Below, in pieces: positions 1 through 37,698 of a stretch of 37,698 bases of DNA. The notes under the pieces are model-generated. The model had not been told where the DNA came from. It made no database searches and was given only the letters and a program-made list of their open reading frames with translations. The DNA lies in NCBI GenBank assembly GCA_945870205.1, contig CAMBRI010000015.1:1-37698 (forward strand), read 5' to 3'. Each line of letters starts with the position of its first letter. The first letter of the stretch is position 1. This stretch comes from Sulfuritalea hydrogenivorans sk43H (GTDB lineage: Bacteria > Pseudomonadota > Gammaproteobacteria > Burkholderiales > Rhodocyclaceae). The translations under genes and the position numbers were made by a program.

Positions 1-178
1 AGCCTTTATGCCTACAGGTACTCAAGTTAATCTTCAAAAGAATCAAAAAGTTATTGTGCAACAGCGCGCAAGGAATTGCAACAAAATGCAGCGTTTTTGA
101 AACCATTGGCGCAGGATTGGCGCAAGAATAAGTTAAATGGCATTATGTCATTGGGGGGGGGTGATTTCCCGGGCGTTA
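1..178. other. left-edge sequence, no recognised gene
   Basis: This stretch is AT-richer than the gsp genes that follow. One plus-strand frame is open from the window edge to a TGA at 98-100 (33 codons, ending in the residues NKMQRF). It could be the tail of a gene that starts outside the window, but I do not recognise it and there is no corroborating signal. A run of nine G residues at 153-161 lies just before the terminal repeat of the IS remnant. Nothing else supportable is visible. Confidence 0.4.
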
Positions 179-181
179 CCG

Positions 182-196
182 CTGCTGTCCGGCTAA
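182..196 (+). repeat. terminal inverted repeat (left end) of IS4-family remnant
   Basis: The 15-nt sequence CTGCTGTCCGGCTAA matches the sequence at 37552-37566 at 14 of 15 positions. The second copy directly abuts the end of an IS4-family transposase gene. Here it lies about 125 nt upstream of a transposase start codon, as expected for the left end of such an element. The exact outer boundary is unknown; homology may start one or two bases earlier. No target-site duplication can be identified because the other end of this copy is missing. Confidence 0.7.
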
Positions 197-285
197 CTGA
201 TTGATCGAATCTCTGAAAGCCATGGCTGACAAGGATTTCCGAGCGATGAACGGTGGTGTCGATTTGAACGACGATTTTCAATTCG

Positions 286-319
286 GGCAGTCTTCCGGGC
301 TTTTGCCCGGAAGACTGCC
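286..319 (+). promoter_or_regulatory. hairpin abutting the transposase start codon
   Basis: A perfect 15-bp inverted repeat (286-300 with 305-319) surrounds a TTTT loop. The stem ends one base before the ATG at 320, so in RNA it would occlude the ribosome-binding region. Many IS elements use such 5' structures to block translation from read-through transcripts entering from outside. The pairing is read directly from sequence; the translational-control role is inferred from that general behaviour. Confidence 0.6.
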
Positions 320-476
320 ATGAACACCGGCAAAACGCTGTTCGCCCAACTGATGGATTTTCTTCCATGGACGACCTTCGCCGGATACGTCGCGCGCAAC
401 GGAAGCGGCAAGGGCGGGGTGCGCTGACTTGCGCGGAGCAGTTTCGGGTCATGGCCTTCGCTCAACTGACCTACCA
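320..476 (+). pseudogene. IS4-family transposase, frameshifted N-terminal remnant
   Basis: The ATG at 320 opens a 35-codon frame (MNTGKTLFAQLMDFLPW...) typical of the DUF4372 N-terminal domain of IS4-family transposases. It stops at a TGA at 425-427. The next frame continues the family sequence (ALTCAEQFRVMAFAQLTY) to about 475, so one indel near 410-422 has broken the gene. Homology then ends abruptly where the family would continue into the catalytic domain, so no DDE residues remain. The remnant cannot make transposase. Its truncated end abuts the stop codon of the convergent exeA-like gene at 478. Confidence 0.8.
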
Positions 477-477
477 C

Positions 478-1497
478 TCATTTGCCTTGTCGCGATTTCC
501 CTGATGCGTCAGCATTTGTACTGCTGCCAAACTCGGATTGCCTAGAGGTTCGCCCGCCCCCCCCGATTGCGGAAGTGTCAGCGGTAGATTCTGATCTTCC
601 CCACCATCCATAGCCCACGGCAAGAATCGCGAAAGTGGCGGTCGCCATCCAATATGGCCAGCGCGATTTCTTCGACGCCAAGGGGTTTAACTCTCCGAAG
701 ACCTCGGTCGCGGAATTGCGGACGATCGTTTGCGTAACCACAGCTTGCTCGCTGGCATAGGCCCCCAGCAACGACCTGTCACAGACCACATTGATGAGGC
801 GCGGAATGCCTTGGGTCAAACGATGCACCTGCTTCACTGCAGCGCTAGAAAACAGCTTCCGCTGCGACCCGGCGATCGCCAATCGATGATCGATATAGGT
901 TGCCACCTCCGACAGTGACAACGGTGCCAGGTGATAACGCGCCACGATCCGCTGGGATAACTGCGCCAAGTCCTCGCGGGCCAGGATCAGCCTCAGTTGC
1001 GGCTGCCCGATCAGGATAATCTGCAGCAGCTTCGCGTCAGTCGTTTCAAGATTGGTGAGCAAGCGTATCTGCTCGAGGACATCGGCGGAAAGATTTTGCG
1101 CCTCATCGATAATCAGCAGCGCCTGGTGGCCTTTGCCGTTAATCTCAAGCAAACGGTGGGTCAGCGAATCCATCAATACCTTGATGGTTCGACGTCTGGA
1201 ACTGCGCGGAGCGCGAAACTCGTCGCAAATCGTTTCCAGCAGATCAACGGCGGACATCTTGGGGTTGAAGACAAAGGCGGTCTCGAAGTTGTCCGGCAGG
1301 AGATCCAGGAAACGACGGCACAAAGTTGTCTTTCCCGCCCCCACGTCACCGGTCAACAGGACAAAGCCACCCCGGTGCGTGGTGATGAACAGAAGATGCG
1401 CCAGCGCCTCTTGATGCTTTCCGCTCAAATACAGAAAGCGGGGATCGGTGGCAATTGAAAACGGGGTTTCCTTGAGCTCGAAGTGTTCGAGATACAT
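478..1497 (-). CDS. exeA: ExeA/MshM-type AAA ATPase of the type II secretion system
   Basis: A 339-aa protein of the ExeA family, an inner-membrane ATPase that works with GspB/ExeB to let the secretin assemble across peptidoglycan. Visible features: the family N-terminus MYLEHFELKETPFSI, Walker A GDVGAGKTT (50-58), Walker B ALLIIDEAQ (126-134), and one hydrophobic segment at about 280-299. The hydrophilic tail of about 40 residues lacks the periplasmic peptidoglycan-binding domain of longer ExeA proteins. The ATG at 1497 is chosen because it gives the family N-terminus and has GAGAGGA upstream; an upstream in-frame start at 1593 would overlap gspB by 83 nt. The gene follows gspB by 13 nt. Its TGA lies at the edge of an IS remnant, so the C-terminus may have been shortened. 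Confidence 0.88.
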   Translation of the reverse strand: MYLEHFELKETPFSIATDPRFLYLSGKHQEALAHLLFITTHRGGFVLLTGDVGAGKTTLCRRFLDLLPDNFETAFVFNPKMSAVDLLETICDEFRAPRSSRRRTIKVLMDSLTHRLLEINGKGHQALLIIDEAQNLSADVLEQIRLLTNLETTDAKLLQIILIGQPQLRLILAREDLAQLSQRIVARYHLAPLSLSEVATYIDHRLAIAGSQRKLFSSAAVKQVHRLTQGIPRLINVVCDRSLLGAYASEQAVVTQTIVRNSATEVFGELNPLASKKSRWPYWMATATFAILAVGYGWWGRSESTADTSAIGGGGRTSRQSEFGSSTNADASGKSRQGK

Positions 1498-1510
1498 CGG
1501 GGCCGTCCTC

Positions 1511-2167
1511 TCAGTTGAAGACCGACCTGTGGATTCTGAAGCCCTTGTACGAAAACACCGCACCGTCAGGGGTAATCTCGTCGACGCGAACACCGTTCAT
1601 CACGACATCGCCTTCACGGAGTGACTTTCCATCGATGATCAGGAGCCTGTCTTCCGGACGCGATGAATGCATGTGGGCCGCAATTCCGACTTTCGCAATC
1701 ACGGTCTCAACATCTAAGGGAACGTTTCCAGATGAAGAAGACCTGGCGGGCTCCTTCTTTCCCGCCACCGCCGGGTTGGCAATGACACGGGAGAGGCTTT
1801 GGCTCATCGAAAGCGGCAAGGTTTCGGTCATCGGGTCTCTCGCCGGCCGCGCGCTATCCGCCGCAGTTGGAATCGTTGGTGCGGAAGGCATATTGCGCGC
1901 CGCTGAATTGTTGGTGGCATGAGCGGCAACCGATGGCAACGACGCATTTGATATGTATCGTGCGTCAGCTTGACTTCCCGAGTTTAGCGACAAACCTGTT
2001 ACAACAGCGCCCACCAACGCGCAAACCGCGATCGTCCAAGGCCAGATCTGACCTGGTCCAAATCTTTTGTTGTCTCGTGGTCTCGCTATCTCTTCCGTCC
2101 GAGTCTCGAAGACAAGCTGCGCCCGGGCGTCGGCAGACTTTTTCAGCGCATCAATAATGTAAGACAT
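1511..2167 (-). CDS. gspB: GspB-type type II secretion assembly protein
   Basis: A 218-aa bitopic inner-membrane protein. It begins with the family signature MSYIIDALKKS, has one transmembrane helix at about 42-61, a low-complexity Ala/Pro/Ser periplasmic linker, and a C-terminal GspB domain (about 150-218) with the typical segment LREGDVVMNGVRVDEI. GspB partners the ExeA-type ATPase to position the secretin or remodel peptidoglycan. It sits between the GT-C gene (2-nt gap upstream) and exeA (13 nt downstream), so the three genes form one minus-strand transcription unit divergent from gspD. Family assignment rests on both termini and on the neighbour pair. Confidence 0.88.
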   Translation of the reverse strand: MSYIIDALKKSADARAQLVFETRTEEIARPRDNKRFGPGQIWPWTIAVCALVGAVVTGLSLNSGSQADARYISNASLPSVAAHATNNSAARNMPSAPTIPTAADSARPARDPMTETLPLSMSQSLSRVIANPAVAGKKEPARSSSSGNVPLDVETVIAKVGIAAHMHSSRPEDRLLIIDGKSLREGDVVMNGVRVDEITPDGAVFSYKGFRIHRSVFN

Positions 2168-2169
2168 TC

Positions 2170-3930
2170 TCAGCGCTTCACCGTCACAAAGGGCACCACC
2201 TGAGTGTATTCCGCGTCAAGGCTGACTGCTTCCTGGTGCTTGCCAAGAGCACGGGCAGCCTGGGCAAGAAATGGCTTTGCCGCAACTTCATCCGGATTTA
2301 GGTCTAGCGAAGTTCTAAGTTCACGTTCTGCATTGACGAAATCACGCAGTTGAACGAATGCAACGCCACGAGCCAATCGCAGCCTGGCCAAGTCTTTATT
2401 GCCTGGATTGTTCTGTTCGATCACCTGCTGGGTCAGGGAAAGCACATCCTTCGTTTCGCCGTTAAGGGCTTTTGCCAACAGCAAGTTTCCGAACACCTCA
2501 GGAGGGAGTTCAAGATCGCCAGTATTGCCGATGGCGGCGTTGAATACTCGTATCGACTGCTTAAGTGTTTCTATCCCCTGCGCAAACTGCTTGCGAGTAA
2601 GGTAGGCCAGACCAAGTTGGGACAAGGGGCGATAGTGCAACGGCGACAGACGGGCGTTATCGTTAAGGAACGCGACGTTGTCGCGCCACAGATTGTTTCG
2701 CAGCCACGTTGTCGTACCCATTGCGGAAATAATAGCTACGGCCAAGAATATCGGTAGCCATCGGGACCGTTGATACAGCAGTTGGGCGCCAAAGACCAGA
2801 ACACTACCGACAACAAGCGCCAACCCGTAGTTTGGCAAATAGGCACGGTGCTCAAACATCAGATCGCGAATCGGCAATACGCTTGACTCGACCGCATGGG
2901 CCAGGTAGTAGAAAAACAAGCCGAAACTGACCAGCGGAAAACGCTTGCGAATCAGGAATGCTACATACAAGACCAAGAGATGTCCAAGGAACAGCACCAC
3001 CGTTGGGTAAAGCCAAAGTGAGGTTCGCAGGGCAATTGCATAGTCCAGCCGTTGATCGACAGGCCAAAAGAACAGCCCGATGTAACGCCATAGCACTTCT
3101 TGCTGACTGGCGAAATAATCCATGCGGCTGAGCACGTCGTTTTCGGTGGTGAGGGATGCTATCGCCGAAGGCGAAATCAATCCGCCATGGCCGGTTGCGA
3201 GCCAAAGAAACTGCAGCGCCACGATGGAGGCCCCTACAGCTCCCGCTGCCATCCCCAGCAGCGTGCTCGGTTTCGCACTGGCTGCGTTGAACAGAAGCAG
3301 TTCGACGAGTACGATTGCAAAGGGAAGGGTGAAGCTATTCTGTTTGGTCAGAAACGCAGCCAGTGCAAGAAGAACAGCTCCCAAAAACCAGGGCCATCCG
3401 TTTCCCGTCAGGCGCCCCTTGAGATAGCACGCCAAGCAAGCGAGGTAGAAGAACGCGACCAGCGAAGACATCCGCTGCACAATGTAGGTCACAGCCTGGG
3501 TTTGCAACGGATGAAGCAGAAAGATCATGGCTACCGCAAATGGAAGCCACGCAGACTGCCACGTCAAACGTTCAACACTACCTCCCGCCCCAGCGATCGC
3601 CGGAGTGTTCAACAGCAGGCGTGTAAGAAGAAACGCTGCAAACCCTCCACCAAGATGAATCGCGATGTTCACCAGGTGGTACGCGGCGAGATTCAATGCC
3701 CCAATCTGGTAATTTAGGTAGAATGAATAGAAGGCAATAAATCTGGCTGGAGAATAGCCCCATATTTCTGCTAGGCTCCCGTTCTTGTAGATCAATGCTC
3801 GTTCCAGGATGGTGTGAAAATCATCCAGATAGAACGGGACATCCAGAGTATGGTAATACCCCATCGTCGTAGCCGCCGCCAACAGGCCAAACTGTAACGC
3901 AGTAATATTTTTATATATTGTATTTTTCAT
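2170..3930 (-). CDS. GT-C membrane glycosyltransferase with C-terminal TPRs (TMTC-like)
   Basis: A 586-aa polytopic inner-membrane protein with roughly ten hydrophobic helices, then a soluble part (about 430-575) containing TPR-like helical pairs. The first loop carries YLDD (residues 34-37), the acidic pair expected for a GT-C enzyme. Other conserved segments are HPLQTQAVTYIVQR (140-153) and EHRAYLP (360-366). This layout matches bacterial relatives of TMTC/PMT-type O-glycosyltransferases, which use polyprenyl-phosphate sugars on the exoplasmic side. Substrate and sugar are unknown. It leads the gspB-exeA unit, with a 2-nt gap to gspB, suggesting a secretion-linked role. The ATG is only 19 nt from the first possible gspD start on the other strand; no good Shine-Dalgarno is visible. 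Confidence 0.72.
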   Translation of the reverse strand: MKNTIYKNITALQFGLLAAATTMGYYHTLDVPFYLDDFHTILERALIYKNGSLAEIWGYSPARFIAFYSFYLNYQIGALNLAAYHLVNIAIHLGGGFAAFLLTRLLLNTPAIAGAGGSVERLTWQSAWLPFAVAMIFLLHPLQTQAVTYIVQRMSSLVAFFYLACLACYLKGRLTGNGWPWFLGAVLLALAAFLTKQNSFTLPFAIVLVELLLFNAASAKPSTLLGMAAGAVGASIVALQFLWLATGHGGLISPSAIASLTTENDVLSRMDYFASQQEVLWRYIGLFFWPVDQRLDYAIALRTSLWLYPTVVLFLGHLLVLYVAFLIRKRFPLVSFGLFFYYLAHAVESSVLPIRDLMFEHRAYLPNYGLALVVGSVLVFGAQLLYQRSRWLPIFLAVAIISAMGTTTWLRNNLWRDNVAFLNDNARLSPLHYRPLSQLGLAYLTRKQFAQGIETLKQSIRVFNAAIGNTGDLELPPEVFGNLLLAKALNGETKDVLSLTQQVIEQNNPGNKDLARLRLARGVAFVQLRDFVNAERELRTSLDLNPDEVAAKPFLAQAARALGKHQEAVSLDAEYTQVVPFVTVKR

Positions 3931-3949
3931 CGTGGCAACAGGATAAGCC

Positions 3950-6082
3950 TTGGCCTTGACACCAACGCATTATTTTGGCACAAAACTTTGCAGGGCTAAT
4001 CGATTGAATCCTTCTCACGCCATTCGCAGCTTGTTCCTCGCGGCTGCAGCTAGCTTCCTGTTGGCCGGATCACTTTTCGCAAAGGAAGAGGAAAAGGTCA
4101 TACTGAACTTTGTAAGCGTCGATATCGAGTCGGTGGCTAAAGCTATTGGTCAGATCACCGGAAAGAATTTCCTCGTTGATCCCCGTGTCAAGGGCACGGT
4201 AAACATCGTGTCTGCGACGCCGATCCCCCGTTCATTGACCTACGACGTCTTCCTGTCTGCCCTTCGTTTGCAGGGCTTTTCAGCGGTCGAGTCGGCCGGG
4301 GTGGTAAAACTGATTCCCGAGGCCGATGCCAAGTTCCAGAATGGCGTCACAACCGGACTGGATCGCGTGCGCGGCGACAAGATCGTAACCCATGTGTTTT
4401 CACTGAAGCATGAGTCGGCCAATCTCCTGATGCCCGTAATTAGGCCCATGGTGTCGCCGAACAACCCGATTGCTGCCTACCCTCAGAGCAATGTGCTGGT
4501 CATAACGGACTACGCCGAAAACCTCAAGCGCATCCAGGCCGTCATTGAGTCAATAGATCAACCGGGCAATCTGGCCCCGGAATTCATCACCTTGAAGAAC
4601 GCTACCGCTGCCGAAGTGGCCCAAACCATTCGTGCCTTGCTGGGTGACGCCGGCAGCGAGCCCAGCCAGAAACTCATCATTCATGTCGAACCCCGTTCGA
4701 ACAGCATTCTCGTTCGCGCTGATGACGCCTCACGCTTGGCAAGAATTCGCGAACTTGCCGCAAAGATTGATGCCGCGACTGACATTCCGGGCAGCGTACA
4801 TGTCATATCACTTAAGAATGCTGAAGCCGTAAAGGTTGCCGAGACACTAAAGAATATTGTTTCCGTATTCCAGACGACTGGCGCAGGTGCGTCATCTTCA
4901 ATCACCGGACCTAGTACGCCAGCGGTCGCCCCGGGTGCTACATCGACAGCAACGGCTGCAAACGCCACTGTGGCGGCGCCATCGTTTTCTACGTCTGCGG
5001 CGGGGCTCACCAATTCCACCAGTTCCGGCGTCTCGATTCAGGCGGATGCTGCCATCAACGCCCTCATTGTTACCGCGCCTGAGGCGATCTACCGAAACCT
5101 GCGTGCCGTCATTGAAAAGCTCGATACCCGCCGTTCCCAGGTTCATGTCGAAGCGCTGGTGGTAGAACTCAACTCAGACAAGGCGGCAGAATTCGGCATC
5201 CAATGGCAAAATTTGTCCGGATTCGAAGCAGGTAATGCCAATGCCATTAAGACCGTTGGCGGCACCAATTTTGGCGGTACTGGTCAGAACATCGTGTCGA
5301 CCGCGACCAACCTTGCTTCTGTGGGACGAGGCCTCAGCATTGGAAAGATGAAAGGGACCGTTATCATCCCGGGAACGACGACTGCCATCACCAGCCTTGG
5401 ATTGCTCGCTCGCATGCTCGAATCGACGGGTAGCGCCAATATCCTGTCGACACCGAACATCATGACACTGGACAATGAAGAGGCAAAGCTGTCTGTCGGA
5501 CAGAACATCCCTATTGTTACCGGGACCTACCAGCAGACCGCCGGCGGGCCGTCACCCTTTCAGACCATTGAGCGCAAGGATATCGGCCTGCTCCTCAAGA
5601 TAAAGCCGCAGATTTCCGAAGGTGCGATTCGCATGCGGATTTATCAGGAGGTATCCAGTGTCGTCAGCACCAGCGACACGCAACTCGCGGCTGCCCAGGG
5701 TGTCACAACAAACAAGCGCTCCGTGGACACCAACGTACTGGTTGATGACGGAGAAATCATAGTCATCGGCGGCCTGATTCAGGACAACTTTCAAGACCAG
5801 CGAGACCAGGTGCCGTTATTGGGCGACATACCCGTGCTCGGTGGCCTATTCCGCTATGACACCAAGCGGCATGTCAAGACCAACCTGATGGTCTTCATTC
5901 GTCCGCTGGTGGTCCGTGATGTTAGCGGATACCGCAACATCACGGCGGCGGGCTACGACGATATCCGCAGCAAGCAGGAAAATGAGGTTCCCAAGAATAC
6001 CTGGATGCTCCCTGACGAACGAGGCGCCGTCCTGCCACCGCTCAAGGGGAGCGCCACGCCTGTAACACCTGCCGCCCGTTGA
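3950..6082 (+). CDS. gspD: GspD, type II secretion outer-membrane secretin
   Basis: The secretin subunit that forms the outer-membrane channel, 710 aa from TTG 3950. A signal peptide (hydrophobic core about 28-43, cleavage after SLFA) is followed by N0 (about 50-125), N1 (148-203), N2 (212-275) and N3 (282-395, interrupted by an Ala/Ser/Thr-rich insert at about 310-358). The C-domain (400-655) carries the secretin signature VPLLGDIPVLGGLF at 621-634. A tail of about 50 residues follows. There is no ATG: TTG 3950 has AGGA at good spacing, while TTG 4004 would give a compact 25-residue signal peptide and more promoter room. The gene is first of the long gsp run; gspE follows after 10 nt. Confidence 0.93.
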   Translation: MALTPTHYFGTKLCRANRLNPSHAIRSLFLAAAASFLLAGSLFAKEEEKVILNFVSVDIESVAKAIGQITGKNFLVDPRVKGTVNIVSATPIPRSLTYDVFLSALRLQGFSAVESAGVVKLIPEADAKFQNGVTTGLDRVRGDKIVTHVFSLKHESANLLMPVIRPMVSPNNPIAAYPQSNVLVITDYAENLKRIQAVIESIDQPGNLAPEFITLKNATAAEVAQTIRALLGDAGSEPSQKLIIHVEPRSNSILVRADDASRLARIRELAAKIDAATDIPGSVHVISLKNAEAVKVAETLKNIVSVFQTTGAGASSSITGPSTPAVAPGATSTATAANATVAAPSFSTSAAGLTNSTSSGVSIQADAAINALIVTAPEAIYRNLRAVIEKLDTRRSQVHVEALVVELNSDKAAEFGIQWQNLSGFEAGNANAIKTVGGTNFGGTGQNIVSTATNLASVGRGLSIGKMKGTVIIPGTTTAITSLGLLARMLESTGSANILSTPNIMTLDNEEAKLSVGQNIPIVTGTYQQTAGGPSPFQTIERKDIGLLLKIKPQISEGAIRMRIYQEVSSVVSTSDTQLAAAQGVTTNKRSVDTNVLVDDGEIIVIGGLIQDNFQDQRDQVPLLGDIPVLGGLFRYDTKRHVKTNLMVFIRPLVVRDVSGYRNITAAGYDDIRSKQENEVPKNTWMLPDERGAVLPPLKGSATPVTPAAR

Positions 6083-6092
6083 TATCGTCCGC

Positions 6093-7607
6093 ATGACTAA
6101 CGAGGTATTGTCTGCTACCACTGGCGCATCGGCAGTGACGGCGCGCACTTTGCCGTACGCTTTTGCAAAGGCCAAGGGTGTTGTGCTCGTTTCGGTGCGT
6201 GATGGTCGCGCCGCATTGGCCTTGCGCTCCAATGCTTCCCTGGATGTTCTTGCTGAAGTACAACGCGTGCTCGGCATGCCCTTCGTGATTGAGCGTGTCA
6301 ATGCCGTGCGCTTTGACGAACTGATGGCGAGCGCATATGCCGCGGAGGGCGGCGCGATGGACGTGCGCGACTTTGAGCAGCATGTCGATCTGTCGCGCCT
6401 GATCCAGGACCTTCCTGAAGTTGATGACCTGCTGGATGCCCAGGATGGTGCACCCATTATTCGAATGATCAATGCGCTGCTCACCAATGCCTTGCGTGAG
6501 AACGCCTCGGATATCCACATTGAGCCCTTTGAATCGCGCTCGCTGGTCCGTTTCCGTGTCGATGGATCCCTGCGCGACGTCATCGAACCCAACCGTGCAA
6601 TCCACGCCGCACTGGTATCGCGCATCAAGGTGATGGCACAGCTGGATATCGCCGAAAAGCGGCTGCCGCAGGACGGCCGTATCGGTCTGCGCCTCGGTGG
6701 CCGCCCCGTCGACGTGCGGGTATCAACCATTCCGTCCGGTTATGGCGAGCGTGTCGTGCTGCGCCTGTTGGACAAGGAAGCCGGTCGGCTTGACCTGGCG
6801 AAACTTGGCATGGACGAAATCACCCTTGAGCGTATCAAGGGGCTGGCTCGTCAGCCGCACGGAATCCTCCTCGTCACGGGTCCCACGGGTTCGGGAAAAA
6901 CCACCACCCTATATGCGGCTCTCGGCCAGATCGATACCCGCAACATGAATGTCATGACGGTGGAAGACCCGATCGAGTATTACCTTGATGGCATTGGTCA
7001 GACCCAGGTCAATACCCGCATTGACATGACTTTTGCCAAGGCCTTGCGCTCGATCTTGCGGCAGGACCCTGATGTCATCATGATCGGCGAAATCCGTGAC
7101 CTCGAAACTGCCGAAATAGCTATCCAGGCAAGCCTAACCGGCCACCTTGTGCTTGCCACCCTGCACACCAATGATGCGGTTAGTTCGGTGACACGCCTGA
7201 TCGATATGGGTATCGAGCCATTCCTTCTCGCCTCCAGTCTTGTTGGCGTACTAGCCCAGCGACTGGTTCGCCAGTTGTGTCCTGATTGCAAACGCGCGGC
7301 ATCCATCGAAGCCACCGAACGCCACCTGATCGGCGAGAAAACTTCGCCGGACCGCATCTGGCATCCTGTTGGCTGCCCGACTTGCAACCAAACCGGCTAC
7401 CGGGGACGTAGCGGCATCTATGAACTGATGACGGTCGATGCGGCAACCCGCCGCCTGATCCACGACAGAGCGTCGGAGCCGGAACTGCAACGTAGCGCGC
7501 TGGAAGGCGGAATGACCAGCCTGCGCCAGGACGCCATGCGTGGCATTCTTTCCGGGCAGACGTCGCTGGAGGAAGTCCTTCGCGTTACTCGCGCTGAGGG
7601 CGCCTGA
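6093..7607 (+). CDS. gspE: GspE, type II secretion ATPase
   Basis: The cytoplasmic hexameric ATPase that drives pseudopilus assembly, 504 aa. It has an N-terminal GspL-interacting region, Walker A GPTGSGKTT (263-271), an Asp-box region ending in EDPIEY (291-296), Walker B around DVIMIGEIRD (327-336) and the His-box HLVLATLHTND (351-361). A zinc-binding tetracysteine is formed by CPDC (396-399) and CPTC (428-431). All catalytic motifs are intact and the length is normal. It lies 10 nt after gspD and 3 nt before gspF. The Cys4 module and the neighbouring GspL separate it from type IV pilus PilB. Confidence 0.95.
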   Translation: MTNEVLSATTGASAVTARTLPYAFAKAKGVVLVSVRDGRAALALRSNASLDVLAEVQRVLGMPFVIERVNAVRFDELMASAYAAEGGAMDVRDFEQHVDLSRLIQDLPEVDDLLDAQDGAPIIRMINALLTNALRENASDIHIEPFESRSLVRFRVDGSLRDVIEPNRAIHAALVSRIKVMAQLDIAEKRLPQDGRIGLRLGGRPVDVRVSTIPSGYGERVVLRLLDKEAGRLDLAKLGMDEITLERIKGLARQPHGILLVTGPTGSGKTTTLYAALGQIDTRNMNVMTVEDPIEYYLDGIGQTQVNTRIDMTFAKALRSILRQDPDVIMIGEIRDLETAEIAIQASLTGHLVLATLHTNDAVSSVTRLIDMGIEPFLLASSLVGVLAQRLVRQLCPDCKRAASIEATERHLIGEKTSPDRIWHPVGCPTCNQTGYRGRSGIYELMTVDAATRRLIHDRASEPELQRSALEGGMTSLRQDAMRGILSGQTSLEEVLRVTRAEGA

Positions 7608-7610
7608 ACC

Positions 7611-8843
7611 ATGCCGGCGTATCGCTACAGCGCACAAGATGTTTCAGGGTTGCTGGTATCGGGTGTGCTTGAAGCCGATACCGCGCGGCTTGCACGTTCC
7701 GCATTGCGCGAGAAGAAGCTCTACCCGGTGCAGGTCGATGCAGTTGGACGAGAGGAAGTATCCCGCGGCAAGGCGCCCAGCATCGCTCAATTCGGCCGGT
7801 GGCGGCGCGGATTGAGCAGCGCCCAATTGAGCCTGATGACCCGTCAGTTTGCCACCCTGCTCTCGGCAAGCCTTACGGTAGAAAAGGCACTCAGCGCATT
7901 GATCGATCAAACAGAAAACGAACTTACCCGGCAAATTCTCGCCGGGGTAAGGTCGGAAGTCCTTTCTGGCAGCACGCTACACCGTGCCCTTGGCCTCTAT
8001 CCGGCCACCTTCCCGGATATATATCGAGCGCTGGTCGGCGCCGGTGAGCAATCCGGAGAGTTGGACCAGGTCATGCTGAAACTAGCCGATTACACCGAAT
8101 CCAAGCAAGGTCTGCAACAGCGCCTGATCCTCGCCTTCATTTACCCCGCAATTGTCAGCCTTGTTGCATTCCTGGTGATTGTCGGCCTGATGACCTACGT
8201 CGTGCCCCAGATTGTTGGCGTCTTCCAGCGAACGCACCAGGCATTGCCCTTGCTGACGCGACTGCTCATTGGATTGAGCAACTTCCTGCTTGCCTGGGGT
8301 CCCTACTTGCTGGTGATCGCCGCCGGGCTTGGCTACGCGTTCCAGCAAGGGCTCAACAATCCGGTTCGACGCCGCAACTGGCACCAACTGATCTTGAAGA
8401 TGCCGGTCATCGGCCGGTTGACACGAAACCTGGGTTCGGCCCGGTTTGCCAGCACCCTTGCCATTCTGGTGAGCAGCGGTGTTCCTTTGCTGGCAGCCCT
8501 TCGCACTGGTGCTGATGTCATGGGCAATCTGGTCATGAAGCAAACGGTAGAGAATGCCGCCAACCTGGTAAGGGAGGGTGGTAGCTTGAGCCGCTCGCTG
8601 GCGCGGGACGAAGTTTTCCCCCCCGTGCTGATCCACCTGATTGCCAGCGGCGAATCGAGCGGCCGGCTGGACTACATGCTCGAGAAGGCGGCAGTACAGC
8701 AGGAATCAGAAGTGACCAACCGCATTGCCTTGCTCACCGGTATGCTTGAACCGCTGTTAATCGTGATCATGGGTGGCGTTGTTCTGTTGATCGTCCTTGC
8801 GATCCTCCTTCCGATCATCAACGTGAATCAACTGGTGCGCTGA
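7611..8843 (+). CDS. gspF: GspF, type II secretion inner-membrane platform protein
   Basis: The polytopic platform protein that couples GspE to pseudopilus growth, 410 aa. It has two repeated cytoplasmic GspF domains with the paired signatures GAGEQSGEL (143-151) and ASGESSGRL (345-353). Transmembrane segments lie at about 172-198, 218-246 and 376-402. The start MPAYRYSAQD is the usual family N-terminus. It begins 3 nt after gspE, and its TGA overlaps the ATG of gspC by one base (TGATG), indicating translational coupling. Confidence 0.95.
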   Translation: MPAYRYSAQDVSGLLVSGVLEADTARLARSALREKKLYPVQVDAVGREEVSRGKAPSIAQFGRWRRGLSSAQLSLMTRQFATLLSASLTVEKALSALIDQTENELTRQILAGVRSEVLSGSTLHRALGLYPATFPDIYRALVGAGEQSGELDQVMLKLADYTESKQGLQQRLILAFIYPAIVSLVAFLVIVGLMTYVVPQIVGVFQRTHQALPLLTRLLIGLSNFLLAWGPYLLVIAAGLGYAFQQGLNNPVRRRNWHQLILKMPVIGRLTRNLGSARFASTLAILVSSGVPLLAALRTGADVMGNLVMKQTVENAANLVREGGSLSRSLARDEVFPPVLIHLIASGESSGRLDYMLEKAAVQQESEVTNRIALLTGMLEPLLIVIMGGVVLLIVLAILLPIINVNQLVR

Positions 8844-9325
8844 TGAATGCTAAACGGATAGTGGTGTCGAAGCTTCTCGGGGTTGTTCGTCGTGGTCGTC
8901 CGGCGGGTCGGTTCGCGCTTGTGGTGTTGTTAGGTTTCGCCCTGGCCTGGCTCACCTGGCGGGTGGCCGGGCCGTCGCCGAGGGTCGTGTTGCCCAACCC
9001 AACGATCCCACCCAAATCGGCGCTTGCAGGCACGGTTGCCGCTGCCCACCTCTTCGGCGCGCCGGTGACACCGCAAGCGCAAACGACCGTCATGCCGGAT
9101 GTCGTTGTAATTGGCGTATTCGCCGAACTCGGAAAAACTCCCGGACGCGCCGTCCTTCTGGTGGACAAGCAGATCCAGATCGCAGCCACTGGAACAGAGA
9201 TTCGCCCCGGCGTCGTCGTAAAAGAGGTTGCCGCTGGCCATGTCGCCTTCTCCCGTGGCGGCGAGCCCATTTCCGTCCCGATTCAGCCTGGCAAGCCGAT
9301 GGCTGCTATCCAGTTGATTAAATGA
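8843..9325 (+). CDS. gspC: GspC-like type II secretion protein, HR domain only
   Basis: A short bitopic inner-membrane protein (160 aa) with a basic N-terminus, one transmembrane helix (about 23-41), a Pro-rich linker and a beta-rich domain (about 63-145) resembling the homology region (HR) of GspC, which contacts the N0 domain of GspD. It contains the pattern LFGAP...VVVIGVFA...GRAVLLVDK typical of HR domains. It ends soon after the HR, so the PDZ or coiled-coil domain of classical GspC is absent. Position directly after gspF, with a 1-nt overlap, supports the call. The alternative is a generic 'type II secretion protein N'-like HR protein of the same role. Confidence 0.75.
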   Translation: MNAKRIVVSKLLGVVRRGRPAGRFALVVLLGFALAWLTWRVAGPSPRVVLPNPTIPPKSALAGTVAAAHLFGAPVTPQAQTTVMPDVVVIGVFAELGKTPGRAVLLVDKQIQIAATGTEIRPGVVVKEVAAGHVAFSRGGEPISVPIQPGKPMAAIQLIK

Positions 9326-9412
9326 TGTTATTTTAAGTGCTTGCGTGCAAGCCATGAACGCCCATATATCGAAAGCCATATGCAAAAAAAAATGTCCAAA
9401 ATTCGAAACAAT

Positions 9413-9441
9413 TTGATATTATTCGTACGCAACGGTAGAGA
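9413..9441 (+). promoter_or_regulatory. possible sigma70-type promoter before the lipoprotein gene
   Basis: TTGATA (9413-9418) and TAGAGA (9436-9441) are separated by 17 nt in the AT-rich 185-bp gap between gspC and the lipoprotein gene. The -35 box is good and the -10 box is weak. A separate promoter would make sense, because the lipoprotein gene also has its own terminator and could be expressed above the level of the secretion machinery. This is inferred from spacing and composition only. Confidence 0.25.
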
Positions 9442-9510
9442 GAGATCGGCATTATTTTGCTGTCATCCTCGTCACCAAATTCGATCGGTTTTACAAAAAG
9501 GGGAATAAGA

Positions 9511-10734
9511 ATGGGTAAGCAGCTGATGGTCTTGAAAGTAGTCGGCATTTCCGTTATCGCCGCCTCTCTGGCTGCTTGCGGTGGCGGCGATAGTGGTGGG
9601 TCTGCAGCTGCAGGCGGTGTTGGTCTGGTGGGTTTCGTCGGTGCAGCCCCGATTGCCGATGCCGTGGTTACCGTGTGCGGTGCAAATAGTAGTGCTACCA
9701 GCGCTTGTGTGAGCACGACAACGAACGTCAGCGGTAATTACACCCTCACTGCGGCGCAAAGAGCCACGCTGACTGCACCTTACTTCATCAAGGCCGTCGC
9801 TCCGGATAACACGACGCTGTACAGCGTTTTGGCGTCGTCTACGGCGACCACGGTCAACGTTTCGCCGCTTACCACCATGGTCGCCCTACAGGTAGCCGCC
9901 TCGTTGGGGTCCAGCGTCGGGGCTCTGACTACGGCAGCCACAGCAGGAACCGTCCTGAACGCCGCAGGTGCTTCCGTGACCGGCACCTTGCTGGCGTCGG
10001 CAGTGACGTCGATCGCCACGCTTCTGCAGCCGGTTGCCACCGCGGCCTCCACGACGTTGGTCGGCGTAGACTTCATGAACGGGGCGATAACCGCCGGCTC
10101 CAGCGCTGCCGACATCGTGGCCGCGCAAATCAATGTAACCTTCGCAGGTAATACCACCACCGTTACTAGCAAGGGCGGTGCTGCCGTAACAGCGATTACG
10201 TATCCGGTCGTAGCTGCAACCCCGACATCCGCTGCCTCTGCAACGGCGATCACCGCCTCGGCAACCGCAGCTGTACCTGCATCTTCCACCGTGACCGCGC
10301 CGCCGATCATTGCTGATAGCAAGATCATCGGCGATTTTGCGGCCTACATTCAGACGGTGTTCCGTGGTACGAATACCGCTGGTGGGGATTCTACCTACAT
10401 CAATTGTGCCGGTACGAACGTAAGCGGCGTAGCGGTCACTGATCTGTTCAACTGCGGCACGACGGTATCTCTGAATTCCGCGTTCAGGACTCTCGCTGCA
10501 TCGGCGCTTGCAACGGGCTCTACCGTGGCGATTTCGGTGCCCAAGGTCGCGACTGCGGGCTCGGGACTTAGCGCCACCAGCGGTGTTCAAAACACGGTCG
10601 ACGCCACCTTGTTCTTCAAGAATGGCAGCAGCACCGGTTTCGCTTTCGGCACGGTGAATGTCCGCAACAGCACGCCGGGAACACCGGTCGCACCTACGGG
10701 TACCTGGAAGATCAACAGCTTTAACCGACTCTGA
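9511..10734 (+). CDS. Ala/Ser/Thr-rich lipoprotein encoded inside the gsp operon
   Basis: A 407-aa predicted lipoprotein: basic N-terminus, hydrophobic core and lipobox LAAC with Cys23, then GGGDSGG, which lacks an Asp+2 retention signal. Residues about 36-100 look like a small beta-sandwich carboxypeptidase-regulatory-like domain (GAPIADAVVTVCG...GNYTLTA). The middle is extremely rich in Ala, Ser and Thr, including a linker at about 234-264 of the kind favoured for O-glycosylation. The C-terminal 140 residues contain two Cys and an aromatic-poor beta-like region. I do not recognise a named family. ATG 9511 is chosen for AAGGGG eight nt upstream. Its place between gspC and gspG and its own terminator suggest an abundant exported protein, perhaps cargo of this secretion system. 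Confidence 0.75.
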   Translation: MGKQLMVLKVVGISVIAASLAACGGGDSGGSAAAGGVGLVGFVGAAPIADAVVTVCGANSSATSACVSTTTNVSGNYTLTAAQRATLTAPYFIKAVAPDNTTLYSVLASSTATTVNVSPLTTMVALQVAASLGSSVGALTTAATAGTVLNAAGASVTGTLLASAVTSIATLLQPVATAASTTLVGVDFMNGAITAGSSAADIVAAQINVTFAGNTTTVTSKGGAAVTAITYPVVAATPTSAASATAITASATAAVPASSTVTAPPIIADSKIIGDFAAYIQTVFRGTNTAGGDSTYINCAGTNVSGVAVTDLFNCGTTVSLNSAFRTLAASALATGSTVAISVPKVATAGSGLSATSGVQNTVDATLFFKNGSSTGFAFGTVNVRNSTPGTPVAPTGTWKINSFNRL

Positions 10735-10749
10735 TCGTTTAGCCTCAAA

Positions 10750-10783
10750 AAGCCCGGCCACACACGTGGCCGGGCTTTTTTTT
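10750..10783 (+). terminator. intrinsic terminator after the lipoprotein gene
   Basis: A perfect 12-bp GC-rich stem (10750-10761 with 10766-10777) with an ACAC loop runs into eight T residues. It begins 15 nt after the lipoprotein stop codon and 18 nt before gspG. It should end most lipoprotein transcripts, so gspG and later genes need read-through or another promoter. The A-tract before the stem also makes it partly functional on the other strand. Confidence 0.88.
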
Positions 10784-10800
10784 CTGGAAGGATTTTGGCT

Positions 10801-11229
10801 TTGGCACGTTTGCGTTCTACAGGTTTTACGCTGGTTGAAGTCATGGTGGTAGTCATCATCCTGGGTATTCTGGCGGCACTGGTGGTTCCCAATGTCATCG
10901 GTCGCACCGACGAGGCGAGGGTGACAGCGGCCAAGCAGGACCTGAACACCATCCTTCAGGCACTCAAGCTTTACCGCATGGATAATTTCCGTTATCCGAC
11001 AACTGATCAAGGACTGGCAGCGCTATACGCGCCGCCGCAAACCGAGCCAATGCCTCGCAACTGGAAGCCAGGAGGCTATCTTGAACGCCTGCCGAAAGAT
11101 CCCTGGGGCAACGGCTACCAGTACCGGTCGCCGGGTGTGCATGGGGAAGTCGAGGTGTTCAGTTTCGGCGCCGACGGAAAGCCAGGGGGTGAAGGGGGCG
11201 ACGCTGACATCGGTTCGTGGATGCTATAG
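10801..11229 (+). CDS. gspG: GspG, major pseudopilin
   Basis: The major pseudopilin, 142 aa. The prepilin peptidase site is G8^F9 with FTLVE and Glu at +5, followed by the hydrophobic helix VMVVVIILGILAALVVPNV. The C-terminal beta domain has the GspG pattern DPWGNGYQY...FSFGADGKPGGEG...DIGSW, which includes the usual calcium-binding loop. TTG 10801 is preferred: GGAAGGA ends eight nt upstream, whereas TTG 10795 leaves only two nt. It follows the lipoprotein terminator and is separated from gspH by an O-oligosaccharyltransferase gene, an unusual split of the pseudopilin cluster. Confidence 0.94.
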   Translation: MARLRSTGFTLVEVMVVVIILGILAALVVPNVIGRTDEARVTAAKQDLNTILQALKLYRMDNFRYPTTDQGLAALYAPPQTEPMPRNWKPGGYLERLPKDPWGNGYQYRSPGVHGEVEVFSFGADGKPGGEGGDADIGSWML

Positions 11230-11383
11230 CGTTTTCCGGCCGGGGCTAGCGCTGCAGGCAGGGCGTGTAGCAACGATTCTCATGACAGCAAGCGCGACGA
11301 AACGACGACGCAAAATACCACGAGCAATGGTTCGAATGGAACGCAATGCAATCCAGTACTAGCGTTTCGCACCCGACATACGA

Positions 11384-13189
11384 ATGAAAGCCGCAAGCCG
11401 GCCTCGGCAAATTGTCCCCCTTGCCACCCGTGTTGCCCTCTTGTCGCTGGCTGGGATGTGCGTTCTGCCATTCCTCAACCCGATACATCGGGAGCCGATT
11501 CCCAGCTTCATCAGCGAATGGCTGGCAGCGCTTCTGGCCTTCTTCGCCGTTGCTCCCTTGTTCTCGAAGCGGCTATGGAACTTCGCGGCAGTCCCGAGAG
11601 CCGTGGTTGTACCCCTCGGTCTGGTGTTCCTTCTGCTCGTTCAAATGGTGATCGAGCCTCCCGCACACATCGCCTTCCCCTTGTTGGCCATCGGCTACCT
11701 GCTTGCCGCCGTGTTGCTCATGATTCTGGGGGCATCGCTGCGATGTCAGCTAAACGAGAAGGAACTGGTACATGCCCTGGCCGTTGCGCTGGCACTTGGC
11801 GGCATCGCCAATGCGTCAATCGCCTTGCTGCAAGCGCTCAAACTCGCCGCCCCGTTCGGCCGTCTTATTGCCCCTGGGGGGACCGTTTTTGGAAATATTG
11901 CCCAGGCAAACCACCTTTGCGATTTTCTCGCCTTGGCGATCGCTTCCACGATTTATCTGCTTGCGGTACACCATCGCAATAGAGGTCTTCTCGCGGTCGG
12001 CCTGGCGGCTATCGCCCTCGAGTTGTTGGCACTGGCCCTGAGTGCGTCCCGAGCCAGTTTTCTATATCTTGGCGCCGCCACGGCAGGTGCGCTTTTCTTG
12101 CATCGTCGGCACCCAGACTATGTGACAAGGCGAACGCTGATTCTCGCCGTTGCATCGGCGACAGCCTTTATAGCGATTCAGCCGTTTGTATCGGAATTGA
12201 TTGCGTATTTCACCCAAGGCAACGTTGCGCAGCTACCCACCTCATCCGGTGAAAGGCTGTTCCACGAAGTCAAGGGCTATACCGTGCGCTTGCGCGTCTG
12301 GTACGAGGCAGTTCTGATGTTTCTACAATCTCCCTGGCTGGGCATCGGCTTTGGCGAGTTTGCCTGGCACCATTTTCTGATTGCGCAATCCTTGCCATTG
12401 GCGCACGACAATGCCCCGTTCAGCATCTTCAATAACGCGCACAATCTGCCTCTGCACCTTCTGGCCGAACTGGGCATCGGGGCCTGGGTGATTCTTGGCT
12501 CCGGGGGCTTCATGGTGGTGCGGCAAACCCTGAGCGAACCAGCCACGCCAGAGCGGTGGTGGATCTACCTTCTGCTCACGGTGATCGGTATCCACAGCAT
12601 GCTTGAATATCCGCTTTGGTACTTTTTTTTCCTCGCGATCACGGCAGTGCTGTTTGGCGTCGCCGATCCGAAGCCCTGGCGCGGCGACGTGCTGGTCCAT
12701 CAGGGACGACGCGTCCTGCTGCCCGTGTTCGTCGCTCTCGGCGCATTTTTTGTCCACGTCACCGACAGTTACATCAAAGTCGAGGTCGTCATGGCCATGG
12801 TGTCCGCCAAGTTGGTGCATCAGGCAGACGTGCCTCTTGTTGAAGCCACACTTCAACAACTCCGCCATGGATCGATTATGGCGCCGTATGCCGAACAAAC
12901 CTATGAAAGGGATCTCAGCATCAAGGCGAGCGGAAATCTTGACCCAGAGATCGATCTGAGCCGCAACGTGATGCAGTTCTGGCCGTCTGCCGATGTCATA
13001 GCCAAGCACGTCGTCCTGCTGGCCCTCAATCGGCAGGAGAATGAAGCGAAGAAACTCCTGAATCACGGTCGGGCGGCATTCCCGGATTTCGATGCCCTGG
13101 TTCGCGGCAATCTGGCGATGGTTCCAGCCGCTGATGCCGGTGCCATTGCCGGCATGGTGAATGCCGGTGCTGGCGCGAAAGCGCCGTGA
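11384..13189 (+). CDS. PglL-like O-oligosaccharyltransferase (O-antigen ligase superfamily)
   Basis: A 601-aa polytopic inner-membrane protein of the WaaL/PglL superfamily, which transfers a polyprenyl-linked glycan to protein Ser/Thr or lipid A in the periplasm. PglL-type features: GNIAQANHL (170-178), the Wzy_C pattern RLRVWYEAVLMF...PWLGIGFGEF (302-326), the loop NNAHNLPLHLLAELG (350-364) with the conserved His, HSMLEYPLWY (404-413), and a long C-terminal soluble part (about 465-601) like Wzy_C_2. It lies between gspG and gspH and its last 4 nt overlap gspH (GTGA), so it is translationally coupled to the minor pseudopilins. Pilin-modifying ligases often sit beside pilin genes, so a pseudopilin or secreted lipoprotein is a likely target. 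A lipid-A ligase role is less likely here. Confidence 0.82.
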   Translation: MKAASRPRQIVPLATRVALLSLAGMCVLPFLNPIHREPIPSFISEWLAALLAFFAVAPLFSKRLWNFAAVPRAVVVPLGLVFLLLVQMVIEPPAHIAFPLLAIGYLLAAVLLMILGASLRCQLNEKELVHALAVALALGGIANASIALLQALKLAAPFGRLIAPGGTVFGNIAQANHLCDFLALAIASTIYLLAVHHRNRGLLAVGLAAIALELLALALSASRASFLYLGAATAGALFLHRRHPDYVTRRTLILAVASATAFIAIQPFVSELIAYFTQGNVAQLPTSSGERLFHEVKGYTVRLRVWYEAVLMFLQSPWLGIGFGEFAWHHFLIAQSLPLAHDNAPFSIFNNAHNLPLHLLAELGIGAWVILGSGGFMVVRQTLSEPATPERWWIYLLLTVIGIHSMLEYPLWYFFFLAITAVLFGVADPKPWRGDVLVHQGRRVLLPVFVALGAFFVHVTDSYIKVEVVMAMVSAKLVHQADVPLVEATLQQLRHGSIMAPYAEQTYERDLSIKASGNLDPEIDLSRNVMQFWPSADVIAKHVVLLALNRQENEAKKLLNHGRAAFPDFDALVRGNLAMVPAADAGAIAGMVNAGAGAKAP

Positions 13190-13695
13190 ACTCGATGTCC
13201 GGGCGACGTACCCCTATCCTCGCCCTTCATTCCGGGCGTGCCAACGGATTCACCTTGATCGAGGTATTGACGGTCGTTGCCTTGCTTGGGGTGGTTTCGC
13301 TTGCGGTAGCAATCAATTTTTCCCGCGGAGACGAGGCGATCCTGCGCGATGAATCCGCACATCTGGCCTTGGATATTGAAATGGCCATTGATGCCGGGCG
13401 CTACACCGGGCGTCCGTTGGTCATGCGCATTGGAGGAACTAACCGGTATCGCTTTCTGCAAAAATCCCGCGATGACCTTTGGGGAATACCGGATGATCCG
13501 GCCTTGCACAGCGAACGCACCCTTGCCGCGGACGTATCGATCACCTCGATTCGGGTCGGCAACCAAAGTCTGACCCAAGACAATCCGGTGCTACTCGGCC
13601 GCATGCCGATGCTGCCTGTCGTCATCGGGCTGGCCTTGAACGGGCGCCAGGTGGTGATTACCGCCAGCGCAGTGGGCAGAGTAGCCATCCAATGA
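13186..13695 (+). CDS. gspH: GspH, minor pseudopilin
   Basis: A 169-aa minor pseudopilin. The long basic leader ends at G21^F22 (ANG^FTLIEV, Glu at +5), followed by the hydrophobic helix LTVVALLGVVSLAVAI and a GspH/FimT-like domain. GTG 13186 overlaps the end of the ligase gene (GTGA). An ATG at 13195 is an alternative giving an 18-residue leader. In the pseudopilus tip complex GspH links GspI/J/K to GspG. gspI follows closely. Confidence 0.9.
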   Translation: MNSMSGRRTPILALHSGRANGFTLIEVLTVVALLGVVSLAVAINFSRGDEAILRDESAHLALDIEMAIDAGRYTGRPLVMRIGGTNRYRFLQKSRDDLWGIPDDPALHSERTLAADVSITSIRVGNQSLTQDNPVLLGRMPMLPVVIGLALNGRQVVITASAVGRVAIQ

Positions 13696-13708
13696 AAATG
13701 TGGATGTA

Positions 13709-14089
13709 ATGTCTCCGATGCGCCTCCGCCATGCCGGGTTTACCCTGTTCGAGGTACTTGTCGCGCTGGCCATACTTGCCGTGGCGCTCTCGGCCGTAAC
13801 CCGTCTGACCGTCATGGGTACCGATACAGTGGGCGACATGCGCAACCGCACCCTCGCCTTGTGGATCGCTGAAGATCGTTTGGCCTTCCGCCGTGCCGCA
13901 CGGCAACTCCCTGACATCGGGAAAAGCGAAGGGACTGTTACCCAGGCAGGCATCGGGTTTGTCTGGACAGAGGATGTCAAACCCACGCCGAACCGAGGTA
14001 TTCGCCGGGTTGAGATTTCTGTCGCGCTTGACGGGCCGACGCGAAACTACGCCCTGGCTGGCCTGACAGGGTTTCTGTCGACAGAATGA
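13709..14089 (+). CDS. gspI: GspI, minor pseudopilin
   Basis: A 126-aa minor pseudopilin that starts the tip complex with GspJ and GspK. Leader MSPMRLRHAG is cleaved before FTLFEVLVALAILAVALSA, with Glu at +5. ATG 13709 has GGA five nt upstream; GTG 13700 and ATG 13718 are alternatives that change only the leader. It begins 13 nt after gspH, and its TGA overlaps the gspJ ATG (ATGA). Confidence 0.92.
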   Translation: MSPMRLRHAGFTLFEVLVALAILAVALSAVTRLTVMGTDTVGDMRNRTLALWIAEDRLAFRRAARQLPDIGKSEGTVTQAGIGFVWTEDVKPTPNRGIRRVEISVALDGPTRNYALAGLTGFLSTE

Positions 14090-14718
14090 TGCGGTACGGG
14101 CGAGGTGCATCGGGGTTTACGCTGGTCGAGTTGCTCGTCGCCATCAGCCTGCTCGCGGTGGTATCGGGCATGGCCTACCGCGGCCTCGACCAAATTCTAT
14201 CTGCTCAAAAACGCATTGCGGCGGAGCAGAAGCGGTGGCGCGAGATTGATCTCGCGCTCAATCTGCTGGTGGAGGACCTTTCGCAGATGGCGCGGCGCCC
14301 GGTTCGTATCGGCAAGGAAATCGAGGCCGCATTGGCCGTCAAGGAGACGGTAGCGCCGGACTTGCCTTTTGACGCACAGCTCAAATTTACACGTCATTCC
14401 CCGCTTGACACGAGCGGAAGTCTATCCGCCAACAGTGCCCGAGTTGGGTACCGGATCGTTGCCGGAAATCTCGAACGCATGACGTGGTACCACCTTGATT
14501 TTCCGTCCGAGGTGGTACCCGATATCGCGCTGGTCCTTGACCAGGTCGCCGCCATCCGCCTGCGCTATATGGACCCCTTTGGCATCTGGCAGAACCAGTG
14601 GTCAGTGCCCGTCGCGACTCCGCTCTTGCCCCGTGCGGTTGAACTGACACTCGGATTGCAGGACGGCATTACGATCACCCGCACAGTCGTCATACCGGCA
14701 GGATTCTGGAGCCCTTGA
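14086..14718 (+). CDS. gspJ: GspJ, minor pseudopilin
   Basis: A 210-aa minor pseudopilin. Leader MMRYGRGASG is cleaved before FTLVELLVAISLL (Glu at +5). The beta domain ends in the family pattern PRAVELTLGLQDG...TRTVVIP. It overlaps gspI (ATGA) and gspK (TTGA) by 4 nt each, so the tip subunits are made in coupled fashion. Length is normal for GspJ. Confidence 0.93.
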   Translation: MMRYGRGASGFTLVELLVAISLLAVVSGMAYRGLDQILSAQKRIAAEQKRWREIDLALNLLVEDLSQMARRPVRIGKEIEAALAVKETVAPDLPFDAQLKFTRHSPLDTSGSLSANSARVGYRIVAGNLERMTWYHLDFPSEVVPDIALVLDQVAAIRLRYMDPFGIWQNQWSVPVATPLLPRAVELTLGLQDGITITRTVVIPAGFWSP

Positions 14719-15671
14719 GCCTCAAGATGCTACGCCACTGTCCAGTTCATATGCCCCACCGACAACAAGGCGTTGCCATTGTGGTCGCGATCCTTATTGT
14801 GGCACTCGCAGTCATCGCCGGTACCAGCGTGATCATGCACCTGTCCAACTGGGAAAGTCTGGTGCGTGCGGAAATGTCGCGCGCACAACTGAAGCAGGTG
14901 GCCCTGGGGGGCCTGATGTGGGCGCGTACGGCCTTGCGGAATGATGCCGCACAAAATAACGTAGATCACCTTGATGAGTTCTGGAATACCGAGCTACCGC
15001 TCAGCACTGCCGAAGGCGATGTTGAGATAGGCGGCTCGATTGCCGATCGCCAGGGATTTTTCAACCTGGCGAACCTTCTCAACGAAGACGGTTCAGTCAA
15101 TGAACGATCCTACCTTGGCTTCGTACGGATGTTACAGGCGCTGGATCTGCCGATAACGCTTGCCGACGCGCTGATCGACTGGACCACACCCTCGAGTGTT
15201 TCGCGCCGGACCGGTGCGCCCAAGGATGCCGCCTATCTGGCATCAACACCGCCTTACTTTTCTGCCAACCGTCGCCTCACAGAATTGGCGAATCTTCGCT
15301 TCATAAATGGCTATACAGCGGATATCATTGGCCGGCTGGAGCCCTACGTCACCGTCTTGCCCAGGATTACGCGGGTAAACGTGAATACGGCTCCCGCAGT
15401 GGTATTGCTGGCCTACGTCCCGGGCCTGACGCTGGATGAAGCGCGGACGATTGTCAGTGGCCGCAAGGTATATTTCAGGGACGAAACTGACTTTCGGACG
15501 CGACTACCGCGCAAGGATCTTGCTTTTAATCACAACGACATCGGCGTGGCCACCAATTTTTTTCTTGTTCGCGTTTCGGTTCGCCGAGGTTCTGACCTGA
15601 TGAAACTCAACGCACTGATTGAACGTGTCGCGCAGAATGCGCCTACCATCGTCTGGGAGAAATTCGAGTAA
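14715..15671 (+). CDS. gspK: GspK, large minor pseudopilin at the pseudopilus tip
   Basis: A 318-aa pseudopilin that caps the tip. Processing is predicted at QQG^VAIVV; the residue at +5 is Val rather than Glu, the known exception of GspK. The helix VAIVVAILIVALAVIAG is followed by the large alpha domain and the segment RVNVNTAPAVVLLAYVPGL, a helix-hairpin-like part typical of GspK. TTG 14715 overlaps gspJ (TTGA). In-frame ATG 14727 and ATG 14751 (giving the short leader MPHRQQG) are alternatives. The stop codon shares one base with the gspL start (TAATG). Confidence 0.92.
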   Translation: MSLKMLRHCPVHMPHRQQGVAIVVAILIVALAVIAGTSVIMHLSNWESLVRAEMSRAQLKQVALGGLMWARTALRNDAAQNNVDHLDEFWNTELPLSTAEGDVEIGGSIADRQGFFNLANLLNEDGSVNERSYLGFVRMLQALDLPITLADALIDWTTPSSVSRRTGAPKDAAYLASTPPYFSANRRLTELANLRFINGYTADIIGRLEPYVTVLPRITRVNVNTAPAVVLLAYVPGLTLDEARTIVSGRKVYFRDETDFRTRLPRKDLAFNHNDIGVATNFFLVRVSVRRGSDLMKLNALIERVAQNAPTIVWEKFE

Positions 15672-16915
15672 TGATCACGCTGGTAATTCGTGTCCCGGAA
15701 ACGGTTGCCGATCTGGCGCAAAGCCTATGGGCCCGGGTCAGTTCAGATGGTGCGCTACTTGAGCATGGTAGCGGCCTCGATGCACTCCCTGCGGGCGGCT
15801 ATCGCCAGTCCTGGCTGCTTCTGCCGGATTCCTGCGTTTCCTACGCATCTATAACGGTTCCTGACGCCAAACTGCTAAAAAGCGCGGTGGCCCTTGGCTA
15901 CGCCGTGGAGGATCACATTGTCGACGAGGCCGACAACGTCCATATCACCGTTATCGACAGCGACCCCAAGGCCAAGCAGATGCGTGTTGCCATCGTCAAT
16001 AAGGCATGGCTGGCCGCAATGCTTTCTGCATTGGCGGAACGGGACATCGCACCCGACGCCGCCATTCCAGTCAGCCTCTGCATCGACCCACCGGAAAAGT
16101 CATGGACCATTCTTCTCGATGGCCAAAGCGGCACGCTGCGGCGCGGGCCTGCCGATTTGCTGCCTATCGACGCTGCCCGCGACGGGCCACCGCACTTGCT
16201 ACAGATGGCTCTGCAGGACGCCCGAAACAATGCCGACAGCCCGGAAAGCCTCGTGGTGTGGAGTGCAGCCAGAGCAGGGGAAGCAACCGGCATCGACCCC
16301 GCCCGCTGGCAGGAAAGCCTGGGGCTGCCCGTCCGCTATCTCGGTAATTGGAATTGGCATCAGGTTCCAAAACAGACGTCAGTCAATCTCCTTCAAGGAG
16401 CCTTCCGCCCCAGGCGCAAGATGTCATTTGACTGGCTCGACTCGTTGCGCCCGGTGGCAACCGCCACCATGGCGATCGGAGCCGTCTGTTTCGGGGCCTA
16501 CGCCTTGTACGGTGCCAAGCTGCTTGCCGAACGGGCGGTGCTTAATTCCCGGATGCAGGCAACGTTCAAGGACGTATTTCCTGCTGCCAACGTCATCCAC
16601 GTCCCCTCGGGTATGCGCCGCGAGCTGGCTCAGTTGCGCCATGCGGCAGGGCTTCAAGACAGTGGCGACCTCGTGCCCTTGTTGGCTCAATTCACCACAC
16701 AGGCGAACGGGCTCACACCCGGTGCCGTCACCTACCTCGGCTACGACAAAGGACGACTGGATCTGAAAGTAATGCTTCCCAGCGAAGCCGTGCTTGTCAA
16801 TGCGGGCGACGGACTGCGCAGTGCGGGCCTTGCCGTATCCATGGCCGAGGTGCAGCCCTCCGGTGGCGGGGTTCAGGCGCGCCTGTCGATCGCATCAGAC
16901 AGGGGGGCGCCATGA
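15671..16915 (+). CDS. gspL: GspL, type II secretion inner-membrane/ATPase-recruiting protein
   Basis: A 414-aa bitopic protein that recruits GspE to the membrane. An actin-like cytoplasmic domain (about 1-245) ends with the GspL signature VNLLQGAF (238-245). A transmembrane helix lies at about 261-281, followed by a periplasmic ferredoxin-like domain ending in the repeated beta pattern near the C-terminus. It starts at ATG 15671 inside the gspK stop and overlaps gspM by 4 nt (ATGA). Its presence separates this locus from type IV pilus operons. Confidence 0.93.
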   Translation: MITLVIRVPETVADLAQSLWARVSSDGALLEHGSGLDALPAGGYRQSWLLLPDSCVSYASITVPDAKLLKSAVALGYAVEDHIVDEADNVHITVIDSDPKAKQMRVAIVNKAWLAAMLSALAERDIAPDAAIPVSLCIDPPEKSWTILLDGQSGTLRRGPADLLPIDAARDGPPHLLQMALQDARNNADSPESLVVWSAARAGEATGIDPARWQESLGLPVRYLGNWNWHQVPKQTSVNLLQGAFRPRRKMSFDWLDSLRPVATATMAIGAVCFGAYALYGAKLLAERAVLNSRMQATFKDVFPAANVIHVPSGMRRELAQLRHAAGLQDSGDLVPLLAQFTTQANGLTPGAVTYLGYDKGRLDLKVMLPSEAVLVNAGDGLRSAGLAVSMAEVQPSGGGVQARLSIASDRGAP

Positions 16916-17433
16916 CAACCGCTGTAGAACAGCCATCGCGGGCCGACCCAATTGGCGTGCGGCAGCGTATTGCAAACGTCCTTGGCCGTTTCCCGACCGA
17001 TAGGGCCTGGCTTCTGGGGTGGCCAGTGGTGTTGATACTGCTGGGCTACGCCGGCATCTTCCTCCACAAGTCCATCCTCGATCTTGACCGCCAACTACCG
17101 CAATTGCGCGCGGAAGCTTCATTGGTCACCACCCAGGCATCGGAAGTCAGGCAGTTGCAGTTGGCTGGTGCCCGGAAACGGCTATCGGACCCTCTTGCCG
17201 CCAAGGAGGCTGTGTTGGCGGCACTCAGAAGCGCCCAGATAGAGAAGGACTCCACAAAATTGGATGCGCCCGCTGCTGGCCAGATCAACGCATCCCTTTC
17301 TTCGGTCAAGTTCGATCTCTGGATTCAAACAGTTGAAAACCTGTTCAACGAATCGGGCATCGTGCTGACCACTGCCCAGCTTACTCAGCTGAGCCCCGGA
17401 TTTGTACGGGTTGAAGCCACGTTCACTTACTGA
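16912..17433 (+). CDS. gspM: GspM, type II secretion inner-membrane protein
   Basis: A 173-aa bitopic protein that pairs with GspL in the inner-membrane platform. Short cytoplasmic N-terminus, one transmembrane helix (about 34-52), a coiled-coil-prone segment (about 55-110) and a small ferredoxin-like periplasmic domain ending in GFVRVEATFTY. The sequence is weakly conserved, as usual for GspM, so the call leans on topology, size and position between gspL (ATGA overlap) and gspN (TGATG overlap). Confidence 0.88.
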   Translation: MTTAVEQPSRADPIGVRQRIANVLGRFPTDRAWLLGWPVVLILLGYAGIFLHKSILDLDRQLPQLRAEASLVTTQASEVRQLQLAGARKRLSDPLAAKEAVLAALRSAQIEKDSTKLDAPAAGQINASLSSVKFDLWIQTVENLFNESGIVLTTAQLTQLSPGFVRVEATFTY

Positions 17434-18176
17434 TGAAATTCAAACTTCCTTCTCGACGCTGGTTGTGGCCGCTTGTTGGTGTCTATCTCATCGCTCTTGC
17501 GGTACTGGCCCCGGCTGGACTGATTGGTTGGGGGTTTGAGTTCGCCAGCAAGGAGCGCATTCTCTTTAGCAATACGTCGGGAACAGTGTGGAGCGGCGCC
17601 GCTGACCTTGTTTCGGCCGACAAAGGCAATCGCATCGGCCGCTACCGCTGGCGTTTTCTTGGTGCCCCCCTAATGACTGGTACGCTCCAGGTGGCCGTAG
17701 ACAGCGGCACACAGCCCACCGCCACCATTTCGCTAACGGTTCGCCGTCTCACCATCGATCGTCTGGTGCTCCAACTGCCGCTAGAAGCCCTCGCCGGTGT
17801 CGTGCCGGAGATCGGCAAATACGGTATCGACGGCAAGCTTACGGTTACCGCGGAAAACCTTGCTTTATCGCTACGAAGCATCAACGGCAATCTCACTGGC
17901 GAACTGGCCGAGATCCGTTCCCCAATCACTCGCATGAATACCATCGGATCCTATCGGATCTCTGTTGTCGGCCACGGCGAACAAGGCGATGTTTCGGTCG
18001 CGACGCTCCCAGGTAGTGGACTGTTGCTGGAAGGAGGTGGCAAATTTACGCCCCCCAAGCACCTCACCTTCAATGGCAGCCTCACCGCGGCGCCCGAGCA
18101 GAGGGAACGCATCTCCGGGTTGCTGGCGGCTGTCGGCGGCAATGGTGACCGGATTCCCATCGTCATAGGCAACTAA
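17433..18176 (+). CDS. gspN: GspN, type II secretion accessory protein
   Basis: A 247-aa protein with an N-terminal membrane anchor (about 10-30) and a beta-rich periplasmic part resembling GspN (T2SSN). Recognisable segments are FSNTSGTVWSGAADL and the C-terminal LTFNGSLTAAPEQRE...LLAAVGG, where the family reads close to 'G...A....L..lL..LG'. GspN is dispensable in several systems and its exact role is unsettled. It is the last gene of the run, overlapping gspM by one base, and ends 42 nt from the convergent glycosyltransferase gene. No strong terminator is visible between them. Confidence 0.87.
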   Translation: MKFKLPSRRWLWPLVGVYLIALAVLAPAGLIGWGFEFASKERILFSNTSGTVWSGAADLVSADKGNRIGRYRWRFLGAPLMTGTLQVAVDSGTQPTATISLTVRRLTIDRLVLQLPLEALAGVVPEIGKYGIDGKLTVTAENLALSLRSINGNLTGELAEIRSPITRMNTIGSYRISVVGHGEQGDVSVATLPGSGLLLEGGGKFTPPKHLTFNGSLTAAPEQRERISGLLAAVGGNGDRIPIVIGN

Positions 18177-18218
18177 GCACTTGGCCACACCGTCGCCCAG
18201 CAGTCGCGGCTGGAAAAC

Positions 18219-19424
18219 TCACATCTTGGGAGCATCGAGCACCCCCTGGTATGCCGAGGCCATTTGCTTCGCCACCCGATCGATAGCAAACTCGACATCG
18301 AGCCGCCGCCGGCCAGCAATACCCAGTTCAGGCCGGTTTGCGGCGGCAAGTATTTTCTCGGCAAGATCCGCAGCGCTGCCGGGCTGTGCCAAGAGACCGG
18401 TAATTCCATCCTGCACTACCCAGCCCACGCCCGAATCGTCAAGCCTGGATGCCACGATTGGGCGCGAAAATGCCATGGCCTCCAGCAGGACCATACCGAA
18501 CGCCTCGGTTTTTTCCACTGAGGGCAGGCAAAAGACATCGCAGGTCGCCATAAGGGCGTGCGCGTGATCATCATCCACGTAGCCCAGCAGGCGTACCTTG
18601 TTCGCCACGCCATGTCGGAGAATTTCCCGCTGAAGAAAATCCTGCTCCTCTCCCTTGCCCGCGATCAGCACCTGCACATCGCCAAGATGGGCTGTCGCCT
18701 CGATCAGATGCTGAAATCCCTTGTAGTGTGCAAGCCGACCGAGCGCGAAAACCCTTAAAGATGCGTTCCCCCAGGTTCGGCCTGCCCACGCGGAAACCTC
18801 TGCCAGACCGGGAGAAAAACGAGTTGTATTGAGCCCCAGGGGGATCACCTGACACCGGTCTTTAACTGCTTGCAATGGCGTGCTATTGGCAAGATACGGC
18901 GGTGACGTAGCGACAATTGCCCTTGCGCCGCGCAATATCGCGTGCTCAAGCGGTTGGTAGATGCGGTAGGCGAGCCCGAGTTTGCGTTGTGTTACCGGAG
19001 TGATTACGTCGGCGTGCCAATGCACCACCCAAGGAATGCTCCTTGCGCGACCTGATGCCAGTGCCCAGAATGCCGATGTGTTCGGCAGGTGCAGATGAAG
19101 CAAGTCCGGTTTAAAGTCATCTATGGCATTGTCGAGCCATGACAAGAAGCTGGGGCTGACCGGGGCGTAAAGCACACTCCCGAAGCAGGGTACCCGCCGC
19201 ACCTGAACGTCGCCATCCAGTTCACGTCCCGAACATCCAAGCTCATCGGCACGCCTGTGCGCATGGACCAGCGCCAAGGTCTGGACGGATTCGTCGGCAA
19301 GTGCCACCAACAGATCACGCATGAAGGTTTCAATGCCTCCGGGATGCGGATGGTAGAACTTGCCGATGTGCAAAACTTTTGTGCTCAAATTATTGTTCTT
19401 TCGGGAGCAGCTTGAAAATGCCAT
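18219..19424 (-). CDS. GT4-family glycosyltransferase
   Basis: A 401-aa GT-B-fold enzyme of family GT4, a cytoplasmic sugar transferase for glycan or polysaccharide building. N-terminal glycine-rich acceptor loop HPHPGGIETF (25-34), donor-domain start FALGRLAHYKG (226-236) and the EX7E motif in EAFGMVLLE (307-315). It resembles WbdB/PimB-like mannosyltransferases, but the sugar cannot be told. The start is uncertain: ATG 19424, TTG 19433 and TTG 19388 (just before STKVLHIGKFYHP) are all possible and none has a clear Shine-Dalgarno. It is divergent from the DPM1-like gene and convergent with gspN. Confidence 0.86.
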   Translation of the reverse strand: MAFSSCSRKNNNLSTKVLHIGKFYHPHPGGIETFMRDLLVALADESVQTLALVHAHRRADELGCSGRELDGDVQVRRVPCFGSVLYAPVSPSFLSWLDNAIDDFKPDLLHLHLPNTSAFWALASGRARSIPWVVHWHADVITPVTQRKLGLAYRIYQPLEHAILRGARAIVATSPPYLANSTPLQAVKDRCQVIPLGLNTTRFSPGLAEVSAWAGRTWGNASLRVFALGRLAHYKGFQHLIEATAHLGDVQVLIAGKGEEQDFLQREILRHGVANKVRLLGYVDDDHAHALMATCDVFCLPSVEKTEAFGMVLLEAMAFSRPIVASRLDDSGVGWVVQDGITGLLAQPGSAADLAEKILAAANRPELGIAGRRRLDVEFAIDRVAKQMASAYQGVLDAPKM

Positions 19425-19510
19425 TTTCAACAATGGCGATGGCTAAGCGATGATAATATTGTAAGACTCTCCGCGTCTTGACGCCCACGACCAGTTTGCG
19501 CGACTCACCA

Positions 19511-20242
19511 ATGGCACCTAACACAAGCGAAACACTTTCAATTGCCGCAAAACGCGATGGCGTATTGATTGTAATTCCGGCCTACAACGAAGAAGAAAGT
19601 ATCGTCCTGGTTATAGAAGACATCCGCCAGCATAGCTCGGCCGATATCGTCGTGGTCGATGACTGTAGCAGTGACAGAACCGCCGCCGTCGCACGAAGCA
19701 ATGGCGTCCACGTGCTTTCGCTAGCTCTGCGCCTCGGCGCTTGGGGGGCCGCCCAGGCCGGGGTTCGCTACGCGCAGCGCGAACACTATCAGATTGTCGT
19801 CACCATGGACGCCGATGGCCAGCACCTCGGGGGCGAATTACCGGGCCTGCTTCAACGTTTGCAAGTTGGCGACGGTAATGTTGTCATCGGTTCGTACCCG
19901 GAACGCGGTAGTCCGGCAAGGAAGTTTGCTTGGCGTATTTTTCGGGCGCTTACCGGATTTTCCTTCCAGGATCTGACGTCAGGATTTCGCGCTTACGATC
20001 GGCAAGCGATAGCGGCAATCGCATCCCGAGAGGCGTCGTTGATCGAATATCAGGACATCGGAATTCTCATGCTGCTGCGCAAGGCCGGAGCCAAGGTTGT
20101 GGAACATCCGGTATCCATGCGCCCACGCCTGTCCGGGGCATCGCACATATTCTCGTCGTGGCTGGTCGTTGTGTTGTACATGGCCGAAACACTGATCCTC
20201 TGCCTGGCTCGTTGGCATGTTCACCGTATTCGCAACGCATGA
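19511..20242 (+). CDS. DPM1-like GT2 glycosyltransferase (polyprenyl-phosphate sugar synthase type)
   Basis: A 243-aa GT-A enzyme of family GT2. Motifs: IPAYNEE (22-28), VVDDCSSD (48-55) and the metal-binding DADGQH (100-105), plus the DLTSGFRAYDR segment characteristic of dolichol/polyprenyl-phosphate mannose synthases. It would load a hexose from NDP-sugar onto polyprenyl phosphate at the cytoplasmic face; there are no long C-terminal membrane helices beyond a hydrophobic stretch near 220-235. ATG 19511 gives a natural start; TTG 19478 is an alternative. It overlaps the DUF2304 gene by 4 nt (ATGA), a common pairing that supports the subfamily call. Confidence 0.84.
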   Translation: MAPNTSETLSIAAKRDGVLIVIPAYNEEESIVLVIEDIRQHSSADIVVVDDCSSDRTAAVARSNGVHVLSLALRLGAWGAAQAGVRYAQREHYQIVVTMDADGQHLGGELPGLLQRLQVGDGNVVIGSYPERGSPARKFAWRIFRALTGFSFQDLTSGFRAYDRQAIAAIASREASLIEYQDIGILMLLRKAGAKVVEHPVSMRPRLSGASHIFSSWLVVVLYMAETLILCLARWHVHRIRNA

Positions 20243-20619
20243 TCACTCACCACACTACCTCTGCCATTTTGGGCATTGCCTTGGCTGCTGCCATATTCGT
20301 CCTGATCCGGCGGGACCACCTGCGAATCCGCTATTCCGTGTGGTGGCTGGCCGTGGCAGTCTCGGCGCTGGCCTTGGGGCTGTTCCCAGGCCTGATAGAT
20401 CCCGCAGGAAATGCCCTCGGCGTGGCCTACCCGCCCACCCTGATCATCATTCTTGGCCTTGCTGCCTTGCTGATAAAGATGCTGGTCATGGATATCGAGT
20501 ACTCACGGCAGGAGCGAAATTTGCGCCGACTGACCCAACGGCTGGCAATCTACGAGGCAGGGCAGCAAGGAGATGGGGGTAACGGAGCAAGGCCATCCTC
20601 GGAATCGACCGGCAAATAG
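20239..20619 (+). CDS. DUF2304 small membrane protein
   Basis: A 126-aa protein with three hydrophobic helices (about 8-23, 34-50, 61-83), then a charged helix with VMDIEYSRQERNLRRLTQRLAIYE and a polar Ser/Gly tail. This is the layout of DUF2304 proteins, which are often encoded directly after DPM1-like GT2 genes and probably form a membrane partner for them. ATG 20239 overlaps the GT2 stop (ATGA), deciding the start. Function within the pair is not established; anchoring or lipid-sugar handling is an inference. Confidence 0.8.
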   Translation: MITHHTTSAILGIALAAAIFVLIRRDHLRIRYSVWWLAVAVSALALGLFPGLIDPAGNALGVAYPPTLIIILGLAALLIKMLVMDIEYSRQERNLRRLTQRLAIYEAGQQGDGGNGARPSSESTGK

Positions 20620-20707
20620 TTCTCCAAGAGCGTTGGTAACAAGAACGGAACCGGGATACCTGGCGGCTATGCAGATGCCTTAAGCTGATTCGCTCGATTG
20701 ACGAAAA

Positions 20708-21781
20708 TTGCTTGTGAACCCTGTGCCACTCTCTCCACTGAAGATACCGCAGCTCGCGGTCGCCGCAAACGTCATTAACTACAATACGGCGGCACTTACG
20801 CTGCGCTGCGTGAAGGCGCTGCTCGCAACCGATGTTGTCCGGATACTGGTGCTCGACAATGCATCAGAAGCGGCGGACCGTGCAACTCTTGTCTCAGGTC
20901 TTGATGAATTGGCCGCGGCCAAGGGGCGAGTCGAATGCTTTATCTCCGACCAAAATCTTGGTTTTGCTGGCGGAAGCAATCGGCTTATCGCGGCCTCTTT
21001 AGCCGATCCTTCGATTACTCACTGCTTTTTGATCAATAGTGATTCCTTTATCGATTCGGCTGGCTTTGCCCTATTCGTGCGGCAGGTCTCGAAGGGCAAC
21101 GCCGATTTATGGGGAGCGCGAGTGCATCAGGATCGCGATGGGGTAGCTGTATGCGATCAAGCCCAAGTCGAGTCAATGGGCATCGCTTTGTATCGCCCCT
21201 TGCTCGCATCGAACCGCAAACATGCATACGAAACCTTCGTTGGCCCGACGGGCGGCTGTGCCCTGTATTCCCGGAAAGTCTTGGAAGACTTACTGTCGAC
21301 GCATGGTTATTGTTTCGATCCGGATTATTTCTGCTATGCAGAGGATACCGACCTATGTTTGAGAGCCCATCTATTGGGTTATTGCGTTGCCTATTGCGAT
21401 GAAGGAGTTGCTTGGCATCTTGGGCAGGCGAGTAGTGGTGGGAGCTTCAATGACTTTGTTTACTACCATGGTATTCGCAATTCGATCTGGACGATAATCA
21501 AGTGTGTACCGGCTTCGGTACTGTTTAGAAACCTTGGCTGGATTTTTTTGCTTCATCTAGGAATTGTTGTGCGCCACTCCCTGCGCGGAAAGATGATTCT
21601 CACCTTTCAAATCTATCGCGACGTATGTTTTGGGCTTGGCTCGATAATTCGAAAAAGAAAAGTTGTTCAGTCTTCGAGGCGTAGTCCTGTGGATTGCATC
21701 AATAAACTGATCACGCCACGATTTTATGAATACGCGTATTTGCGTAAGGCCATCAAACAACTATTCTTTAGGTCGGCTTGA
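20708..21781 (+). CDS. GT2 glycosyltransferase, rhamnosyltransferase-like
   Basis: A 357-aa GT-A enzyme of the WbbL/RfbF-like part of family GT2. VLDNAS (48-53), NLGFAGGSN (83-91) and NSDS (110-113, the DXD equivalent) are typical of rhamnosyl- and related transferases. The segment FCYAEDTDLCLRAHLLGY carries the catalytic ED. Two weak hydrophobic stretches lie near 260-290. The start is TTG 20708 or GTG 20714. With dTDP-L-rhamnose genes in the same window, rhamnose transfer is a reasonable guess but not shown. Confidence 0.84.
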   Translation: MLVNPVPLSPLKIPQLAVAANVINYNTAALTLRCVKALLATDVVRILVLDNASEAADRATLVSGLDELAAAKGRVECFISDQNLGFAGGSNRLIAASLADPSITHCFLINSDSFIDSAGFALFVRQVSKGNADLWGARVHQDRDGVAVCDQAQVESMGIALYRPLLASNRKHAYETFVGPTGGCALYSRKVLEDLLSTHGYCFDPDYFCYAEDTDLCLRAHLLGYCVAYCDEGVAWHLGQASSGGSFNDFVYYHGIRNSIWTIIKCVPASVLFRNLGWIFLLHLGIVVRHSLRGKMILTFQIYRDVCFGLGSIIRKRKVVQSSRRSPVDCINKLITPRFYEYAYLRKAIKQLFFRSA

Positions 21782-22167
21782 TTCGTTTGTATCCCCACAC
21801 GTCAGAATAGTTGTCGCCTCGATTTGGTCTTGACCTTGGGGGCGATAAGAATGAACGATGGCACGGTACGGAGAAGCATTCAGGAACAGGACGGTGGCGC
21901 GGGTGCTGCCTGCCGGAGCTTCGCCGCGAGGCTGTGCCGCGGGCCGTCCTTCACTCTTCGGAGGGTACGCGCCCTCATCGCTGCGGCCGACACAGCCTCG
22001 CAAAACCAGCAGGTTACGAATTTACAGAACGAATGTTGCACTAACTTGGCGGGAAAGAAATTGGAGTGCCCGTGCAGCAGGCATTGGAACGATGACGTGA
22101 GGACGCGCAGTCATGGCCCGCCACCGGGAAAAATCCCGGCGGCGTGTGTCCAAACTTCAGATTGGCC
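21782..22167. other. 386-bp intergenic stretch, no recognisable gene
   Basis: This stretch separates the plus-strand GT2 gene from the minus-strand lipoprotein gene, so both end into it. It is more GC-rich than the genes on either side and holds short open frames on both strands with Arg/Ala/Gly-rich, non-protein-like translations and no ribosome-binding sites. It may be the remnant of a mobile element or of a deleted gene, but no terminal repeats or transposase motifs are visible. One strong hairpin (22118-22143) is listed separately. Confidence 0.5.
22118..22143 (-). terminator. strong hairpin downstream of the polysaccharide operon
   Basis: An 11-bp stem (22118-22128 with 22133-22143) surrounds a 4-nt loop. 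Read on the minus strand its single imperfect pair becomes a G-U wobble, so it is fully paired in that RNA. It lies 24 nt after the stop of the last gene of the minus-strand operon. No T-tract follows, so it is not a classical intrinsic terminator; it may stabilise or end the transcript in a Rho-dependent way. Confidence 0.4.
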
Positions 22168-22713
22168 TTATTCCAGAACCAGCATTGCAGGTACATTACA
22201 AATCGCAATCTCGTTAGCCCAAACTTGGAGCAGTTCCACCCGATATAAACCCGCTTGCGCGGGGAGCTTCTTTGCACCAAGCTCGAATGCGACCTTTGAG
22301 TCAGGAGGAGCTTGAATAACAGCCGCGACGTCGGCGCGCGCCGCACGCGTCGACGTATAGGAATAAGTTGGCAGGCCTGTCAGCGCGTTAGTGAGTCGAA
22401 CGGCAACATAGTTACTTGGCGCATTTCGTACCTTATCCCATGCCCATCCACTAAATATAGCCTCACCGCCTGCTTTGGCCCTATATCTACCTTCCACCGC
22501 CTCTTTTTTTGCTACCGAATCAAGCGAGCAAACACCCTTCACCGTGGCAGTTCTACCCTCCAGAATTGAGTCGACACTAGTTGAGAACTCATCCGGCACT
22601 GAACTGCTGCAAGCTACAAGAGCTAGCGCTAATCCGGCCGCGACAAGCATCGGGCGATTCAAGCAGGCGTACTTTAGGGTATTCATTTGGAGTAAGTCAT
22701 TACGTATAAACAT
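22168..22713 (-). CDS. small predicted lipoprotein ending the polysaccharide operon
   Basis: A 181-aa predicted lipoprotein with a long signal sequence and lipobox LVAC (Cys35), then SSSVPDEF. The mature part (about 145 residues) is beta-rich and contains a FSGWAWDKV...RADVAA pattern resembling the GW modules in the large glycosyltransferase and the neighbouring methyltransferase. ATG 22713 has AAGGG eight nt upstream; an internal ATG at 22686 would give a shorter signal peptide. It lies 87 nt downstream of the amidotransferase gene on the same strand. I do not recognise a named family. Binding or placing the surface glycan is an inference from the shared module. Confidence 0.7.
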   Translation of the reverse strand: MFIRNDLLQMNTLKYACLNRPMLVAAGLALALVACSSSVPDEFSTSVDSILEGRTATVKGVCSLDSVAKKEAVEGRYRAKAGGEAIFSGWAWDKVRNAPSNYVAVRLTNALTGLPTYSYTSTRAARADVAAVIQAPPDSKVAFELGAKKLPAQAGLYRVELLQVWANEIAICNVPAMLVLE

Positions 22714-22800
22714 TCAATTTTCCCTTTTTCATCATTCGACCACGGTTAAAATGTAACAAATTCGGACTTTAACAAAAACTCATTCATTGTTAGCAAAGAA

Positions 22801-24642
22801 TTATGCAAAACCAACGCTACGATACGACTCCGCGATTTGGTTCACACGTCCGGGAAACGCACGTGACCACTCGCACAACATAATTGCGGCAAAGTGGTAG
22901 CGTTCGCGGGCAGGATCGTTGCTTATCGATTCAGCAACGGCAACACCCAAAGCGCTAAGCGTGGGTCCATAAACTGGCACGTCTGCGAAGTATTGACCTA
23001 CATCTCCGCGCTCACGGGCCCAGATCGCGATCCAATCCCGCATTGGCAAGACGAAGCCCTGCTTGCGACGCTCAAAAATGCTTTCTGGTAACCATCGCCG
23101 CGCAACACGTCGCAATGCAATTTTGCTGGCTGACCCTCTCATACGATCGGACGAGGGAAGTCGCGCAATCCCGGCTGCAACCAGGCGGGGCTCAAGGAAC
23201 GGAGCCCTGCCCTCAAGACTGCTGGCCATTGCCATGCGGTCGAATTTTACTAGCAAGTTATCCGGCAGCCAAGTCGCAAGATCAGTGCAGGTCGCGCGTT
23301 GGAGGGAATCCGACGCGCCGTCGAGCCAAAAGATAAATTCTTCCTCCCAAGTGTCAGGCACACAACCCTGAATGCCTAATAGAGCCTCTCTGCCGGCGAT
23401 ATCCGTAATCAGCGGAAAACCGGAAGGGGTCACTGGGGAGTGGTTGTGGATCAAACGCCGGGTTGGGTTGGTCGTTCGCCCCTTTAGCAGGGTACGCACA
23501 CGATCCTTGATGGTTGGTACCGAAGAGAATTGTGAATAATAGCTGTACCCGGCGAAGATCTCATCGGCGCCTTCGCCTGCAAGCACTACCTTGACATGTT
23601 TGCTCGCCTCATGGCATAGCCAGAAGACGGGCAATAATGCCTGATCACCAATGGGTTCGTCGAGCGATTGTGCAACTTTGGGAAGCAGTTCGAGAAAACT
23701 CTGCTCATCAAAGACAAAATGATGATGCTCACTTCCGATTTCCTGCGCCAAGAGTTTGGCGTAGTCGCTCTCATCATGCTCTGCCGACTTGAACCCCATC
23801 GAGAACGTCGCAATTCCGCGGTTCTTTTTGGCCGCAATGGTAGCTACGATCGAGCTATCGAGTCCTCCAGAGAGAAGCACGCCAACTGGGACATCTGCGA
23901 TTAGGCGAGAGTTCACCGCCGACTCTATGATTTCTGCAAGCTCATCATCAGACACGGGACCACACCTACCGATGGGAGGGCTATAGTAGCTTGAAAACGT
24001 GGGCGTCTTCGTAATTAGAGGCACGCAAGCAATCTCACCCGGCAGCACACGGAAGACATTGGCTAGAATGGTTCGACGCCCGGGGACGTAATGAAGCGCG
24101 AGATAGTCGTTTAGTCCTGCCGGAGAAAGCTCGACTCCAACACCGGGCAGCGCTGCCAGGACGCGCATGTCTGATGCATAGGCAAAGCCTTCCTCGAACT
24201 GGGCTATGAACAGGGGCTTCTCGCCGAAACGATCACGCAATAGAAATAGTACTTGTTCGTTACGATCCAAGATTGCGACGGCGTACATGCCATCGAGGCG
24301 ACGAGCAAGCTCATCAATCCCCCATGCGTGGTAGCCGTGGGCCAACACCTCTGTATCACTCTCGGTCTGAAAGGCATAGCCCTCGGACTGCAGCTGCTTT
24401 CGCAGGTACTGAAAATTGTAGATCTCACCGTTCTGAAACGCAACGATGGACCGCTCCGCACTGTAGAGCGGTTGCCCGCCGTGGGAAAGGTCAATGATTG
24501 ACAGTCGTCGCATACCCATCGCAAGGCCAGTCTCGACGTGATAGCCCTCCCCGTCAGGGCCGCGGGCGAGCATGACATCTGTCATGGCCTTAATCAACGA
24601 GCTTGATGCGCGCTGGTGAAGAATTCCTGCGATACCACACAT
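22801..24642 (-). CDS. asnB: asparagine-synthetase-like glutamine amidotransferase
   Basis: A 613-aa AsnB-type enzyme. N-terminal class II glutaminase domain with nucleophile Cys2 (MCGIAGI), RGPD (27-30), NGEIYN (71-76) and SDTE (95-98). C-terminal synthetase domain with the pyrophosphate loop SGGLDSS (258-264) and GEGADEIF. It uses glutamine ammonia to amidate an adenylated carboxylate. Within polysaccharide operons such paralogues often amidate uronic acids or similar acidic groups rather than make asparagine, but the substrate here is unknown. It lies between the triple glycosyltransferase (56 nt upstream) and the lipoprotein gene. All key residues are present and length is normal. Confidence 0.87.
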   Translation of the reverse strand: MCGIAGILHQRASSSLIKAMTDVMLARGPDGEGYHVETGLAMGMRRLSIIDLSHGGQPLYSAERSIVAFQNGEIYNFQYLRKQLQSEGYAFQTESDTEVLAHGYHAWGIDELARRLDGMYAVAILDRNEQVLFLLRDRFGEKPLFIAQFEEGFAYASDMRVLAALPGVGVELSPAGLNDYLALHYVPGRRTILANVFRVLPGEIACVPLITKTPTFSSYYSPPIGRCGPVSDDELAEIIESAVNSRLIADVPVGVLLSGGLDSSIVATIAAKKNRGIATFSMGFKSAEHDESDYAKLLAQEIGSEHHHFVFDEQSFLELLPKVAQSLDEPIGDQALLPVFWLCHEASKHVKVVLAGEGADEIFAGYSYYSQFSSVPTIKDRVRTLLKGRTTNPTRRLIHNHSPVTPSGFPLITDIAGREALLGIQGCVPDTWEEEFIFWLDGASDSLQRATCTDLATWLPDNLLVKFDRMAMASSLEGRAPFLEPRLVAAGIARLPSSDRMRGSASKIALRRVARRWLPESIFERRKQGFVLPMRDWIAIWARERGDVGQYFADVPVYGPTLSALGVAVAESISNDPARERYHFAAIMLCEWSRAFPGRVNQIAESYRSVGFA

Positions 24643-24698
24643 GATTCATCTCATCCTAGTTGTAGTCGGCACGCTTTTATCCAGTGCTTTGTTGATAT

Positions 24699-27600
24699 CT
24701 AGGTAACGTGCGAGCTATTCGGCCTTACCGCGTAGTAAGCTCCAACGAAGCACTCGGCATACTGTCGAAGCATTTCGTCAAAGTTCGTTAGACGACCGAG
24801 CCGCAATTCTGCGTTGGCCGCCAGTTGTTCTCTCAAGGCCGCATCAACAGCTAAACGCTCCAAATGGTTGGCCAATTGGGCGGTATCGGCTGGCATATAG
24901 AAAAGCGCGCTGCTGTTTGTTAGCTGCTCGGCAATTCCGAACACTGAAGTTGTCACTATGGAAAGTCTGTAATACATTGCTTCCAGAATGACGCGGGGGT
25001 AGCTTTCGACTCGCGATGAGCACACGAAAATGTCTGCTGCCGAGAGGTAGAGCGCAGTTTTTTTCGTCTCTTCCACGACGGAGACGCGGGCACGCACTTC
25101 TTGCGGTAATTGGTCTAGTACACGGTGCAGCTGCGCGCTGTATGCAGACTTACGGTCACCAACAATGAAGAAACGCAACCTTCGCAGAGACTCCGACGAC
25201 TCTGACTCTAAATGCTTGATCGCATAAACGAGATCGATTTGCCCCTTGCGCTCGCACACGGTGCCGAGCAACAACACCATTAGCTCATCGTCTCCAACGC
25301 CCAGTTCAATCCGACTGCTTGTCCGAGGATAGGCCGCCCGTTCAGTTGCTGCACGCAGGGTTTCCAATCCGTTATAAATCGTGGCAAAGTTGTTAGATGA
25401 ATTGAGTGACTCGCAACCGCGCCGAGTTGCATCAGCAACGAAAACAATCCGGTAAGGATACGCAAAGCACTGCAACGCTCTCACAGCGATCTGCTCGCCG
25501 AAATTCGAGAAATATGTCTGCCAAGGTTCGCTTTCACGCGGGTTCCAGATTGAGGGCAAATCGAGCCGATGCGCCGCGTCGATCGCGTAGAATGTCTGCA
25601 AGGTATTGCCATAGACAACCTGGACCGAGAGAGCGCGAAGCATCTCCCCAAATGCGCTTATCGACGCTTCGTAGCTATCAATATCGAAGACCCCGCGAAG
25701 TGGGTGGGGACGTACAATCACTTCGATCCCTGCTGCTTCGTACAGCGCGCGCAAAGGGCCATCCTCCGGGCAATAGACCAGCGGATTGATGACACCCAAA
25801 CGTTTGAGGCCTTCCGTCAACTCGTACTGGCTGTAAGGAGCGCCTTCTAGGTTTAGATTGAATGCGACCATGAGTGCGCGTATAGGTTGTGATGGACGAT
25901 AAAGGTCGGCAGCACGGGGCATGATCTCGAACTTTTCGTTTTCGAGCGACAGGTTCGGGTTGTAATACTGGTCAACACGATATAAATTCTTTCGCCTGAA
26001 TGTTGCCTCCTCGGCCGGCTTGTCCTCATACCCCCGCGAGTGTCCCTCGTAGTGGACGAGTTCAGAACCGGCCGAGTAGACGCAGCGCAGCCCCTTATCG
26101 ACGACGCGGTAGCAAAGATCGACGTCGTTATAAGCAACGCCGAAAACTATCTCATTGAAAGCGCCAACATCGATAAAGATCTGCCGGGGCATAAGCAAGC
26201 ATGCTGCTGTCACGGCCATATAGTTACGCGAAACCGCAGCATAGGACAGGTAGCCGTTGTGCCAACTCGGCAGCAGCTTGTGGGCGGGACCAGCCATACC
26301 CTTGTAATAGCCATGAATAATGCCAGCATGCTGAACACGGCCATCGGGGTACAGCAAGCGTGCCCCAACCGCACCCACCCCTTGGATGCGGGCGTAACCC
26401 ACCATTTGACTGAGCCAGGAAGGGTTCTTTATCTTTGTATCGTTGTTTAGGAAAAGGACAAATTCACTGCAGCACTCTTCGACTGCGCGGTTATTCACAA
26501 ATGAATAGTTGAAACCACCGGGTGGATTGGCAATCCTCAGTACACGGTGGCCGCAGCACGCCAAGAATCTGAGCGTTTCGGGGTCATCACTCTCATTGTC
26601 GACAATGATCACATCAAAATTGCGATAGGTAGTGCGTTCGAGCGACTCGATACAGGTCTTCAGAATATCAAGTGAATTTTTCGTCGGGATGATGATCGTT
26701 ACGGAAGGTCCGTCATCAGGAAAATCGAGTGAGAAAATTCCCAGCCCACTCTTTTCGGCCCATGGTGGCTGACGTACCTCCGCAGCTATGCCACGCCTAT
26801 CGACTGCTTCTTGTATTGCACGTAATCCCGCGCCGAGACTCGCCGGCTTGGCATTCCCTGACTGCGCGGTCGATCCTGGCAAAACGCGCCAGTGATACAG
26901 CACCAGTGGAATATGTCCAACATGTCGCGCATGTTCAGTAGCACGGAGTGCAAAGTCGTAATCCTGAGAACCCTCGAAACCGATACGAATCCCGCCAAGA
27001 TCACGGAAGAGGCTCCGACGCACGACGCAGAGGTGGCTAAAGTACATGTAGGAGAGCAGCAACTCAGGCGACCAGTCAGGCTTGAACTGAGGCGCAAAAC
27101 GCTTGCCAGTTTCGTCAATTTTGTCGTCGTCGCTGTAGAGAAAATCAGAGTTCGGATGCGCCGCGAGATACAACGCTACCTCGCCCAAGGCATCGGGCGC
27201 AAGCTCGTCGTCGTTGTCCAGAAACGCAATGAACTCGCCGCAAGCCAGTTCGGCAGCCGAGTTGGTTGCACGACTGATGTTGCCATTCTCTTCTCTGAAT
27301 ATCACCTTAATTCGAGGATCCGATGCGACTACCATCGTCAAGAAGTCTCGCACGGCAGAATTGGTACTGCGGTCATCCGCAATACATAGCTCCCAACTTT
27401 CGTAAACTTGGCGTTTTACACTTTCGATCGCGATTTCAAGATACGACAGGGGCGGGTTATAGACCGGCATGACCACCGAAATAAGCGGCGAATACTCCAG
27501 CTTGGAAAGCCTTTCCTTCAGCTCGCACTCGCGACGTGTGTTCCACTGGTTGTAGCCCAACCACGAATTGTATGACTCTTCCTTTTGCAGCAATTGGAAA

Positions 27601-28469
27601 CCGCGGGGAGGTAAAAGATCACTCCCAGTCACGATGTTGCGCTGGCGGAACAAGTGCATTGCCTTTGCAGCAAGGCTTGGCGCCTCGGCGAATGGTGGAA
27701 GGGCACCATGAGTTGTGTACCATGCACGCGCCAGCGACCATGCAAAACGCACAAACTCGCTCGTGGATCTTAACTTTCGATGCATTACAACCCAGATAGC
27801 CGGCTCGCGAATCGTTAGCGGTGTTGCAATCGGAACACTGACGATCTCTCCGTTGTCGAGCAGAGCATCAAATTGTAGGGTGTAGCGGCCAGCAGGCAGC
27901 GAGATTAGGACTTCAAACCCACTCAGCGCGGAGCCGGACCAAACAGGATAGGCGCTAGCGACGTCACTTCGTTCGAGACCGTACGTGCAGACATAGAGTC
28001 TTCCACCTAGATTGATGGATAGCTCAAGAACGCGATGCTGCGGATGACAGCACCATCCCGAAAATCTGATCACGCCTGGCTGTTGTGCTCCCAAAGTAGG
28101 GGTTTCCAATGAAACGGATAGTGGTGCCAAATCAACCACGAAATCAAATATTGACAAGGTAAACATTTTGCCATTTTTTGCAGTTGCAACCAGCATTGCT
28201 TGATAGTTGCCACTAAGAATGGGTAGATCGACCTTTACCTCATATCCGCTAATCCCACTGTCAGTGATATTCGGGTAAGCGTGGCGCACATCGGCGCGGG
28301 GAATGCCTAGTTGACTTTCAAATCGAGAGTCACCGCATATGAGAACTATTGACTTGAAAGCATGCCCGTCTGCACCAAGTGCCCATCCTGAAACACTAAC
28401 TGAACCGTATCCCGGCTTTTTCGATATTCCGACATCTACATTGCCGATAAATGCTTCTGGACTAATCAT
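24699..28469 (-). CDS. multidomain glycosyltransferase: two GW modules, two GT2 domains, one GT4 domain
   Basis: A 1256-aa soluble fusion. Residues about 20-110 and 130-215 are two related beta-rich modules, each with SGW and R(A/S)DV..AYP...SG(Y/F)E. A linker (about 220-325) follows. GT2 domain 1 (about 328-560) has VVMPVYN and LDNDDE (417-422). GT2 domain 2 (about 588-830) has IIIPTKN, LNNDTK and VAYNDVDLCYRV. A GT4 domain (about 863-1245) has the EX7E motif ESYPRVILE (1155-1163). It could add three successive linkages of a repeat unit; sugars cannot be told. GTs of this size are typical of Wzm/Wzt-dependent clusters. It lies 11 nt after the methyltransferase gene, on the same strand. Confidence 0.88.
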   Translation of the reverse strand: MISPEAFIGNVDVGISKKPGYGSVSVSGWALGADGHAFKSIVLICGDSRFESQLGIPRADVRHAYPNITDSGISGYEVKVDLPILSGNYQAMLVATAKNGKMFTLSIFDFVVDLAPLSVSLETPTLGAQQPGVIRFSGWCCHPQHRVLELSINLGGRLYVCTYGLERSDVASAYPVWSGSALSGFEVLISLPAGRYTLQFDALLDNGEIVSVPIATPLTIREPAIWVVMHRKLRSTSEFVRFAWSLARAWYTTHGALPPFAEAPSLAAKAMHLFRQRNIVTGSDLLPPRGFQLLQKEESYNSWLGYNQWNTRRECELKERLSKLEYSPLISVVMPVYNPPLSYLEIAIESVKRQVYESWELCIADDRSTNSAVRDFLTMVVASDPRIKVIFREENGNISRATNSAAELACGEFIAFLDNDDELAPDALGEVALYLAAHPNSDFLYSDDDKIDETGKRFAPQFKPDWSPELLLSYMYFSHLCVVRRSLFRDLGGIRIGFEGSQDYDFALRATEHARHVGHIPLVLYHWRVLPGSTAQSGNAKPASLGAGLRAIQEAVDRRGIAAEVRQPPWAEKSGLGIFSLDFPDDGPSVTIIIPTKNSLDILKTCIESLERTTYRNFDVIIVDNESDDPETLRFLACCGHRVLRIANPPGGFNYSFVNNRAVEECCSEFVLFLNNDTKIKNPSWLSQMVGYARIQGVGAVGARLLYPDGRVQHAGIIHGYYKGMAGPAHKLLPSWHNGYLSYAAVSRNYMAVTAACLLMPRQIFIDVGAFNEIVFGVAYNDVDLCYRVVDKGLRCVYSAGSELVHYEGHSRGYEDKPAEEATFRRKNLYRVDQYYNPNLSLENEKFEIMPRAADLYRPSQPIRALMVAFNLNLEGAPYSQYELTEGLKRLGVINPLVYCPEDGPLRALYEAAGIEVIVRPHPLRGVFDIDSYEASISAFGEMLRALSVQVVYGNTLQTFYAIDAAHRLDLPSIWNPRESEPWQTYFSNFGEQIAVRALQCFAYPYRIVFVADATRRGCESLNSSNNFATIYNGLETLRAATERAAYPRTSSRIELGVGDDELMVLLLGTVCERKGQIDLVYAIKHLESESSESLRRLRFFIVGDRKSAYSAQLHRVLDQLPQEVRARVSVVEETKKTALYLSAADIFVCSSRVESYPRVILEAMYYRLSIVTTSVFGIAEQLTNSSALFYMPADTAQLANHLERLAVDAALREQLAANAELRLGRLTNFDEMLRQYAECFVGAYYAVRPNSSHVT

Positions 28470-28480
28470 TTGCGTGGTTT

Positions 28481-29659
28481 CTAGCTGCTGGAGGTTGATG
28501 TCAAAGAATGACTGGGTTTTCTGGCGACGGCGAAAACACCGGCGGCAAGGGTTTCTCTACCAAGCACGTTTAAGGCTCCATCAAAATCGATCCTGTTGGA
28601 CACTACAAAATCGAGGGCCTTTTCACACGCATTCTTGATTTCACCCGCAGCCATATAAGGAAGCACTGACTCGATAGCCATTTGAATTCCATACGATGGG
28701 TGCTGAAACGGCTCGATGCCAATCTCTTCGATTAAGAAATTTGCGAGAACTCGCTTTAGACCATTCATGGTCATGTTGAAATAATGCGACGGGTCGCCAT
28801 GTAACGGCTGCATGAACGCCGTTGTCAGATAAAAGACCCCTCCTGGACGTAAGACCCGATAGGCTTCCCGCGCCATCAAAAATGGGTCTTCCAAGTGCTC
28901 AAAAACCGCTTGGGAAATAACTGCATCAAAACAATTGCTCCGAAACGGCAATGTTGAACATGTGCTTACTACGTCAAGATTCTTAAAATGAACCGCATCC
29001 ATCAATACAATATTGGCGGGGACGTGGCAGGGGTCAACGATTCCCGCACCGATATCCAAGATCAAACCATCGGTGTTGTTTATGATTGTTTTGGCTCGAC
29101 CACCATGCGGGTGGGTAACAGACTGTTCGCTGATGCGAAGAAGTGGCAATACGCCTACTTTATGAAAATGTGGGATACCGGCAAGGCTGTACGTTTCTAT
29201 TCCGTCAAGGGATATTTGGTTTTCCCGCCCAACAGACTTTTCATAATCAACTTTATGGTCACCTCGGTCGCCAGGCCAAGACAGGATTTCTTCGAGGCAG
29301 TAACTGCGCCGTCTGTTTGCAACTGCCATTATTGAGTCTTCGTCACTACTAATATTTATTCCGTGAAAAGGAATCCATTTTCTGCCTACGCTTTCTATCA
29401 ACTCCAGTTTAAAGTTGTTTCCGGCATTATCGGGTAGCACTATATCCCCATAAAAACCGAAGGTTACAGCACGATCTAATGACGGAAAAGCACTTCTCAA
29501 ATCTTCACGAAAAGATCGGCAAAGGCTAAATCTCGGCAAACCGTTAATAGAGATTCCAATCTCGTTCTTGTCCTGAAGATCCCACCCGCTGCATCGGATG
29601 ATTTTTTTAACTTTATCTCCGTTTGACGGCGAATCTAGGCAGTATTGACGTTTGGTCAT
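28481..29659 (-). CDS. SAM-dependent methyltransferase with N-terminal GW module
   Basis: A 392-aa protein. Residues about 10-100 form a GW module (RCSGWDLQD, then REDLRSAFPS and FGFYGDI) like those of the neighbouring glycosyltransferase. Residues about 198-330 are a class I methyltransferase domain: motif I LILDIGAG (199-206), an acidic residue at the end of strand 2 (MDAVHF), and SQAVFEHLEDPFLMAREAYRVLRPGG, the UbiE/Methyltransf_11 pattern. It probably methylates a sugar or chain end. ATG 29659 is preferred because it gives MTKRQYCLDSPSNG, a natural start just before the GW module; GTG 29701 is the alternative. It lies within the minus-strand operon, 48 nt after the coiled-coil methyltransferase gene. 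Confidence 0.82.
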   Translation of the reverse strand: MTKRQYCLDSPSNGDKVKKIIRCSGWDLQDKNEIGISINGLPRFSLCRSFREDLRSAFPSLDRAVTFGFYGDIVLPDNAGNNFKLELIESVGRKWIPFHGINISSDEDSIMAVANRRRSYCLEEILSWPGDRGDHKVDYEKSVGRENQISLDGIETYSLAGIPHFHKVGVLPLLRISEQSVTHPHGGRAKTIINNTDGLILDIGAGIVDPCHVPANIVLMDAVHFKNLDVVSTCSTLPFRSNCFDAVISQAVFEHLEDPFLMAREAYRVLRPGGVFYLTTAFMQPLHGDPSHYFNMTMNGLKRVLANFLIEEIGIEPFQHPSYGIQMAIESVLPYMAAGEIKNACEKALDFVVSNRIDFDGALNVLGRETLAAGVFAVARKPSHSLTSTSSS

Positions 29660-29707
29660 ATATTCTTTTCTTTGCTGAAATTCATTTGCCGTAATGGTCA
29701 CATGAAC

Positions 29708-31741
29708 TCATAGCATTCTTAATTTCGCCAAAAGTTGAAATGCGAATTTCCCTCTTATGCGTTCAAGTTCGTCGTTCCTCTGGGCGAGAGACTCTCGAAG
29801 GCGCTGCTCGGTTTCATCTCTTATGGCATGAGAGCGGCGAGCGGCTTCAATCTCAGCCGCAAGTCCATTGATCGTCTCACGAGCTGTATCGATTTCCTGC
29901 TCGTGCGCCGCAAGTGATTCTCGAAGGCGCTGCTCGGTTTCATCTCTTATGGCATGAGAGCGGCGAGCGGCTTCAATCTCAGCCGCAAGTCCATTGATCG
30001 TCTGACGAGCTGTATCGATTTCCTGCTCGCGCGCCGAAATGACTTGGCTTGGATTTTGCGCAGGAAGCGGTTCATTCGGCCACCATGCTAAAAACTCACT
30101 CGCAGGCCGACCCGTAATCTGCTTCTGAATATTGGCTTCAATATCGATGAAGCGAGAGAACTCCCTTTCGGTTAGTGCGAACCCAATCGACGCAAAAACA
30201 GATTGAACGAACTCTATGCGGGAGAACAGCTTACCCGTTGAATTTTGTCCAAATCGCGTGACGGAATTCATCATCAACAACAAACTGCGGAACAACAAAT
30301 GACCCAATTCGACTTCGTCACGAAGCGCCCATTCAGTATCGATGGCCACATGTTTTCCATCAATCCCTTGGACGATATTCTGTGGGCCGAGATCGAAACA
30401 ATTGCCGGGGAGGCGTACTTCCGGAGAGCCGAGAGACAAGATAAATCCATCTTCAGCCAGCATATTCTGCAGTATTGAAATATAACGTCGAAAAAAATGT
30501 CCCACTTCCTCAATCGTCCAGGCGTCGCGTGTCACGATCTCAATAAATTCCCATGACATCGTGTTTGCATTGACATACATGGCGGTTGTTGGACAACGAA
30601 AATCGATAACTTCGCCATCGTCTATTTGACTGTTCTGATAAGAAACGCCCAGTCGTTCATATACAACCTCAACTACGTTGCGCTCGGATCTTTCGAATCG
30701 GGTTTCTTTGCAGTATTTCGATACACGATCTGTGCTGTAGTGGTAAGCCAATATGTCAGTATCGATATGTTTCTTTTCAGTAGGAGATGAGATTATTAGG
30801 AATGAGTTTGTAACATCCAAGCTCATGCCATTATTGAAAATCTCAGGCCATGTCAATTCCAAAGAAAAGTTACAGTGGACCGGCAACTGAGGATCACGCC
30901 GTGCGCTTTGCCAAGCGAAAGCGGCTGGGTTGAAACCGACAAAATTTATCCCATTTTCCGTAAGTATCGAAACGGGCAGCTTGTAATCTGGAAATGGAGC
31001 AAGAAACTCGTTTCTCGAAAAGCCTGCTTGTTCTAGCATGGCTGTCATCACTTTTCGCCCAAAAGTTTGTGGCTGGTTTTTGCGGTAACGGCCTTCTATC
31101 CCGAGCATGGGCTGTCCAAGGTGATCCTCTGGGGCACCGGCGAAATACTTCAAGCCCAACTGGTTTTCAATAGCGATGATAAGTTGGCCCTCGGGTTTGA
31201 GCATTGAGCGAACCTGCGCCAACATTGAAAGCGGCGGATTATCTCCTGATGCAAATAGATTGGCGTACTCAAGTACACCAATCAGCGTAATTACATCGAA
31301 CTGACGATTACATTCGAAGTCCTCAAACTTTTCGGCCAATACGGTGATATTTTTCAAGTCTCGGGTTCGAGAACGGGCTATGGCTGCACGTCGTGGGCTA
31401 CCTTCAAGCGCTAAAACATTTGCGCCACATTCGCCTAGGTAACGAGTGATGGCACCGCATCCAGCACCGATTTCCAGTACATCACCTTTGAGTAAGTTCT
31501 CAAAAGGTCGCATGATGTTGGCACGCGTGCCGCTTAAATGGTAGAGCGAAGGCCAGTCTGTGCAGTGTTGGCGAAGTTCAGTAGAAAGAACAGAGATGTC
31601 TGACGCCATTTGAATGACAGAGGCGATTCGCATCTCAATCTCGTTGCCATCGCTATAGGTAATGCCAGCGTAGCTTGGACTAATCCAAATGTTATTTGCG
31701 CGGTCAAGTATGTAACCTGCCTGTCGAAGAACTGCCATCAT
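29708..31741 (-). CDS. methyltransferase / kinase-like / coiled-coil protein (WbdD-like architecture)
   Basis: A 677-aa protein. A class I SAM methyltransferase domain lies at about 70-270, motif I VLEIGAGCGAITRYLG (88-103). The middle (about 290-550) holds FDLGPQNIV (449-457) and AIDTEW (466-471), reminiscent of a divergent kinase catalytic loop and metal-binding Asp. The tail is a coiled coil with two nearly identical 42-residue repeats (572-613 and 614-655), then an amphipathic end (ERIRGKFAFQLLAKLRML). WbdD of E. coli O9a has the same order and caps the O-antigen while its coiled coil sets chain length. I infer an analogous chain terminator; kinase activity is uncertain. The start ATGATG overlaps the wzt stop. 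Confidence 0.78.
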   Translation of the reverse strand: MMAVLRQAGYILDRANNIWISPSYAGITYSDGNEIEMRIASVIQMASDISVLSTELRQHCTDWPSLYHLSGTRANIMRPFENLLKGDVLEIGAGCGAITRYLGECGANVLALEGSPRRAAIARSRTRDLKNITVLAEKFEDFECNRQFDVITLIGVLEYANLFASGDNPPLSMLAQVRSMLKPEGQLIIAIENQLGLKYFAGAPEDHLGQPMLGIEGRYRKNQPQTFGRKVMTAMLEQAGFSRNEFLAPFPDYKLPVSILTENGINFVGFNPAAFAWQSARRDPQLPVHCNFSLELTWPEIFNNGMSLDVTNSFLIISSPTEKKHIDTDILAYHYSTDRVSKYCKETRFERSERNVVEVVYERLGVSYQNSQIDDGEVIDFRCPTTAMYVNANTMSWEFIEIVTRDAWTIEEVGHFFRRYISILQNMLAEDGFILSLGSPEVRLPGNCFDLGPQNIVQGIDGKHVAIDTEWALRDEVELGHLLFRSLLLMMNSVTRFGQNSTGKLFSRIEFVQSVFASIGFALTEREFSRFIDIEANIQKQITGRPASEFLAWWPNEPLPAQNPSQVISAREQEIDTARQTINGLAAEIEAARRSHAIRDETEQRLRESLAAHEQEIDTARETINGLAAEIEAARRSHAIRDETEQRLRESLAQRNDELERIRGKFAFQLLAKLRML
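29793..30036. repeat. 126-bp tandem duplication inside the coiled-coil gene
   Basis: Blocks 29793-29910 and 29919-30036 are identical except for two substitutions over 118 bp, with a period of 126 bp. The period equals 42 codons, or six heptads, so the duplication preserves both reading frame and coiled-coil register. In the protein this gives two copies of a unit beginning EQEIDTAR. The near identity points to a recent event. Confidence 0.95.
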
Positions 31742-33093
31742 GCCGCAGCCTCAACCTTTTTTACAAACATTGTTAGCCCCAAATCAGCGAGCCCAAAGAA
31801 TGTGCTGTTAGGCATTACTTGCAAGTGAATTGAATCATATCGGCGATCATGCGGAATTACTTCTTCTCCATGCTTTGTAGCAACGCCTAAGGAAATGAAA
31901 TAATCGCCAGGTGCAAGGCGGCAATTAAACGCTGTTTCTACTTGGATTACAGAACCGCCCTGTCCTAACTTCTGGAATTCCACACATTCAAGCGTTTCTG
32001 AGTTAACGCCATATACCGTGATACCCTCCTTAGTCTTGATTGTGATTCCAAGTATTGGGCGGTAAATATTTCTATGGAATTTTACTGATACCGCCAATGC
32101 GATCCGTTGTCCCGTGACTATTGCTGATGGGTAAGGCTCGCCGTCTGCTGCCAGGTAGTAATCCAGTATGGTCGCAGTGCCATCCCCCCACCGATATTCA
32201 TGAGGATTGTAACCATCGCGCTTATTAAAGTTATCCTCTAGCTGGCTAAGTTGATAGCTGATCGCCGCTATACCTTCCTCTGGCACTTTGGGCAGTTGTT
32301 CCACTGCATCGTGTTTTAATACTCTCTCTTTTCCGAACAACAAATCCATATACAGATTTACAACATGCTTTGGATTCCCAACCATGAGCTGAGTCCCGCC
32401 ATTGAGCAAGATAGCCGTCGAGCAATGGGTAACAATTTGTTCGCTTGAATGAGTTACAAGCAGAATACTGGTTCCATTTTCTTTTAGCTGGCGTAACCGG
32501 TCGAAGCATTTAACTTGAAATTTCGCATCGCCAACAGATAGGGCTTCATCAACTATCAAGATATCAGGTTCAACTTGCGATTGAACCGCAAACGCCAACC
32601 GAACCACCATGCCGCTGGAATAGGTCTTGACTGACTGGTCGATGAACTGGCCGATATCTGCGAAGGCGACAATGTCGTCAAAGCGTGTATCCACTTCCTC
32701 CCTGCGCAGGCCGAGCAAGGCAGCGTTCATATAAACATTCTCGCGCCCGGTGAACTCGGGGTTGAATCCTGAACCTAGCTCCAATAATGCCGCTATCCTT
32801 CCGGTTGTTTCGACCGTACCGCTGTTGGGTGAAAGCGTGCCGCAGATGATCTGGAGAAGCGTCGACTTACCCGACCCGTTGCGACCGATGATGCCGACGG
32901 TCTCACCCTTTTTGACCTCGAAGGAAACATCTTTGAGTGCCCAGAATTCGCGGAAGTATTGCTTGGGTGCCTTCCCGACAATTCTCTGCAAGCGTGGTGC
33001 AAGAAACTGCCTTAACTGATCACCTGGCGAGTCGTAGATTTGGTAGCACTTGCTGAGATTGCTAACGCTGATGGCGATATCGTTAGAGGACAT
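31738..33093 (-). CDS. wzt: Wzt, ABC transporter ATPase with glycan-recognition C-terminal domain
   Basis: The 451-aa nucleotide-binding subunit of a polysaccharide exporter. Walker A GRNGSGKST (70-78), ABC signature YSSGM (158-162), Walker B ILIVDEAL (178-185), H-loop in THSSEQ. Residues about 290-445 form a beta-sandwich Wzt_C-type domain, which in O9a/O8-type systems binds the modified non-reducing end before export. ATG 33093 has AAGGG upstream and gives MSSNDIAISVSNL; an in-frame start at 33129 has no such support. It overlaps wzm by 11 nt and the downstream methyltransferase gene by 4 nt. Confidence 0.93.
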   Translation of the reverse strand: MSSNDIAISVSNLSKCYQIYDSPGDQLRQFLAPRLQRIVGKAPKQYFREFWALKDVSFEVKKGETVGIIGRNGSGKSTLLQIICGTLSPNSGTVETTGRIAALLELGSGFNPEFTGRENVYMNAALLGLRREEVDTRFDDIVAFADIGQFIDQSVKTYSSGMVVRLAFAVQSQVEPDILIVDEALSVGDAKFQVKCFDRLRQLKENGTSILLVTHSSEQIVTHCSTAILLNGGTQLMVGNPKHVVNLYMDLLFGKERVLKHDAVEQLPKVPEEGIAAISYQLSQLEDNFNKRDGYNPHEYRWGDGTATILDYYLAADGEPYPSAIVTGQRIALAVSVKFHRNIYRPILGITIKTKEGITVYGVNSETLECVEFQKLGQGGSVIQVETAFNCRLAPGDYFISLGVATKHGEEVIPHDRRYDSIHLQVMPNSTFFGLADLGLTMFVKKVEAAA

Positions 33094-33934
33094 TAGCAAA
33101 CCCTTTTCTGGTTTTCTGGAACCATACAAAACCTGCCCAGGCTATTGCGGTGGCAACCAAGGTGTAAACACCCAAGCCAAGCCAGTTCGGCAGGCGTCCC
33201 CAGATGAGCACTTCCCTCGCTTGTTCGATGATAAAGGTCAGCGGGTTAGCCATGAGCCAAGGGCGGAATTTTTCGGGTATCGCGGTGATGGGATAAAACA
33301 CGGGGGCGAGAAACATCATGACGGTAGTAATGATGCCGATGGTTTGCCCGATGTCGCGCAGAAATACGCCCAGGGATGCGAGCATCCAGGCCAGCCCGAG
33401 GGTAAGAATAACCAGGGGTAGAAACACCAGCGGGGTGAAGATGGCTGTCCATTGCAGGTAGCCGTTGAAAAGTGCAAAAGCGGCGAGCAGCACGCCCAGG
33501 CTGATGAATGTGTGGAAGAGAGCCGCCGCCATGGCAGTGACGGGCAAGGTTTCCAATGGAAACACAACTTTTTTAACATAGTTGACGTTGGAGAGGATCA
33601 GGCCAGGTGCGCGGTTGAGCACTTCGGTAAACAGGCTGTGGACAATCATGCCGACAAACAGCACCACGGCGAACTGGGTTTTGCTTTCGTCGCCCCCAAC
33701 GCCCCAGCGGGATTTGAAGATCACGGAGAAGACGAAGGTGTACACCGCCAGCATTAACATAGGGTTGAAAAACGACCAGGCCAGTCCCATGACCGAACCT
33801 TTGTAGCGGCCTACCACTTCGTGCTTGGTCATCTGCACGATGAGTCGGTGATTGCGCCAGAGGCTGTTGCCCAGTGCCGCGAGGGAGGTGGGCTGGGCGG
33901 CGTGGGGGTTGATTGTTATTGCCGAGAGGGTCAT
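33083..33934 (-). CDS. wzm: Wzm, ABC transporter permease for polysaccharide export
   Basis: A 283-aa inner-membrane permease of the ABC-2 polysaccharide export family. An amphipathic N-terminal segment with VQMTKHEVVGRYKGSVMGLAWSF is followed by about six transmembrane helices. The family segment FFLRDIG-like (VFLRDIGQTI) and MFLAPVFYP are present. ATG 33934 overlaps the rfbC stop (ATGA); an in-frame start at 34012 would run 82 nt into rfbC. Its product pairs with Wzt. No Wzx flippase or Wzy polymerase is encoded nearby, supporting the ABC-dependent route. Confidence 0.93.
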   Translation of the reverse strand: MTLSAITINPHAAQPTSLAALGNSLWRNHRLIVQMTKHEVVGRYKGSVMGLAWSFFNPMLMLAVYTFVFSVIFKSRWGVGGDESKTQFAVVLFVGMIVHSLFTEVLNRAPGLILSNVNYVKKVVFPLETLPVTAMAAALFHTFISLGVLLAAFALFNGYLQWTAIFTPLVFLPLVILTLGLAWMLASLGVFLRDIGQTIGIITTVMMFLAPVFYPITAIPEKFRPWLMANPLTFIIEQAREVLIWGRLPNWLGLGVYTLVATAIAWAGFVWFQKTRKGFANVL

Positions 33935-34476
33935 GAAAAGATGTCCGCTTGTTCCAAAGGGCTGGCTTGTTCGTCTTTGGCGGAAAGGGCTGGCTCGCCT
34001 TGAATGGGCCATTGGATGCCGATGGCCGGGTCGTTCCAGGCAAGGCTGCGCTCGAATGCGGGCGCCCAGTAGTTGGTGGTTTTGTAGAGAAACTCAGCGG
34101 TGTCTGACACCACCACAAAGCCATGCGCGAATCCTTCGGGTATCCACAACATGCGTTTGTTTTCGGCGGAGAGTTTCACGGTAACGTGTTGCCCAAAGGT
34201 GGGCGAGGATTTGCGGATATCGACGGCAACATCAAACACCGCGCCTTGCACTACGCGTACCAGTTTGCCTTGAGGTTGGTGTATCTGGTAATGCAAGCCG
34301 CGCAGGACGTTTTTTTCCGAGCGACTGTGATTGTCTTGCACGAAATCTACGTCACGACCAGTGAGTTCGGCAAATTGGCGGCGGTTGAAACTTTCGAAGA
34401 AAAAACCGCGCTCATCGCCGAACACTTTGGGTTCGATGATGAGGACGTCGGGGATGGCGGTGGGGATGCACTTCAT
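33931..34476 (-). CDS. rfbC: dTDP-4-dehydrorhamnose 3,5-epimerase
   Basis: A 181-aa cupin enzyme (RmlC) for the third step of dTDP-L-rhamnose synthesis. Visible landmarks: PKVFGDERGFFFES (16-29), the QDNHSRS segment, the catalytic His in LRGLHYQ (His62), WIPEGFAHGF and the conserved Tyr in FLYKT. The sequence is complete and of normal length. It overlaps wzm downstream (ATGA) and the 37-codon micro-ORF upstream (ATGA), rather than rfbA directly. Confidence 0.95.
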   Translation of the reverse strand: MKCIPTAIPDVLIIEPKVFGDERGFFFESFNRRQFAELTGRDVDFVQDNHSRSEKNVLRGLHYQIHQPQGKLVRVVQGAVFDVAVDIRKSSPTFGQHVTVKLSAENKRMLWIPEGFAHGFVVVSDTAEFLYKTTNYWAPAFERSLAWNDPAIGIQWPIQGEPALSAKDEQASPLEQADIFS

Positions 34477-34586
34477 TGGAGTTTTCCCGCCGTTTTGTGG
34501 TCAAACAGAGAGCGCAGTTGGCCATTTGCCAATTTATTCAGCGCCTTCAGCCGTTCGAGCTGCGTATGAACGATCAGGTTTCTCAC
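34473..34586 (-). CDS. 37-aa micro-ORF between rfbA and rfbC
   Basis: A 37-codon frame that exactly bridges rfbA and rfbC. Its GTG overlaps the rfbA stop (GTGA) and its TGA overlaps the rfbC ATG (ATGA). GAAGGGA lies about seven nt upstream of the GTG, a good ribosome-binding site inside the end of rfbA. The peptide starts [20 protein letters not shown] and ends HKTAGKLQ; it is basic, likely helical, with no membrane segment. I do not recognise it. It may be a real small protein, a coupling leader that carries ribosomes from rfbA to rfbC, or the tail of a lost gene. The double overlap and ribosome-binding site favour translation. Confidence 0.6.
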
Positions 34587-35470
34587 GGCTGAATCCCTTC
34601 TTTTAAGAGGCGTTGCAGGTATTGCCCATAGCCGTTTTTGGCCAGCGGCTGCGCCAGTTTTTCCAATTGCCCGGCGTTGATGAAGCCTTTGCGGTAGGCG
34701 ATTTCTTCCGGGCAGGAAATCTTCAGGCCTTGGCGGTGTTCGATGGTCTCGATGAAGTTGCTGGCTTCGATCAGGCTCTCGTGGGTTCCGGTATCGAGCC
34801 AGGCATAGCCACGGCCCATGATTTCCACATTGAGCTGGTTGTGCTCGAGGTAAATGCGGTTCAGGTCGGTGATCTCCAGTTCGCCCCGAGTAGATGGCTT
34901 GAGGTTGGCGGCGATGTCAACGACCTGGTTGTCGTAGAAATAGAGGCCGGTTACGGCGTAGTTGCTCTTGGGGTTTGCGGGCTTTTCTTCCAGGCTGGTG
35001 GCGCGGCCTTGCGCGTCGAAAGCGACTACGCCGTAACGCTCGGGGTCTTTGACGTGGTAGGCGAAGACAGTTGCGCCTTGATCGCGCACCATGGCTTGCT
35101 CCAGCTGAGTGTGCAAGTCGTGGCCATAGAAGATGTTGTCGCCAAGCACCAGGGCGCTGGGCGCATTGCCGATGAAGGTGTTGCCAATGATGAAGGCCTG
35201 GGCAAGACCGTCCGGGCTGGGTTGCACAGCATATTGCAGGTTAAGACCCCACTCGCTACCGTCGCCGAGCAGTTGCTCGAAGCGCGGTGTATCTTGCGGG
35301 GTGGAAATGATGAGTATGTCTCGAATACCCGCCAGCATCAGGGTGCTGAGCGGGTAGTAGATCATCGGTTTGTCGTAAATCGGCAGCAGTTGCTTGGAAA
35401 CTGCTTTGGTCACGGGGTAGAGCCGGGTCCCGGAACCGCCGGCGAGGATGATGCCTTTGCGAGTGGTCAT
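34583..35470 (-). CDS. rfbA: glucose-1-phosphate thymidylyltransferase
   Basis: A 295-aa RmlA, which makes dTDP-glucose from glucose-1-phosphate and dTTP in the first step of dTDP-rhamnose synthesis. The nucleotide-binding start [16 protein letters not shown] is followed by [25 protein letters not shown] with the metal-binding Asp, and EEKP. Complete and of normal length. It overlaps rfbD upstream (4 nt) and the micro-ORF downstream (4 nt). The C-terminus ends EGIQP as in many relatives. Confidence 0.96.
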
Positions 35471-36369
35471 GATTGCTTCTCAAGAAATTCGGTCAGCATG
35501 CGGTTGATGCCATGTTGCCAATGGGGAAGATGAAAACCGAATGTGTTTTGCAGTTTGCGGGTGTCCAGGCGCGAGTTCTTCGGGCGCGGGGCAGGTAAAG
35601 GAAATGCGCTGGTCGGCACGGGCAGGATTGCTTCTGGCGCCACTTTGATTTCAAAGCCAGCTTGGCGCGCAAAGTCAATCACGTAATTGGCGTAACCGTG
35701 CCAGGATGTTAGGCCGCTGGCTACAAGATGATACAGACCACTGACATCCGGGTGTTGCTGTGCCGTGCGGATGGCATGGGCGGTGATGTCCGCCAGCAGA
35801 TCAGCCCCGGTGGGGACGCCAATTTGGTCGTTGATGACTTTCAGGCTGTCACGTTCTTGTGCCAGTTTCAGCATTGTTTTGGCAAAGTTGCCGCCGCGCG
35901 CGGCATAAACCCAACTGGTGCGAAAGATGAGATACCGGCAGCCCGAGGCGCAGATGGCTTCTTCGCCTTCCAGCTTGGTTTTGCCATAGATACTCAGCGG
36001 GGCAGTCGGGTCAGTTTCTAGCCAGGGCTTGTCGCCGTTGCCGTCAAAAACGTAGTCGGTGGAATAATGGATCAGCCAAGCACTGCTGCGCCGGGCTTCT
36101 TGAGCGAGAACGCCGGGGGCAATGGCGTTGATGGTGCGCGCCAACTCTGGTTCGCTCTCGGCTTTATCGACGGCGGTGTGCGCTGCCGCATTGACGATGA
36201 TGTCCGGGGCGATGTTGCGAACGGTTTCGGCGATGCCGGCCAGATCCCTGAAATCTCCACAAAAATACTGATTATCAGCATCGAGAGCCACCAGTTCGCC
36301 CAAGGGTACCAGGCTCCGTTGCAACTCCCAGCCAACTTGCCCGCCTTTGCCGAAAAGAAGGATTTTCAT
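35467..36369 (-). CDS. rfbD: dTDP-4-dehydrorhamnose reductase
   Basis: A 300-aa short-chain dehydrogenase (RmlD) that completes dTDP-L-rhamnose. N-terminal NAD(P)-binding loop [10 protein letters not shown] (7-16), [20 protein letters not shown] and the catalytic YGKTK. It overlaps rfbB (4 nt) and rfbA (4 nt), so the B-D-A block is tightly coupled. The long complementary frame on the plus strand is a shadow. Confidence 0.96.
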
Positions 36370-37436
36370 GCCGCACGTCCGGCGTAGTTCTTTTCAACCC
36401 ATTCGCGGTAGGCGCCGGATTGGACGTTGGCAACCCAACTTTGGTTGTCCAGATACCACAGCACGGTCTTGCGAATGCCGGTCTCGAAGGTTTCGGCCGG
36501 CTTCCAGCCGAGTTCACGTTCTATTTTGCTGGCGTCTATGGCGTAGCGGCGATCATGGCCTGGGCGGTCGGTGACGTAGGTAATTTGTTCGCGATAGCTT
36601 TTGCCGTCGGTTCGGGCGCGCAGTTCGTCTAACAGGGCACAAACGGTGTGGACGATCTCGAGGTTGGGCTTTTCATTCCAGCCACCGATGTTGTAGACCT
36701 CGCCGACTCTCCCCGCCTCCAATACGCGGCGAATAGCGCTGCAATGGTCTTTGACGTAGAGCCAGTCGCGGATTTGCTGTCCGTCACCATAGACCGGCAG
36801 CGGCTTTCCGGCCAGCGCATTGACGATCATCAGCGGAATGAGCTTTTCCGGGAAATGATAAGGGCCGTAGTTGTTGGAGCAGTTGGTCGTGAGCACCGGC
36901 AACCCGTAGGTGTGGTGGTAGGCACGCACCAGATGGTCGCTGGCCGCCTTGCTCGCGGAATACGGGCTGTTCGGTTCGTAGCGATGGGTTTCGGTGAAAG
37001 CGGGATCGTCCTTGGCGAGCGAGCCGTAGACTTCATCGGTAGAAACGTGAAGAAGGCGAAAGTCTTGGCGGGCGGAGTCTTGCAGGCCGCCCCAGTAGGC
37101 ACGCACCGCCTCCAGCAAGTGGAAGGTGCCGACGATGTTGGTCTGGATGAAGTCTTCCGGGCCGTGGATGCTGCGGTCCACGTGACTTTCGGCGGCAAAA
37201 TTGATGACAGCGCGAGGTTGGTGTTTGGCGAGAAGGTTAGCTACGAGAGCCGAATCACCAAAATCGCCCGGCACGAAAACGTGGCGGGGGTCGCCCTGTA
37301 GACTTTGCAGGTTCTCGGTATTGCCGGCGTAGGTGAGCTTGTCGAGGTTGATGACCAGTTCATCTGACGCAGCCAACCAATCAAGTACAAAGTTACTTCC
37401 GATAAAGCCAGCGCCACCAGTAACAAGAACACTCAC
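36366..37436 (-). CDS. rfbB: dTDP-glucose 4,6-dehydratase
   Basis: A 356-aa RmlB, the second step of dTDP-rhamnose synthesis. TGGAGFIG (6-13), [17 protein letters not shown] (132-138), the catalytic YSASK (159-163) and [15 protein letters not shown] are all present. GTG 37436 is chosen because GGAGG lies seven nt upstream and translation starts directly as [10 protein letters not shown]; an in-frame GTG at 37472 would place a hairpin and poly-T within coding sequence. It is the first gene of the minus-strand operon, starting 126 nt from the IS end. Confidence 0.95.
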
Positions 37437-37451
37437 AGCCCCACCTCCATC

Positions 37452-37483
37452 AAAAAAATCCCCCAGCAGCACTCTCAGCTGGG
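37452..37483 (-). terminator. hairpin and T-tract in the rfbB leader
   Basis: On the minus strand, CCCAGC (37483-37478) can pair with GCTGGG (37467-37462), followed by GGA and seven T residues (37458-37452), 16 nt before the rfbB GTG. It may stop transcripts leaving the IS4-family gene, or act as an attenuator in the operon leader. The six-pair stem is short and the ten-nt loop large, so strength is doubtful. No ops/JUMPstart sequence was found in the 126-bp leader. Confidence 0.35.
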
Positions 37484-37551
37484 CCGATTTGCCGGGCTGA
37501 ACTGCTGAGGGGGGGAGGCAGGCAACCTCACTAAGTAGCTACTGGCTCCCA

Positions 37552-37566
37552 CTGCTGTCCGGTTAA
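37552..37566 (-). repeat. terminal inverted repeat (right end) of IS4-family element
   Basis: CTGCTGTCCGGTTAA differs at one position from the repeat at 182-196. It overlaps the transposase stop codon (37563-37565), as in compact IS elements. The element extends rightward beyond the window. The flanking target duplication cannot be checked without its other end. Confidence 0.75.
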
Positions 37567-37697
37567 ATCGCGAATAGATTCAATTGGTTGTTGATGGTGA
37601 TGCTGTCGGAACTGGAGTCGCTGCTCGGAAAGGCTTGCTGCAAGGGCATCTTCTCGAAAAGCGTGACCGACAATATCTGTAGCAAAGTGTAGAGCGA
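37563..37697 (-). CDS. IS4-family transposase, C-terminal end (partial at window edge)
   Basis: The last 44 codons of a transposase gene entering from beyond the right edge. The translation begins SLYTLLQILSVTLFEK and ends NNQLNLFAI, the typical C-terminus of IS4-family DUF4372 transposases. The frame is open, so this copy may be intact outside the window. Transcription runs toward rfbB. The stop lies inside the terminal repeat. Confidence 0.85.
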   Translation of the reverse strand, partial: SLYTLLQILSVTLFEKMPLQQAFPSSDSSSDSITINNQLNLFAI

Positions 37698-37698
37698 G

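Follow-up and report, generated by a model that had tools for sequence, protein, structure and literature searches.

TfpO and TfpW act in pilin glycosylation and are encoded next to pilin genes. PglL enzymes use a polyprenyl-diphosphate glycan, a donor class that differs from that of a pair formed by DPM1 and a GT-C enzyme. In Vibrio cholerae, PglL influences type II secretion, and periplasmic proteins such as DegP are glycosylated (PMC6901666). Full-length prokaryotic homologues of TMTC, mostly uncharacterised, are mentioned in PMC7801869, and the open-access literature searched here contained no work treating TMTC together with pilin. Rhamnan clusters follow a GacI-GacJ(DUF2304)-GacL logic, as set out in PMC8327497. 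The original prediction for the locus described below, a possible secretion-linked protein glycosylation module, is partly supported. It knew of no described system of this kind; the functional link between PglL and type II secretion in V. cholerae had already been published.

The window, i.e. the whole stretch of 37,698 nt analysed here, is by gene content and spacing a type II secretion system (T2SS) locus in which sugar-attaching enzymes are embedded. Gene spacing was taken directly from the window sequence, and the ORF listing recovered every ORF of the original prediction at the same coordinates:

478..1593, minus strand: exeA-type AAA ATPase of the T2SS (AAA_22 100.3 bits and ORF call; presumably exeA, from gene order; the true start probably lies downstream of the listed GTG)
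1511..2167, minus strand: gspB (Pfam T2SSB 56.1 bits, cut-off 28.4; below the NCBIfam cut-off, 44.1 against 100)
2170..3930, minus strand: TMTC-like GT-C (residues about 1-430) with TPR domain (431-586) (AlphaFold model, VIA structure alignment, conserved residues)
3950..6082, plus strand: gspD secretin, divergent from the GT-C gene (TIGR02517 605.9 bits, over NCBIfam cut-off)
6093..7607, plus strand: gspE ATPase (tblastn, 56-61% identity to records annotated GspE)
7611..8843, plus strand: gspF (syntenic tblastn matches in other T2SS loci)
8843..9325, plus strand: gspC (Pfam T2SSC 27.7 bits, cut-off 27)
9514..10734, plus strand: S/T/A/P-rich orphan lipoprotein (ORF between gspC and gspG)
10747..10783, plus strand: terminator-like hairpin and U tract, 3' of the lipoprotein gene (RNA fold)
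10795..11229, plus strand: gspG major pseudopilin (TIGR01710 190.5 bits, over NCBIfam cut-off)
11384..13189, plus strand: PglL-type O-oligosaccharyltransferase (PglL_A, Wzy_C and Wzy_C_2 over cut-off; 9rmk_A match)
13186..13695, 13700..14089, 14086..14718 and 14715..15671, plus strand: gspH, gspI, gspJ and gspK (ORFs and syntenic tblastn matches)
15671..16915, 16912..17433 and 17433..18176, plus strand: gspL, gspM and gspN (ORFs and syntenic tblastn matches in other T2SS loci)
18219..19433, minus strand: GT4 glycosyltransferase, fourth cassette gene (Glycos_transf_1 116 bits)
19511..20242, plus strand: DPM1-like GT2 of the polyprenyl-phosphate sugar synthase type (Glycos_transf_2 80 bits; DPM synthase by phmmer)
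20239..20619, plus strand: DUF2304 (GacJ-like) small membrane protein (PF10066; separate protein)
20708..37472: adjoining surface-polysaccharide cluster, context outside the cassette (Pfam for 20708-21781 and 24699-28469; from their translations we take the genes to be GT2, AsnB-like, multi-GT, methyltransferases, Wzt, Wzm, RmlA, RmlD and RmlB)

The T2SS core from gspC to gspN is present in one cluster (gspD and gspG assigned by NCBIfam, gspB and gspC by Pfam, the rest by synteny), and the whole T2SS stands between the GT-C gene and the GT4, GT2 and DUF2304 genes. The GT-C gene ends 2 nt before gspB and is the first of a run of GT-C, gspB and exeA; pglL lies inside the gsp run, its stop overlapping the gspH start by 4 nt. 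Both junctions are operon-like. The GT4 and S/T-rich lipoprotein genes are additions to the original gene list, whose three enzyme assignments were all upheld: the enzyme resembling TMTC/PMT (2170-3930) by its fold (Z 20-22), TPR domain and motif residues; the PglL-like oligosaccharyltransferase (11384-13189) by three domains over cut-off; and the DPM1-like GT2 with DUF2304 (19511-20619) by the Glycos_transf_2 score and by PF10066 at 84.5 bits (cut-off 25.5, scored in the longer frame 19930-20619).

In the 586-aa GT-C/TPR protein, Pfam returned TPR matches alone, every one below cut-off, and DUF1736 (which we take to be PF08409) was absent from its matches at E ≤ 0.01; on that account we term the enzyme TMTC-like and do not file it as a TMTC. 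Its AlphaFold model (pLDDT 90.2, pTM 0.91) was aligned by VIA over residues ~3-440 with AglB (3waj, Z 21.9), Pmt1-Pmt2 (6p25, Z 20.6) and ArnT (5f15, Z 20.2), with rmsd 4.1-4.7 over 327-357 residues, and structure alignment matched residues 431-586 to the TPR domain of OGT (4n39, Z 16.5). The 50 Foldseek rows shown for the model were TPR-type and other helical-repeat proteins, the GT-C fold being found by VIA. Across the window's protein and 42 relatives (43 rows), D36 and K196 never vary, and conservation of D37 is at least 90%; matched by eye, these residues fit the DD motif and donor-binding lysine of TMTC given in PMC7801869. A plasmid search with the GT-C gave no match.

The PglL protein had no NCBIfam match, and its domain scores (PglL_A 28.8 bits, cut-off 25; Wzy_C 57.6; Wzy_C_2 74.5) mark a genuine PglL-type ligase, predicted to transfer glycan to Ser/Thr; phmmer matched it to the solved "Oligosaccharyltransferase" chain 9rmk_A (E 1.1e-20). 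The original prediction had placed all three enzymes in one module. Given the different donor class of PglL, the GT-C, GT2 and PglL do not form one pathway. As a class-wide marker the window PglL was rejected: a search of the class sample (368 other genomes) gave no match at E ≤ 1e-50, and the best match anywhere had E 1e-61 at 33% identity. For this reason, conservation of pglL within a gsp run was assessed in 80 T2SS stretches and in short PglL loci alone. A pilin-like N-terminal match lies within 1.5 kb in 21 of 29 PglL-homologue loci from other genomes.

Homology predicts that the GT2 (phmmer match to dolichol-P-mannose synthase, E 5e-9) is a DPM1-type polyprenyl-phosphate sugar synthase with polyprenyl phosphate as acceptor. 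Closely spaced sets of GT-C/TPR, GT2 and DUF2304 genes, frequently joined by a GT4, are found again in Desulfocapsa, Methylothermaceae, Alteromonas, one deltaproteobacterium (with DUF2304 and GT2 fused) and three further genomes from the order of the window (loci L112, L114, L115, L120 and L272-L274), the GT4 being near in L114, L115 and L272-L274. The window's GT2 is 46-55% identical to those of L112, L114, L115 and L272-L274; at DUF2304 loci that lack a GT-C, the GT2 is a different one (27-34% identity) or is missing. Within the order, a GT-C/TPR-GT4-GT2-DUF2304 run occurs at 3 of 10 other DUF2304 loci (L272-L274). Their GT-Cs, 23-24% identical to the window's, were missed by the order-wide GT-C search at E ≤ 1e-15 and were recovered through DUF2304 alone. 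In L120, DUF2304 and GT2 are one fused protein, modelled as a single chain (pTM 0.89) whose GT2 part aligns with DPM synthase at Z 22.

Neighbourhoods were counted at 97 GT-C loci, comprising 18 of 19 from the order (no ORF could be assigned at L087; L072 coincides with L119 and was left out) and 79 genome_contigs loci from the best 80 of 542 matches. DUF2304 lies within 6 kb of the GT-C in 4 of 7 other members of the window's clade, as drawn in a quick tree with long branches, and in 4 of the 90 remaining loci (Fisher p 0.0006; 97 loci, 79 of them from the best 80 of 542). By source, it does so in 8/79 genome_contigs loci (best 80 of 542) and 0/18 order loci, compared with 15/335 control ORFs, which lie more than 4 kb from the GT-C in the same loci and are not independent. 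Proximity of a GT2 (≤3 kb) is not special: 22/79 genome_contigs loci (best 80 of 542) against 64/335 control ORFs. All three genes lie within 4 kb in 4 of the 7 other clade members among the loci sampled. Of 7 clade genomes searched, the window's among them, 5 have exactly one DUF2304, located on the GT-C contig; in the window it lies 16 kb from the GT-C and is the sole DUF2304 found in the genome. Membership of one cassette is the best explanation for the GT-C, GT4, GT2 and DUF2304 genes. That the GT-C belongs with the DPM1-like GT2 and DUF2304 is supported, and the donor link from GT2 to GT-C made in the original prediction holds up, the set recurring in distant bacteria and at the three order loci.

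In the wider GT-C family, a prepilin gene, called by a scripted sequence motif and not by family search, precedes the GT-C in 34 of 97 loci (79 from the best 80 of 542), with 0 of 335 among the control ORFs. Within 1.2 kb upstream, it was present in 15/18 order loci and 19/79 genome_contigs loci (best 80 of 542). In those clades the arrangement suggests that the acceptors are exported filament proteins. Around the GT-Cs of the window's own clade no prepilin gene was visible, but L112 and L113 begin at the edge of a contig.

Conservation of the arrangement was assessed in 80 T2SS stretches drawn from GspD match lists, including lists of 51 and 68 other genomes: 34 from the family, 6/6 congener places and 40 order places from other families. 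Of these, 71 are at least 12 kb long and 9 are shorter, and several show part of the gsp genes only. None of the 80 carries the GT-C, DUF2304 or PglL. Conservation as a secretion-linked module is therefore not supported, the original prediction having itself named loss of the neighbourhood in close relatives as refuting it. A GT-C match at E ≤ 1e-10 was absent from all 36 sampled congeners and confamilials; the wider order search found GT-Cs in four other confamilial genomes, and the three of these that were placed in the tree (L080, L082 and L085) do not group with the window's clade. Among the loci sampled, T2SS genes lie near the GT-C in 2 of 7 other clade members: L119 (Parachitinimonas caeni, in which no DUF2304 was found) has gspE, F and G, genes resembling pseudopilins and, adjoining the GT-C, an S/T-rich ORF of 756 aa, and L120 has gspB and exeA. 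Of the three order genomes that carry the cassette, G339 and G531 have gspD on another contig, and G057 has it at a distance of at least about 88 kb. Alteromonas halophila, which has the full cassette, also has gspD on a separate contig. Outside the clade, matches to T2SS- or pilus-type machinery occur within 9 kb of the GT-C at L121, L169, L175, L183 and four order loci. The link of the cassette to the T2SS is thus weak, and it is rare for such a cassette to lie within a T2SS cluster.

Our preferred reading, held tentatively and at somewhat less than an even chance, is a TMTC-like glycosylation cassette in a T2SS locus that depends on polyprenyl-phosphate sugar and probably modifies exported proteins. 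The GT2, with DUF2304 as its membrane partner, would charge polyprenyl phosphate with a monosaccharide on the inner side of the membrane; a putative flippase would turn the product over, and the TMTC-like GT-C would move the sugar, at the periplasmic face, onto proteins bound by its TPR domain. The spacing suggests that the GT-C gene shares a transcript with gspB and exeA, and the gene of the separate PglL ligase one with the minor pseudopilin genes. Acceptors would most likely be proteins that cross or build the T2SS, namely pseudopilins, exoproteins or the S/T-rich lipoprotein. Gene content, predicted folds, spacing and the recurrent cassette are observed, whereas the donor sugar, co-transcription, a protein acceptor and any service to the T2SS are inferred. 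With a cassette that recurs in distant bacteria but rarely inside a T2SS cluster, sugar-coating of secreted proteins at the window's locus is plausible.

The resident lipoprotein is a candidate substrate. Its signal peptide and cysteine were recognised by eye, and 90% of residues 254-283 (numbering from the TTG at 9457) are S/T/A/P. It matched no Pfam or NCBIfam family, and no homologue was found in 60 relatives (61 genomes including its own). The hairpin after its gene folds strongly (10735-10800, -31.6 kcal/mol, z -5.1), although a pattern scan listed no terminator there. The S/T/A/P-rich loop of GspD was dropped as a PglL substrate because 12 of 68 other GspDs are equally rich.

The main rival, which we consider rather unlikely, is decoration of a polysaccharide: the GT2 and DUF2304 would make a polyprenyl-phosphate sugar as GacI and GacJ do, and the GT-C would add a side branch outside the cytoplasm to the polysaccharide of the adjoining rhamnose-gene cluster, as proposed for GacL, the T2SS being a mere neighbour. 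Besides the Gac precedent, the Wzm/Wzt- and RmlA/D/B-like genes bordering GT2/DUF2304 speak for it, as do the RmlA, RmlD and RmlB matches that follow the cassette in L115 and, among the 10 other order DUF2304 loci, Wzm/Wzt at L270, L271, L275 and L278 and Rml at L275 and L277. However, the GT-C bears a TPR domain and sits in the gspB-exeA run, outside the polysaccharide cluster; its wider family adjoins prepilin-like genes, and DUF2304 loci without a GT-C carry the different GT2, or none, noted above. A bolder reading, rated slightly lower, is a T2SS-dedicated unit with two routes, the GT-C fed by GT2/DUF2304 and PglL, both transcribed with gsp genes and glycosylating pseudopilins or cargo such as the lipoprotein before export. 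The unit would then belong to a larger bacterial TMTC-like family, as a branch of it, whose targets are type IV filament proteins.

We judge it improbable that the neighbourhood is a mosaic, a T2SS cluster and a surface-glycan island joined by recombination or horizontal transfer, in which the GT-C, GT2 and DUF2304 cooperate, PglL acts elsewhere and none is tied to secretion. The absence of the arrangement from all 80 T2SS stretches fits this account, as does base composition: the GC content of the window is 55%, whereas three further stretches of its genome have 60-68% and 26 congener loci a median of 63% (range 56-69%), so the locus may be foreign or mis-binned. Its GspD is, moreover, just 48-55% identical to those of six congeners. 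Yet loose juxtaposition would not easily produce junctions of 2 nt and 4 nt with gsp genes, and T2SS genes lie near the GT-C in two further clade members. That the contig joins unrelated DNA is very improbable indeed, even in a genome of 391 contigs (85% complete, 4% contaminated) with the same internal GC difference: the glycosylation genes overlap gsp genes or almost abut them, with frames intact, so that any false join must fall inside gene runs, and mis-binning would affect which organism the locus belongs to but leave the locus itself as it is.

The wider GT-C pattern is more useful than the window's T2SS link. Genes for bacterial TMTC-like GT-C/TPR enzymes repeatedly occur with certain partners: in several clades a prepilin-like gene, and in the window's clade and elsewhere GT2 with DUF2304 (often with GT4). 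These partners allow a direct genetic test of the targets of the enzymes. The natural DUF2304-GT2 fusion offers a handle on DUF2304 function. If the T2SS version were true, glycosylation would be built into the secretion machine's own gene run.

Compared with known systems, the locus resembles the eukaryotic TMTC O-mannosyltransferases (GT-C/PMT clan) with DPM1, sharing a GT-C membrane domain with a DD motif and donor lysine followed by TPR, and a polyprenyl-phosphate sugar predicted to come from a DPM1-like GT2. The window enzyme differs in being bacterial, in having about 155 aa of TPR where TMTC has about ten repeats, in lacking a DUF1736 match, and in the DUF2304 partner and GT4 of its cassette. 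Like PglL/TfpO/TfpW pilin glycosylation, the locus has a transferase gene beside its pilin-type genes, here a pseudopilin gene run and not a major type IV pilin. With V. cholerae it shares a PglL-type O-oligosaccharyltransferase connected with the T2SS; the link described there (PMC6901666) is functional, whereas in the window pglL lies inside the gsp gene run. With GacI/GacJ/GacL and EpaI/EpaJ of streptococci and enterococci, as presented in PMC8327497, it shares a GT2 gene directly followed by a DUF2304 gene (here PF10066 with a 4-nt overlap), a polytopic transferase that uses (in the window, by prediction) polyprenyl-phosphate sugar, and nearby rhamnose and ABC-transporter polysaccharide genes; the window's GT-C, in contrast, bears a TPR domain and stands in a gspB-exeA run, with rhamnose-type genes nearby.

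The original prediction, of a secretion-linked protein O-glycosylation module, named three features within a type II secretion system (T2SS) locus, and each was found at the coordinates listed here:

2170-3930, minus strand: GT-C/TPR enzyme, in a run with gspB and exeA on the same strand
Divergent from that run: gspD, gspE, gspF and gspC, then a lipoprotein gene (9514-10734), gspG, pglL (11384-13189) and gspH to gspN
Right of the T2SS: GT4 gene (minus strand), then GT2 (DPM1-like) and DUF2304 genes (19511-20619), then a surface-polysaccharide cluster

The T2SS locus is on the left half of the window. All four genes of the cassette (GT-C/TPR, GT4, GT2 and DUF2304) are present, GT-C being separated from GT4 by the T2SS; GT2 and DUF2304 overlap by 4 nt. 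The polysaccharide cluster contains genes that we take to be Wzm/Wzt- and RmlA/D/B-like, several of these names being our own reading of the translations. The window is an entire contig from a 391-contig genome of 4.44 Mb. Its GC content is 55%, whereas three other stretches of this genome have 60–68% and 26 congener loci have a median of 63% (range 56–69%). The contig may be foreign (horizontally acquired) or mis-binned, which would affect the ownership of the locus but not its encoded content.

Pfam searches with the GT-C protein returned TPR matches only, all under the cut-off. An AlphaFold model built from 43 aligned natural sequences (pLDDT 90.2, pTM 0.91) matched GT-C enzymes over approximately residues 3–440, namely AglB (3waj, Z 21.9), Pmt1-Pmt2 (6p25, Z 20.6) and ArnT bound to undecaprenyl phosphate (5f15, Z 20.2), and residues 431–586 matched the TPR domain of O-GlcNAc transferase (Z 16.5). 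All 43 rows share D36 and K196, and D37 is at least 90% conserved.

With a GT-C alignment as the query on GTDB contigs, 79 GT-C loci were obtained from the best 80 of 542 matches. The GT-C tree placed the window's enzyme in a seven-row set (SH-aLRT 99) with those of Desulfocapsa (L112), Thiomargarita (L113), two Methylothermaceae (L114 and L118), Alteromonas halophila (L115) and Parachitinimonas caeni (L119), and an eight-row set (SH-aLRT 97) adds a deltaproteobacterium (L120). GT2 and DUF2304 genes both lie within 6 kb of the GT-C gene in 4 of the 7 other clade members (L112, L114, L115 and L120), versus 4 of the 90 remaining GT-C loci for DUF2304 (Fisher p 0.0006; contig-scan loci from the best 80 of 542). 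The GT2 proteins share 46–52% identity with the window's in L112, L114 and L115 and 39% in L120, and a matching GT4 is present in L114 (48%) and L115 (36%). In L120, DUF2304 and GT2 form a single protein (PF10066, 78.5 bits; PF00535, 86.6 bits), with the GT-C gene directly after it. Whole-genome searches found exactly one DUF2304 copy in the window's genome and in each of those of L112, L114, L115 and L120, always on the GT-C contig, and none in the genomes of L118 and L119.

A second approach, independent of GT-C, started from DUF2304, which occurs in 11 of 399 sampled genomes of the order, the window's included. Three of the 10 other loci (L272–L274) carry, all on one strand, the gene series GT-C/TPR–GT4–GT2–DUF2304; the remaining 7 showed no GT-C within the fetched stretch, and their GT2 is different (27–34%) or missing. 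Identity of L272–L274 to the window is 52–55% for GT2, 40–41% for GT4 and 39–42% for DUF2304 but only 23–24% for GT-C; thus, the donor enzymes are the conserved half and the transferase the divergent one, as we would expect if it is the transferase that adapts to the acceptor. The pairing of GT-C with GT2/DUF2304 is well supported and, in our judgment, very probable. Beside GT2 and DUF2304 in three loci without GT-C, small multi-helix proteins resemble, by eye, EmrE/ArnE-type flippases (L269 8418-8759, L275 10681-11064 and L277 2363-2710) and are candidate flippase partners. SoxY- and SoxB-like genes, also recognized by eye, lie near GT-C loci in two genomes (L073 4150-8216 and L272 10657-11095), perhaps by chance.

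In the wider GT-C family, 15/18 order loci and 19/79 contig-scan loci (best 80 of 542) have a motif-defined prepilin gene on the strand of GT-C and no more than 1.2 kb upstream of it, versus 0/335 control ORFs (Fisher p ~5e-25; the controls, other ORFs of at least 300 aa from the same loci, are not independent). These neighbors suggest type IV filament proteins as the substrates in several of the family's clades; no such neighbor was seen in the window's own clade, where L112 and L113 start at a contig edge. A GT2 gene within 3 kb (15/18, 22/79 from the best 80 of 542, and 64/335 controls) stands out from the control rate in the order loci alone, and DUF2304 within 6 kb was found in 0/18, 8/79 (best 80 of 542) and 15/335, respectively. 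Overall, we somewhat favor a protein acceptor over a polysaccharide. Several loci (L117, L122, L127, L141, L150, L155 and L188, from Bacteroidota, Nitrospiraceae, Geobacteraceae and Desulfobacteraceae) contain more than one GT-C profile match, some perhaps TPR-only. In Desulfococcus (L169 3579-11593), GspD-, ExeA-, GspE- and GspF-like matches, a prepilin-like gene and GT-C are consecutive, an arrangement somewhat like that of an MSHA-type pilus plus GT-C.

The conserved secretion-linked neighborhood implied by the original prediction was not recovered: GT-C, DUF2304 or PglL occurred in 0 of 80 T2SS stretches from the family and order, and a related GT2 in one. No GT-C match turned up among 36 sampled genomes of the genus or family. 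GT-Cs do occur in four other confamilial genomes; three of these loci were fetched, and all three fall in another clade. gspD was found in 6/30 congeners (48–55% identity), and in the three order genomes with the cassette it is either on a different contig from the cassette or separated from it by at least ~88 kb. In favor of coupling are the operon-like junctions in the window, where 2 nt separate the stop codon of GT-C from the start of gspB and pglL overlaps gspH by 4 nt. T2SS genes also lie near GT-C in 2 of the 7 other clade members (loci from the best 80 of 542). In Parachitinimonas, where gspD is ~10 kb from GT-C, GspG scores above its curated cut-off (163.6 vs 88.85), and GspE and GspF have T2SS families as top match, yet under the cut-off; L120 encodes GspB above the Pfam cut-off and an ATPase carrying a GspA domain. 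Chance nearness is roughly estimated at near 1% per genome (~35 kb of 4 Mb), which makes two of seven a suggestive figure but no proof. Matches to secretion or pilus machinery are also found close to GT-Cs that do not belong to this clade. We regard coupling of the glycosylation enzymes to secretion as a tentative reading, somewhat on the doubtful side; this judgment, like those on the donor/transferase pairing and on the acceptor, stayed as it was after a recheck of the counts.

Among the candidate substrates, the lipoprotein has the top S/T/A/P-rich 30-residue stretch (0.90) of 30 window proteins scored, with no family found and no homolog among 60 relatives. A strong terminator-like hairpin (10747-10783) lies 3′ of its gene and 5′ of gspG, so gspG and the downstream genes may have a separate promoter. 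The other candidate, a 756-aa S/T-rich ORF without a Pfam family in Parachitinimonas caeni (L072 6597-8867), lies between the T2SS gene cluster and GT-C and is, by eye, possibly surface-layer-like cargo. The GspD loop, also considered, was not special and was rejected.

The window's PglL scored above the cut-off for PglL_A, Wzy_C and Wzy_C_2. Its homologs in the sampled relatives share 26–34% identity; a pilin-like N-terminal match lies within ~1.5 kb in 21 of 29 such loci, and a weak exeA-type match in one (L015). In the window's genus, one or two pilin-like genes adjoin the homolog (L016–L032), and these are probably pilin O-glycosylation units.

D36/D37 and K196 of the GT-C enzyme fit the DD motif of TMTCs and the lysine that contacts the donor in these enzymes, as described in PMC7801869, which also states that full-length homologs exist in prokaryotes and are typically poorly characterized. 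Because DUF1736 was not detected in the window's GT-C, we call it “TMTC-like”. In Vibrio cholerae, PglL influences type II secretion, and the periplasmic proteins that it glycosylates include DegP (PMC6901666); a link between O-glycosylation and the T2SS is therefore not a new idea. The unusual feature of the window is the position of pglL within the gsp run.
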